From Cordylochernes scorpioides (taxonomy: Eukaryota > Arthropoda > Arachnida > Pseudoscorpiones > Chernetidae), in the NCBI GenBank assembly GCA_030710605.1, contig CP092868.1:30631363-30695362 (forward strand): 64,000 nucleotides of DNA, read 5' to 3'. Below are positions 1 through 64,000 of this stretch, one piece after another; positions within the stretch are counted from its first letter, which is position 1; each line of letters starts with the position of its first letter. Position numbers and translations under genes: made by a program. The notes under the pieces are model-generated. The model did no database searches. It was not told where the DNA came from and saw only the letters and a list, made by a program, of their open reading frames with translations.

Positions 1-880
1 GCAGACACAACTATATAAAGGATAGACAGAACTACTATACATAGAACAGACAGACAGAGAGAGAGGCCGGGACAGACACCATTGTACGTGCCGCAGACCG
101 TCCGTTAGAACACATGCCCCTTCACCTGCCTCCGTCGTTCCGCCTGCTGGAGCGATATGGCCCCCTCACCCACGTGCCGTTGAAACCCTCTACATCTCAC
201 CTACACTACCTACACCTACACTAAACCTCTCTTTCATCGAAAACTTCTTTCATACATCTTTAATTTCGTTTTTCACACAAAATTTGATACAGGTTCTTTG
301 ATCCATTTTTTTTTTAATAGGCAAAAATCGAAGACGATCCAAAACACCTGCAAGCAAAGCAGCTGTCAACAATTAATTGAACATTCAAAATGGCCGAGCT
401 TGTCGGCATAAGTGAGAGACATGAGTACCAACATAAAGCCACAAAAAGATCGAAATTAGAATATACGTAACCCGCGAAAATTCAAAAGTCGCGATACTTT
501 TTGAACACACATCGTATATCTCTAAAACCATATGGTCAATTGTATACCAAGTAGATGAAGTTGCTGAGTCTGTATTATGCATCAACCTGCTGCACTGCAC
601 TATCCAAACAATTTGTCTATGTTCCTCAACCGTTCTCTTTAGATATGTTTCGCTGACATTCCATTCCTACATCACCAGTAGAAATACAATAGCTGATAGG
701 CCCCGCAGTCACCATTCGGAGAAATATTTCAGCCCTCGATCATATTCTAAATTTATCAAAAAAGAAACATCATCTCTTCCATCTAAATAGACGTAAAAAC
801 TATGCGCTCATTGATTGATCGCCTCTGCAATCTAGGAGACTCGGATTGAAACAAATCCAATTCCATCAAATTTTGGATCG
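1..880. other. No gene recognised
   Basis: AT-rich; only short frames on both strands and no motif or repeat that I could assign. Confidence 0.5.
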
Positions 881-1210
881 ATTATACATGACCTCAAGGG
901 AGGAATAAATCCATAATCCCCGGTTAATTCCACCATTCGGAGGAGATTAATAGAGTCGCCAAATGTCGTAGTCCATTTGGATGAGGAAAGCGAAGACTAG
1001 AACGCGACTGATTCAACACTAGCCTGTTCAGTGATACGCTAACTTGACGTATGCACGAAGGAACGTGTGGCCACTGGACATGTGTCGGACCAGGAGGCTG
1101 TTGTTGGGTGCTGCGCTGCCTGGAGTATAGGAGCTCCATCTATGCTTCCTTTCTTCCTGTGGTGAATCTGTATAAGACCGGTGGTCTTAATAAAGCTGTG
1201 TGTGTGATAT
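880..1210 (+). repeat. Probable LINE 3' end with TCTTAATAAAGCTGTGTGTG tail
   Basis: Its end resembles GTGTGTCTTAATAAAGGCTT at 21345-21385; the rest is not coding in any clear frame. Confidence 0.4.
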
Positions 1211-1634
1211 ATAATAGCTGATAGGACGGAAGCTTTCAGAAGTATATGTTAAAAAAAGGTATACTCTCTTTAAAATTCGATAAAACTGGATGAAATTCTC
1301 AAAGTAAGTTACTTAAGCTCAACTTATTAACTCCTTAATGCTCAATAAGTCCCAAATATGAGCTAGCGGTCCTTTCCATTAATTCGTTTGTTCCCTGATT
1401 TAAATGATCTAACTCTTTCACATCAGCCACTTTGTCTATATACATTTTATGAACTCTTTAGAATAATACATGTAAAATTGTAAATATTTAATTCTAAGTT
1501 CTAATTTGTTTGCTGTTTTGTTTCCTTTGTATTAGGAGCAAATATTTCAATATCGCGCCTGATTGATTGATAAATTAAATTCTGTTAACAAGATCATATT
1601 ATATATGCGTAGATATATATATATATATATATAC

Positions 1635-2790
1635 TAGCGAACCCGGCCACGCGATGCTGTGGCTAAATTGTAATATGTTAAATTAACATTATACTAAACT
1701 ATTCAGTACAGTAAAGTCAATATTCACTTATAAAGATAAAAATGTTTTAGCCGATCTAAAGCCCTACGGGATTGAGAATGGAACGTTACGTTAAAATTTG
1801 AAAGCGATTTATATATATATAGATAATATAGCCCTTCATTGTAATCATTGATTATAATCACTGCATTAATAAATGTCAGTGAACTCGTTTATATGTATTG
1901 TTTTTTGTTTTCGAGATATTCTGATAGAACGCTCTCGCATTTTCTGTAAAATATTTATATATGCACAAACACAGAATATAATCACTATGTCTTAATTTCG
2001 CTATAATTATTGTTATAAATATTATTCTAAAATAATTCGCCAGAAATCGTCCTGATAGTATACTAAACAACTTCCCAAGGTTTCATGGCAAACATCTAAA
2101 ATAAAATAATACTTTTCTACAATATTAAAAAGAGGGGGGCTTAGGTGTTTAAAATGTAAAATGTGCTCTAAATAGTATTACATAGAGCCTTCATAACAAA
2201 CATATTTAAAATAAACCAATCAAAATATAATAATGCTGTAAAAACAGACCTTGCTACAATAATATAAAAGAAATGAAAATAAAAAAAGACACCCACGCTG
2301 AGCCTCGAACCTAGGTTTGTTACAAATATTATTAAAAAATGGTTTATGTTAATTTTTATTTTAAAAAGCCTACATTTTAAATAAAATAATATTTTTAATA
2401 ATTTGCTACAATAATATAAAAGAAATGAAAAAAAAAAAAAACACCCACGCTGAACCTCGAACCTAGGTTGCGGGGGTACGAAGCTGTGTACCTAACCTAT
2501 AGGCTAAGCTTGACGTTACAAATAAGCTCATGCGAGGCTATTTCAGGCCATACGTCTGCCGCGAGGGGGCGCTGATTGCGAGTGAATTTACGTTTTATTG
2601 TAAATAAAAATGTAACGAAAGGTTATTTCTAAAGAGTAATTAGCCAGAAACCATCCCGGTAGTATACTAAACATCTTCCCAAAGTTTCATCACGATTGGT
2701 TGAGTGATGTAGAAGATTATCACTGACGAACGGACGGACTGACGGACCAACGGACCAACAAACATCCATTTTTATATATATAGTAGATAT
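1635..2790 (+). repeat. Old interspersed element starting ACTAGCGAACCCGGCCACGC
   Basis: Begins ACTAGCGAACCCGGCCACGC and ends ACATCCATTTTTATATATAT, after a GACGGACGGACCAACGG-like stretch. Arms of the same family (CTAGCCGAATGACCCGGGC; GCCGGGCACATCCGCTAG) occur at 3300-3340 and 3591-3630. Resembles RTE-derived or SINE-type repeats; class not settled. It encloses the tRNA-like pair at 2225-2520. Confidence 0.5.
2225..2520 (-). repeat. Two tandem copies of a different tRNA-like SINE
   Basis: On the minus strand AACCTAGGTTCGAGG(T/C)TCAGC (box B-like) is followed by GTGGGTGT and A/T-rich sequence twice (2290-2320, 2440-2475). The second keeps a head with AGCTTAGCCTATAGGTTAGG. Confidence 0.55.
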
Positions 2791-3369
2791 GCAATATAAT
2801 TCCCACACTACTTGTAAATAGTAAACACATTTTTTATTTAATATCCATATATTTTAATATCCATATATTTTAATATCTATAATCAAAGAGTAAATAGCCA
2901 ATGCTTGTATATAATTTTTTGACCAACGACCCGAGGGGGTAAGAGGTAGAAGTGGAGAACAAAGAAGTTGGAAAATAAACAAAGGGAAAATGGCTGCGTT
3001 TCTTTTTGTCGCGTCTATGATTTCTTATATACAAATTTAGAGTTTTAAATTTATAATTATTCAAAGATATACCTTAATACGACATATATATATTGTTTTG
3101 AAAATAGAGCAATCCATATTTAATTCATTAGATAATAAAAAGGCATGTATTCAGGATGACACGGCACAAGGGACCGGGAAAAAATGATCACTTTATCGAG
3201 AGATTCAAATTTACGAGTTTCAAATCATCAAAATATATCTTTCTTTTTTTATATGTTTATAGAGAATTGTTTTAACAAATGTTCGTTATACAAACCTTTA
3301 CTCGGGTAAAACCCGGGCGAAGCCGGGCACATCCGCTAGTTATCTAATATATATATGGAATTTTTTTTG

Positions 3370-3590
3370 CCGGGAGGAAATTGATCCATAGAAGCATAGG
3401 GCGCCTCTCCTGTCAAAATAAACGTCAAAACCTGACGCCATCTATAGGTGGACGCTTCTCAGTTTGCCAAAGCTGGTGTTGTGGCTTGTCACCGACCCGA
3501 GGCCGCTAGTTGCGTCGACGGTCAATAGATGGCGTCAGGTTTTGACGTTTATTTTGACGGGAGAGGTGCCCTATGCTTCTATATATATAT
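3370..3590. repeat. Fold-back MITE with CGCCTCTCCCGTCAAAATAA arms
   Basis: Arms TAGAAGCATAGGGCGCCTCTCC/GGGAGAGGTGCCCTATGCTTCTA (about 60 bp each) enclose GGTGTTGTGGCTTGTCACCGACC. Related copies at 18143-18318 and 40318-40745. Confidence 0.8.
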
Positions 3591-4195
3591 AACTAGCCGA
3601 ATGACCCGGGCAACGCCCGTGTTTTACCTGATTGAATGTTTTTATTCAAATACTATTTGTTACAATTATAAATTGGCGCCTTAAATAAATGCATATATTA
3701 GTTAATAACTATAGCCTATGTGCTTTATCTGTCTATGTACCGTTGGCTTCCGTAGGCGTCTCTTACTGGGAAAAAGAAAGAGAGGATTCCATTTGGTTAT
3801 TAACTAATATATGCGTGGCGTGATCGTAGCCAACCAATAGGAGAGCGCCATTCCAAAAAAAAAAGCAAACGGTGACAGAGATGAAAACTGAAGAATTAAG
3901 AGATGAAGAACGCATGACGCTCGTAACTGTATATATAATGGTTTGAGCTTATGATAATTCATTCCCGTTAGTTTGTATAGGATGTATATTGCAAGAAAAA
4001 TCCTTTTAATAGAAAACAGGTTTTTATAATAAAATCGATTTGAGAAAGGACGAATTAAGACAATGATAATCTCCCTATTTGCTATAGAGAAGAAGAAGAA
4101 CAAGTCAGGGAGAAGAACTTCCTTTATACAAGTGGATGATCGTAAAAGTTGTCGTGCAAGACGTCCTTCTACGAGTATAGACATTCATAGAAAGG

Positions 4196-4590
4196 CGTCT
4201 CAACTCCGCCTTTGCCGGTCCCAAGCCCGGATGAAAAAGGAGGAGGGGGAGCAGTAACAAGCTCACTAAATAAACCTGGGCTTAGCTGGCCCGGCTGATA
4301 GTACCCTGTAAGGACTCCTGATCCAGGGATACAGGATAAGCAGCGTTTGTACTCCATGTTAGGAGCGCGGTTGCACATGGCGTCTGTTCCTCATGTCAGA
4401 GGCGGCCATTTCTTTTGGAGCTAAGACGGTCTGTTACTGAGTAATGCTCCCAGTCTTAATGACAAAGGCAGATGCATTCTACTTCACCCAATCATGATGG
4501 TTGTCAAATCTCAACCATCAAAGTCTCAAGCTTTACAAGCTTTTACACCCAAATATGATTGAGTGGAGATAAGAAAGAAGAAGAAAGGCG
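4196..4590 (+). repeat. LINE 3' UTR fragment, GATAAGAAAGAAGAAG tail
   Basis: CTCCGCCTTTGCCGGTCCC through GAGGCGGCCATTTCTTTTGG to ATGATTGAGTGGAGATAAG. Same family at 12625-12935 (-), 31814-32112 (+), 43380-43612 (+), 47590-47830 (+). Confidence 0.75.
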
Positions 4591-5265
4591 TTTCGCTTGA
4601 AAGCTTGTAAAATCGTTTTCTTATATAAAAAAATCTCTTCTCTCGACCTGTCTTATCTGTGTTTCTTCTTCTAAAGAACACAAATTATTTAGAAATGTTT
4701 GACTCATTAGTAGCGAGATTTTTCAACAATTTCGTCAATTGAATCTACCAGATCGCTAAAGCTATGTATTAACCCAAAGCAATAAAGCGCCATCTATACA
4801 TATAAAATGAAAGGATTTAAAAAGCACGAATGTTTCTTCTATACATAATACAAACTTCTATACTGCCATTAATTCGATGAAAAAATATATTGGGAGGGCT
4901 TGGCTCATCAATGGTGAACCCTCCCAGCGGTTTCGCCAATTTAATCCACCAGACCGCTTCTCAGAGCTCTAATACTGTATTGGACGATTCTGCTTTTATA
5001 CGCAGCACTGAAGGATGGAATCTCAGAAATGGTTTTCAAGCTATGTATTGTTCATTCTGTTTATACAACAGTTATAGCAATATGGTGGATTCAATTGGTG
5101 AAATCGTATTATAGGGGTCACCACTGATGAGCCAGGCCTTTCCAAATCCTTTTCATCCTCAGTTCACAACTTGTATAAATACTTCCTATATGAGATTAAA
5201 GGAAACAGCGCTGAATAATTCCCTCCACCTCAGCCTTCGGGTTCAGCCTTCAGGTCTTCGGGCAT

Positions 5266-5407
5266 GGCCTAGACGATGACGCCCTGGCCATCCTGGAGTC
5301 TGCCAAGACACACATCTATAAGTACTTCCTCGGTGTGGAACTGAGGGGTGTACAAGAAGACCTTGTCTGGAGGAGGACTCTCTCAAGGTGGGGAAGCCTT
5401 CCTTACT
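5266..5407 (+). pseudogene. Coding-like fragment, probable retroelement
   Basis: Frame LDDDALAILESAKTHIYKYF, then GVQEDLVWRRTLSRWG and a stop, followed by an A/T-rich 3' region with AATAAA near 5496. The family was not recognised. Confidence 0.35.
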
Positions 5408-5409
5408 GA

Positions 5410-6440
5410 AGATATTTGTATATATATTCCCCTACATTTTATATGCCTTTTACTCTTTTATTTTTCCACCTTTGTAAAATTTGATTAAAAGAATCAATAA
5501 AATTGTTTAAATTGTCTTGTCTAATCCCTAATCTACCTCAGTCTACAGATGGCAGTATGTGCTGGGTTTACTAACACCAAAATTCTCCATAAGCGACCAC
5601 CTTCTGTAAAATCAAACCTGATTTGAACTAACTAAACCTCTAATAAGAGAGAATACCTACAGGAGAATTCAGACGTATCTGTGATTTTAAGGTAATTTTT
5701 CATGGGAGATTCTACTCTATTGAATAATTTTTGCAGAATAATGATGTTCACGTGTAGAAAAAAAAAGCAATTCTCCTTTTTAAAAATGTAATAGAACCAT
5801 ATATAATCCTGAAGATTGAAGTTTCCTGGCCAACATTCATATTTCTATGTAAAATAGACACTTCGGCCAGTTAAAGTTTTTTTTTTTTTTTTGTCTATTT
5901 TTCATAGGAATATGAATGCCATCCAGGCAACCTCAATCTTCAAGAAAAAAACTCTAACTGGCCGAAGTGTCTTTTTTCATAGAAACAAGATATTAATCTT
6001 ATTGTGCAAATTTAGATACATCCATACCTCGCTTTGCATCGGGGTTACGTTCCAAAAAAAAAAAAACACGACGCAAATTGAAATGACGACGCAAAGTGAA
6101 AATAATATTTTAATGGCATGGCGCAATCAAAAACAAAGATGTTGCCATATTTTTGGGAAAAAAAAAAATTTTAAAAATTAAAGACTCGAATCCAAAACAA
6201 ACGCAACTTCGAAAATCTAACGATGCACAATGAAAATCAGTAAAAATTAAGCAGCGACGCAACTTCGAAAAAAACGTAAAACGAAACGATGCAAAGTGAG
6301 GTATTGGTGTATAAGAAATCTAAGCTATTTTGACACTTACGTTTCTTTTTTAAATCTCTCTCTCCATTGATGCAACCTGGAATCCTAGAGCGTGCTAAGC
6401 TTGCAAATTACCCAGGCTTTTTAAAATAAAACTATTTTCT
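5410..6440. other. Repeat debris without genes
   Basis: Holds a fold-back/duplicated GACACTTCGGCCAGTTA segment (5810-5990) and A-rich stretches with ACGACGCAAATTGAAATGAC-like short repeats. Confidence 0.5.
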
Positions 6441-6617
6441 ACTGCCTTTACTGCAATGATACAATAATGGGAGGGCCTGGCTCATCAGTGGTAAACCCTT
6501 CAAGTGGTTTCGCCAGTTTAATCTATCATACCGCTGTAATATTGCCTTGGACTGTTTTCCTTTTATACCGATATTGAAGCTGAACTCTTAGAAAAGGTAT
6601 TTTAAATGAACTATGGG

Positions 6618-6812
6618 TGCAATATCTTTGTACATTCTTATTATCAGAAAATCTTTATTGTCTTTATAATGTCTGATACATCTTTGGTTGTTTATTTGCA
6701 AACCGCCAAAGAGACAAAAATAAATCAAAAAGGGATGATGATAACCTGCGTCTTGCAGATTAATATTTTCATAGAAACATATATATACATATTTATTGCT
6801 AGCTATATATCA
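6618..6812 (-). mobile_element. Solo LTR of the same Ty3 family, minus orientation
   Basis: 195 bp, reverse complement of the 61921-62120 LTR, with a 5-bp duplication ATGGG (6613-6617, 6813-6817). The host sequence is the AACTATGGACATAAGC repeat also seen near 11760 and 56640. Confidence 0.85.
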
Positions 6813-7093
6813 ATGGGCACAAGCTTTAAAGACAGTATAAATATATATGACTATAAATACTCGTATAAAACATGCTTCGACCTTTCAACAAACAGGCGCC
6901 TAAAACGGTATTCCAGTGTGGGGGAGAACAGATAGTCTAGACATCTGCAGTGACAGAAGTCGCTGCAAGTTGTCTTCGAGAGTATGACCATGTGGATTAA
7001 CCAGGAAGACGGTGCCAAGGAGAATCCTTCTTGTGACAGACAATGAAGACAAGTCCATCTCTACTGTATATAACCCTGTAAGACCCTTATATT

Positions 7094-10000
7094 GGGGGAG
7101 AAGCCCGACCACACCTCCCTGCGGTCCCCCCAGGACCCTTGGAATATTCGACCAAATTCTGGTTCGTTTCCAAGGTGACTAACGTGGCAACGGCACCCAT
7201 TTTCCAATGAAGAGCAAAAGATAGTGGACATTGCTGCTGCTGTGATAGAGATGTATGGAGATATCTGAGGCTCTTCATTGGACACAACAACAACAACAAT
7301 ACAGTATACACACCCAAGATAGTGGACATTGCTGTGATAGAGATGTACGGAGACATCTGAGGCTCTTCATTGGACACGACAACAACAACAATACAGTATA
7401 CACACCCAAGATAGAGAACATTGCTGTGATAGAGATGTACGGAGACATCTGAGGCTCTTCATTGGACACGACAGCAACAACAATACAGTATACACACCCA
7501 AGATAGAGAACATTGCTGTGATAGAGATGTATGGAGACATCTGAGGCTCTTCATTGGACACGACAGCAACAACAATACAGTATACACACCCAAGATAGAG
7601 AACATTGCTGTGATAGAGATGTACGGAGACATCTGAGGCTCTTCATTGGACACGACAGCAACAACAATACAGTATACACACCCAAGATAGAGAACATTGC
7701 TGTGATAGAGATATATGGAGACATCTGAGGCTCTTCATTGGACACGACAACAACAACAATACAGTATACACACCCAAGATAGAGAACATTGCTGTGATAG
7801 AGATGTATGGAGACATCTGAGGCTCTTCATTGGACACGACATCAACAACAATACAGTATACACACCCAAGATAGAGAACATTGCTGTGATAGAGATGTAT
7901 GGAGACATCTGAGGCTCTTCATTGGACACGACAACAACAACAATACAGTATACACACCCAAGATAGAGAACATTGCTGTGATAGAGATGTATGGAGACAT
8001 CTGAGGCTCTTCATTGGACACGACATCAACAACAATACAGTATACACACCCAAGATAGAGAACATTGCTGTGATAGAGATGTATGGAGACATCTGAGGCT
8101 CTTCATTGGACACGACAACAACTACAATACAGTATACACACCCAAGATAGAGAACATTGCTGTGATAGAGATGTATGGAGACATCTGAGGCTCTTCATTG
8201 GACACGACAACAACAACAATACAGTATACACACCCAAGATAGAGAACATTGCTGTGATAGAGATGTATGGAGACATCTGAGGCTCTTCATTGGACACGAC
8301 ATCAACAACAATACAGTATACACACCCAAGATAGAGAACATTGCTGTGATAGAGATGTATGGAGACATCTGAGGCTCTTCATTGGACACGACATCAACAA
8401 CAATACAGTATACACACCCAAGATAGAGAACATTGCTGTGATAGAGATGTATGGAGACATCTGAGGCTATTCATTGGACACGACAACAACAACAATACAG
8501 TATACACACCCAAGATAGAGAACATTGCTGTGATAGAGATGTACGGAGACATCTGAGGCTCTTCATTGGACACGACAACAACAACAATACAGTATACACA
8601 CCCAAGATAGAGAACATTGCTGTGATAGAGATGTATGGAGACATCTGAGGCTCTTCATTGGACACGACAACAACAACAATACAGTATACACACCCAAGAT
8701 AGAGAACATTGCTGTGATAGAGATGTATGGAGACATCTGAGGCTCTTCATTGGACACGACAGCAACAACAATACAGTATACACACCCAAGATAGAGAACA
8801 TTGCTGTGATAGAGATGTATGGAGACATCTGAGGCTCTTCATTGGACACGACAACAACAACAATACAGTATACACACCCAAGATAGAGAACATTGCTGTG
8901 ATAGAGATGTATGGAGACATCTGAGGCTCTTCATTGGACACGACAACAACAACAATACAGTATACACACCCAAGATAGAGAACATTGCTGTGATAGAGAT
9001 GTATGGAGACATCTGAGGCTCTTCATTGGACACGACAACAACAACAATACAGTATACACACCCAAAATAGAGAACAGTGCTGTGATAGAGATGTATGGAG
9101 ACATCTGAGGCTCTTCATTGGACACGACAACAACAACAATACAGTATACACACCCAAGATAGAGAACATTGCTGTGATAGAGATGTATGGAGACATCTGA
9201 GGCTCTTCATTGGACACGACAACAACAACAATACAGTATACACACCCAAGATAGAGAACATTGCTGTGATAGAGATGTATGGAGACATCTGAGGCTCTTC
9301 ATTGGACACGACATCAACAACAATACAGTATACACACCCAAGATAGAGAACATTGCTGTGATAGAGATGTATGGAGACATCTGAGGCTCTTCATTGGACA
9401 CGACAACAACAACAATACAGTATACACACCCAAGATAGAGAACATTGCTGTGATAGAGATGTATGGAGACATCTGAGGCTCTTCATTGGACACGACATCA
9501 ACAACAATACAGTATACACACCCAAGATAGAGAACATTGCTGTGATAGAGATGTATGGAGACATCTGAGGCTCTTCATTGGACACGACAACAACTACAAT
9601 ACAGTATACACACCCAAGATAGAGAACATTGCTGTGATAGAGATGTATGGAGACATCTGAGGCTCTTCATTGGACACGACAACAACAACAATACAGTATA
9701 CACACCCAAGATAGAGAACATTGCTGTGATAGAGATGTATGGAGACATCTGAGGCTCTTCATTGGACACGACATCAACAACAATACAGTATACACACCCA
9801 AGATAGAGAACATTGCTGTGATAGAGATGTATGGAGACATCTGAGGCTCTTCATTGGACACGACATCAACAACAATACAGTATACACACCCAAGATAGAG
9901 AACATTGCTGTGATAGAGATGTATGGAGACATCTGAGGCTATTCATTGGACACGACAACAACAACAATACAGTATACACACCCAAGATAGAGAACATTGC

Positions 10001-10975
10001 TGTGATAGAGATGTACGGAGACATCTGAGGCTCTTCATTGGACACGACAACAACAACAATACAGTATACACACCCAAGATAGAGAACATTGCTGTGATAG
10101 AGATGTATGGAGACATCTGAGGCTCTTCATTGGACACGACAACAACAACAATACAGTATACACACCCAAGATAGAGAACATTGCTGTGATAGAGATGTAT
10201 GGAGACATCTGAGGCTCTTCATTGGACACGACAGCAACAACAATACAGTATACACACCCAAGATAGAGAACATTGCTGTGATAGAGATGTATGGAGACAT
10301 CTGAGGCTCTTCATTGGACACGACAACAACAACAATACAGTATACACACCCAAGATAGAGAACATTGCTGTGATAGAGATGTATGGAGACATCTGAGGCT
10401 CTTCATTGGACACGACAACAACAACAATACAGTATACACACCCAAGATAGAGAACATTGCTGTGATAGAGATGTATGGAGACATCTGAGGCTCTTCATTG
10501 GACACGACAACAACAACAATACAGTATACACACCCAAAATAGAGAACAGTGCTGTGATAGAGATGTATGGAGACATCTGAGGCTCTTCATTGGACACGAC
10601 AACAACAACAATACAGTATACACACCCAAGATAGAGAACATTGCTGTGATAGAGATGTATGGAGACATCTGAGGCTCTTCATTGGACACGACAACAACAA
10701 CAATACAGTATACACACCCAAAATAGAGAACAGTGCTGTGATAGAGATGTACGGAGACATCTGAGGCTCTTCATTGGACACGACAACAACAACAATACAG
10801 TATACACACCCAAAATAGAGAACAGAGCTGTGATAGAGATGTACGGAGACATCTGAGGCTCTTCATTGGACACGACATCAACAACAATACAGTATACACA
10901 CCCAAGATAGAGAACAGTGCTGTGATAGAGATGTATGGAGACATCTGAGGCTCTTCATTGGACACGACAACAACA
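7094..10975. repeat. 92-bp satellite array, about 40 units, plus left flank
   Basis: Head-to-tail units run from about 7210. Each contains GACAACAACAACAATACAG, GTATACACACCC and a hairpin AGATGT/ACATCT. Divergence is low in the centre and higher at both edges. Because 92 is not a multiple of 3, the many 64-65 codon frames on both strands are artefacts. The whole segment is flanked by an 11-bp direct repeat ACCCTTATATT (7083-7093, 10976-10986). Confidence 0.97.
7715..10658. repeat. Duplicated 16-unit (1472 bp) block inside the satellite
   Basis: Unit-specific variants recur 1472 bp apart: CTACAATAC in units at 8083 and 9555, GGCTATTCATTGG at 8451 and 9923, and the AACAGTGCT pair at 8911/9003 and 10383/10475. 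Block 1 is about 7715-9186 and block 2 about 9187-10658. Confidence 0.88.
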
Positions 10976-11554
10976 ACCCTTATATTAAAGTATTATGATG
11001 CATTAGCGCGCCATCTGTTATGAAAATTCAAAACTATTGTCGCGTATATGGGCCTTCAAAACATCTACAACCTCCGCCAATAGATAGAGCTTTCGTCTAT
11101 TTCCGGTCTGGAAATAATGTGGGAATCACCGACTGCTGTGGTCCTGTTTCCTGGGGCAAATGTTTGTAAATACACTTTTATATTGGCCCTAGGAGGTAAC
11201 GTAATGGAAATACCCGTTAATTGTTATTCTGGTTATATGTAATGTGTAGTAGAAATGACAATGAAGAGAAGGAGTGTTTGAAATCTTGTTGTCGGTTGCT
11301 GTTATGACTCTCTCGCCAACACCACAGTCACTACTCTTCTGGTAAGTCTCTCGTGTCCCCCCACCAGTGGTAAAGCCGAGAGATACTGCCAGAGGAAAGG
11401 AGATCCACTTGAATGGTGGTTCTCAGAGGTCTTTGGGTGGTCTGCAGGGTAGAGCTGCAGTGGGAGAGCAATGAAGCCAAGGTAGGTGAACCACAAAGGA
11501 GGAAGCGGCGTCGTCGCGAAGAACCGGAGGGGTCAAGCTGCGACACTATTATAG

Positions 11555-11960
11555 ACACATGTGATTCTTTTTAAAAATTAAACAATTTCTACTGCTCTTA
11601 CTGCAATGAAAAATTAATGGGAGGGCCTGGTTCATCAGTGGTGAACCTTCCCATCAGCTTCACCAGTTTAATCTACCATACCGCTGTTATATTGCATTTT
11701 TCGGTTTTCCCTTTATAGTGATACTGATGCTAGACTCTTTGAATGGGTATTTTAGATGAACTATGGACATAAGCTTTGAGGACAGTAGAATTACATACAA
11801 TTATAAATATATAAAATGCTTCGAGCAATCGCTCTTCCGCAAATATCAAACTGTGTCTTTTATTATAGCAATTATATTATGATGCATTAGTGCGCCATCT
11901 GTTATGAAAATTGGAAATGAACCAGGCCCTTCCATTAATTTTTCATTGCAGTAAGGACAG
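11555..11960. repeat. Longer member of the GCGCGCCATCTGTTAT family
   Basis: Includes GGGAGGGCCTGGTTCATCAG, ACTATGGACATAAGC and GCTTCGAGCAATCGCTCTTC segments of a roughly 430-bp element. Confidence 0.7.
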
Positions 11961-12033
11961 TAGAAATTGTTTAATTTTTAAAAAGAATCATACGTGTCTA
12001 TAATATATAGTTTCAAATTTTCATATTGAGTAT

Positions 12034-12402
12034 ATCGAGAGGACACTCGTGCTAGAGGACACCTCTCCACAAAGGACAGTTTTCATTTGCAAAATGACCA
12101 TTTTTACAATTTAGCAACTCTCCGGCAAGAGGACACCTCTCCTTAAAGAACACTTTGGCTCTGAAATTAGGTGTTATCTGATATATAGCTAGCAATAAAT
12201 ATATATATATATATGTTTCTATGAAAATGTTAATTTGCAAGATGCAGGTTATCATCATACCTTTTTGATTTGTTTTTGTCTCTTTGGCGGTTTGCAAATA
12301 AACAACAAAAGCTGTATCAGACATTATAAAGACAATAAAGAATTTTCTGATAATAAAAGTGTACAAAGATGTTGCATTATCCTTTACAGGGAGGTTCTAC
12401 TG
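12034..12402 (+). mobile_element. CAGTAGAACC-family MITE split by a solo LTR
   Basis: GAGAGGACACTC...AATTAGGTG, then the solo LTR, then CCTTTACAGGGAGGTTCTAC. The left terminal 15 bp are missing. Confidence 0.8.
12179..12376 (+). mobile_element. Solo LTR of the 62-kb Ty3 family, inside a MITE
   Basis: 198 bp matching the LTR at 61921-62120 from TGATATATAGC to GTTGCA, with a 5-bp target duplication TTATC on both sides. It sits inside a fold-back MITE, interrupting its ...GGTGT/CCTTTACAGGG segment. This is a product of LTR-LTR recombination. Confidence 0.88.
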
Positions 12403-12624
12403 TATTAGACATTTGGTTTCTCTCTTTAAAAAAATGTTTTTTTTACATAATGCATAGGATTATTTTATAAATACAGATACAAATGGTAAGGTACAATTAG
12501 GATTATAGATTAGAACAACAGGATAATAGTGTCTGACCTTCCGATAACAACGTTGTTATCGGAAGGTCACATACTATTAATTTATTTGGCACAGACACAA
12601 AAAACATATTTGAGGTCTTCTTCT

Positions 12625-12935
12625 TCTTCTTTCTTATCTCCACACTGGGTGAAGTAGAATGCATCAACCTTTGTCATTAAGACTGGGAACACTACTCAGT
12701 GGTAGGCCGACTTAGCTCCAAAAGAAATGGCCGCCTCTGACATGAGGAACAGACACCATGTGCAGCTGCTCCTAACATGGAGTACAAACGCTGCTCATTC
12801 TGTATCCCTGGATTAGGAGCCCTTACAGGGTACTATCAGCCGGGCCAGCTGAGCCCAAGTTTTTTAGTGAGCTTGTTACTGCTCCCTCTCCTCCTTTTTC
12901 ATCCGGGCTTGGGACCGGCAAGGGCGAAGTGAGGT
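12625..12935 (-). repeat. LINE 3' UTR fragment, minus strand
   Basis: Complement of the 4196-4590 family, starting with the CTTCTTCTTTCTTATCTCC tail. Confidence 0.75.
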
Positions 12936-13081
12936 AACAAAAATAAACTTTGCTCAAGGAGCATGGAATTCTTGTAATCTTTACACAAGAGGATAAGAAA
13001 CAACAACAAAAGAAACTCTTTGATCCATGAAGCTATAAAGGAATATCAGAAAATAAAAGAAAACAAGACCTAATCCAAATA

Positions 13082-13143
13082 ATTTATTAGTGTGTGACGT
13101 TTCGGCAACAACATTGTCACCATCATCAGACAAAAGAATAAAT
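13082..13143 (-). ncRNA. Type I hammerhead ribozyme motif (PLE, left arm)
   Basis: Exact mirror of the right-arm motif: CTGATGA, stem II, GAAACGTC and both stem I halves are intact on the minus strand. Confidence 0.8.
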
Positions 13144-13279
13144 GAGAAAACATGTTACAGCAGGTTCTTATATAGTCCTGTTATCAAGTGTTTAAACAAG
13201 ATAACAGATAAGGAAAATAGTTTTTAAGTCAACTTGAAATATTCTTCTTAGAATTAAAAGTGGATTTTTTTTTTTTTTT

Positions 13280-13561
13280 CTAAATATAATTAAAGGCATA
13301 TCTGTAAATATCATTTATATTTCCCCTTTCTTCCATTCTATTAATTGAAGCACATGTCTTTTGGATGAAAAAGGCTTCTTTGAATTGTCTTTTGTAATAA
13401 TTTTTTTCATAGTCCAGTGTTTTTGGGTTTTCTAAATTGAATTTATTGTGTCCTGTGTCCCTTCTGTGTTCTACAAGAGCAGAATTTTGAATTCTATCCC
13501 ACTTCAGAGCATATTTATGGTTTTCCATCCTTTCTTTTAATGTTCTGGATGTCTGTCCCAC
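13280..13561 (-). pseudogene. PLE GIY-YIG endonuclease C-terminus, left arm
   Basis: Mirror copy of the right-arm frame with an identical 93-residue translation, so the inverted duplication is recent or homogenised. It has the same missing GIY half. Confidence 0.85.
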
Positions 13562-13607
13562 ATATCTTTGATATGAAGTTAAGTGTGAGAAGTGTGATCA
13601 AAGATAT

Positions 13608-13889
13608 GTGGGACAGACATCCAGAACATTAAAAGAAAGGATGGAAAACCATAAATATGCTCTGAAGTGGGATAGAATTCAAAATTCTGCTCTTGTAGAA
13701 CACAGAAGGGACACAGGACACAATAAATTCAATTTAGAAAACCCAAAAACACTGGACTATGAAAAAAATTATTACAAAAGACAGTTCAAAGAAGCCTTTT
13801 TCATCCAAAAGACATGTGCTTCAATTAATAGAATGGAAGAAAGGGGAAATATAAATGATATTTACAGATATGCCTTTAATTATATTTAG
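13608..13889 (+). pseudogene. PLE GIY-YIG endonuclease C-terminus, right arm
   Basis: Open frame reading YVGQTSRTLKERMENH, then LVEHRRDTGHNKF and EAFFIQK to a stop. YVG is the YIG half of the GIY-YIG motif, followed by the catalytic-type Arg and the His spacing of Penelope endonucleases. Just upstream in frame is KCEKC, the Cys pair of the PLE zinc motif. The GIY half and the reverse transcriptase are missing because the frame starts at the palindrome centre. The 93 codons show no internal stop. As it stands it is a truncated protein. Confidence 0.85.
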
Positions 13890-14022
13890 AAAAAAAAAAA
13901 ATCCACTTTTAATTCTAAGAAGAATATTTCAAGTTGACTTAAAAACTATTTTCCTTATCTGTTATCTTGTTTAAACACTTGATAACAGGACTATATAAGA
14001 ACCTGCTGTAACATGTTTTCTC

Positions 14023-14084
14023 ATTTATTCTTTTGTCTGATGATGGTGACAATGTTGTTGCCGAAACGTCACACACTAATAAAT
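14023..14084 (+). ncRNA. Type I hammerhead ribozyme motif (PLE, right arm)
   Basis: Core CTGATGA (14037-14043), a hairpin GGTGACAA/TTGTTGCC (stem II), then GAAAC and GTC (14063-14070). Stem I pairs ATTTATT with AATAAAT and TGT with ACA across an internal loop, typical of type I. Stem III is a loopless ACGU palindrome, so it can form only between two molecules. One unpaired T sits between the core and stem II in nearly all copies. Predicted cut after C14070. Confidence 0.8.
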
Positions 14085-14375
14085 TATTTGGATTAGGTCT
14101 TATTTTCTTTTATTATAATCTATAATCCAAATTGTGCTTTATCACGAATATCAGAAAAATATGCATCAACCAAGTACATATTTGATCTTCCAGTCATGGA
14201 TCATTCTCACAAAAAAAAATTGAAAATGCATTGGAACCCTATTATAATAACATCTTTTTATTTAAAAAAAACTTGGTTAAAATATATCTCTATGGTCCCT
14301 ATTGTTTCAATTGTGGTTATAACAGTATAAAATCAGGATATGCCCATGTTATTATTGTTTGTTACTTCACATGTG

Positions 14376-14655
14376 TAGACCGTTTTCGATTGCTACGACC
14401 CAGGTTCGATTCCCGCATTGGACACTTTTTTTTCTGATTTAAAAAAAAATGCTCCAATGGCTTCCGATTCTTGCAAAAGTCCAACCCCACCGAGCGAATG
14501 CATGTAACCAAATAGGGCTCTGGTACATTTGTAAGTGCAAAGTCAAACTGATTTTGAGATGTGTAGACATGTGGTGTACTTACAGTAAAAGCAGTCGCCA
14601 ACTTCTACCCACCATGATTATCATGGCTTGTACCACGTGTACAAGGAACAAAAAA
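14376..14655 (+). mobile_element. tRNA-derived SINE copy
   Basis: Box B GGTTCGATTCCCGCATTGG and the body through TGTACCACGTGTAC are present; the first part of the tRNA-like head is lost. Confidence 0.8.
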
Positions 14656-15139
14656 TCGTTTGTTACACATGCATTTCTACAATATTTGACTTATTCAGAT
14701 GACAAAATTTGGCAGCATATAGAGTGAAATAGTTAGGTCTAAAATAAGTATTATAGTTTTAATCCATAATATGCAAATTAATTTGATAACAGGACTTATT
14801 TGCATATATTCCATTAATTCATCATACTTAACATAATATTTGACCAACCCAAATGGAATTTTGATATACTAGTGTTAGGACTGGATAGTCACTGTCATAG
14901 TTTCAACTATAGACTATGCAAAATAGTCAGATAAAAACCTAATTTAATTTATAATGTGGCTTTATATGTTTTATTGTGCTTTTAATGTGGCTTTATGATT
15001 GTAAAACAACGTTTGACAATTTTTACCACAAATGTTTCTTTTGAATGAAAAATCATAATTTATTTTAAGGAAAAATAACGACTATTTCTATCCTTAGGGA
15101 TGAGGTATGAATTGTGAAGAATAATGATGAACGGAAAAA

Positions 15140-15220
15140 TAAAAGTGTCCAGGGATGGGAATTGAACCCACAGTGTTCGGCTTATCGGGGAGATGCCATG
15201 TCCGTTCGTTAAAACAAAAA
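15140..15220 (-). repeat. tRNA-like SINE relic
   Basis: Minus strand: GGCATCTCCCCGATAAGCC, then GGGTTCAATTCCCATCC, resembling a D-arm/box B pair. Not a folded tRNA gene. Confidence 0.4.
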
Positions 15221-15449
15221 CCAAATTTATCTACTCCATTTGTTTCACATACATTGCCATAATATTTGCTTTGTCAGGATGAACCTTTGACACAATATAG
15301 GGAATGAACATATTAATTTAAATGAGAAGGACAAAAGGTAAGGGGACAGGACGCAAAAGAAGGAACTATTTGTCACATGATGTTTTTTTTTTTGTGAAAA
15401 GGCCTAAAAATACTGTGTCTAGTGTCGCATTTTTAGACTTACATATGTA

Positions 15450-15753
15450 CAGTAGAACCTCCCTACGAGGACACCTCTTCCTAGGACTATTTTTATTGCC
15501 AAAATACCATTTTACTAAATAGCAGTTCTGTGGTAGAAAGACAACTCTCTTAGCTCTGCAACTAGGTGTTCTCTATTAGAGAGAAGTTCTATATACAGTA
15601 GAACCTCCATGAGAGGACACTCTTGCTAGAGGATACCTCTCTATAAAGGACAGTTTTCATCACCAAAATTACCATTTTTACTAATTAGCAACTCTCCAGT
15701 AAAAGGACACTTTGAATTTGTAACTGGGTGTCCTTTACAGAGAGGTTCTACTG
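15450..15753 (+). mobile_element. Two adjacent CAGTAGAACCTCC MITEs
   Basis: Copies at 15450-15592 and 15596-15753. Ends CAGTAGAACCTCC...GAGGTTCTACTG flanked by TA, typical of pogo/Tc1-like MITEs. Interior GAGGACAC..CTCT repeats fold back. Confidence 0.8.
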
Positions 15754-16209
15754 TATACTGAATTTCTTTTTATTAGTTTTTCTTTAAACATGCCTATAGA
15801 TATGTTCTTAATTCTAAATAATTTGACATTATGATTTTTTTTTATGTCAAAGATACTTTGTGGTACAGTCTTGGAATATTTCATATATAGAATCGCTGAA
15901 AGTTCCTAAGATAAGTTCTATAATGATACCTGGACAAAGAAGACTCCAAATAATTGACAATATTCACAAAAATGAAAAAATAGAATAAAATGCACAAAGT
16001 GAACAAATTTTAAAAAAGGAATCTCCTGATTGTGCAAATGAGAATGTTGCTGAAGTAGTTTGCACCATTTATCAAAATAAATTATCAACAAATTGTTGAT
16101 GTTTTAATTCTTCCAGAATTTTGGAAAAATACCTTTTCTTATGGAAAGGTATATATAGAGAAAGCTATGCAGAGTGCCATGAACAGATAAAAAGGAGAAA
16201 TATTTCAAT

Positions 16210-16412
16210 CTTATATGAACACAAGGTAATAAGACCAAATCCAATTAAATAAATAGTGTTGACGTTTTGGTAACAGCGTTGACTCCATTCAGTACTTTTG
16301 TCTGAAGATGGTAACAAAGCTGTTACCGAAACGTCACACACTATTTATTTGGATTTGGTCTTATTATTACTTTGTTTTTATAATCTATAATCCAAATTGT
16401 GCCTTATCAATC
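16210..16412 (+). repeat. PLE fold-back repeat with complete hammerhead core
   Basis: A partial left arm meets a complete right arm ending ...CAAATTGTGCCTTATC. The plus-strand hammerhead core is at 16291-16345. No target duplication was recognised. Confidence 0.7.
16291..16345 (+). ncRNA. Hammerhead motif, CTGAAGA subtype
   Basis: CTGAAGA (position 7 is free in the core), hairpin GGTAACA/TGTTACC, GAAACGTC, and stem I pairs AGTA/TATT and TGT/ACA around an internal loop. Confidence 0.7.
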
Positions 16413-16434
16413 TTATATGAAATTAATCCTGGTA

Positions 16435-16680
16435 GAATTCCAAATATGCAAATAAAGATTGACCTACTTTGAACACGCAATGATAGCAAATGGTTTAGAA
16501 AAGATGTTGATTTTGGGGAAAATTGGTGAGAGAAAGACCTGCAATGAGCTGGCTAGAATGGGTCAAGAAAGCTACCAGGTCACTGGAAGAGCTGCAAGTG
16601 ATGGTCAATAACAGATCAAATTTGAGACAATTTGTTCATATAGTCACCAAAATATGACTTGATGGAAGCTAACAAAGAAC
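16435..16680 (+). pseudogene. LINE-type reverse transcriptase C-terminal remnant
   Basis: A broken plus-strand frame recalls the F.H..R..GLEK..LGKI..R..R end of RTE/CR1-like proteins (YFEHAMIANGLEKMLILGKI), with stops and shifts. A second remnant is at 20680-20900. Confidence 0.55.
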
Positions 16681-16987
16681 TAACCTTTTCTCTATAAATC
16701 ATGGAAAGCCAACCATGTACACATTTCAGAATGATAGCCCTGTTAGTGTAGTAAAAGTTGTACCACAAAAAAATACTTTGGTCCTAAAGGCATCCGGACA
16801 AATCAAGAAAGGATGAGATGGATCAAGAAATGGATGCAAATAATAAACTATATGAAAAATAGAACTTTGTAAAAGTGCATATTAGGTGATAAAATGAAGA
16901 AAAAGATGCATCTCTTCTGAATGATGCAACTGAACACTTCTGACAGCTTGAGTCAAAAATGGCCAATTTTTTAAAGTTAATTGTTGG

Positions 16988-17137
16988 TTGTTAGGGCACA
17001 ATTTGGATTATAGATTATAAACACAAGGTAATAAGACCAAATAAATAAATAAATAGTGTGTGATGTTTCGGTAACAACGCCGTTACCGAAACGTCACACA
17101 CTATTTATTTGGATTTGGTCTTATTACCTTGTGTTAA
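16988..17137. repeat. PLE fold-back repeat, cores fused into one palindrome
   Basis: The arms meet at GTTTCGGTAAC...GTTACCGAAAC with no CTGANGA box; no target duplication was recognised. Confidence 0.65.
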
Positions 17138-17286
17138 TGAATGGTTAATATTTATTCCAATAGACAATTCAAAACCTTTATTGGCAATGGTTAACGAATA
17201 AATAAAAATGATGAAATAGCTACAAAAAGGGTGATGGATACATTCTTCAGCCAGAGGGCTTTCCCACCAAGATAGAATCCTCCTCC

Positions 17287-18110
17287 ATGCAGGGAAGCAA
17301 TCGCCTAGAGCAGAGACATGTTGTTTCTTATCCCCTTATGCAGAGATTACATGAATTCCAGGAGTCCATGCTCCTAGAGCAGAGACATGTTGCTGTTTCT
17401 TATCCCCTTGTGCAAAGATTACAGGAATTCCATGAGTCCATGCTCCTAGAGCAGAGACATGTTGCTGTTTCTTATCCCCTTGTGCAAAGATTACAGGAAT
17501 TCCATGAGTCCATGCTCCTAGAGCAGAGACATGTTGTTTCTTATCCCCTTATGCAGAGATTACATGAATTCCATGAGTCCATGCTCCTAGAGCAAAGACA
17601 TGTTGCTGTTTCTTATCCCCTTATGCAGAGATTACAGGAATTCCATGAGTCCATGCTCCTAGAGCAGAGACATGTTGCTGTTTCTTATCCCCTTGTGCAA
17701 AGATTACAGGAATTCCATGAGTCCATGCTCCTAGAGCAAAGACATGTTGCTGTTTCTTATCCCCTTGTGCAAAGATTACAGGAATTCCATGAGTCCATGC
17801 TCCTAGAGCAAAGACATGTTGCTGTTTCTTATCCCCTTGTGCAAAGATTACAGGAATTCCATGAGTCCATGCTCCTAGAGCAAAGACATGTTGCTGTTTC
17901 TTATCCCCTTGTGCAAAGATTACAGGAATTCCATGAGTCCATGCTCCTAGAGCAAAGACATGTTGCTGTTTCTTATCCCCTTGTGCAAAGATTACAGGAA
18001 TTCCATGAGTCCATGCTCCTAGAGCAAAGACATGTTGCTGTTTCTTATCCCCTTGTGCAAAGATTACAGGAATTCCATGAGTCCATGCTCCTAGAGCAAA
18101 GACATGTTGT
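17287..18110 (-). repeat. 72-bp minisatellite made from a LINE 3' tail
   Basis: Eleven units with the TTTCTTATCCCCTTGTGCAA core of the LINE tail seen (in this orientation) at 19730, 35790 and 56400, plus CATGCTCCTAGAGCAGAGAC. Units are 72 bp or 69 bp (one GCT lost), so one plus-strand frame stays open for 288 codons (LEQRHVAVSYPLVQ repeats). Coding is unlikely. Confidence 0.9.
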
Positions 18111-18142
18111 TATTTATAGATTGAAAAATTTCTGGGAGGAAA

Positions 18143-18318
18143 TTGATCCATAGAAGCATAGGGCGCCTCTCCCGTCAAAATAAACGTCAAAACCTGACGC
18201 CATCTATTGACAATCGCCGCAAACTAGCGGCCTCGGGTCGGTGACAAAGCCACAACACCAGATGGCATCAGGTTTTGACGTTTATTTTGACGGGAGAGGC
18301 GCCCTATGCTTCTATGGA
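18143..18318. repeat. Fold-back MITE, second copy
   Basis: Same arms and same centre, inverted. It lies at the right edge of the 72-bp minisatellite. Confidence 0.8.
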
Positions 18319-18439
18319 TGTTGTTGTTTTTTATCCCCTTGTGTAAAGATTACACGAATTCCAATGGAATGGGGTGTAGCTTTTGTTGATCATGGCACCA
18401 TGATCCAGGTACACTTTGGTGTAAGTCTGACTTTCAGCA

Positions 18440-18550
18440 GAGACATAAGGTAATAAGACCAAGTCCAAATAAATAGTTATGATGCTTCGATAACAGCATT
18501 GTTACCATTATTTGGTGTTATTATGTTTCTAATCTATAATTCAAATTGTT
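18440..18550 (-). repeat. Highly degraded PLE arm
   Basis: AAGGTAATAAGACCAAGTCC, a remnant of the stem II hairpin and AATCTATAATTCAAATTG are recognisable; the core is lost. Confidence 0.5.
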
Positions 18551-18627
18551 ACGGTACCAATCATCCCAAGTTGAAAATGGTGTCATATTACTAAATTCAA
18601 TGAAAAATTTCATGTTACATTTTTTTT

Positions 18628-18887
18628 GGGGGTCGGTGGAAGGCTGGTTCGATTCCCGCATTGGACACTTTTTTCTGATTTAAATTTTTTTAATTCTCCA
18701 ATGGCCCCCAATTCTTGCAAAAGTCCAACCCCACCAGCGAGTGCAAGTAACCAAACGGGGCTCTGGCATACTTTGTAAGTGCAAAGTCAAACTGCTTTTC
18801 ACATGTGTAGACATGTGGTGCACTTACAGTAAAAGCAGTCACTAACTACCCACCATGATTATCATGGCCCCCGTGTACTAGGGATAA
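18628..18887 (+). mobile_element. tRNA-derived SINE copy with internal deletion of the head
   Basis: GGGGGTCGGTGGAAGGCTGG joins directly to TTCGATTCCCG, removing the region between boxes A and B. Confidence 0.8.
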
Positions 18888-18892
18888 TTTAA

Positions 18893-19118
18893 TAATGAGG
18901 CACAATTTGGATTATAGATTATAAACACAAGGTAATAAGACCAAATCCAAATAAATAAATAGTGTGCGACGTTTCGGTAACAGAGTTGTTACCATCTTCA
19001 GACAATTCATGATGTGTAGATTTGATGATTCAGCACTTTTGTCTGAAGATGGTAACAACGCTGTTACCGAAAGGTCACACACTTTTTTATTTATTTGGAT
19101 TTGGTCTCATTACCTTGA
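18893..19118. mobile_element. PLE fold-back element with 12-bp target duplication
   Basis: Inverted arms carrying CTGAAGA-type hammerhead motifs, flanked by GGGATAATTTAA (18881-18892, 19119-19130). The left duplication overlaps the end of a SINE. The plus arm core has GAAAGGTC, damaging stem III. Confidence 0.8.
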
Positions 19119-19880
19119 GGGATAATTTAAAAAAAAAAAGTTACATTTTGTGTTATGCTACAACTAGCATTATGGCTCAGTCAACCAATCGAGTTCACAC
19201 AATCTTGCATATGATCAGTCATATCACTTCACCAACTAAAACATCTTTTTGATAGATTCAATTCCATAACTCTTCATGTAGGATGATTAGAAATCACCCC
19301 TGTATTGACGAGTGTCATTGCATGAAAGCATGGTATATAGCTTGGCTCTTCATTTGCCAAAACTATAACCAAAAACAATACTGACAAGATTTAGAACAGG
19401 CCATCTCAATCCATTGAAGATAGAAAAACACAACAAAATCTACTCCACTTTCCCAAAATGTAGCTTGACACCTGCAGCTCCAGAACACATTTTGGCTTGT
19501 ATTAGATGTACTAAACAGGACCTTTGGGAGAGGTAGCTGCTTATCATAAAACAACTCGAGGAGCATGGACTCATGGATTTCGTGTAATCTTTACACAAGG
19601 GATAAGAAACAACAACAACAGAACCATAAACATAGCTACTAATCTATCTATGCAAAGAAGATCAAAGTAATGCTTTTTTTAATGCAGTTAATAAATTGAA
19701 TGTGTTGAAGCATTTATTGTTGTTGTTGTTGTTGTTTCTTATCCCCTTGTGTAAAGATTACACGAATTCCATGAGGAAGCATTTATTGAAAGCAATAAGT
19801 GTCTTTATTGCCCACAGATATCATTCTGCCACATTTTTACAATATATTTGGTCAAAAATTTGTCTTAGGATACAAATATC

Positions 19881-20188
19881 TTTTCTTTTTTACTTATCCC
19901 TAGTACACTGGTACAGGCCATGATAATCATGGTGGGTAGTTAGCGACTGCTTTTACTGTAAGTGCACCACATGTCTACACATGTGAAAAACAGTTTGACT
20001 TTGCACTTAGAAATATGCCAGAGCCCTTTTTGGTTACTTGCACTTGCTAGTGGGGTTGGACTTTTGCGAGAATCGGGGGCCATTGAAGCATTTTTTTTTA
20101 AACAGAAAAAAGTATCCAATGCGGGAATCGAACCCGGGTCGTAGTGGTCGAAAACCAAACGGTTTAACCAGCCTTCCACCGACCCCCC
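19881..20188 (-). mobile_element. Full-length tRNA-derived SINE copy
   Basis: Complete from the T-rich tail complement to GACCCCCC. It lies in copy 1 of the segmental duplication. Confidence 0.88.
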
Positions 20189-20378
20189 AAAAAAAAATAG
20201 CTACTAATCTCTCTATGCAAAAAAGATCAAAGTAATGCTTTATTTTAATGTAGTTAATAAATTGAATACTTTAATGCATTTGTTCAAAGGTAGAAGTATC
20301 TTTATTGCCCACATATATCATTCTATCACATTTTTACAATATATTTGGTGAAAAATTTGTCTTAGGATACAAATATCT

Positions 20379-20641
20379 TTTTTTTTTTACTTATCCCTAG
20401 TACACGTGGTACAGGTCACGATAATCATGGTGGGTAGAAGTTGGCTACTGCTTCTACTGTAAGTGCACCACATGTCTACACATGTTAAAAGCAGTTTGAC
20501 TTTGCACTTAGAAATATGCCAGAGCCCTTTTTGGTTACTTGCACTTGCTAGTGGGGTTGGACTTTTGCGAGAATCGGGGGCTATTGAAGCATTTTTTTTT
20601 TAAACAGAAAAAAAGTGTCCAATGCAGGAATCGAACCCGGG
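20379..20641 (-). mobile_element. 5'-truncated SINE with 11-bp target duplication
   Basis: It ends just past box B. TACAAATATCT flanks it (20368-20378, 20642-20652), so it inserted already truncated, independently of the neighbouring SINE. Confidence 0.85.
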
Positions 20642-21387
20642 TACAAATATCTAAAATTACAGTATAAAAAACTAAGACCTCCCTTTGGACATATAATGAG
20701 AACAAATGATTTAGAAAAGATGCATAGTTGTGGAAAATTGAAGGAAGAGAGGAAGACCTGCAATCAGATAACTAGAAAGGGGTAAAGAAAGCTATTAGAA
20801 GGTCACTGGATAAGCTGCAAGTTAGGTTACTTAACAGATCATATTGGAGAATATTTGTCCATATAGGTACTAATAGTCGAACTTGACTTGATGAATGCTA
20901 ACAACAAAGTAGGCTTTTCATTCAATCAATTTTACATACTGCAGTTACTTTTCTTTCAAAGTGTGCCTGGATCATGGTACCATGATCAACAAAAGCTGCA
21001 CCCCATTCCATGAATGAACTCATGGACCTTACAACCCTGAACACTCGGATTTTCCTGGAAAATCTCTTGAAGATTTCTTGAAAAAGCCATGGTCCACTTG
21101 TGCTATGTGAGCAGAAGAACTTCAATTGACTTGTTCCATATGTAAATACCTGTTTTCTTTCCTCTTTCGCTCTCCACTTCTCCCATCCATATTTCCAAAT
21201 TTTATTTATTTATTTATTTTTAAATCCTTCTTATTTCTTTATTTTTTCTTATAATCTGTATATATTTACCATATGTATATATTCTTTCACCATTTTTATT
21301 TCCCACTTTCTCCGTTTTGTAACCCCAAGGAGAATCCTCTGTAAGACCTGTGTGTCTTAATAAAGGCTTTCGTGTGTGTGTGTGTGA

Positions 21388-22003
21388 ATGAACTCATGGA
21401 ATTTATGTAATCTTTACACAAGGGGATAAGAAACAACAACAACAGTACAAGGCAAAATCAGACTTTCACCAAAGTGTGCCTGGATCATGGTGCCATGATC
21501 AATGAAAGCTGCACCCCATTCCATGAATGAACTCATGGAATCTGTGTAATCTTTACACATGGGGATAAGAAACAACAACAACAGTACAAGGCAAAATCAG
21601 ACTTTCACCAAAGTGTGCCTGGATCATGGTGCCATGATCAACCAAAGCTGCACCCTTACACTCCATTCCATGAATTAACTCATGGAATTGGTGTAATCTT
21701 TACACAAGGGGATAAGAAACAACAACAGTACAAGGCAAAGTCAGACTTTCACCAAAGTATGCCTGGATCATGGTACCATGATCAACGAAAGCTACACTCC
21801 TACACCCTATTCTATGAATGAACTCATGAAATTGGTGCAATCTTTACACAAGGGGATAAGAAACAACAACAACAGTACAAGGCAAAGTCAGACTTTCACC
21901 AAAGTGTGCCCTGGATCAATGAAAGCTGCACCACTACACCCCATTCTATCAATGAACTCATGGAATTCGTGTAATCTTTACACAAGGGGATAAGAAACAA
22001 CAA
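21388..22003 (+). repeat. Tandem array of LINE tail and 3' UTR segment, about 130-bp unit
   Basis: About five units alternate ACTCATGGAAT..TAATCTTTACACAAGGGGATAAGAAACAAC with AGACTTTCACCAAAGTGTGCC and GATCATGGTGCCATGATCAA. Single copies of the same junction occur near 27410-27600 and 38520-38640. Confidence 0.85.
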
Positions 22004-22140
22004 CTTCCCTTTCAAAATACCATCTTTAATTTAATTGCCTATTATTCAACCACATTGATAAGATTTTTTATTATCTATAGAATTTTATAAAATCCGATTA
22101 TATTTAACTTGTGTTCTATTGGTGAATCATTATACCAGGT

Positions 22141-22200
22141 TTTCTCCTGTAGAAGGGCGTTCATGCCTGAAAGCTATAGAATAAAAATGTTTTGAAAAGA
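22141..22200 (+). repeat. Hammerhead-like relic (CTGTAGA subtype)
   Basis: CTGTAGA, hairpin GGGC/GCCT, GAAAGCT with an AGCT palindrome, then AATAAAAATG. The second conserved A is T, so cleavage is doubtful. Similar sequence at 31713-31760 (+), 59003-59040 (-), 41755-41790 (-) and, more distantly, 23300-23345 (+). Confidence 0.4.
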
Positions 22201-22469
22201 CACTTTTCCTTGGAGGAATGATTAATTTTAATCAACACTGATAAGAGTCAACAGCCCAAAACATCTACATGATTGGTTTTCCTTGATATTCAAAGAAAAA
22301 GTTGTAGACCAACTTTGAAAATAGATTTTTTAAAAACTAACATGTAGCTTATATATTTTTGAAATATGACACAAACCCATTGGCAACATTTAGTTGCATA
22401 GTCAGGAAGTAGGTACCCTTGTTGGCAATATAAAAAGTTGCCATATAACATTTTAACCAGGAATCTATA

Positions 22470-22785
22470 ATATCTTTTTTTTTATTATCCCTAGTACACA
22501 TGGTACAAGCCATGATAATCATGGTGGGTAGTTAGCGACTGCTTTTATTGTAAGTACATCACATGTCTACACATGTGTAAAGCAGTTCAACTTGGCACTT
22601 ACAAATATGCTAGAGCTCTATTTAGTTACTTGCACTCACTGGTGGAGTTGGAAGTTTTGCAAGAATCAGGGACCATTGGAGCAATCTTTTTTCAGAAAAA
22701 AAAAAAAAAAGCCCAATGCGGGATTTGATCCTGGGTTGTGACAGTCAAAAACCGACAGTTTATACCACTTATTCACTGACCCCTA
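22470..22785 (-). mobile_element. Diverged tRNA-derived SINE copy
   Basis: Body and box B region (GGATTTGATCCTGGG on the complement) recognisable over the full length. Confidence 0.8.
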
Positions 22786-22796
22786 GGTTGAATTTA

Positions 22797-23105
22797 TTTT
22801 TAATATCCCTAGTACACATGGTACAGGCCATGATAATTATGGTAGGCAGTAGTTAGTGACTGCTTTTACTGTAAGTACACCACATGTCTACACATGTGAA
22901 AAGCAGTTCGACTTTTACACTTACAAATATACTAGAGCTACATTTGGTTACTTGCACTCACTAGTGGGCTTCAAGTTTCGCAAGAATCAAGGGCCATTGA
23001 AGCTATCTTTTTTTCAGAAAAAAAAAAGACCCAATGCGGGATTTAATCCCAGGTTGTGGCTATCAGAAACACGTGGTTTATACCAATTGTTCACCAACAT
23101 CTATA
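22797..23105 (-). mobile_element. Diverged tRNA-derived SINE copy
   Basis: Adjacent to the previous copy in the same orientation, with different divergence. Confidence 0.8.
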
Positions 23106-23455
23106 GATTGGAGATTTATAAGTATTATAAATGAGTTATTTCAACTTTCTTTATAATGTCTTCCATCAAAAATGAGCATTTGAAATATAGATTGCGGAAT
23201 AATTGCAATGACGATTATAAATTCTCAAGATATAATTTCAGTTGTATATATGTAAAAAACACCTACCACATCTCTATATATACTGTTGTAATTTGCTAAA
23301 TTATTGATGATGAGCTAACGCTTGAAAGCTAGCCGTTTTATATTTTTATATTAAAGAAACTTTTTGCAATTAATTTGATCGGTGTAGCACTTGAAATATT
23401 GGCAAAGTCTAGTTGCCTCTTATAACATTTCAACCAGGAAGTTATAATGTAACTT

Positions 23456-23768
23456 TTTTCTTTTTTTATTATCCCTAGTACACGTGGTACAGGCCATGAT
23501 AATCATGGTGGGTAAAAGTTGACGACTGCTTTTACTCTAAGTGTATCACATGTCTACACATGTGAAAAGCAGTTCAACTTTTGCACTTACAAATATGCCA
23601 GAACCCCATTCATTTACTTGCACTCGCTGGTGGGGTTGGACTTTTGCAAGAATCAGGGGCCATTGGAGCATTTTTTTTTTATTAGAAAAAAATGTCCAAT
23701 GCGGAATTCGATCACAGGGTCATAGCGGTCAAAACCAACGGTTTAGACCATCCTTTCACCAACCTTCT
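23456..23768 (-). mobile_element. tRNA-derived SINE copy
   Basis: Full length from ATCCCTAGTACACGTGG to the CACCAACCTTC end. Confidence 0.8.
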
Positions 23769-24330
23769 ATAGTGTAACATAAAAGATGGAAAAAAAACCA
23801 TAAATAATCACACCAAGCAATACTAAAAATATCACTTTTATGTAACATTTCTTTTTTTTCTTCAAGTAATAATAAAAATAAAGGGACTTTTTTTTTTTTC
23901 AAAGATGGATAAGAAACAAAAAAAGATGACAATAACAAAGGCTAAAGTTAGTAATCAAAGATTCACTATAGTACAAAGTTGTCCAAAAATTCTATTCATA
24001 TTTCCCTCTAGAAGAATCAATCGTGGAAAAAAATAAAGACCCGGGAAAAAGGGGTAGAAGATAGTAAATAGTCAAAAATTGGACAGGTTATTTCGGCTTT
24101 TTACAAACAATTTTTTTTTCTCAACTTTAGAAAAAGGGGAGGAAAAAAAAAAAGAAGAAGAAAATTTGCCAAAAAAAATTTGGCAATAAAAAAAAAAAAA
24201 GACTTTTTTTTTAGAAAAGTGAAAGAGCACTTGCAAAAAAAAAGCAAGCCAAAAACTTTTTAAGTGTCAACAGTGACATAGAAAAGCTCTTTTTCCAAAA
24301 TAAAAGAGCTCACAAATATACTGATTTTTT

Positions 24331-24723
24331 GTGGGTTGTTGTTATCGTAGAAAGAAAAATTCTACTAAAAAAAAACTGTTTCCACATTGTGGAAAAAACC
24401 TTAACAAGAGTTCTTTGAGATATAGAGAAGGGGAAAATGGTGATTTTTTGGGGTTGTTGTTATCGTTGAAAGAAAATAAAAATTCTACTAAAAAAACATG
24501 TTTCCACATTGTGGAAAAAACCTTAACAAGAGTTCTTTGAGATATAGAGAAGGGGAAAATGGTGAAAAAGGTTTGAAGGCCTGGTAGGTAAGGAGGGAGG
24601 AAAAAAAAAGAGGAGAGGGGAAGGGAGGGGAAAGAAGGAAGCATAGAGAGAGAGAGAGAGAAACAATGAAAAAAAAAATAACAACAACAACAAAAATAGT
24701 TACTATAAACATTTAAAAAAAAA
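24331..24723 (-). other. Probable slowmo 3' UTR with duplicated block and purine/pyrimidine tract
   Basis: Immediately downstream of the slowmo stop on the minus strand. It holds a homopurine run on the plus strand near 24590-24665 and two near-identical direct copies of a block of about 115 bp (about 24333-24450 and 24454-24565), each with the same TTCCACATTGTGG core. UTR status is inferred from position only. Confidence 0.45.
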
Positions 24724-24846
24724 CTAGGGTTGGCATTTATCAAAGTTAAGGTTTGGCAGAGGTTCGGAGGGGAACTTGTGAGAGTTGACTGCGGTGGAGA
24801 TTTCTTCATTAAGCCTCTGGACTACCCATTCCATGGCTTGCCGTCC
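24724..24846 (-). CDS. slmo: slowmo/PRELID3 terminal coding exon 4
   Basis: Encodes 40 residues and a TAG stop, starting GRQAMEWVVQRLNEEI. This is the conserved C-terminal helix of the family (Gly-Arg, Ala-Met-Glu-Trp-Val, Leu-Asn). The last 20 or so residues, ending in Pro, are less conserved, as in other members. The acceptor is CTGTGGCTGTGCAG, in phase 0 with exon 3. Downstream on the minus strand come pyrimidine-rich and T-rich tracts, likely 3' UTR, including a duplicated block of about 115 bp. The 155-residue frame overlapping this exon in another phase is low-complexity and is not the gene. Confidence 0.92.
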   Translation of the reverse strand, partial: GRQAMEWVVQRLNEEISTAVNSHKFPSEPLPNLNFDKCQP

Positions 24847-24952
24847 CTGCACAGCCACAGACAGTGTGTTACTTCAGCTGGTTGACAATTGACAATTAAT
24901 TTTATTGATATCTTGTCAATTACATGCAAAGTACACATTCTGCACTATTTAA

Positions 24953-25095
24953 AAAATATATATAATTATATATTTAAGAAAAAGGCATCTCCTTATCGTG
25001 CAACTGAAAGTTGCTGATGTCTTACGTTCATCAGATAGATGGCGCAAGCCATCAGCAACTTCCAGTTGCCCGATATGGAGATGCCTTTTTCTTAA
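24953..25095. repeat. Fold-back MITE with AAAAGGCATCTCC arms
   Basis: Arms AAAAGGCATCTCCTTATCG...AACTGAAAGTTGCTGATG and its complement; a longer relative is at 56015-56262. Confidence 0.8.
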
Positions 25096-25278
25096 GTTAT
25101 GCACCTTATCCCAGTACAAAATTATATATTTATCTACCTGATCCAAGTTACAAATTCACTTTTGTACTATTTTTCATAATTATATATATTATTATTTTTT
25201 GTTTTGTTGTTGAAAAAGATAGAGAATTGAAAAGGTGCAGTCGTGAAAAATAGGAAATATAATTATTTACTTATCAAG

Positions 25279-25366
25279 AAATAAGGCACAATTTGGATTA
25301 TAAATACAAGGTAATAAGACCAAATCCGAATAAATGATTATTTGGATTTGGTCTTATTACCTTGTG
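25279..25366. mobile_element. 88-bp PLE mini fold-back with 13-bp target duplication
   Basis: Only the outer arms remain (AAGGCACAATTTGG... and ...TTACCTTGTG), with no ribozyme. TTTACTTATCAAG flanks it (25266-25278, 25367-25379). It is the same length as the copy at 47205-47292. Confidence 0.8.
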
Positions 25367-25804
25367 TTTACTTATCAAGTAGTTTTTATTTTGAATTACT
25401 TGAAGCAAATTATACATTGATATTATTTTTCACAGTAATATAGAATTTAGAAAATGAATTCTATATTCGTGAATTAAAAAAAAGGTAGGTTCAACTATAC
25501 ATATTTACAACAAATATTCAAAGTATTCTAAATCTATGGTCAAAAATGTAGAACAGTCAATGAGGAAAGTAAAATACATGTTTTTTAAAAAATAAAATAT
25601 TTGCATTTTAGATTATATAATTATAATATATATGCATCATACTATGTACAAAGAACATGGCGCCTCTGGTAGATAGGATGGGTTGCAAGATGGCAGCAAT
25701 TCACCTTTACATATGGGGCTTCTAACCATTTCTTTAAAACCTAAAAAAAAAAAAAATCTGTCCCACATCGTAAGAAATCCAATGAACAAAGATGTTTCGT
25801 TATA

Positions 25805-25978
25805 CAGTAGAACCTCCATGAGAGGACACTCTCGCTAGAGGACACCTCTCTATAAAGGACAGTTTTCATTTGCAAGATTACCATTTTTTACTATTTAGTA
25901 ACTCTCCAATAAGAGGACACCTCTCCAAAGGACACTTTGGCTCTGCATCTAGTTGTCTTTTACAGGGAGGTTCTACTG
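25805..25978 (+). mobile_element. CAGTAGAACCTCC MITE, near complete
   Basis: Inverted ends CAGTAGAACCTCC/GGAGGTTCTACTG with flanking TA; about 174 bp. Confidence 0.85.
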
Positions 25979-26709
25979 TATATTGTTCTGAAATATGCTC
26001 TGGTCATTTTTTTTTTTCTCTTTCAAGTTTCTAATCTTTGTTCTACATTCAGCTTTGACGATTCAAAATTCCTATCTTTTAAATTGTTCTGAAATGACCA
26101 GATGGTTCTTAAAGATTTCTAGCAATATCCATGTGGTAGATAACATTCCGAGCTCCGGGTTTATATTGTCATTGTTTACTGTTCAGATTTTTAAAAAAGG
26201 AAAATGACCATCTCATATTTTTTAAAGAACAACATGACTAGGTTTTAATAATAGCATCTTCTTTAGCAAATGTAGTAAGCAGGACTTTCACAAAAGCAGC
26301 TGTTAAGATCCATCATCAAACAACTCACAGAACATGAATGCCCATAGAATCACAAGATGAAAAGACCAAATCCAAAGGGATGAACATATAGTATCCCTTC
26401 TTTAATTCAACAGTTATTCAAATCCCAATCAGCCAATTTACTATCATTTAACCGACTATAATTCAACACAAAATGTTTAATTCAACCTTCTGATTCCTTG
26501 GTATCATGAAGTTGGAATCTATTTCTTTTTCACCTAAAAAAAAAAAAATTAAAAAGAAAGGAGTAGCTTTGTGAAAGATAGGAGTCCTTTAAGCTTGCAT
26601 AGCCAAAATAAATAAAAAATAAAAGTAACCTCTATTCTAAACACTGCCAACCAAAACCTCTCACAGAGAAAAGACATTATATTGAAATCCTTTAACCTTA
26701 ATTTGTATA

Positions 26710-26878
26710 CAGTAGAACCTCTCTATAAAAGTCGCCTTGTTGCAGAGCCAAAGTGTCCTTTAGAGAGAGGTATCCTCTTACTGGAGAGTTTCTAAATAGT
26801 AAAAATGGTAATTTTGACAATGAAAACTGTCCTTTAGGTGTCCTCTAGCGGAAGTGTCCCCTCAAGGAGGTTTTATTG
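26710..26878 (-). mobile_element. CAGTAGAACCTCC-family MITE
   Basis: Inverted interior relative to the 25805 copy; right end worn to GAGGTTTTATTG. Confidence 0.75.
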
Positions 26879-26919
26879 TATAACTCAAGATGTGGAATTG
26901 TTTTTATCCTTTGCTATAG

Positions 26920-27172
26920 AAAAGGTGCAGCAGCAGGAGGAGACAGACAGAAGATGGAGGACAGCTGGCAGAGTCAAGGTTGGGAGAGGAAGTTACATCA
27001 GCAATCTAAAAATTACTACAGCAGAGCCTTCCCCATACCATTACATCATCCAGTCTGTTATCAAACACCTCTCTATCACCCTCAGACATTCCGGGGGATT
27101 CCTTATGGAGCAGCAAAGTGTGAAGACAACAGTCAAAAGTTACTAGAACCACATAGCAAATTTATCAAATAA
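26920..27172 (+). CDS. Candidate terminal exon of an unidentified plus-strand gene
   Basis: After TTTTTATCCTTTGCTATAG, a good acceptor, a frame of about 83 codons reads MEDSWQSQGWERKLHQQSKN, then YYSRAFPIPLHHPVCYQTPL and HSKFIK before TAA. AATAAA overlaps the stop. It is rich in Tyr, Pro and His and shows no transposon motif. It lies within slowmo intron 3 on the opposite strand, right after a MITE. A retrogene scrap is possible. Product unknown. Confidence 0.35.
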
Positions 27173-27872
27173 AGAACACAAAAAATGCTATCTCTCTGAG
27201 ACTAGAAGTCAGATGTTTTCATAGGCAAATACAGTAAAACCTCACTAAAATGAACCTGGGATATAGCGAACCTTCCCTTTTAACAAACCTGAAATAATCC
27301 TTATTTTTATTTTATAATACAATGAACTATGGCTATAACATACCATCATTTTGGCTTGCATTAGATGCACTAAACAGGACCTTTGGGAGATGCCACTGCT
27401 TAACATAAAACAGCTCAAGGAACATGAACTCATGGAATTCATGTAATCTTTACACAAGGGGATAAGAAACAACAACATACATATCATGGCAATAGTGAAC
27501 CACATGTTCAGTCCCATTGGGGGTTTGCTATGTGCAGCTTTCGTTGATCATGGCACCATGATCCAGGCACACTTTGGTGAAAGTCTGACTTTGCCTGTAG
27601 TTTGAGGCCGTTCCTAACATGGAAGCAGACGCCTTTGCTGCCGACTCTAACATGGGTACAGACGCAGCTCCTCCGTATCCCTGGAGTGGGACCCTTGCTG
27701 AGGTCCATCAACTGGGTCAGTTGAAGTCAGGATTTTTAAAGAGGTCTTCCGCTCTAAAAATGTGATCTGGTGGATTAAACTTGTGAAATAAATTGGATTC
27801 ATCACTGATGTCCTCCCAATATTTTTTCATCGCAGAGAGAACAGTGAAATTTTCATTTTATTTGAAGTTAAA

Positions 27873-28093
27873 CACAAGGTAATAAGAACAAATCCAAATA
27901 AATAAAGTGTGTGACGTTACATAAGCTTTGTTACCATCTTCAGACTGAATGCTATGAAGTACTGAAAGATTGAGTACTTTTGTCTGAAGATGGTAACAAC
28001 GCTGTTACGGAAACATCACACACTATTTACTTATTTGGATTTGGTCTTATTACCTTGTGTTTATAATCTATAATCCAAATTGTACCTTATCAT
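27873..28093. repeat. PLE fold-back repeat, imperfect target duplication
   Basis: Inverted arms. The plus core is CTGAAGA (27984-27990) with GAAACATC, so the palindrome is lost. The flanks TTATTTGAAGTTAAA and TTATTTAAAGTTAAA differ at one base. Confidence 0.65.
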
Positions 28094-28369
28094 TTATTTA
28101 AAGTTAAAAATTTCTTATAATCTTTATTTTATTAAATAAATGGTTCAATTTGTGTGTGTACACGCTTACTTTTCAGACAGGCTGTGTATAAATTATATAA
28201 AAACAACTTTTATAGAGCAATAAAACACTAATTACAGTAAAATTCCTTCATTAAAGTTTTCAAGGAAACAGAGTTGCACACATGACGCTTCAAATGGTTA
28301 ATAAATTTATCATTATCTACCACCCAACTAGATGAAAGAGATCTCCTTCGTACCATCAAAACCCAATGC

Positions 28370-28690
28370 CTGCAGGAATGGAAATCTAATACTGCACATG
28401 ACTGGTACAGAGCAGGAGGGACAAGCACTGATTCTGTCCTCCCAATAGAACAACAGTCTTTGATTTCCAGACTTAAGTCTGGTCATCTATAGACAATGAC
28501 TTTCCAGAATGGTTACAAGGTTTTCCAACTATGTACTAAGTGAAATTCTTAACCTGCAACCCCAAAACACATTATTGACTGTTTTGACTCATCCATTGAT
28601 GATCTATACTCATCCCCAGCAGACACCATCAAAAGTCTCAAGCTTTACACTCTAATATGATTGAGTGGAGATAAGAAATAAGAAGAAGTT
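28370..28690 (+). pseudogene. Non-LTR retrotransposon C-terminus, diverged copy
   Basis: The same coding end (DWYRAGGTS.., ..QPQNTLLTV) with frame-breaking changes and the GATAAGAAATAAGAAG tail. Confidence 0.7.
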
Positions 28691-28904
28691 AATATATTTA
28701 TAAGACCAGAAAAAGATTTGACCAATTCTCTCTCCCCCAATATATATTTTTGTTTACTAACATATAGTAATTTTTACTGCAAACTGTCTTGCCTGACACA
28801 CAACCTGTACATAATAAAACTATTTGAAAAAAATACTATTTGCATCTAAACAGAGGTTTTACCTTATAAAGATGGTACCTTATTTCCATATGTTCACAAG
28901 AAAG

Positions 28905-29115
28905 CTACAAGAAAATAAGATCTAATCTAAATAAATTAATAGTGTGTGATGTGTTTCAGTAACAGCGTTGTTACCATCATCAGACAAAAGAATAAATTAG
29001 AAAAAAAAATATCACATGTTCTTAAATGGTACATTTATCAAGTATGTAAACAAGCTAAAAACAATGCCGTTACCGAAACATCACACACTATTAATTTATT
29101 TGGATTAGGTCTTAA
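28905..29115. repeat. Degraded PLE fold-back repeat
   Basis: A minus arm with CTGATGA and a two-base insertion after GAAAC, and a plus arm lacking the CTGATGA box. Confidence 0.6.
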
Positions 29116-29147
29116 TTTGTAGAAATTGAACTCTTAAAATCACGATC

Positions 29148-29231
29148 ATTAAAACAATAAAAAACCAATAAGAGGAGCTTCTTGTGTGCTACACAAGAAG
29201 CTCCTCTTATTGGTTTTTTTATTGTTTTAAT
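29148..29231. repeat. Near-perfect 84-bp palindrome
   Basis: Arms of 40-41 bp around GCT (29188-29190), with one A/T length difference. The arm reads AATAAGAGGAGCTTCTTGTG. Confidence 0.95.
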
Positions 29232-29269
29232 AGGTCTTAATTTCTTGTAGCTATAATCTATAATCCAAA

Positions 29270-29420
29270 TTAATGGCCATACAAGACCGCTCCTCTTCCA
29301 GGATGGTGTAAAGACCTTCCCACAATGTACCATCTACAGGACTAGAGAGGCCTCACGGGACCACCTCTTGGAATGTATGGGAACCTCAAGACAGGACCTG
29401 TATTCCAACCCTACCAAGAT
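29270..29420 (+). pseudogene. LINE-type C-terminal fragment
   Basis: A plus frame reads HTRPLLFQDGVKTFPQCTIY, then REASRDHLLECMGTSRQDLY, a zinc-type C...H..C end of a LINE pol, without a start. Confidence 0.5.
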
Positions 29421-29619
29421 TTTTTTTTTTTTACTTATCCTTTTAGTCTAAATTAGACAAGATCTTGGAGGTCTTGCTCGTAAAGAAGTTCAATAACTCT
29501 TCTTGGTTCTCTGTACAGGGATCTTTTGTCCTTTCCAATACAATTTAGTATATGACCAAGATTGTGAATTTGTTCAATGAATATAGTCATGGAATAATAA
29601 AAAAAAATAAAAAATCATA

Positions 29620-29727
29620 TCATCAACGTTGTTACCGAAACTTCACAGACCAATTATTTATTTGGATTTGGTCTTATTACCTTGTGTTTATAATCTATAA
29701 TCCAAATTGTGTCTTAACAATACTATT
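29620..29727 (+). repeat. PLE repeat, right arm fragment
   Basis: Starts within stem II and runs to the CAAATTGTGTCTTA tail. Confidence 0.6.
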
Positions 29728-30172
29728 TAGTAACTCTCCGGTAAGAGGACACCTCTCCCTAAAGGACACTTTGGCTCTGCAATTAGGTATTGTCCTTTAC
29801 AGGGAGGTTCTACTGTATATATAGTAGATGGCTTAATGCCAATGCATCAGTGTTTTCTTTAAACTTTCACCAATGAGTAAATAGTGAATCCCTGAATTCA
29901 GGTCAGCAAACTTTACACTTTCTCTATTTTTTCTTTTCTTTTAAATATAAATAATTATCATTTTTTAATAGAGATTGTATCAAAGAATGCAAGAGGTTTG
30001 TTTCAATAGGGAAATACAAGAGGATGTAAACATTCAAAGAGGCAAACATAGGAAAGTATAACAATTAGATCAAGGTCTGGCATTGCTTATCTTATCCTAG
30101 ATAAGAATTGTGGGGAGATAAGAGCAACCTTGTTCTCCCTCTGATGAATGGCGAAGGTTGAGATAAATATAC

Positions 30173-30343
30173 AGTAGAACCTCCATGAGAGGACACCCTG
30201 CTAGAGAACACCTCTCCACAAAGGGCAGTTTTCATTTACAAAATTACCATTTTTACTATTTAGCTACTCTGATAAGAGGACACCTCTCCCTAAAGGACAC
30301 TTTGGCTCTGCAATTAGGTGTCCTTTACAGGAAGGTTCTACTG
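30173..30343 (+). mobile_element. CAGTAGAACCTCC MITE
   Basis: Both inverted ends and flanking TA are present. A 3' part of the same family lies at 29730-29817, and both are followed by related host sequence. Confidence 0.82.
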
Positions 30344-30349
30344 TATATA

Positions 30350-31140
30350 TATTTTATATTAAAATATTATTTTATTTAAAATTATATTTCATAGATACAA
30401 ATACTCTGTTAAATCAACCGCCAGAGGTCATGCTTCCCCTATAAAAACTCATTTTTGTTTCCGGATGGCCGGCTCAAACCTTTTGTACATTATGTAAATA
30501 AGTTTTCCATTTTTTGATTCTTACGCCTTAAGTCAGGCATACCTTTCTCAAATTATGTTTTCTATATTCCTTAAGTTCAATTAAAGCAATTTCTGATCAA
30601 AACTAATTTTAATTATTATACTTTCAAGATTTTAACCACGACTGCATTACCATAGCATAATCCTCCAGATAATTAAAATCAACAGAAATCTCTTTTTTTT
30701 TTAATAACATAAATATGTCATAATATATACTCTTCCAGGAATAATAAAGCAAGCCTACAGTCAACCCAGAGAGAGACGGGAGGGTAAAGTCCGGTCACTT
30801 TAGACATCAGCGACATTCCAAGGGGCGACTACTGGGGCCCGTTACTTGGAACCTCGGGACTATTAAGACAGTTGGGGATTGTGTGTGATACGAACAGACG
30901 CCCGGCTTTGCTGGGTCCGTCTCTCTCTCTCTCTCTCTGGTTGCCTGGGTTCCTCTTCCAACTTGTGGTGTCCTTATTTCTTTCCCCACCTTATTATATT
31001 GCCACATATATATATAGTAGATGGCTTAATGCCAATGCATCAGTGTTTTCTTTAAACTTTCACCAATGAGTAAATAGTGAATCCCTAAATTCAGGTCAGC
31101 AAACTTGACACTTTCTATCTTTTTTTTTTTCTTTTAAATG
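30350..31140. other. No gene recognised
   Basis: A short TATATATAGTAGATGGCTTA segment occurs twice (29817 and 31010) with about 110 bp of shared flank; a CT microsatellite is near 30925. Confidence 0.5.
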
Positions 31141-31278
31141 TAAATACAATAAAACTTTGTTATAACAACATCACTTGGAACAAAGATTTTTATGGCGTTA
31201 TTATAGCCATGAGGTCATTGTTAGAACAAAGTTGCTGTTATAAAAGATATTGTAGCTTACAAGGTTATACTGTTAATA

Positions 31279-31516
31279 CAAGAAAATAAGACCTAATCCA
31301 AATAATTTATTAGTGTGTGACGTTCCGGTAACAAGATTTTCACCATCATCAGACAAAAGAGTAAATGATTTATCATTTATCTTTTACTCTTATCATTTAC
31401 TCTTTTGTCTGATGATGGTGACAATGTTGTTACCGGAACGTCACACACAAATAAATTATTTGGATTAGGTCTTATTTTCTTGTATTATAATCTATAATCC
31501 AAAATTGTGCTTTATC
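31279..31516. mobile_element. PLE fold-back element with 15-bp target duplication
   Basis: Two inverted arms (hammerhead-like at 31305-31366 minus and 31395-31456 plus), flanked by GTTATACTGTTAATA (31264-31278, 31517-31531). Both cores read GGAAC instead of GAAAC, the same change in each arm, so it predates or was copied during the inversion. Confidence 0.85.
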
Positions 31517-31813
31517 GTTATACTGTTAATAAGAATTTATTATCAACACTATTAAATCAATCTATAAGAAGAGAAAAAAACTATGGCGACAAGTTTCTAT
31601 ATTACAAAGTTATGAGCTTGGCGAGCTATTGGCCAATAACATCCTTCAACAGGCTGTAATGCAAGATCTTGTATTCAGCCCATTTAGGCCATTATTGTCT
31701 GAAGGATTGTACTTCTGTAGAAGGGTTGCAATACCTGAAAGCTTGATATTACAATAAAAAATGAAAAGAAACTCATCTCCAAAAACCTGATGGCTTATTT
31801 AATTCATATTACA

Positions 31814-32112
31814 GGAGAACTCCGCCTTTGCCAGTCCCAAGCCCGGATGAAAAAGGAGGAGGGGGAGCAGTAACAAGCTCACTAAAAAAATCTGGGTTCA
31901 ACTGGCCCGGGCTGATAGTACCCTGTAAGGTCTACTGATCCAGGGATACAGGATGATCTGTACTCCATGTTAGGAGTGGCTGTACATGGCGTCTGTTCCT
32001 CATGTCAGAGGCGGCCATTTCATATTAGAGCTAAGTCGGCCTGCTACTGAGTAGTGCTCCCAGTCTTAAGTCTTAGACACATTCTACTTCACCCAGTCAT
32101 GATGATTGATAT
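31814..32112 (+). repeat. LINE 3' UTR fragment
   Basis: CTCCGCCTTTGCCAGTCCC to TTCACCCAGTCATGATG; tail missing. Confidence 0.75.
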
Positions 32113-32238
32113 TACAGGAGAGTCTATTGCATTATTTCCATTAATAAAAAGGAATTCATCCACATGTATTGAGAGATCCTAACCACTAATGTGTTTCTTT
32201 CAGATAAGTTACTTGACCAAAGGGTAAGAAAAACAGTA

Positions 32239-32413
32239 CAGTAGAACCTCTCTTTAGCGAACACCCCGCTAGCAGACACCTCTCCACAAAGGACAGTTTT
32301 CATTTGCAAAATTACCTTTTTTACTATTTAGCAACTCTCCGTTAAGAGGACACCTCTCTTTAAAGGACACTTTGGCTCTGCACTTAAGTGTCCTTTACAG
32401 GGAGGTCCTACTG
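32239..32413 (+). mobile_element. CAGTAGAACCTCT MITE
   Basis: Inverted ends and the GAGGACACCTCTC interior are present. Confidence 0.8.
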
Positions 32414-32509
32414 TAATATGCTTTGAGAGGTGGTGTGTAAATAAAAAGAGTAGTTCATCTATAGTAAATTTGGCTAGTTGGGGGAAAGAATAAATAATTT
32501 GTATAAATG

Positions 32510-32762
32510 ATAATATGATGCACTAGCGCGCCATCTGTTATCAAAATTCGAAATTATTTTAAAGGCGTAAGATTCTTTTTGAAATTAAACAATTTCTACT
32601 GCCCTTACTGCAATGGAAAAATTAATGGGAGGGCCTGGTTCATCAGTGGTGAACCCTCCCATTAATTTTTCCATTGCAGTAAGGGCAGTAGAAATTGTTT
32701 AATTTCAAAAAGAATCTTACGCCTTTAAAATAGTTTTGAATTTTGATAAATGATAATATTAA
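32510..32762. repeat. GCGCGCCATCTGTTAT fold-back repeat
   Basis: Inverted arms of about 110 bp with ATTTCTACTGCCCTTACTGC and ATTAATGGGAGGGCCTGG around TTCATCAGTGGTGAA. The family also occurs at 6440-6617 with 6813-6890, 11000-11040, 11555-11960, 55530-55800 and 56580-57115. Confidence 0.8.
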
Positions 32763-33313
32763 TAAAAAAAGATAAGAAGGTTCCTATTTAGTATCACACA
32801 GTATCATGTAGAGATTCAAACTTGGCTAGAACACAGAACCAACCAGAAGTTCAAGGTTGCCTTAGATACATTCCTTCGTAACAAGTCACATACACAGAAA
32901 GAGAGAGAGAGAGAGAGAAAAAAGATGGCATTCTGCCAACTTTAAATACTCATTTGTGCGCCGGTTAGAAAACATGCCATGTTTATATCAGAGTGTTATA
33001 TATAAGCTCATTTCCTCTTTCTCTGCCATAATAGCATTTCAAATATTGCAGCAAAGTATTTATTATTTTTAGAAAAATAGATATCACAAACAATCAAAGA
33101 CAGACAAAAAATTATGTAGGCCTTTTGAAGATAAAAGAAGATGGAACTTTTTAAGAAAACACCAGTTAATTAAAGGCAGCTGCCATCTTGCACATACAAG
33201 AATGTGAAAAAAGAACACAAAAAGAAAACGAGAGAGAAGCTAAGTCAAGCTCACTCCACTTGAGACTGGAAGAGCCAGCCAGTCTCCGAGCAGCCATCTT
33301 AAAAAAAAAACTA

Positions 33314-35010
<1,697 letters not shown>

Positions 35011-35301
35011 GTCCTTCAAATTGAGCTACATTATTATTTAGTGATTACACTACACTGCACTGTTTGATGGCTACAAAATAACCATTTTGAACTATTATAG
35101 ACGCGCATGATTATTTTAAAAATAAATCATACTAGCAAAACTAGTTCCAATTTCTTATAACAGATGACATTGTAATGCATCGTGTAAAAATACCAATTGG
35201 AGACTACAGTGTACTGTTTGATGGCTACAAAATGTCATTTGGTGACCACAACACCATTTGATGACTATAGCATCTATTGAGGCTGCTTCTTCTCAATATA
35301 G

Positions 35302-35439
35302 ATTGGTGTCTCTCTTTACCCCGAGAGACGACCCAGTGCCCTAGTCCAGCTACTCGACCAGCTCCGTAACACCAAAGGAAGAGGCCTTAAGAACGACTAC
35401 CAAACGTTCAATATCTTATCCAGAACTCATTTTTATTAA
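35302..35439 (+). CDS. Candidate terminal exon of an unidentified plus-strand gene
   Basis: Acceptor GGCTGCTTCTTCTCAATATAG, then a 45-codon frame: IGVSLYPERRPSALVQLLDQ, LRNTKGRGLKNDYQTFNILS, and stop; AATAAA near 35547. Normal-looking amino-acid composition in an AT-rich background. It is on the strand opposite slowmo, 300 bp from the minisatellite. It could instead be a retroelement remnant. Confidence 0.35.
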   Translation: MGVSLYPERRPSALVQLLDQLRNTKGRGLKNDYQTFNILSRTHFY

Positions 35440-35599
35440 AAAAACACGGTCAATTTATACAACAAAGAAATTTACATAACAATTTATACAACAAAGAGAT
35501 TTACATACTTTTTTTCTCCTAGTTTTAAGCCAAATATTTGCATAAAATAAAGTTGACTACTTTAGTAGTCGTAACAGCATCATCTGTTGATTGGGAAGT

Positions 35600-36078
35600 T
35601 GATAGAGGAGTAGGGTACAACCTGTTGGTTTTGACAGCCACAACCAAGATCAAATTCTGCATTGGGCACTTTTTTCTGGAAAAAAAAAAATTCGAAGGCC
35701 CCCAATTCTTGCAAAAAGTTAAATTCCATCAGTGATTACAAGTATAACCAAACAGGCTCTGGTACACTTGTAAGCACTAAAGTCAAACTTGTTGTTTCTT
35801 ATCCCCTTGTGTAAAGATTACACGAATTCCATGAGTTCATGCTCCTCGAGCTGTTTTATGATAAGCAGTGGCCTCTCCCAAAGGTCCTGTTTAGTGCATC
35901 TAATGCAAGCCAAAATGTGTTCTGGGGCTGCAGGTACCAAACTACATTTTGGGCAAGTGGGATAAATTTTGTTATTATTTTCTATCTTCAATGGCTTGAG
36001 ATGGCCTGTATATGTGTAGACACATGGTGCATTTGCAGTAAAAAAAATACTAACTACCCTTCATGATTTTCATTTTAT
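35600..36078 (+). mobile_element. tRNA-derived SINE interrupted by a LINE tail
   Basis: The SINE head and middle (35600-35790) and its end (36006-36078, GTGTAGACACATGGTGCATT) are separated by a minus-strand LINE 3' end at 35791-36005. Confidence 0.75.
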
Positions 36079-36350
36079 TCAGACTATTAAATTAATTCAT
36101 GTTTTTACCAATGCTGAATCACATTAATTTTGCCCTTTACTGATGATGGGCAAAGATTGTGAAACTACAGTATAACCTTGTTATAACAACATCAACTGGA
36201 ACCAAGAATTTATGTTGTCATAACCACAGTTAGAACAATTGAGGTTTAAAACTGAATACTTCTAAGCTGAGAATGTTAGAACCGAGTTGATAATATAAAT
36301 GGGCAAAGACAATGAAACTAAAATCTAACCTAAGTATAACATCACAAGAA

Positions 36351-36684
36351 CTTGATAAGGCACAATTTGGATTATAGATTATGAACACAAGGTAATAAGA
36401 CCAAATCCAAATAAATAAATAGTGTGTGACATTTCGGTAACAGCATTGTTACCATCTTTAGACAAAAGTACTGAATGAGAAATTTTACCAAGCATGCTTT
36501 AAATAGTTACTGTTTATCTTCTTCTTATCTGCTATCTTGTTTACACACTTGATAAGAGTAACTATTTAAACTATGCTGCGGTAAAATTTCTTATTCAGTA
36601 CTTTTGTATGAAGATGGTAACAACGCTGTTACCGAAACATCACACACTATTTATTTATTTGGATTTGGTCTTATTACCTTGTGC
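36351..36684. mobile_element. PLE fold-back element with 9-bp target duplication
   Basis: Inverted arms with a stem-forming interior, flanked by TCACAAGAA (36342-36350, 36685-36693). The plus core has lost its first C (ATGAAGA) and the minus core reads CTAAAGA, so both ribozymes look dead. Confidence 0.75.
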
Positions 36685-37020
36685 TCACAAGAATTTATGT
36701 TGTCATAACCATAACAATTTGAATTTAAAACTTGCTGAGAATGTTAGAACCAATTTGCTATCCCCCCACTGTAGTTGGAGAAAGTCCATGAAACTAGCTG
36801 GCAGTCCAATCCAGTTTGGAAACCTGCTGAGTCAATTATAGCAGTTATAACTCCTTACAATAATTGGGAGCTATTTTAGGTAATGCTGATACTTCCCCAC
36901 TTTGCATTTTGTCTTAAGGCAAATTTCTTCTCTTGTTGTATAATCCAAAAAGTATTTCAATTAGGTTCATATTTTCATTTCGTTATAAAAATTTAGTTTT
37001 ATCTTAATTTTTTATTAAAG

Positions 37021-37182
37021 AAATTGATAAGGCACAATTTGGATTATAGATTATAAACACAAGGTAATAACACCAAATCCAAATTTTTTTTTTCAGTACT
37101 TTTGTCTGAAGATGGTAACAACGCTGTTACAGAAACGTCATACACTATTTATTTATTTGGATTTGGTCTAATTACCTTGTAT
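37021..37182 (+). repeat. PLE fold-back repeat with plus-strand hammerhead
   Basis: Left outer arm, a T-rich gap, then a right arm with CTGAAGA, GGTAACAACGCTGTTAC and GAAACGTC (about 37095-37149). The closing pair of stem II is changed. Confidence 0.65.
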
Positions 37183-37548
37183 TAAATAAAGTAAAAATTT
37201 CTGTCTAGTTCTCGAACAATTATATCCTCCCATCTTTATTCAAGAGCCAATTTTCTTTTTAACTCTTAAAAATCCTGACTCTTATATACATTCCAATTTT
37301 GCATATCTAAAAAAAGACAGCCATTTTCAAATACAAGTGGAACTTAGTTGAAACAACCTTCTTTTTCACATCCCATGTGATACTGTTATGATGAGGGTCA
37401 ACTGTTGTATGTATATGCAACAATTACGGAAACTTAAATAAAGCAAAACTATTCTTTAGAGAACCATTGTAGTTTAATTTTTTTTTATTAAGCTAGGTAA
37501 AGAGAACCAAATAGTTTGTTGTTGTAAAAAATAGTGTGTGAATCTAAC

Positions 37549-37868
37549 ATACACTCATGGACAAATCTTAAGGAAGTTGTATCTTTTAGTATGTATATGA
37601 AGATTCAGACAATAACTCTGAAAGATATTACAGTGACCTTTATTGAAGACACACTATATACACTCATGGACAAAACTTAAGGAAGCTGTACCTTCTTTTA
37701 GCATGTATATCAGGATTCAGACAATAACTCTGAAAGACATTACAGTGATCTTTATCGAAGACACACGGGATAACCAAGTGTGAACAAAATTGTCTGTTTC
37801 CTTACAAAAAATAAATAAATAGATGACCAGCAACATTCCACTTCCTTAAGTTTTGTCAATGAGTGTAT
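37549..37868. mobile_element. ACTCATGGACAAAACTTAAGG MITE (Tc1/mariner-like ends)
   Basis: Left end CACTCATGGACAAATCTTAA, a partial second copy of the end at about 37661, and right end CTTAAGTTTTGTC..TGAGTG. The interior has no transposase. Confidence 0.7.
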
Positions 37869-38779
37869 TTCAATAAACAAAAATTTAATAAAAAGAATTA
37901 TTTAGATAACATTTATGTTGCAATGCGTATTTATCAAGGCCATTCTGATCATTGTACTATTGAAGTAAATGAGGCAGACAAGATATCATCAGCCTGGATG
38001 ACTCATCACCACAGAGGTAGATGTTGAACACATTGTCTGGGCCAGTCAAGGTCAGGAACTGTACATTTGATACCAGGTGTGCACTACCAGATTATCACAA
38101 TTTGTGCTTTAGATGCCATTTTCTTTTAAAGTAGTAGTTTAAACTAAACTTACATTGAACTACAAAGCATTAGCAAAACATTTAGTCTAACAACACCTAT
38201 ATAATATACAGTCAAATCTCCACTCGACAGAGATGACTGCTACAGAGCACCTCCCCAGAGGGGGAACGACTTTCAGATATGAAGGCCAGCTGTGAAACAA
38301 TCAGAATAACTCTGACAAATAAGCAGTCACAAACCAACAGTAGCATTGTTAGAAAGAGGAGAAAGACCTCTTTAAAAATCCTGAGTTGATAGACCTCAGT
38401 AAGGGTCCCTCTCCAAGGATTATACAGAGGAGGTACGTCTGTACTCATTTTAGAGTCGGCAGCAAAGGCTTCCATGTTAGGAACAGCCTAAAATTACAGG
38501 CAAAGTAAGATTTTCAACAAAGTATGCCTAGATCATGGTGCCATGATCAATGAAAGCTGCACCACTACACCCCATTCCATAAGATCAGTGAACTCATGGA
38601 ATTCATGTAATCTTTACACAAGGGGATATGAAACAACAACAGTCAAATCTAACAGCTGTCAATACTATTAAACCTTATTATAACAACATCACCCAGAACC
38701 AAGATTTTATGTTGCTATTGTCAAAACAGTTGGCACTTTAAAAGTATGATATTATAATCAGGTTACTTAAAAACACAAG

Positions 38780-39057
38780 TTTTTTTTTGCTTATCCCTAG
38801 TACACGTGGTACAGGCCATGATAAACATGTTGGGTAGTTAGCGACTGCTTTTACTGTAAGTGCACCACATGTCTACACGTGTGAAAAGCAGTTCGACTTT
38901 GCACTTACAAATATGCCAGAGCCCCGTTTGGTTACTTGCACTCGCTGGTAGGGTTGGACTTTTGCAAGAATCGGGGGTCATTGGAGCATTTTTTTTTTTT
39001 TAAACAGAAAAAAGTGTCCAATGCGGGAATCGAACCCGGGTCGTAGTGGGCGAAAAC
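38780..39057 (-). mobile_element. tRNA-derived SINE, head replaced by a PLE repeat
   Basis: Complete from the tail to GTGGGCGAAAACC, where PLE repeat sequence begins. Confidence 0.85.
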
Positions 39058-39236
39058 CAAATCCAAATAAATAAATAATGTGTTACGTTTCGATAACAGG
39101 GTTGTTACCATGAATGATTAAGTACTTTTGTCTGAAGATGAAACAACGCTGTTACAGTCACACACTATTTATTTATTTGGATTTGGTCTTATTACCTTGT
39201 GTTTATAATCTATAATCCAAATTGTGCCTTATCATT
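39058..39236. repeat. Degraded PLE fold-back abutting a SINE
   Basis: Inverted arms. The plus core retains CTGAAGA (39132-39138), but GAAAC is deleted. The left edge replaces the tRNA-like start of the SINE at 38780-39057. Confidence 0.6.
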
Positions 39237-40317
39237 TGTATAGGTTTTTACCACTAGGTGCAGCATTGCTAAGACTAATAAAAGAATTTGATTGCCACTT
39301 TTCACAAACATATTTTTGAAAACAAAAATTATATAACTGAATTGGTATCCTAGCACAAACATGCCTGAAAGGCACCTGGATAATATTGGGGTGAAGACAG
39401 GTGGTCCATTTGGCTAGTATATTACAGCTTATGTGAAAAAAATTTAAAAAAAAAATAAAAAGGTCAGGTGTTAGTATTAAAATCAAAGAAGACATATCCT
39501 GACCAGGAGCGCATGAGCTTTTTAAATGGCAGAACGCCATCTAGTGGAACAGAAATCAACTAAATGTTGATTTAGCCTGTTCCCTGATATTTGGCCAACC
39601 CATTTTTTCTTAATAAATAAAAAAATACAACCATGAATGCGGGGTGTTGGCCCTAGTCAGCGTGTGCTTACAGTATAAATATGTAACAAAGATGGAGGGG
39701 AAGAGAGGTGACATCTTTGATTTATCACTGTTCCTCACAAGGTATGGGCTTAAAAATCTAGAAGGGTTCTTTACCATGGACCATCCATGCTTATTGTTGA
39801 TCCCATCCTAAAGATTTGTGCTTCACTGTGTCAATTAAATCCCTATTTGAGTTTATAAACTTACAACTGGAGAGTTTATTTTTAGTAAAAAAGGTCATTT
39901 TGGCAATAGTCACTGTCCATTGTAGAGAAGTGTGTCCTCTCATGGAGGTTCTACTGTATTACAGATAACAGCTCAAAAGGTAGCAAAAGGGCCAAATAGA
40001 ATAAACATTAGGTTAGATGTTTCAAATAAAAGGAATGCTACCCTCAATACCAAAGGATTGGTTGCATAACTAACAATTATGTTATAGAGATAATTCCACC
40101 CACAATTTACTTATCTAAATGTGGTACTGTGTTGGCCTTCAAAAAGATCTATCCACAATAAATCATTAGAGATAAGTTTGAAATCTAAAACTTGGGTCAA
40201 TCGTTACCATGGTAGTCTATTAGTACCTAATGAAATATGAATTGTGCCACTCAATTTTTGATATAGATTCTTATAAAAATAGCTGCAGAGTAATAAAACT
40301 CTAGGGTATAGATGGAA

Positions 40318-40745
40318 ATTTTGCCGGGAGGATATTGATCTAAAAGAGACAAAGGTCGCCTCTCCCGTCAAAAGAGATGGCGTCTAGTTTTGACGTCTAT
40401 TTTGATGGGAGAGGCAACCTTTGTCTCTTTTAGATCAATATCCTCCCGGCAAAATTTCCATCTATATTTTAGCCATAGATTTGGCTCAGCCACTTTGCCA
40501 GCTAAACACCTCTTTGGCAGATTGTCAAGATTCCATTAGATCCCATGTGGATCTCATGGAATAAAGTCCGCCCTAGACTGACGAGGGCCATTAGCCCGAA
40601 ACCATGGTCTCTAGGTGGACACTTTTCAGTTTACCAAAGCCGGTGTTGTGGCTTTGTCACCGACCCGAGGCCGCTAGTTTGCAGCGACAGTCAATAGATG
40701 GCGTCTGGTTTTGATGGGAGAGGCTACCTTTGTCTCTTTTAGATA
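40318..40745. repeat. Fold-back MITE, diverged copy holding a hammerhead
   Basis: Arms read AAAAGAGACAAAGGTCGCCT and complement. A fold-back copy at 40318-40462 is followed by a unique part with the hammerhead at 40566-40620 and then the usual centre and a right arm ending AGATAAAAATTC. Confidence 0.7.
40566..40620 (+). ncRNA. Hammerhead ribozyme motif with 8-nt palindromic stem III
   Basis: CTGACGA (40578-40584), stem II GGGC/GCCC with loop CATTA and no extra base, GAA (40598-40600), stem III ACCATGGT (40601-40608), cleavage base C40609. Stem I pairs CCTAGA with TCTAGG and GTCC with GGAC around an internal loop. Stem III can close as a 2-bp hairpin or as an 8-bp duplex between two molecules. 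Every core position fits. It sits between two fold-back MITE arms; the parent element was not identified. Confidence 0.8.
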
Positions 40746-40824
40746 AAAATTCTAAGGGTAACACCAATGTGTTACTATCCTGTTTAAAAAAAAAAAAAGA
40801 TATGTAGAGTATAACCTTGATGAT

Positions 40825-41121
40825 AAGGTACAATTTGGATTATAGATTAGAAACACAAGGTAATAAGACCAAATCCAAATAAATAAAGTGTGTGATGTTT
40901 CGGTAACGGCGTTGTTACCATCATCAGACAAAAGTAGTGAAGATTGTATAACCTCTTTAATTTAACTAACTAAATACGAGAAAATAAGACCTAATCCAAA
41001 TAATTTAATAGTGTGTGACATTTCGGTAACAGCATTGTTACCGAAACGTCACACACTATTTATTTATTTGGATTTGGTCTCATTACCTTGTGTTTATAAT
41101 CTATAATCCAAATTGTGCCTT
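40825..41121. repeat. Composite of two PLE fold-back repeats
   Basis: A minus arm with CTGATGA and GAAACATC (about 40886-40940), then a second inverted pair fused at GTTTCGGTAACAGC...ACCGAAACGTC near 41031-41050. Confidence 0.65.
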
Positions 41122-41439
41122 TATTGATCTAAAGAGATATTAAAAACATTAAAAAAAAGATCTAATTAAGGAAGATTTTCCCATCAAATTGATAGACAAA
41201 ATAATAGAAGGTCAGAGAATAAATTTTGAAAGGGTTTCACATCCAGAAACCTACAAGTGGAGTAGATAGTAATGTACAGGAGGGAAACTTCAGAACCCCA
41301 ATATAGCTCCCTTCCTCCATCTCTTCACCCCAAAATATCCTCTCTCCCCACACAATCATTCTTACACACATTCAGTGAGGTACACCACCTGTTAGTTTTA
41401 CCTACCTATCCCAAAATTTGAAAAGTTCTAAGGTACAAT

Positions 41440-41690
41440 TTTTATTATAGATTAGAATATTATAAGACCAATTTTCTCCCCATCCCTTGTGAACTGGTGA
41501 ATCCTGTATAGGGTGAGAGGCCCTAAATAAAGGCTTTGTTGTTGTACAAGACCAATTAAACACAAGAAAGGTAATAAGACCAAATAAATAAATAGTGTGT
41601 GATGTTTCGGTAACAGCGTTTTTACTATCTTCAGACAAAAGTACTGAATGAGAAATTTTACCACACCAAATTGTGCCTTATCAAGTCTAA
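41440..41690 (-). repeat. PLE repeat arms and unrelated insert
   Basis: The minus arm has CTGAAGA (41628-41634) and GAAACATC. Its outer arm is split by a stretch of about 100 bp containing a short LINE-like tail. Confidence 0.55.
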
Positions 41691-41834
41691 TTAATTATCA
41701 ATCTGATTAATCAAATATAAATCTCCGAGGATAAGTTTTTTTATTACACTATTAACGAGTTTTCAGGTTTTAACCGACCCTTCTACAAGTAAAATTTTTT
41801 TTTTTTTTTAGAAAAGAAATTTTTCCAAAACGTT

Positions 41835-42020
41835 TGTTACCGAAACGTCACACATTATTTATTTATTTGGATTTAGTCTTATTACCTTGACTTCAATAGA
41901 CTTCAATTAATTTATTCTTTTGTCTGATGCTGTTACCGAAATGTCACACACTATTTATTTATTTGGATTAGGTCTTAATTTTCTTGTAGCTATAATCTAT
42001 AATCCAAATTGTACCTAATC
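41835..42020 (+). repeat. Two truncated PLE right arms
   Basis: Both retain ACCGAAA(C/T)GTCACACA and the ATTTATTTATTTGGAT tail. The second keeps CTGATG but has lost half of stem II. Confidence 0.6.
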
Positions 42021-42117
42021 AGAGAATTTTATTTTATCGTAAAGATAGAGGCTGCCTGTAACAGCCTTGCAACCTCAGAACAATTTTTAAAGCCTTGCCA
42101 AATGCTTTATTTTTATT

Positions 42118-42165
42118 TCTTTCTCCTAACGAAGACAAAAGTTTTTTGTCGAAACGTTGAGAAAA
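42118..42165 (+). ncRNA. Hammerhead-like relic of another PLE family
   Basis: CTAACGA (42126-42132; the conserved G is A), stem II GACAAAA/TTTTGTC, GAAACGTT with the ACGT palindrome, and stem I TTTCTC/GAGAAA. The core change should abolish cleavage. Confidence 0.5.
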
Positions 42166-42199
42166 TAAAAAACTGCCCGAAGTGTCTATTTTTCATATA

Positions 42200-42690
42200 G
42201 ATAATTCTATTTTAGTTATCACATTCTAATCAAGTTTTCCAGTCATCCTTGCATGATGGTAACAAACATTTCTGAAATATCATACACTATTTATTTGGTC
42301 TTATTACCTTTTCTTTCTAATCTATAATCCAAATTGTACCTAATCAGAGAATTCAATTTTAGCTATCACATTCTAATCAACTTTGCCAGTCATCCTTGCA
42401 TGATGGTAACAAACATTACCAAAACATCACACACTATTTATTTGGTCTTATTACCTCTTCTTTCAATAATCCAAATTGTACCCAATCAGAGAATTCTAAT
42501 TTAGTTATCACATTCTAATCAACTTTGCCAGTCATCCTTGCATGATGGTAACAAACATTACTGAAACATCACACACTATTTATTTGGTCTTATTACCTTT
42601 TCTTTCTAATCTATAATCCGAATTGTACCTTATCAGAGAATTCTGTTTGAGTTATCACATTCTAATCAAGTTTTCCATTCATCCTAGTAG
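42200..42690 (+). repeat. Tandem array of decayed PLE right arms, about 145-bp unit
   Basis: Units start with AGAGAATTCTA-like sequence at about 42200, 42347, 42489 and 42636. The first three carry GATGGTAAC...GAAA(C/T)ATCA and the TATTTGGTCTTATTACC tail. Divergent copies in direct order. Confidence 0.75.
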
Positions 42691-42767
42691 ATAGAATAAC
42701 CAACAACCTTCCTGTATTTCTGGAGGATATATATGGGGCTGAGTGGGATATAGAAGACAGGACTCAC

Positions 42768-43023
42768 ATTCTTAGACTCCAGGGTCATGGTGCGGTTGAC
42801 AGGGTCCACGATGGAGTGTTCGCTGGCGTAGCAGTCACCGCCCCCACCTAGCAGTTTATTGGCCCAGTTGGGGAGCCCCCAGCGAGTGGACAGCAGTCTG
42901 TGGCTCACCAGCAGGCCCCCTGGAGTCACCTTCCTCTCCACCACATCCAGTCCTACCACAGCTGTGTTCAGAGGGTTGGGGTACTTCCTCCAGCACGCCT
43001 GGGTGATCTTTTCCCAGGGGTGT
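42768..43023 (-). CDS. slmo: slowmo/PRELID3 coding exon 2 (PRELI domain core)
   Basis: Encodes 85 residues after one base completing the split codon: HPWEKITQACWRKYPNP, then VVGLDVVERKV, SHRLLSTRWGLP, and ASEHSIVDPVNRTMTLESKN. These are hallmark blocks of the PRELI/MSF1 lipid-transfer domain, covering its first strands and helix. The acceptor reads TGTGTTGTGCAG on the minus strand and the donor is GTGAGT after the Asn codon. A LINE 3' fragment begins only about 40 bp upstream of the acceptor, so little original intron remains there. The GC-rich exon stands out from its AT-rich surroundings. The long plus-strand frame over the same interval is an antisense shadow. Confidence 0.95.
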
Positions 43024-43064
43024 CTGCACAACACACACACCATGTCACTTACTTCTGTCATATT

Positions 43065-43615
43065 GACTAACCATGACTGGTACAGAGCAGGAGGGACAAG
43101 TTCTGTCCTCCCAAGAGAACAACAGTCTTTGATTTCCAGACTCAAGTCTGGTCATCTACGGACAATGACTTTCCAAAATGGTTGCACAGTTTTCCCACTA
43201 TGTACTAAGTGCAATTCTCAACGTGCAACCCCAAAACACATTATTGACTGTATTGACTCATCCATTGATGAGCTCTACACTTCCCCAGCAGACACCATCA
43301 AAAATACTTTACAAGTTTGGTACCCTAATATGATTGAGTGGAGATAAGAAAGAAGAAGAAGACATGGATGGAAGACAGGATGAGCAGCGTTTGTATACCA
43401 TGTTAGGAGCCACTGCACATTGCGTCTGTTCCTCATGTCAGAAGCGGCCATTTCTTTTGGAGCTAAGTCGGCCTGCCACTGAGTAGTGCTCCCAGTCTTA
43501 ATGACAAAGGCAGATGCATTCTACTTCACCCAGTCATGGTGGTTGTCAAACAGACACCATCAAGGGTCACAACTTGATATTCTAATATGATTGAGTGGAG
43601 ATAAGAAAGAAGAAC
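43065..43615 (+). pseudogene. Non-LTR retrotransposon C-terminus and 3' UTR
   Basis: A plus-strand frame reads DWYRAGGTSSVLPREQQSL, then FPLCTKCNSQRATPKHIIDC (a CX2C...H...C zinc motif at the end of LINE-type pol proteins), ending MIEWR and stop, followed by the GATAAGAAAGAAGAAG tail and a second 3' UTR piece. It starts about 40 bp from the slowmo exon 2 acceptor. Homologous pieces at 28370-28690, 49160-49770 (SINE-split), 48600-48695 and 50897-51180 (-). Only the C-terminal end is present. Confidence 0.8.
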
Positions 43616-43729
43616 ATCTATTATTTGGTTATTTGGTCTTATTTTCTTGTAGCTATAATACCAAATTGTGTTTTAATCATGACATACATAGTGATATATA
43701 ATCATTATATCATCACTCTTTCAAAATGT

Positions 43730-43879
43730 TATCCAGTTGTTCCCAGCTTCTGTTCCACCAATCTGCGCTCCTTTAATGAACACCACTTTTTCAATCGGTG
43801 AGGATGGAGAAAGCGAATCCATTATTTCCCTCAGATATGGCGTTCTTTCCGTTCTCCATCTCCCTGGCTCTGATGATGC
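43730..43879 (-). pseudogene. Phage terminase large subunit (GpA-type) fragment, bacterial origin
   Basis: Fifty minus-strand codons without a stop: SSEPGRWRTERTPYLREIMD, SLSPSSPIEKVVFIKGAQIG and GTEAGNNWI. This is the N-terminal ATPase region of GpA-type terminases, with the KGAQIGGTE nucleotide-binding segment. Prophage WO of Wolbachia carries such a terminase, so that is the favoured source (inference from family knowledge). The fragment is too short to function and lies in slowmo intron 1. Confidence 0.8.
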
Positions 43880-43883
43880 CATT

Positions 43884-43966
43884 AAAAAATATGAGTCTAA
43901 AAAGAGAAAATTAAGATGATTATTACAATTTTTGGCCCTCCTGGCTCAGGTAAAGGTACGCAATCA
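43884..43966 (+). pseudogene. adk: Adenylate kinase N-terminus with upstream bacterial gene end
   Basis: MIITIFGPPGSGKGTQS is the P-loop start of a bacterial, Rickettsiales-like adenylate kinase. A frame ending KKYESKKRKLR stops at TGA overlapping the ATG (ATGA), as in coupled bacterial genes. In Wolbachia-type genomes secY precedes adk, so the lysine-rich end may be SecY (inference). Homology ends after 17 codons. It abuts the terminase piece on the opposite strand, so two bacterial segments are joined. Confidence 0.75.
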
Positions 43967-44019
43967 AAGAGTACAATAAAAAAATAGGGGGATCCAATAA
44001 TTCCGTATTTCACTTGAGT

Positions 44020-44150
44020 TGGAAATTCCAATTATAAAATGGTTCAGGTGGCTTACCACTAGGGATTGCAATGTCATTACCAATTCTTTCACTTTGGTGA
44101 GTAATAGTTTCATCTCTACCCAACTGATAGCTATCTATTGATTTTTTTAA
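44020..44150 (-). pseudogene. Coding-like fragment of unknown family near the bacterial patch
   Basis: A minus-strand frame reads SYQLGRDETITHQSERIGND, then IAIPSGKPPEPFYNWNFQLK and a stop. It could be a third transferred piece or a terminal exon (an ATCAATAG acceptor-like site precedes it). The product was not recognised. Confidence 0.3.
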
Positions 44151-44387
44151 AAAGAAGAATGTCCAGTGAAGCCCTCAGAGCATAACTTTATAGTATGGTA
44201 CAATCTCCCAGTAAATCATTAGAACACATGTCTGGCAAACTGATGACTTTATTTAGAAGGCTTTACATTCTCCATTCAATATTTCCCAAACATCTTTGTT
44301 CCATTTGATCTTGAGGATTCTTCTAGTACATCAGGTAGCTTTAGTGTTATCCCCATGATACTTATTAAGTTATTCATCTTACAAAGT

Positions 44388-44813
44388 ACACTCATGGACA
44401 AAACTTTAGGAAGTTTCTTATTTTGATTTCGCCAGTCTTCTATTTTTTTTAAAGGAGACAGAGACAATTTTGTTCACACTTGGTTATCTCGTGTGTCTTC
44501 AATAAAGGTCACTGTAATATCTTTCAGAGTTATTGTCTGAATCCCGATATACATGCTAAAAGGTACAACTTCCTTAAGTTTTGTTCACACTTGGTTATCT
44601 CGTGTGTCTTCAATAAAGGTCACTGTAATATCTTTCAAAGTTATTGTATGAATTCTGATATACATGCTAAAAGGTACAACTTCCTTAAGTTTTGTTCATA
44701 CTTGGTTATCTCGTGTATCTTCAATAAAGGCCACTGTAATATCTTTCAGAGTTATTGTCTGAATTTCGATATACATGCTAAAAGGTACAACTTCATTAAA
44801 TTTTGTCCATGAG
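44388..44813. mobile_element. Same MITE family, interior tandemly triplicated
   Basis: A unit of about 115 bp (CACACTTGGTTATCTCGTGT through ACTTCCTTAAGTTTTGTTC) occurs three times, bounded by CACTCATGGACAAAAC and GTCCATGAG. The 110-codon frame through it is incidental. Confidence 0.8.
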
Positions 44814-44814
44814 G

Positions 44815-45370
44815 GTATGCTGCATAACTGCACACTTTTAAAATGCACCTCAAAAGTCCCTACTCAAGAACAAGGTAAATACAAACACCAGGTAAGACAT
44901 TTTTTTAATATTGCAATATCAACTTTGTGCATTTGAGTTGAACCTTGCTATAGGGCCATCACATGGAACCAAGATTCTAGGCTAAAACAAGTGGGCTATA
45001 ATGTGAAATCAAAGACTTTCCACTTTCTCAAGTTTTGTCCATGATTGTAAAAATTTTATATATAAATAAAACCTATGGGGATAGTGGAAAGAAAAAAAAA
45101 CATGCGAAATGTGTTGCATTCTAAAAATTCCAATATTCCCCAGATAGATAGGGGCTAGAAAGATAGAAAAGATAAATCCTGACAGCAAATATTTGCGAGC
45201 TGCAAATCTCTCCAGTGTTTTGACAAGAGCCTAGTGTTGAGGAGCCTGAGAGTGATTTGACCTTCAAGAGTAAATCAATTTGTTTTGGTTTCATATCCTG
45301 GGCCAACAAATAGGTTGACAGGGAGGGAGGAACACCAGGAGTCAAATTGGTGATTTATAAGAACCAATAT
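44815..45370. other. No gene recognised
   Basis: AT-rich intron sequence with a worn pogo-like end near 44940; the 74-codon minus frame has no family features. Confidence 0.5.
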
Positions 45371-45379
45371 GGGCCCTAA

Positions 45380-45490
45380 AAGGAATAATTATAAACACAA
45401 GGTAATAATTTGGTCTAAATCCAAATAAATAGTGTGTGATGTTTCGGTAACAGTGTTGTTACCATCTTCAGACAAAAGTACTGAATGATC
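45380..45490 (-). repeat. PLE repeat, left arm with near-intact hammerhead
   Basis: CTGAAGA (45465-45471), hairpin GGTAACAACACTGTTACC, GAAACATC. The cleavage triplet is ATC instead of GTC. Confidence 0.6.
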
Positions 45491-45606
45491 AGTACTGAAA
45501 CAGTTCTCCTGTTAGAAATGAATCTAAAAAGAAATGAGAAGCAGGGGAAGAAATTGAATCTTCGCTCAGGAAAGATAAAAAGAAGAAAAGGGAAGAATAT
45601 CTATGT

Positions 45607-45759
45607 AAACACAAGGTAATAAGACCAAATCCAAATAAATAATTAGTGTGTGACCTGTCAGTAACAACGCTGTTATCGAAACATCACACGCTATTTATTT
45701 ATTTGGATTAGGTCTTATTACCTTGTGTTTATTATCCATAATCCATATTGTGCTTTATC
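45607..45759. mobile_element. PLE fold-back element with 12-bp target duplication
   Basis: Arms meet at a fused GTAACAACGCTGTTATCGAAAC hairpin without the CTGANGA box. AATATCTATGTA flanks it (45595-45606, 45760-45771). Confidence 0.8.
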
Positions 45760-45892
45760 AATATCTATGTACAAAAGTTGAGACTATATACCTTGTTTTT
45801 CATGCATAGAACACGGTGAAGAAGTAAAATATACCATGATAAAGCACAATTTGGATTATAGATTATAATAAAAGAAAATAAGACCTAATCCA

Positions 45893-45954
45893 ATTTATTA
45901 GTGTGTGACGTTTCGGCAACAGCGTTGTTACCATCATCAGACAAAAGAATAAAT
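45893..45954 (-). ncRNA. Hammerhead ribozyme motif, intact core
   Basis: Minus strand: CTGATGA, hairpin GGTAACA/TGTTGCC, GAAACGTC, and stem I halves ATTTATT/AATAAAT and TGT/ACA. All conserved core bases are present. Confidence 0.8.
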
Positions 45955-46177
45955 GAAAAAAATAGTACAGCGCAAGTTTTTAAATAGTACTGATATCAAG
46001 TGTTTAAACAAGATAACAACAAGTTGTCTTTAAAAACTATTTTTCCTTATCTGTTATCTTGTTTAAACACTTGAATAACAGTACTATTTAAGAACTTGCT
46101 GTACTATTTTTTCTCATTTTTTAGACCATTCTCTAATGGCCAATTAGTCGAGTTAAGAAATGAATGAATTTTTTCTC

Positions 46178-46239
46178 ATTTATTCTTTTGTCTGATGACG
46201 GTGACAATGTTGTTGCCGAAATGTCACACACTAATAAAT
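46178..46239 (+). ncRNA. Hammerhead motif, core partly changed
   Basis: CTGATGA and stem I are intact, but the segment after stem II is GAAATGTC, breaking the ACGU palindrome. The usual extra T after the core is C here. Confidence 0.6.
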
Positions 46240-46328
46240 TATTTGGATTAGGTCTTATTTTTTTTAAAATATACCATATAAATTTAAAATAATGTCATCT
46301 TGCTACAATTGTCTCAACAAAACTGCTG

Positions 46329-46390
46329 CCAGGGGGGGGGGGGGGACTTATCTACCCCACATCCTAGAGAGGGGGGGGGGTGGGGGCTGT
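46329..46390 (+). repeat. Two long G runs
   Basis: Runs of about 14 and about 10 G (46333-46346 and 46371-46386, the second broken by T) lie 25 bp apart, a possible G-quadruplex. Confidence 0.7.
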
Positions 46391-46507
46391 ATGAGGGATA
46401 TGACAACACTCCCTCCCTCCCCACCCATTGCTGTAACAAATCTGTTGCATCAGAGAAAATTGGCCTTGAGACAAAATAGTAAGATTGGTGGAATATATTT
46501 TTAAAAT

Positions 46508-46810
46508 CATTATCCCTAATACTTATAGTACAGAACATGATAATCATGGTGGGTAGAAGTAGACAACAGCTTTTACTGTAGGTGCACTACATGTCTACAC
46601 ATATGAAAGCAGTTCAACTTTGCACTTACAAATGTGTCAGATCCCTATTTATTTACTTGCACTTGCTGGTGGTGTTGAACTTTTTCAAGAATAAGGGGCA
46701 ATTGGAGCATTTTTTTTTTTTAATAAGAGGAAAGTGCCCAATGCGGAATTCAATCCCGAATTGTAGAGGTCAAAATCCAATGGTTTAGACCACCCTTCCA
46801 TTAACCCCCT
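46508..46810 (-). mobile_element. Diverged tRNA-derived SINE copy
   Basis: Full length with many substitutions. Confidence 0.78.
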
Positions 46811-46989
46811 TAAATGCTAAAGCCCAGAACTTATTTTGGTCTTGTCACCTTGTATATCTTTAATTTCGCTCTTTTTTTATTATTATTTAAAAAAAAAATA
46901 CAATATGTTGAAATAGAGTTGAACAATAGAAATTTTTAAAAATATATTAGCCCTCACAAGGGAAATAAGAACAAATCCAAATTATGGTA

Positions 46990-47160
46990 CCAATCTATAA
47001 TCCAAATTCAAGAAAATAGGACCTAATCCAAATAATTTAATAGCGTGTGATGTTTCGGGATGATGATGGTAACAATGCTGTTGCCGAAACGTCACACACT
47101 ATTAAATTATTTGGATACGGTCTTATTTTCTTGTATTTATAATCCAAATTGTGCTTTATT
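46990..47160. repeat. Degraded PLE fold-back repeat
   Basis: The arms meet at GGGATGATGATGG, where the first two core bases are changed; the right arm keeps GAAACGTC. Confidence 0.6.
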
Positions 47161-47204
47161 ATATAATCCAAATTGTACCTGAAACAAAACATTGCCCTTT
47201 AAAA

Positions 47205-47292
47205 TTGATAAGGCACAATTTGGATTATAGATTATAAACACAAGGTAATAAGACCAAATCTGGACCGGATTTGGTCTTATTACCTTGTGTTT
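47205..47292. mobile_element. 88-bp PLE mini fold-back with 14-bp target duplication
   Basis: Outer arms only, without a ribozyme core, flanked by ATTGCCCTTTAAAA (47191-47204, 47293-47306). Confidence 0.85.
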
Positions 47293-47894
47293 ATTGCCCT
47301 TTAAAAGAAGGTAAAAAAACACAAACTGAAACTGAAGCCCAATAAACAACAATAGGCAGTGAGTGAGAAAACAACACACACAACAATCGGTCAAAAACAA
47401 GTTTGTTTGGTTACAGTTATAACCTTGCAATAACAACATCATTTGGGAACAAGATTATAAATGTAAAATAACCTAGTTGTTATAACAATGGTTAAAACAA
47501 TTGAAACTTAAAAACACTTGGAACCTTATAATTATTATTAGAATCAAAAGATGAAAACACCAAATCCATTTTTTTTTTTTAAATTCTATGTCTTCTTCTT
47601 TCTTATCAAAAAAAAACTGTAAACCCTGTAAGTGCTCCTAATCCAGGGATACAGGATGAGCAGCGTTTGTACTCTATGTTAGTGGCAGCTGCACATGGCG
47701 TCTGTTCCTCATGTCAGAGGCGGCCATTTCTTTTGGAGCTAAGTCAGCCTGCCACTGAGTAGTGCTCCCAGTCTTAATGACAAAGGAAGACACAGTCTAC
47801 TTCACCCAATCATGATGGTTGTCAAAAATTCTATGTGATGTGTTTCATTAACAGCATTGTTACCTCCACATTTTGTCTTTTGTTTGAAGATGGT

Positions 47895-48076
47895 TAGAGT
47901 AGAACAACCTACCATGAAAGAACACTCCCGTTAGAGGACACCTCTCCACAATGGACAGTTTTCATCATTCAAATTTCCATTTTTGCTAAATTATTAATTC
48001 TCCGGTAAGAGGACATCTTTCTCTACAGGATACTTTTGCTCAACAACTAGGTCTCCTTTATAGAGAACTTCTACTG
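47895..48076 (+). mobile_element. Diverged CAGTAGAACC MITE
   Basis: Left end worn; the GAACTTCTACTG right end and TTAGAGGACACCTCTCC interior are recognisable. Confidence 0.7.
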
Positions 48077-48113
48077 TAAGCAGTGAAAACTTTTCATTTT
48101 ATTATCCCTATTT

Positions 48114-48263
48114 TAAAAGAAAATAAGACCTAATCCAAATAATTTATTAGTGTGTGACGTATCGGCAACAACATTGTCACCATTATCATGACAAAAGAAT
48201 AAAATAAATTATTTGGATTAGGTCTTATTTTATTATAATCTATAATCCAAATTGTGCTTTATC
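48114..48263. mobile_element. PLE fold-back element with 13-bp target duplication
   Basis: One degraded minus-strand hammerhead arm plus the opposing outer arm, flanked by ATTATCCCTATTT (48101-48113, 48264-48276). The core is damaged (GATAC in place of GAAAC, and a broken CTGA box). Confidence 0.8.
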
Positions 48264-48335
48264 ATTATCCCTATTTATTTATATCAACACACAAAACGCG
48301 ATATCCCGGCTAGGGATAATTGTGTCAATTAAGTT

Positions 48336-48598
48336 GATCCCTAGTACACATTGTACAGGCCATGCTGATCATGAAGAGTAGTTAGTGAGCAACTTTTACT
48401 GCAAGTGCACTATGTAAACTCAGGTAGAAGCAGTTTGACTTTTGCACTTACAAGGGTGCCAGAGCCTCATTTTAGTTACTGTATTCACTGGTGGGGTTGG
48501 ACTTTTGCAAGAAATGGGGGTCATTGAAGCATTTTTTTTTTTTTTTTCTTCTTCAGAGAAAATAGCTTAATGTGGGATTCAATTCTTGGTCAAGTTAA
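48336..48598 (-). mobile_element. Diverged tRNA-derived SINE copy
   Basis: ATCCCTAGTACACATTGTAC body; ends near a decayed box B. Confidence 0.72.
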
Positions 48599-48737
48599 TC
48601 AAATCAAACTATCTCTACTCATCCCCAACAAACACCATCAAAAGTCTCAAGCTTGACACCCTAATATGATTGAGTGGAGATAAGAAAGAAGAATCAAACT
48701 ATGGACATAACACTTTGAAGACTGTAAAATCACATCT

Positions 48738-49022
48738 ACACTCATGGACAAAACTTAAGGAAGCGAAAAGTCTTTGTTGGTCATCTATTTTTTTGAAGGA
48801 GACAGAGGCAATTTTGTGCACACTTGGTTATTATGTGTTCCTTCAATAAAGGTCAATGTGTATCAAATATCTTTCAGAGTTATTGTGTGAATCCCGATAT
48901 ACATGCTAAAAGGTACAACTTCTTCAAGTTTTGTCCATGAGTGTATCTTTCAGAGTTTTATTGTCTGAATCCCGATATACATGGTAAAAGGTACAACTTC
49001 CTTAAGTTTTGTCCATGAGTGA
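48738..49022. mobile_element. Same MITE family, partly duplicated right end
   Basis: CACTCATGGACAAAACTTAAGG at left; two right ends GTCCATGAGTG about 70 bp apart. Confidence 0.75.
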
Positions 49023-49159
49023 ATATAAGGAGTAACAAGACTAGATGGGGAAGATGAAGATGAGAAACTTGTTCACAAATCAGTTGAGCTATAAGAAGCC
49101 ACAGTTTATTCCAGCATTGGTGGTGTTGGCATGGATCATATCAGACTTGATAAGGTCAT

Positions 49160-49770
49160 GATACTATCTACAGAGCAGGAGGGACAAGCACCAGTTCTGT
49201 CCTCCCAAGAGAACAACAGTCTTTGATTTCCAGACATAAGTCTGGTCATCTAAGGACAATTTTTTTTTGCTTATCCCTAGTGCACGTGGTACAGGCCATG
49301 ATAATCATGGTGGGTAGTTAACGACTGCTTTTACTGTAGGTGCACCACATGTCTACACATGTGAAAAGCAGTTAGACTTTGCACTTACAAATGTGCCAGA
49401 GCCCCGTTTGGTTACTTGCACTCGCTGGTGGGGTTGGACTTTTGCAAGAATCGGGGGCCATTGGAGCATTTTTTTTAAACAGAAAAAAAGTGTCCAATGC
49501 GGGAATCGAACCCGGGTCCTAGTGGTCGAAAACCAAACGGTCTAACCAGCCTTCCACCGACCCCCTCTAAGGACAATGACTTTCCAGAATGGTTGCAAGG
49601 TTTTCTCATTATGTACAAAGTGTAATTGTCAACTTTCAACCCTAAGACACATTATTGACTCATCCATTGATGAGCTCTACTCTTCCCCCGCAGACACCAT
49701 CAAAAGTCTCAAGCTTTACAAGCTTGACACCCTAATATGATTGTTGAGTGGAGATAAGAAAGAAGATGAT
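49160..49770 (+). pseudogene. Non-LTR retrotransposon C-terminus split by a SINE
   Basis: The parts at 49160-49249 and 49578-49770 are continuous once the SINE and its target duplication are set aside. Confidence 0.75.
49261..49565 (-). mobile_element. Full-length tRNA-derived SINE with 12-bp target duplication
   Basis: 305 bp. On the minus strand it starts GGGGGTCGGTGGAAGGCTGG (A-box-like), has box B GGTTCGATTCCCG, a body with CCACCATGATTATCATGG and ends GTACTAGGGATAAGCAAAA. TCTAAGGACAAT flanks it (49249-49260, 49566-49577). It inserted into a LINE fragment. This copy defines the family here. Confidence 0.92.
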
Positions 49771-49951
49771 GATATCTGATTAGTTATGATCTACTTCATT
49801 GCTTCCTCAATGCCTTTTTTTGACATTTTATTATCAAAGTTTGCATAATCCTCAATGGCAAAAAAAAAGTATAAATTTTTTTTATAACCTATATTCTGCT
49901 TATTGAGTTCTTTTTTCCTGCTGATCCCAAATGATATTGATTTCCCATATA

Positions 49952-50322
49952 CAATGGAACTTATCTCCAAAGGACAAAACCTAGTTTCAGAGCCAAGGTG
50001 TCCTTTAAAGAGAGGTTTCCTCTTACCGGAGAGTTGCTGAATAGTGAAAATGGTAATCTTGATATGAAAACTGTCCTTTGTAGACAGATGTCTTCTAGCG
50101 TGAGTGTCCTCTCATGGAGGTTCTACTGCATAAAATATATAATACAGTAGAACCTCCCTGTAAAGAACAACACTTAAATGCAGAGCCAAAGTGTCCTTTA
50201 TGGAGAGGTTTCCTCTTACTGGAGAGTTGCTGAATAGTAAAAATGGTAATTTTACAAATGAAAACTGTCCTTTAAAGAGAGATGTCCTCTAGCGTGAGTG
50301 TCCTCTCATTAAGGTTCTACTG
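49952..50322 (-). mobile_element. Two adjacent MITEs of the CAGTAGAACC family
   Basis: Copies at 49952-50128 and 50145-50322, both with interiors reversed relative to 25805. Confidence 0.8.
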
Positions 50323-50896
50323 TATTATCTAAATCAATCGCAATCCTAGTAATCAAGTGGTCAAAGATTAAAATCTCAATGATTGAATAGTAGAAACATA
50401 AGGTAACACGACCAAATCCCAATTGAGTCATATCTTGATTCTTAATATTGTAGCGTAGAAATCAAGCCTTGAAATATCCTAAGATGTAAAAGTATTTATT
50501 GATGATGTCACAGCGACGAGTCGACAATTATTAACAAGTCAGCAAAACTATTTACAGCTAGAGAATCTTAAGCAAGCAAGCAAAGAAATATTTTAAAGAT
50601 GATTTCACAAATACAGATTAATATATATTTTTATAATCTGTTGAATATAATTTCATTGAATAATATTAAATTAAATAATAAAATATTTCGTCGCCACAAT
50701 ATTATTTAGCCCTTTTTTTTTTGGGATGTGGAAGCAAAAATTGTCGCTTCGAAGATTTAGTTTGTAGGATCGGGAATCAACTTTAGTCCACATGCTATAA
50801 AAATCCTTTCAGTGAGGCAGTCAATGCTTAGCTCATTAAAATATGACATTGTGGACTCATTTCTGTCTCTCAGCATGGGAATCTTTAATATTTTAG

Positions 50897-51180
50897 TCTT
50901 CTTCTTTCTTATCTCCACTCAATCATATTAGGGTATCAAGCTTGTAGAACTTGAGCCTTTTGATGGTGTCTGCTTGGGAAGAGTAGATCTCATTAATGGA
51001 AGAGTCAATACAGTCAATAATGTGTGTTTGGGGTTGCAGATTGGGAATTGTACTTAATACATAGTGAGAAAACATTGCAACCATTCTGGAAAGTCACTGT
51101 CTGTAGATGACCAGAGTTAAGTATGGAAATCAAAGACTGTTGTTCTCTTGGGGGGACAGAACCAGTGAATATTTTAGTTT
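50897..51180 (-). pseudogene. Non-LTR retrotransposon C-terminus, minus strand
   Basis: Begins with the CTTCTTCTTTCTTATCTCCA tail complement. The minus frame reads PREQQSLISILNSGHLQT and FSLCIKYNSQSATPN; the Cys motif is partly lost. Confidence 0.75.
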
Positions 51181-51282
51181 GCTGGCTCTGTTGACTTGTG
51201 AAAGACACTGGTAACATTTCCCCATATTTTTAATTAAAAAGAATTTACACAAGAAGTGTCATTAATGGACTTTAAAAATATT

Positions 51283-51403
51283 ATAGTCGAACTGCTTTTC
51301 ACATGTGTAGACATGTGGTACACTTACAATAAAAGCAGTCGCCTACTTCTACCCACCATGATTATCATGGCCTGTACCACGTGTACTAGGGATAAGCAAA
51401 AAT
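51283..51403 (+). mobile_element. 5'-truncated SINE (3' third)
   Basis: From ACTGCTTTTCACATGTGTAG to GTACTAGGGATAAGCAAAAA. Confidence 0.8.
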
Positions 51404-51723
51404 ATATATATATTATAAAAGCAGACATTCTACATCCAGGCTTTTCCACAACAACATAAAATCTCAAGTAGTGTTGTTAGTTTGGAGTTCAACGACTGTA
51501 ATGAGATTGCTGATGTCTTAGCAAAGACAGCTGTTCAATGTCATCTTAGAATTTAAGCTATCTCCATCTATGATAAGTCACAATTTGGATTATAGATTAT
51601 AAACACAAGGTAATAAGACCAAATCCAAATAAATAAATAGTGTGTGATGTTTCGGTAACAGCGTTGTTACCATCCTCAGACAAAAGTACTGAATGAAGAT
51701 GAATTTTGTCTGAAGATGGTAAC

Positions 51724-51847
51724 TGTTTTAATGTCCATCCATACAGAGTTCAAAATAATAACTGACTCACCCGTGCAGCCAAGGTCACGCTCCGCTGTGT
51801 CACGTGGGAAAACATACGTAGATGTTCTCGTACATGTTCTCAGCACA
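51724..51847 (-). repeat. 3' LTR of the RT-less Ty3 element
   Basis: 124 bp, the same by eye as the other LTR. A purine tract abuts its inner edge and GTAAC its outer edge. Confidence 0.9.
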
Positions 51848-51909
51848 TCCCCCTTTTTAAGATTTGAAATATATATATATACATTACAAACTTTAAATGC
51901 ATAATATAA

Positions 51910-53922
51910 TTAATAATGAAGGCGATCCACAGGTTTAACAATTCGTCCACTCCGGGTTCTTATCTGGCCGTCTTCTGAGTCGTTAGAGGGATAATCCACA
52001 ACTGGGGTCTTTTCATTTTCAACCAGTTCCTCCCCCGAAAAGGTCGGCGTCGATGGGTCGGCTGGATATTGCACTGTAACTCCTTTTCGTAGATGGAACC
52101 TGTTTCGACGTAAAGTCCCAACTGGAGTATCAACCAAATATGACCTTGGTGTCGATGCCTTCTGCTTTACAATCCCCCAGGTTCGCATATCTGTAATCCA
52201 AACAGTGTCACCTTCGGATAGCTCCTCCATGTCCGTAGCTCCGCAGCGTCGATCATATCTGGATTTCATATCCTTTCTCCTTCTCCCCTCCTTTCTTTTC
52301 AGGGTCTGAGAGTCCACCAACTTTGGATTAAGATTCTCTGGTGCAATTGGCAAGGTCGTTCGGAGTTTACGTCCCATGAGAAGCTCAGCAGGGCTGTAAC
52401 TGTTCTCCAAGGGGGTCGATCGATACTCCAGGAGTCCAAGCGATGGGTCTTGATTTTTCTTGAGGATCAACTTAGCAATTTTCACACCTGCTTCTGCCAT
52501 CCCATTGCTCTGCGGGAATCGAGGACTTGAAGTGACATGTTGGAATCCGTACTGCCTTGCGAAATTTGCAAATTCACGAGCAGCTCCAAATTGCGTCCCA
52601 TTATCGCTTACAACAGTTTCTGGTATTCCATGTCGGGCAAATATGGATTTGCAACTACGCACCACCACATTGGCTGTGAGCCGATCCAGCTGAATAATTT
52701 CAGGAAAGCGAGAATAATAGTCAATGACGACTAGATACCACTTATTCTCGAACTTGAACAAATCCATTCCAATCTTTTGCCACGGTCGTGTAGGAAAGTT
52801 GGTTGGTATCAAAGGTTCATGTTTTGAGGCGGCTTCCTGGATACAGACACTGCACTTTCTGACCGTTTCCGCGATCTCCTCCGAAATTCCAGGCCACCAT
52901 ACCGTCTCACGTGCGCGAAGTCTTGTTTTTGTAATCCCGAAGTGCCCAGCGTGCAACTTATCTAGGATCTCCAGTTTCATACTTGCTGGAATAACAAGAC
53001 GACAGCTACGCATCAGTAGTCCATTTTGAACGCCGAGTTCATCCTTGACATGCCAATAAGAGAGCAGAGCCTGTGACATCTTCTTCTTATCTGGCCAGCC
53101 TTGCTCAAGGTAGTTGACTACTGCTTTCAGGGTCGTATCTTCTTGTTGAGCTTCAAAAATCTTCGTCAACATCTCGTCTTTGATCGGGTTAATTCTCGTC
53201 GCAACCACTTCAATTCGCCTCGCCAGGTTCAAGAGCTCACATGCCCGGCGACTCAGAAGAGGTTCACTCAAACGACGAATGACATAAATCTTCTCCTTGA
53301 TTTCATAACTGCCATTTCGCAGCGTTGATATAAACATACCCATAGTCTGAAGTTCGGAGAATTCAGCAGCTCTAAGGTTGATATCACTTTCCACTAGTCG
53401 TTGCTGTCCCATTATCTTCTTGAAGAGACACAGAGGAACACATGTAACATCCGCCTGGGAGTCGAGCTTGAACTTCAGCTGTTTCCCGTTCACTTGGATT
53501 TCTGCTGTCCACCGCCTCCTGCACTCGTCTTCATCATCATCGAGATTAGATGAATCCTCCACAGCTGAGACCTCCAGGAGAAAACCAACTTCTTCATCAA
53601 GTTCAGAAACTGCTTTGACTTCCGCAGTCTTCGCCTGCTTATCTGGGCAGCAATTTGCAAAATGGCCAGTTTTTGAACATAGGTTACATCTTTGTCCTTC
53701 AGCACGGCAAGCCTGTCCTTCCCTGTGGGTGAAACCTCCGCATTTTGAACATCGTGATCTTGTTTTGGCTGACTTCTCCTTCTTCCTCGAAGGCTGCTGT
53801 TGTTGTTTCGGTGATTGTTTCTTCGAGTTGAACTTCACCTGATTGACCTTTTGGCTTGTTGAGGGACGCTGCAGGTCGACTTGCTGCTGTCGAACGGCTT
53901 CCTGCTGTCGAACCATTTTCAC
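51910..53922 (-). pseudogene. Ty3 nucleocapsid-protease-integrase frame with RT/RNase H deleted
   Basis: A 670-codon open frame. In order: two knuckles (CSKCGGFTHREGQAC and CNLCSKTGHFANCC); protease reading KLDSQADVTCVP, where the usual DSG or DTG is DSQ, so the active site is altered; a direct jump in frame, near ACELLNLARRIEVV, to the RNase H-integrase linker; then integrase with HAGH and CSVC zinc ligands, the catalytic Asp in MDLF, the second in SDNGTQFG, and Glu in SNGMAEAG. No YxDD box or RNase H motif is present. Expected full pol would be roughly 500-600 residues longer. Movement would need enzymes supplied in trans. Confidence 0.92.
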
Positions 53923-53996
53923 CGCCTTTCCAAAGTCAGTTCGCTGTCCAACTGCATTCTTTCAGATAAAGCTTTGTCCCTCACTCCAACCACTAT

Positions 53997-54398
53997 TCAG
54001 TCACGGATCAACTGCTCATGAAGACCCTCAAATTCGCAACTATCAGCCAATTTGTACAATGAAGTGATGAATTCGTCCACTGGCTCCCGATCCTCTTGGA
54101 TTCTTGAATTAAATTTCGCGCGTTCGTAGATAATATTCTTTCTGACACAGAAGTGGCTGTCGAACGCCTTGAGGACGGAATCAATTTTCGTTGCCTCTTC
54201 CTCCTTTTCGAACTTGAAGGTCCTGAATATATCATCCGCGCGGTCGCCCATCAAGTACATGAACAAATCGATCTTGTCCGCCTCCTCTTTCTTCTTCATT
54301 CCACTGACCACGAGGTATCGTTCGAATCTCTTCCTCCATTTGGGCCATTCGTTGGGAGTCGAGAAGTCGAAAGTTTCTGGAGGTTGAATCTGAGCCAT
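53997..54398 (-). pseudogene. Ty3 gag, N-terminal part, ended by a premature stop
   Basis: Frame of 133 codons from MAQIQPPETFDFSTP; the W..W..RF spacing and the DRADDIF and EPVDEFITSLYKLAD segments are typical of Ty3 gag capsid. It stops at a TGA (53997-53999) after EQLIRD, while gag-like sequence continues beyond. The downstream zinc-knuckle region lies in another frame, so a small frameshift also separates them. In intact relatives gag runs on into the nucleocapsid knuckles. Confidence 0.85.
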
Positions 54399-54480
54399 GT
54401 TGAATTATCTTCCAAGGTACACAAAAATCGATATTTTGCAATATACGGGTTCGTATTTTATCCAGTTATCGCTGCCACCA

Positions 54481-54604
54481 TGTTTTAATGTCCATCCATA
54501 CAGAGTTCAAAATAATAACTGACTCACCCGTGCAGCCAAGGTCACGCTCCGCTGTGTCACGTGGGAAAACATACGTAGATGTTCTCGTACATGTTCTCAG
54601 CACA
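54481..54604 (-). repeat. 5' LTR of the RT-less Ty3 element
   Basis: 124 bp, the same by eye as the copy at 51724-51847 and bounded by GTAAC on its outer side. Confidence 0.9.
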
Positions 54605-55004
54605 GTAACAATGTTGTTACCAAAACGTCACACACTATTTATTTGGATCTGGTCTTATTATCTTGTGTCTATCTCCATCTATCCGGTGAGAAATGTGAAA
54701 GAAGACAATCACAGCTGATACCTGTCCGAGAGCCCTAGAGATACCAACCTACTCTGTGAAGGTCACACGTTTACCTAGCCTCAAAACTGGGCACACAAGG
54801 AAGATAGGATTCAAGGATGAGGACACTTTCACAACTTGCACAACTTGGGGGGAGACAATCTTGTTCCAAAATCACGTTATTAGGTACCGCTCAAAAAGAT
54901 CAACCTAGTTTATAATAATTGCAACAATGAATAATATGTGAATGTATAGTAATATGTATATAATAACATATATTAATATATGAAGGTTATTCACATATTA
55001 AACA

Positions 55005-55085
55005 AAATGTTAACCAAGGATTCAATCCCGGTTCATGACTGTTGGGAATCGAGGGTGTTACTCACTCGTCCACCGTCTATTTTTG
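55005..55085 (-). repeat. tRNA-like SINE relic
   Basis: Minus strand: TGGACGAGTGAGTAACACCC and GGGATTGAATCC; box A and B spacing is preserved. Confidence 0.4.
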
Positions 55086-55154
55086 ATGAGGGAGGGCAAT
55101 CTCAACACATCTACTCCCATACATGGTGCTTTACCAGAATGTCACACACGATTT

Positions 55155-55530
55155 TTATAAAAAAGCTCAATTTGGATACAAGATTATAAACACAAGGTAA
55201 TAAGACCAAATCCAAATGAATAAATAGTGTGTGATGTTTCTGTAACAGTGTCTTGTCTGATGATGGTAACAACGCTGTTACCAAAATATTGCACACTATT
55301 TATTTATTTGTATTTGGTCTTATTACTTAAGGTAACAGTGTTGTTACCATCATCAGACAAAAGTACTGAATGAGGGAATATATCACAGTATGTTTTAAAT
55401 AGTTACCATTTTCTCATTCAGTACTTTTATCTGATGATGGTAACAATGCTGTTACAGAAACTTCACACATTATTTATTCATTTGGATTTGGTCTATAATT
55501 ACCCTGTGTTTATAATTTTTAATCCGAATA
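55155..55530. repeat. Cluster of three degraded PLE arms
   Basis: Plus, minus and plus arms with CTGATGA boxes near 55257, 55345 and 55432. Each has a damaged GAAAC or stem I. It is next to a tRNA-like SINE relic. Confidence 0.6.
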
Positions 55531-55800
55531 TTATATATTTATAATTGTATGTAATTCTACTGTCCTTAAAGCTTATGTCCATAGTTCTTCTAAAATACCC
55601 ATTCCAAGAGTCTAGCATCATATCACTATAAAAGGAAGTTCCAAAAATGCAATATAACAGCGGTATTGTAGATTAAACTGGTGAAACCGCTGGGAGGGTT
55701 CACCACTGATGAGCCAGGCCCTCCCATTAATTTTTCCATTGCAGTAAGGGCAGTAGAAATTGTTTAATTTCAAAAAGAATCATATGCATCTAAAAAATAG
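55530..55800 (-). repeat. Same family, partial copy
   Basis: Complement of the 11555-11960 repeat from the TATGTCCATAGTTC part to the TTTCTACTGCC part. Confidence 0.7.
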
Positions 55801-56014
55801 TTTCGAACACTATTTATTTGTTTGTATTTGATCCTTGTGTTATTGGAGTCTTCATAACACATTGTATATACTAACCTTTCACGATAATAATTTTAAAAAT
55901 CCCACTCTCTCTCTTATGCTAAAAACACAATACAGTCTTAGGAGTACCTCCCATGTATTTACTAACCCTAATCTAGCATTTAGTGTTTACTTGTCAAAAC
56001 ATGGTTTAATTATG

Positions 56015-56262
56015 AAAAAAGGCATCTCCATATCGTCCAACTGAAAGTTGTTGATGGCTTGCGCCATCTATCAGAATAAATGTCAACTATTCTGGTTGCT
56101 TTTTAATTATTCCAGAATTGGCCAAATACCCATTCTTGAATAATCAAGAAAAGCTAATGCATGAAACGGGTAGTTGACGAGAATAGTTGATATTTATTCT
56201 GATAGATGGCGCAAGCCATCAGCAACTTTCAGTTGCACGATAAGGAGATGCCTTTTTTCATA
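56015..56262. repeat. Fold-back MITE, longer copy
   Basis: Arms of about 75 bp including GGCTTGCGCCATCTATCAG enclose an A/T-rich centre that itself contains CTATTCTGGTTG-like inverted pieces. Confidence 0.85.
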
Positions 56263-56424
56263 ATTTATGCACCTTATCCCAGTACAATGTTACATTTGTA
56301 CTATTTTTCACATGGTTTGATTAGTTTTAGTTTTGGTTAGTAAACATGGGATTTAATGCCAGGAACTCTCCAACATTGAACTAACCAGTCTGTTGTTGTT
56401 GTTTCTTATCCCCTTGTGTAAAGA

Positions 56425-56646
56425 TTACACGAATTCCATGAGTTCATGCTCCTCCAGTTGTTTTATGATAAGCAACAGCCTCTCCCAAAGGTCCTGTTTA
56501 GTACATCTAATGCAAGCCAAAATGTGTTCTGGAGCTGCAGGTATCAAGCTACATTTGGGGCAAGTGGGGTAGATTTTGTTATTATTTTCTATAGTGATAC
56601 TGATGCTTGACTCTTCGAATGGGTATTTTAGATGAACTATGGACAT
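56425..56646 (-). pseudogene. Second non-LTR element C-terminus ((AAC)n-tailed)
   Basis: Minus frame: IYPTCPKCSLIPAAPEHILACIRC, then LWERLLLIIKQLEEHELMEF and a stop, followed by TAATCTTTACACAAGGGG and an AACAAC tail (56393-56424). The Cys-Cys...His...Cys motif marks the LINE pol C-terminus. Related fragments at 35791-36005 (-), 19400-19625 (+), 27345-27480 (+), and tails only at 12953-13012, 19720-19785 and 38585-38640. Confidence 0.75.
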
Positions 56647-57115
56647 AAGCTTTTAGGACAGCAGAATTACATATAATTATAAATATATAATATGCTTCGA
56701 GCAATCGCTCTTCCGCAAATATCAAATTGTGTCTTTTATTTGATTCGAAGAGTCAAGCATCAGTATCACTATAAAAGGAAGTTCCAAAAATGCAATATAA
56801 CAGCGGTATGGTAGATTAAACTGGCGAAACCGCTGGGAGGGTTCACCACTGATGAGCCAGGCCCTCCCTTTAATTTTTCCATTGCAGTAAGGACAGTAGA
56901 AATTGTTTTATTTTAAAAAGAATATTTATGCCTCTAAAATAGTTTTGTAATTTGATAACAGATGGCGCGCTAGTGCATCGTAATATAATTGTTCAAATAA
57001 AATACACAATTTGATATTTGCGGAAGAGCGATTGCTCGAAGCATATTATATATTTATAATTATATGCAATTCTGCTGTCCTAAAAGCTTATGTCCATAGT
57101 TCATTATTTTCTATC
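56580..57115. repeat. Inverted pair of the same family
   Basis: A plus-strand partial copy then an inverted copy, each with GCTTCGAGCAATCGCTCTTC or its complement and TGGCGCGCTAGTGCATC at one end. Confidence 0.75.
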
Positions 57116-58160
57116 TTCAATTTGTTTGAGATGGCCTGTTCTAAATCTTGTTAGTGTTGTTTGATGCTGTCTATTTCTGATGTTCAGAGCTCCTCCTGGA
57201 TTCACTCCACTAACCAGTCTAGATTCTTCTCGACAAATTCTTCGACATTATCATCAAACATGTTCCGAACATGAACTCCCCAAATGGCAGGGATCTGTCT
57301 AGATTCAAGGTGGCTTTAAGCTCCTGATCCGGACGTGCCCTCGGAGAGGGCTACGTCGATTGTATATATCTCTCTTCATTCCTACCATTATTATTACCTT
57401 ATAACTCCCTTTGAGTGTAAAGATTGACGAGATGTCAATAAAGTTGTTTAATTGTTACTAACCAGTCTAGTATATATAGTTTCTAGGATTGGTTCAATAA
57501 TCTTTAAAAAATTATCTGGAATTAGAAGAAACAACGAAATGTAAAGAATTTTTTACAGAAATAGATGAAACATAATTTCATATATTATGCTACATGATAA
57601 AAGTTGGGTTAGGTTTGTTTAAGTTTATAATTCTTGTGTTGTTTAGTCCATTTGAGTTAAAGTGGCCATGCTATAAGTAGTGAGAATAAATATGGCAGAA
57701 GACATCTTCAGATCTCCCATAATTACATATTGGTCACTTTAAACACTATTCTTATATATTATCAATTATATAATGTGAGATTGAAATAAAAATGAAACTA
57801 GGAGGTTTCAGAACAAGCTTATTTACATGGCTTGAGTGTTCAACTACATACATTATCATTATTATAATCTAAAATGACCTAATCTTAAATCTAACCTAAA
57901 CCTTAGCTAACCTATGACTTGTAAAAATACTTTATGATCGATTAGAATTAGTAAAACTAAGCTTGTCCGTAGACATCCTTAAAATGTGTGATTTACATTT
58001 ATGTAATAATGTTGACTATAAACAGTTTTAGTCTAACAACTTTGTTATACATTTATGTAATGAAAAGCCTTCTTTTTTTCTATCGATTACATTGTATACA
58101 AATATGTTAATAAATCAACACCGTTTTTTAAAAGTTATAAAATATTTCAAGGTTACTTAC
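57116..58160. other. Slowmo intron 1, 5' part; no gene recognised
   Basis: A likely LINE 3' end (57130-57460, with GATGTCAATAAAGTTGTTTA) is followed by single-copy-looking AT-rich intron. Confidence 0.5.
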
Positions 58161-58192
58161 TCAAAGGTGTGTTCAGATTGCCAAATTTTCAT
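58161..58192 (-). CDS. slmo: slowmo/PRELID3 coding exon 1
   Basis: This exon starts at the ATG and encodes MKIWQSEHTF plus two bases of an eleventh codon. It matches the conserved family N-terminus (Met-Lys-Ile-Trp, then Ser-Glu-His). A strong donor, GTAAGTAACC, follows at once on the minus strand. The split codon GA|A gives Glu when joined to exon 2, directly before the conserved HPWE. The exon is too short for ordinary ORF listing and was found by searching for a start compatible with exon 2 phase. Upstream, a T-rich tract ending in ATAG could be the acceptor of an intron in the 5' UTR. Confidence 0.88.
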
Positions 58193-58315
58193 TATTGTAG
58201 AAAAAGCCTATAACAAATACAATCAATTTGGTTTACAAATATAATGTTTCATTTGAAAATGTGTTAATATATGTAGACATAATATTGATTTTATTACTTA
58301 TTATTAAGGTTTTAG

Positions 58316-58450
58316 GGAGCGCTTGTAACCTACACGAATATTCTACAAATCCGTGACGTAAAAGGACCATTTACTGAAAACACAGATAAATTTACACTTA
58401 CAGCCGGCAATGAAACCTACTCTGTGGATAAAATTTACCTAAAAATATAT
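58316..58450 (+). CDS. Coding-like fragment of unknown family
   Basis: After TTTTAG a plus frame reads GALVTYTNILQIRDVKGPFT, then ENTDKFTLTAGNETYSVDK. No donor or start is convincing. It is about 120 bp from the slowmo start, on the opposite strand. Confidence 0.25.
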
Positions 58451-59108
58451 ATATATTTTTTTTAAATTAAAAAATATGAATAGTCAATGCTTTCTCTTTT
58501 ATTCTAAAATAATATTTTTATGCATATTCTCAATTTAGAACAAGAAAAATAATGTCAAGTAGCGTTACAACACTTCTCAAGGAAGGCGTTGTAATGCTAT
58601 TTGATTATGTTGTTTAGCCCGAAAAACTCTCTTTATAAAGAAGTTTGATTTTAAATTTCAATATAAAATGCAAACACTTTTCAAATTAAGTTTAAATTTT
58701 CTTAATTTTCATAATGCGTTAGGCTTTTTGAAATGATCTCCTCATGTGTATATATTTTTAAAACTTCTTTAATGAATATTCACAGAATTATGAAATGATA
58801 CACTTAGTTGATAAACAATAAGTTTTTATTTCTCCAGGTGTAAGGTTTATTTGGAGAAATAAAAAGAAATATATCTTTGTCAACTGAGAGTATTTATTTT
58901 AAATGTTTTAATTATTTAGTGTATTTCCTTATTTGAAGTAAACGAAAAAATTGCGCTACAAATTTTAAAATAAAACTACAACCTTTCGCAATAAGTTTCT
59001 TTTATTATGATATGCGCAAGCTTTCGGGCTGGAGCCGCCCTTCTACAGGCAAAAAAAAATTCCTTATTTACAGACATTGATATCAAAAGAAATTCTCTAC
59101 AATATAGA

Positions 59109-59340
59109 GAGAAATATAAAAACTTCAATTGATTTGAGAAAAAGTAAAGTCAGATGACAAGCTTTAAAAAGCAGAAAATGATTTATCCCTTCTTTCAATA
59201 AATGTAATAGTTGTGAAAAGAATGGAGAAATATAAAAACTTCAATTGATTTGAGAAAAAGTAAAGTCAGATGACAAGCTTTAAAAAGCAGAAAATGATTT
59301 ATCCCTTCTTTCAATAAATGTAATAGTTGTGAAAAGAATG
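59109..59340 (+). repeat. 116-bp tandem duplication
   Basis: GAGAAATATAAAAACTTCAA through AATAGTTGTGAAAAGAATG is present twice with almost no difference. Confidence 0.9.
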
Positions 59341-59430
59341 TCCTGCGATAAATAAAGATATTGATGAGACAAAGGCAGAGATGTACTACTCAGATGGTTT
59401 ATCTGGTGCAGTGCTGGACTCGTGGGTCAG

Positions 59431-59514
59431 TCCAAGAAGGTCATGATGTTCGGGGTCTCGCCGGGCCGGTTGTAGGAGGGGTTGGAGCTGTAGTTGGACA
59501 TTTCTAAATCCATG
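59431..59514 (-). CDS. Short GC-rich frame, possible exon
   Basis: Minus strand: MDLEMSNYSSNPSYNRPGET, then PNIMTFLD and TGA. The GC content of about 60% is far above its surroundings and third positions are mostly G/C, as in the slowmo exons. It could be the end of another gene or a short upstream frame in a slowmo 5' exon. Not recognised. Confidence 0.3.
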
Positions 59515-59519
59515 GGTCG

Positions 59520-60130
59520 AGGATTAATTTATTACTGGCACGTTTTGTATTTAACACATTGGCGCGAAACGGTGGCCAATGATCAAATACACTTTATCCC
59601 TTCATCTCTGTCGTGACGTTTTCTCTGATAAAAATAATTAATTAAAAATAAGAAAAAAATAAAATAATTTTTATTGTTCACGTGTACTATCGGTTGACTA
59701 CTTGTTAACACACAATAATATGTAAATGTAGTATAGGCTGAGCTGCAGGTTTCTGCTATCAGGGATCGAATTTAATTGGTCAACAAATCATTAGGCCACC
59801 AAATAGCATTCCAATTCCTAGGGTCATCTCTTTCAATTAAATTACAATATGTTGAGGCGATGTGAGTCAAAGTAAAGGGATGGTATGGTACTTATTTTCA
59901 TCCCCCAAAATGAGATTTATCTTAATTTGAAAAAAAAAATGAAAGGCAGGCGTACAAGCAATGAGAGGAATTTCCTGAGAGTGACACAATATCAAAAATA
60001 TTTTGGATAAAAATATTCCGTGTGTTGCATAGCTTATACCATATGGAAGCTTTGTGTAAATTTTGGTGTTATTGATATGTATCTTGAGTATATCCATTAA
60101 GATTTCCCCTCAGCGTTTTGAAAGTTGTCC
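59520..60130. other. No gene recognised
   Basis: AT-rich, with a tRNA-like SINE relic near 59755-59805 on the minus strand. Confidence 0.45.
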
Positions 60131-60137
60131 TTAGTGT

Positions 60138-60386
60138 TGTGGTGTGTCGATTTATTAGTCCAGCGATGGCTCAGAAAGTCTCTCAAAGTTAGTGTTTTAT
60201 TGGAATTTCTTATTAGCTACATTTATATGGGAAGACAAAAAGCACAACACCCCAGAATGCACATCTGGTCCTCTCTGGATTCCACCGCTGTGACGCCCTG
60301 GCGCAGCGGTCCTCATCTTGGTGATTTATGGCGCCGCTTGTTTATTTTTCTTGACGGCGGGGTGCGGCATCCAGCAGGCCCCCACA
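60138..60386 (-). mobile_element. Probable 3' LTR of the oldest Ty3 element
   Basis: On the minus strand, downstream of the integrase tail, a purine-rich stretch GGAATGGGAG leads to TGTGGGGGCC. About 250 bp later the sequence ends ACACCACA, giving TGTGG...CCACA ends, with AATAAA inside. No second LTR is in the window, so the ends are inferred. Confidence 0.5.
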
Positions 60387-60492
60387 GTACTCCCATTCCA
60401 GTGGCGAAGTCACGATTTGTGCACAAAGTGGTTAATTACATTATATATACATCATCATATAGGCAAGAAAATAAAATAAGGAGAAATATAGT

Positions 60493-60927
60493 CTATTGCT
60501 CCTTAAATCTCACGGGTTTCTTGATTATTCTCCCCGATCTTGTCCTAGTCAGGTCTGGTGCTGATCCTGTTCCTTGGAATTCTGTGTACTTCTCCACATC
60601 TGGTGGGTCAGGATTCTGTTGGGACGATGTAGAAGGCAGCGCTCCCGACACGATGGGTCGTGTTGCAGTAGGGTGTTCTGAAGTTACATTGTCCGAATCT
60701 GCCAGTAAGTAAACAGGTCGCAATCGGTCAATCGATGTGGTCACATTTCTTCCTTTCACTTTGAGTGTGAAATACTTGTCTGTTCTATCAAGGACTGGGA
60801 AGGGTCCCTCATATGGTGGTTCCAGAGGTTACTTCACTCTATCAGTCCTGATAAATACATGTGAACATGTTTTCAGATCTTTATGGACAAATACTTTAGT
60901 CTTTATTGGAAATATTAACGAATGACT
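60493..60927 (-). pseudogene. Ty3/gypsy integrase C-terminal fragment (GPY/F module)
   Basis: Minus-strand reading: HKDLKTCSHVFIRTDRVK, a TAA stop, then PLEPPYEGPF and NVTTSIDRLRPVYLL, and a tail ending RTRSGRIIKKPVRFKEQ. This is the GPY/F-type C-terminus of Ty3 integrases. It is inactive: it has an in-frame stop before PLEPP and is cut upstream by the copia LTR. It is the oldest of the three nested elements here. Confidence 0.88.
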
Positions 60928-61146
60928 TGTTAAAGCAGAGTGCCAATTGATTTATTGGTTATACAAGTTTAGAGAAAATCAAAAGAGGGATAGAATGACA
61001 GTTGTAATCAGCCAGCAGCAGGCAGGAAGGGAGGAGGGGTAGGTAGTGACGTCACACATGGTATCAGGTGGCGCCGCCGCAGTGTACATGTGCCAAAGGT
61101 CGACTTGGGATGAAACAGCGACTCTATAAATTTCACATTTCTAACA
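60928..61146 (-). mobile_element. 3' LTR of the copia element
   Basis: A 219-bp LTR on the minus strand with inverted ends TGTTA and TAACA. It directly follows a purine-rich tract (AAGAGGGAG), as expected of a polypurine primer, and the pol stop. It cuts an older Ty3 integrase frame at 60927. Confidence 0.75.
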
Positions 61147-61920
61147 CTCCCTCTTGAAATTTATAACTTTCAAGTTTTCTAGGAGCCGCCTGAAGTGTTT
61201 CGGTCCCAAAGGTTTCGTCAGGAGGTCAGCCGTCTGCTGAAGAGTGCTAACATATCTTGTGATCAGCTCACCATCTTCCTGTTTAGTACGAATGTAGTGA
61301 TATCGTACATCAATGTGCTTCGTTCTCTTATGGAACTCGGGATTCTGCACTAGCTTTATGGCTGCTTGATTATCCATGTTGAGTACTGTGGGTCTGTCCA
61401 TCTTAATCCCGATATCCTTAAGAAGTCAGCGTAGCCAGACCATTTCTTTAGTAGCAGCACAGGCAGCAATATATTCACTTTCTGTTGTCGAGAGGGCAAC
61501 TGTCGATTGCTTTTGGCTTGACCATGAAACAGCACCATGGTTTAACATGAAGATGTAACCTGTAGTACTTTTCCTTGAATCAATGTCCTTAGCATAATCG
61601 CTATCTGAGTAACCTGTTAACTCTTGATGGCTAGCGTACAATATTCCTAATTGTGGTGTTGCTTTCAAGTAGCGAAATACATTTTTAATTGCTGTCCAGT
61701 GTGTCTGTCCTGGGTTGTCAAGGTATTTACTTAACTGTGATGTTGCAAAAGCTATGTCCGGTCTAGAAACAGAAGAGGCAAACATTAGTGAGCCTACGGC
61801 TTCTCTGTAAGGAAATTTTGGTGAATTTCCATTTTTATCTAAGTCTGGGCAATCAGCTTTAGTTAGGAATGTACTCGGGTCCATGGGTACTGCTGCGGGT
61901 TTGCAATCAATCATGTTGAA
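61141..61920 (-). pseudogene. Ty1/copia pol C-terminus (RT end and RNase H), broken
   Basis: Minus-strand reading gives the end of a copia reverse transcriptase (DCKPAAVPMDPSTFL, then SRPDIAFATSQLSKYL), then RNase H with its acidic residues in GYSDSDYAKD, TTESEYIA and MDNQAAIK, and the typical HIDVRYHYIR and LLTKPL end. One in-frame TGA (61426-61428) falls after MVWLR and the same frame resumes at once, so this copy is defective. The upstream part is displaced by the Ty3 insertion at 61921 and would lie beyond the window. Confidence 0.92.
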
Positions 61921-62120
61921 TGATATATAGCTAGCAATAAATATGTATATATATATGTTTCTATGAAAATGTTAATCTGCAAGACGCAGGTTATCATCAT
62001 CCCTTTTTGATTTGTTTTTGTCACTTTTTGGCGTTCCGAAAATAAACAATAAAATGCTGTATCAGACTTTACTAAGACAATAAAGATTTGCTAAAAATAA
62101 ATGTGTACGAAGATGTTGCA
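61921..62120 (+). mobile_element. 5' LTR of the Ty3 element
   Basis: A 200-bp LTR starting TGATATATAGCTAGC and ending GATGTTGCA. The boundaries are set by a solo copy of the same family with a target duplication at 12179-12376. It contains AATAAA-type signals. It interrupts the copia pol frame exactly at 61920, so this element inserted into the copia element. Confidence 0.85.
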
Positions 62121-62122
62121 TT

Positions 62123-62140
62123 TGGCGACGAGGATATAAG
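62123..62140 (+). other. Primer-binding site of the Ty3 element
   Basis: TGGCGACGAGGATATAAG lies two bases after the LTR. TGG pairs with a tRNA 3' CCA end, the usual minus-strand primer site. The TGGCGACGAGG form is common in Ty3 elements; the tRNA species is not assigned. Confidence 0.7.
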
Positions 62141-62272
62141 AGTAAGTACCCTCGAATTTTGAAGTAAATATTTTTAGAAAATATCTTTGATTTTGCATAT
62201 AATTGAAAGTAAATTTTAAAAGACACAAATTGCAAAGTTTTAGGATGCAAATTTAAGAAAGAGTGAAAAAAA

Positions 62273-64000
62273 ATGGCTAGTTACCAATTTAAGGAATATA
62301 ATGAGGAAACTGAAACTTTTGAAACGTTTTATGAACGATTGGAACAGTTTCTCATATTGGAGGAGGCAGGGGATGAGAAGAAAAAGGCTTATCTCCTAAC
62401 CCTCATGGGAAGTAAAACATATGGTGTTTTGAAGAATTTGTGCAGTCCTATTCTACCTAAAGATAAAACTTTTGATAACCTAATAGATATCTTGAAAAGG
62501 CACTTCTCTCCAAAGCGCTCAATTGTAGTAGAGAGGTTCATTTTTTTTAAAAGAATGCAATTAAAGGAAGAAAGCATCTCGGATTACTTGGTGGAAATTA
62601 AGCGTTTGGCTTCCTCATGCAACTTTGGAAATTTTCTGGAGGATTCTTTACGTGATAAAATGGTTTGTGGATTATATAATGCCAAAATACAAAATAGAAT
62701 TTTGTCGGAGGGCGACATTTCTTTAGCTAAAGTAATTGAGATAGCATTATCTATGGAAGCGGCCGAGAAAAATACAAAATTATTTCACTTGGAGCAGGGT
62801 GAAGATTGTGTAGATAAGTTGAGGATGGAACGCAAGGTTGAATCAAATTTCCAGAATGGCAAATGTAAACATTGTGGTAAACAGCATAAAGAACTATGTA
62901 GATTTAAGGAGGCGATATGCTTTAAGTGTAATAAAAAAGGACACATTGCCTCAATATGTTGGAGCAGTAGAAGAAATCTAAGGCAACATCAGAATCAGCC
63001 GGGAAATATACATCAGATAGGAGACCAAGAAGAGGAGGAAGAGTATGTCCAGAAAATTATAAGCGTGACGATACCTGAGTATAAAATTAATTTTGCCTCA
63101 AGTGACCCTCCCTATCTGATGGAGTTAAAAGTAGAAGGAAACTTTATTAAATTTGAAATGGATACGGGTAGTGGTCTAACACTGATATCAGAAAAGGATT
63201 TTAAAAATAGTCTTCAACACTTGAAATTGGAAAAAGCAAGTATTATTGTAAGAACTTATGATGGTACCGTGGTACCCATTCTGGGTAAAATCAATGTCAA
63301 AGTGGAGTGTCAAGATATTACTTACAAACTTAGAGCGTTGGTGGTGAAAGGAGAAAAGAGGGCTTTGATGGGAAGAGAATGGATAAATAGATTGAAATTG
63401 GGCTGTTTCGCGGTAAAACATATGCCTGTGGAAAATACCATTGAGGAAATTTTGAAGGAAAATCAAGCCCTATTTGTGGAGTCAACCGAACCAATAAAAG
63501 GTTTCACATTTTCAGTAAACATGTGTGATGTGAATCCAATTTTCCATAAGGCTCGTCCGGTGCCTTTCGCCATTAGGCCAGCAGTTACTGAAGCATTAGA
63601 CAAAATGGTGGCTAAGGGTTATCTATGTGAGGTGGCGAGCAGTAAATGGGCCACTCCAGTGGTTGTAGTGCCGAAGAAAAATAAAGAGATCAGAATTTGC
63701 TGCGACTTCAAGGTAACTCTAAATAAATATTTGGACACTGCGGCCTATCCCCTTCCCACACAGCAAGATTTATTCTCCACATTGGCCAAGGGAAAATACT
63801 TTTCTAAATTGGACTTGAGGAACGCTTATCTGCAATTAGAGGTGGACCCAGGCACCCGACCGTTACTAACGATAAATACTCATAAAGGGCTTTTCAGGTT
63901 TAAGAGAATGCCATTTGGATTGGCAAATGCGCCCAGTTATTTTCAATCTGTAATGGATAGGGTTTTGTCAGGTATAGGAGGCGTAATTTGTTATATTGAT
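62273..64000 (+). CDS. Ty3/gypsy retrotransposon gag-pol polyprotein, runs off window
   Basis: One frame stays open for 576 codons from an ATG about 150 bp after the 5' LTR to the window edge. In order: gag-like region (residues 1-190); two Cys knuckles near 198 and 216, the second CFKCNKKGHIASIC matching CX2CX4HX4C; an aspartic protease with the DTGS active site near 297; and reverse transcriptase from about 420, with KLDLRNAYLQL, the RMPFGLANAPS motif and the start of the catalytic YIDD box, whose second Asp lies just outside. Gag and pol share a frame without a shift. RNase H and integrase should follow beyond 64000. This copy looks potentially active. Mag-like placement within Ty3 is a guess. 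Confidence 0.93.
   Translation, partial: MASYQFKEYNEETETFETFYERLEQFLILEEAGDEKKKAYLLTLMGSKTYGVLKNLCSPILPKDKTFDNLIDILKRHFSPKRSIVVERFIFFKRMQLKEESISDYLVEIKRLASSCNFGNFLEDSLRDKMVCGLYNAKIQNRILSEGDISLAKVIEIALSMEAAEKNTKLFHLEQGEDCVDKLRMERKVESNFQNGKCKHCGKQHKELCRFKEAICFKCNKKGHIASICWSSRRNLRQHQNQPGNIHQIGDQEEEEEYVQKIISVTIPEYKINFASSDPPYLMELKVEGNFIKFEMDTGSGLTLISEKDFKNSLQHLKLEKASIIVRTYDGTVVPILGKINVKVECQDITYKLRALVVKGEKRALMGREWINRLKLGCFAVKHMPVENTIEEILKENQALFVESTEPIKGFTFSVNMCDVNPIFHKARPVPFAIRPAVTEALDKMVAKGYLCEVASSKWATPVVVVPKKNKEIRICCDFKVTLNKYLDTAAYPLPTQQDLFSTLAKGKYFSKLDLRNAYLQLEVDPGTRPLLTINTHKGLFRFKRMPFGLANAPSYFQSVMDRVLSGIGGVICYID

Follow-up and report, generated by a model that had tools for sequence, protein, structure and literature searches.

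One-tailed, head-to-head insertions of a putative young Penelope-like retroelement in the pseudoscorpion Cordylochernes scorpioides

Results

Fold-back units in the window

The window analysed here is a 64,000-nucleotide stretch of Cordylochernes scorpioides contig CP092868.1. A preliminary description had listed ten fold-back units in it, each lying between direct repeats of 9-15 bp, and all ten were found at their listed starts between such repeats. The subfamily B unit at 13054..14145 (plus strand) has a tail at its right end (14114..14141, plus strand) and none at its left, and lies between 13-bp duplications, GAATATCAGAAAA (13041-13053 and 14146-14158). Both of its arms, which include pieces of 305 and 225 nt that are 100% complementary, carry the 3' part of a Penelope-like element (PLE) endonuclease gene. 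The C-terminal 104 codons of this gene (P0001; 13575..13889, plus strand) have a mirror copy on the opposite strand in the left arm, and the subfamily B minimal hammerhead motif of the sense arm (14037..14070, plus strand) is mirrored at 13096-13129 on the minus strand. Further subfamily B units lie at 31279..31516 (plus strand, tail right, 15-bp duplication GTTATACTGTTAATA), 45838..46264 (minus strand, tail left, 13 bp, TAAAATATACCAT) and 48114..48263 (plus strand, tail right, 13 bp, ATTATCCCTATTT). Subfamily A is represented by the unit at 36351..36684 (minus strand, tail left; TCACAAGAA, 9 bp exact and 12 bp with one mismatch as scored) and by that at 18893..19117 (minus strand, tail left and none right; AGGGATAATTTAA, 13 bp exact and 16 bp with one mismatch as scored). 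The latter has hammerheads at 18968-19001 (minus) and 19043-19076 (plus), and the RNA fold of 18968-19076 gave a z of -11.6. In the unit at 45608..45759 (listed start 45607; plus strand, tail right, 12 bp, AATATCTATGTA) the arms join within the hammerhead stem II palindrome, and the unit at 51572..54668 (minus strand, tail left; 14 bp, CTATCTCCATCTAT, 51558-51571 and 54669-54682) is split by a Gypsy-type element with an integrase ORF at 51910-53961 on the minus strand.

The view that PLE hammerheads are present in the units or gave rise to them was supported. Two units contain no hammerhead: 25279..25366 (minus strand, tail left, 13 bp, TTTACTTATCAAG) and 47205..47292 (minus strand, tail left, 14 bp, ATTGCCCTTTAAAA), the latter being the shortest unit at 88 bp. 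The number ten proved too low, as three more units are flanked by duplications with a score of at least 13: 16220..16406 (plus strand, tail right and none left, TCAATCTTATATGAA), for which an uninterrupted paralogue of the target was found, 27873..28092 (plus strand, tail right, TTTATTTRAAGTTAAA with one mismatch) and 47009..47161 (plus strand, tail right, TATAATCCAAATT). The last sits in the tail of an older copy; the automatic caller misplaced its right end, and it was one-tailed when re-read from the letters. Beyond the ten listed units the window has about 12 more pieces of the same family, and a single arm with a 9-bp repeat lies at 40822-40945. At eight further places of the 22 tested in the window (e.g. 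16990, 28908, 39055, 40977 and 55162) the duplication score was 8 or less.

Target duplications and abundance

Nine of the ten listed units have a duplication score of at least 12, which 2 of 500 random flank pairs from the window matched; the tenth (36351) has a score of 9, and 8 of 500 such pairs came as high. It was supported that all ten inserted independently, each producing a target duplication. Target duplications, whose genome-wide absence had been named in advance as evidence against this picture, were present: a score of at least 10 was obtained for 81 of 155 pairs and, once the flanks were mismatched, for 8 of 155. The empty sites that had been suggested as a check were found as uninterrupted target paralogues for 14 of 74 units, four of these lying within element repeats. 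Duplication length ranged from 11 to 20 bp, with 51 of 66 at 12-15 bp, a target shape as left by a staggered cut. In a search by tail side for a target motif only AT-richness was seen.

Exact tails occur 19,395 times genome-wide and exact hammerhead cores 19,397 times, with zero matches for either reversed control. The high local density noted before was borne out, since four exact tails in 64 kb against 19,395 in 2.62 Gb is, by simple arithmetic, about eight times the genome mean. The motif AAGGCACAATTTGGATTATA, found 24 times at up to three mismatches (0.02 expected), had been taken for the shared inverted arm and is actually the one-ended tail; the true shared arm is the sequence adjoining it, which ends in CCTTGTG or CTTTTA.

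Architecture of the insertions

Each side of the target bears one inward-running copy, giving a head-to-head pair. One copy begins at an outer site, T (the end of GTGCCTTATCA), and the other about 30 bases upstream, at an inner site, p (the end of CCTTGTG or CTTTTA); both end close to a common position on the template and meet at a centre specific to the insertion. Opposed neighbours were head-to-head in 46 of 46 cases among the matches listed in two sets. Adjacent endonuclease matches less than 12 kb apart were '-+' in 30 cases, '++' in three, '--' in one and '+-' in none (among the 150 listed matches scored), and adjacent hammerheads within 1 kb gave 16, three, one and none, respectively (first 100 listed). 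The head-to-head copies range from 88 bp to several kb; the arms of the long ones carry the endonuclease gene, and one pair carries two 848-codon frames. As the same architecture extends over this whole range, the short units are best seen as short PLE insertion products rather than as a separate small element. Few isolated single arms had a duplication (4 of 60; null, 1 of 60), and the repeats of two of those four are element letters.

After 40 of 181 pairs had been dropped for near-duplicate flanks, 74 units had a duplication score of at least 10; exactly one tail was found in 66 of them, and two more had one tail and another end short by 12-20 bases. The other six were set aside as judged mis-scored from repeat letters; two of them had been scored as tailless, and only the window unit at 47009 was re-read. 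By sample, one tail was seen in 8 of 9 units in the window (the ninth being that re-read unit), 4 of 5 hammerhead-centred, 21 of 23 query-based and 33 of 37 tail-centred units. A one-tailed unit served as the query that retrieved loci L001-L028, and most of L029-L078 were reached through the exact tail; the window, the hammerhead-centred loci and the endonuclease pairs are free of tail selection. Of the 30 head-to-head endonuclease pairs, 28 were fetched; the other two were taken for segmental copies on the basis of spacing and frame lengths. Both ends could be read in 22 of these long copies, and every one of the 22 shows a single tail and, by eye, a duplication, the remaining six of the 28 having no such reading. 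In the raw alignments before duplication scoring, 108 of the 155 pairs were one-tailed, 27 had a shortened end, 16 had no tail (raw-alignment calls, not individually re-read) and four had two tails. The automatic two-tail calls at L071, L013, L053 and L004 were one-tailed when read by eye. Additionally, of 17 hammerhead-centred units ten were one-tailed, five had a shortened end, one (L083) had two tails and one (L090) had none; L083 and L090 are without a clear duplication, and L087 also appears tailless. A two-tail reading at L107/L108 was rejected because the element's own gene start lies past the tail, as in L161.

Inverted arms and target duplications would also be expected of a fold-back or MITE-type DNA transposon with terminal inverted repeats. 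However, a tail sets one end apart from the other in those 66 of 74 units, so that the terminal repeats are not equivalent, the duplication length is not fixed, inner lengths vary and the arms of long copies contain the endonuclease gene. We therefore regard such a transposon as hardly credible.

The source element

PLEs are a third class of retroelement. Judged from sequence, the palindromes of the window are insertions of a young and very abundant Penelope-like retroelement, and the proposal of a PLE as source held up, the units being fragments of its pseudo-LTR (pLTR). At L161 a truncated endonuclease copy is followed by the pLTR and then by the start of a long open frame, which fits the pLTR and partial tandem arrangement of PLEs; the finer order is a TATA-like box, the hammerhead, p, T and the start of the long frame. 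Other PLE features found here are the optional tail of 30-40 bp at one pLTR together with inverted pLTRs, target duplication upon insertion and, by sequence pattern, a minimal hammerhead in the pLTR. Luense, Weinberg and Breaker reportedly described in 2017 a dimer type of minimal hammerhead in PLEs, in which only ACGT is left of stem III, and the core found here, whose stem III is ACGT, is like it in sequence. In the protein at L103 we read by eye a GLIY...YVG motif, which we take to be that of a GIY-YIG endonuclease, and a 393-codon frame preceding the endonuclease has a YVDD motif. A PDB sequence search with the partial protein gave as best match a weak one to a group II-like reverse transcriptase (E 0.94), and no Pfam model matched the partial reverse transcriptase-endonuclease fragments. 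The structure model of the 104-aa fragment P0001 (pLDDT 40.7) was too poor for use, and Rfam at gathering score gave no matches in the 64-kb window.

Centres, arms and captured RNA

The preliminary description had proposed that what moves is a small RNA or DNA with inverted arms, with a PLE acting in trans; such a unit would resemble a retrozyme. The units are indeed short, many and mostly non-coding, and the hammerhead core is intact at its 19,397 places. Against this, none of the 72 centres compared was identical to another, and only 1 of 603 centre pairs reached a score fraction of 0.8, pairs of similar length being those compared, whereas arm pieces were alike between units (median score fraction 0.84). 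This indicates that the fold-back is formed anew at each insertion and does not move as such. Furthermore, copies with 848-codon frames have the same architecture, and only 4 of the 20 adjacent hammerhead pairs among the first 100 listed were head-to-tail. A mobile fold-back is thus very improbable, and the predicted hammerhead in these units looks like passenger sequence.

The two arms of a unit share their variants. A G/A variant in the endonuclease pairs was G/G in 18, A/A in five and mixed in none of the 23 pairs with both arms readable (5 of 28 were dropped for lack of this), and the two arms of L105/L106 both contain a rare internal duplication. Among 65 classed units with a duplication score, 54 were AA, ten BB and one AB (nine more were unclassed); when no duplication was required, mixed types made up 4 of 105 classed units, including 40973-41121 in the window. 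The arm stops of one unit were also similar (Spearman 0.62, n=49; 0 of 2000 shuffles as close), in a comparison that used frame lengths as a proxy for long copies and excluded units that were not one-tailed or had an arm running beyond the reference. In the tail-centred sample arm ends pile up at stem II, where 19 of 124 fall on positions -64 to -62. Some centres hold filler or another RNA, and that of L095 contains a complete 5S rRNA (114.3 bits). A search with Rfam of 40 further loci for captured RNAs gave two tRNA-like matches, both at L074 and tied to no unit centre.

Shared variants and similar arm lengths, as well as palindromic centres such as those within stem II, would also follow if a cDNA started at T folded back, copied itself and stopped at p, its end then joining the left flank. 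Self-priming, on an antisense template, has been offered for rotifer Penelopes (PMC3846280); the stop at p, where part of the tail would still be held in the RNA-protein complex, is our addition and not from that paper. In such a scheme the no-tail arm should reach inward at most as far as the tail arm. In 49 units, however, it was the longer arm in 25, the shorter in 20 and of equal length in 4; across all 101 units these counts were 60, 34 and 7, with extremes such as -20 versus -119. In addition, the 5S rRNA of L095 sits between the arms and was not copied into the no-tail arm. Arm lengths and this captured RNA led us to reject self-priming as the sole route, and we consider it unlikely as the explanation of these units.

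Discussion

Four observations point jointly to two-sided priming rather than self-priming: one tail is the regular state, centres are not shared between insertions, the arms of a unit share variants, and a 5S rRNA was captured. The fold-backs are probably ordinary insertions of a young GIY-YIG PLE, made by two-sided target-primed reverse transcription from one RNA source with two adjacent start sites. T and p would correspond to the two adjacent start sites seen in vitro for the Anolis PLE, and the template of both strands would be a single RNA molecule, or RNAs from a common source; exactly one tail results if each start site is used once. The RNA 5' end may lie about 31 bases below the TATA-like box, as judged from spacing. 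The mRNA would have the hammerhead, p and T directly before the open frame. Priming just upstream of the frame would then give the short units, in which copying would end near the RNA 5' end or at the stem II palindrome of the hammerhead, and priming at another copy of these sites, located downstream of the gene, would give the long ones.

More tentatively, and with slightly more doubt than belief, we suggest that a single RNA templates both strands, its start sites being taken once each by two enzyme subunits, with stem II aiding the joining of the strands. One subunit would sit at each end of the staggered cut, the tail would represent the spacing between two docked polymerases, and the near-palindromic stem II would also assist strand joining at the DNA level. 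If this is true, PLE insertion should show exactly one tail as a rule, a sharp prediction for other PLE hosts.

The anatomy of these insertions bears on how PLEs, a poorly understood mobile class, insert. With tens of thousands of exact copies of the end sequences, many of them simply bounded, the insertion reaction can be read much as in an in vivo assay. For annotation, our data warn that fold-backs of this kind are not necessarily small autonomous elements and can look like miRNA hairpins.

In the parts available of the accounts compared (PMC11167929, PMC3846280), tails, inverted pLTRs and in vitro extension of two strands are already published, and a rule of exactly one tail per insertion was not found. 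The 2024 in vitro study of the Poseidon PLE of Anolis carolinensis (PMC11167929) left the later insertion steps for validation. Poseidon is a GIY-YIG PLE with a hammerhead, as the element described here probably is, and likewise has AT-rich targets; both target strands are cut and extended, as proposed here, and the interval between its two adjacent internal start sites matches the tail. The start sites did not differ between strands, so that the in vitro work does not predict the one-tail rule. It also differs in that its start sites lie inside the ORF, whereas here the putative ones precede it (L161), and in that its genomic copies are described as tandem. The Penelope families of Adineta vaga (PMC3846280) share with our element inverted pLTR pairs with an optional 31-bp tail on one, head-to-head palindromes, short duplications and mobilisation in trans; however, they have few copies, their duplications were 8-10 bp in the cases examined, and their head-to-head form was tentatively ascribed to self-priming on an antisense template. 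Lastly, animal retrozymes with type I hammerheads (PMC7229834) are likewise short non-coding DNA with hammerheads and target duplications of more than 4 bp, but they are head-to-tail tandem, with canonical hammerheads and circular RNA. The units of Cordylochernes, in contrast, are inverted (16 '-+' versus 3 '++' and 1 '--' among the first 100 hammerheads listed), with minimal hammerheads and unshared centres.

Results and Discussion

Structure of the units and their source element

All ten units of the preliminary description, each a head-to-head pair of inverted arms derived from a Penelope-like element (PLE), were present at their places in the window, and each was flanked, as had been claimed, by direct repeats of 9-15 bp. 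Nine of them had a duplication score of at least 12, as did 2 of 500 flank pairs drawn at random; the tenth scored 9, a value that 8 of the 500 reached. The motif that had been quoted as the shared inverted arm turned out to sit at one end only of each of the ten units; it is termed the tail here, and the ends without a tail begin at or near CACAAGG or TAAAAG. The arms have two start sites: an outer one at the tail end (T) and an inner one (p) about 30 bases upstream, at the end of CCTTGTG or CTTTTA.

The unit at 13054..14145 carries the end of an endonuclease (EN) gene in both arms; pieces of these arms, 305 and 225 nt long, are 100% complementary. Its 104-residue EN protein gave at least 150 matches in the genome and, among the matches listed, 29 were 100% identical, the window's own included, which indicates a young family. 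At sampled locus L103, a longer frame contains YVDD and GLIY...YVG, which we take to be PLE motifs, and Pfam recognised none of the PLE protein fragments searched. Another locus, L161, lies between two 848-codon frames and gives the order of the element: EN gene end, TATA-like box, hammerhead, p, T and long-frame start. The assembly comprises 2.62 Gb in 24 contigs; among the contigs seen, size falls with contig number save for the last (contig 24, 180 Mb), perhaps a sex chromosome.

In six EN copies (L104, 1933-2676; L113; L114; L126; L131; L146) the element ends at or near TTTCTCA, the putative transcription start, and other sequence follows. By eye, this contains a MAPSRKKKK-type open frame in L104, L113 and L114 and CCHC-like knuckles in L146; Pfam gave no match for the L104 frame. 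It may be a composite, or else a PLE subfamily may have a second ORF here.

One tail per insertion as a rule

Our sample covered 161 loci, and genome copy numbers are exact-match counts. Among the 150 EN matches scored, all 30 pairs in opposed orientation were head-to-head, as were all 16 such hammerhead pairs among the first 100 matches listed. When the first 155 pairs were called automatically from their raw alignments, 108 had one tail, 16 had none (these too being automatic calls), 4 had two and 27 had a shortened end. A larger set of 181 pairs was reduced to 141 without near-duplicate flanks and to 74 with a duplication score of at least 10. Exactly one tail was found in 66 of these 74, and two more had one tail and the other end 12-20 bases short. 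In the other six the repeats consist of element letters, and we therefore judge these units to be mis-scored; one of them (window 47009-47161), on re-reading, is a one-tail unit inserted in an older tail. Furthermore, both ends were readable in 22 of 28 long pairs, and all 22 had one tail; the remaining six contain at least one gene copy without a readable end after it. Independent ends would leave at most half of the units one-tailed. Exceptions are L083 and L090, with L087 doubtful. Duplication lengths of the scored units, whose tabulation had been proposed, centred on 13 bp.

Both arms are probably copied from one source

The preliminary description suggested that the fold-back form is itself mobile. 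The centres, where the two arms meet, speak against its being copied as such, since no two were identical among the 72 of 141 units that kept both hammerheads; centre similarity reached 0.8 in 1 of 603 compared pairs, with a median of 0.84 for arm pieces. Within a unit, the arms agree. A G/A variant was G/G in 18 and A/A in 5 of 23 units and mixed in none (about 8 expected by our own arithmetic), and the arm subfamilies A and B were combined as AA in 54, BB in 10 and AB in 1 of 65 units (about 17 mixed expected, likewise by our arithmetic). When no duplication was demanded, 4 of 105 classed units were mixed; the unit at 40973-41121 is mixed. The arms of one unit also stop close together on the template (Spearman 0.62, 49 units; median difference 12 bases vs 35 when shuffled), and the frames of the 22 long pairs correlate between arms (Spearman 0.57).

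The head-to-head order, the two fixed outer starts and the short duplication together indicate that both sides of a staggered cut acted as primers, each for a separate copy. Probably, then, the fold-backs are insertions of a young PLE by two-sided target-primed reverse transcription. If the tail strand had instead snapped back and copied itself to form the second arm, the arm without a tail should not be longer about as often as shorter, but it was longer in 25, shorter in 20 and equal in 4 of 49 units, and we consider this route improbable. For two-sided priming, the simplest account is a single RNA, with both start sites occupied, as template for both strands; alternatively, the templates may have been two sister RNAs whose start sites were chosen in an ordered way.

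Arm ends, short and long forms

In the tail-centred sample (124 ends), arm ends piled up at three places: -88 to -84 (21 ends), about 31 bases below the TATA-like box; -64 to -62 (19), at the edge of the stem II palindrome; and -31 to -29 (10). As p and T lie in front of the gene on the mRNA, copying that began there and ran up to the 5' end of the RNA would produce short arms, roughly 90 plus 30 bases in length, and it is here that the largest pile-up of ends falls. Long forms would result if copying began at the next p/T copy, downstream of the gene. From this layout and the end peak, we infer that the choice of start site separates short from long forms. A unit at L095, whose 13-bp duplication is perfect, holds a complete 5S rRNA (334-452) followed by a T run between its arms. 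This suggests that the polymerase at the template end switched to a different RNA before the arms were joined.

The hammerhead core is intact at 19,397 places in the genome (exact-match count). In RNA folding of the unit at 18893..19117, the sense strand of the hammerhead was folded into a long hairpin, and for this reason we see no sign of the predicted hammerhead acting in the formation of fold-back units.

Other features of the window

On both strands, fold-back units at 18964-19080 and 17045-17112 matched the Rfam families mir-2513 (52.2 bits against a cut-off of 89) and mir-5856 (42.6 bits against 90); mir-5365 was matched weakly on one strand, and all these matches lie under the curated cut-off. 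Some members of these families may be PLE fold-backs that were taken for miRNA precursors. At 42255-42635, three single arms with tails, unlike the fold-backs, lie head-to-tail with a spacing of 142-147 bp as a small tandem array, and a 35-bp tail piece is repeated three times head-to-tail at locus L034 (1499-1605). Within the repeat cluster, a minus-strand frame with a PRELI-like domain (42684-43151, E 3.3e-28) is a host gene exon or pseudogene. The window also holds long open frames within two stretches of minisatellite-like sequence (17215-18153 and 33392-35067) and two copies of another inverted-repeat element (ATAGAAGCATAGGGCGCCTCTCC...; 3388-3582 and 18146-18319).

Comparison with known PLEs

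In the passages covered of the open-access Penelope literature, from 2022 onward included (PMC11167929, PMC3846280, PMC7229834, PMC6431247, PMC8969392, PMC12910113), neither a one-tail rule nor one RNA serving both strands was found; given this scope, we claim no priority. Two adjacent start sites have been described in vitro, as has the extension of both strands (PMC11167929). The genome adds that each of the two sites is used once in an insertion, few exceptions aside, and that the two strands share one source. The pseudo-LTR (pLTR), tail, inverted pLTR, hammerhead and duplications of published PLEs, as presented in PMC3846280 and PMC11167929, are all found here too.
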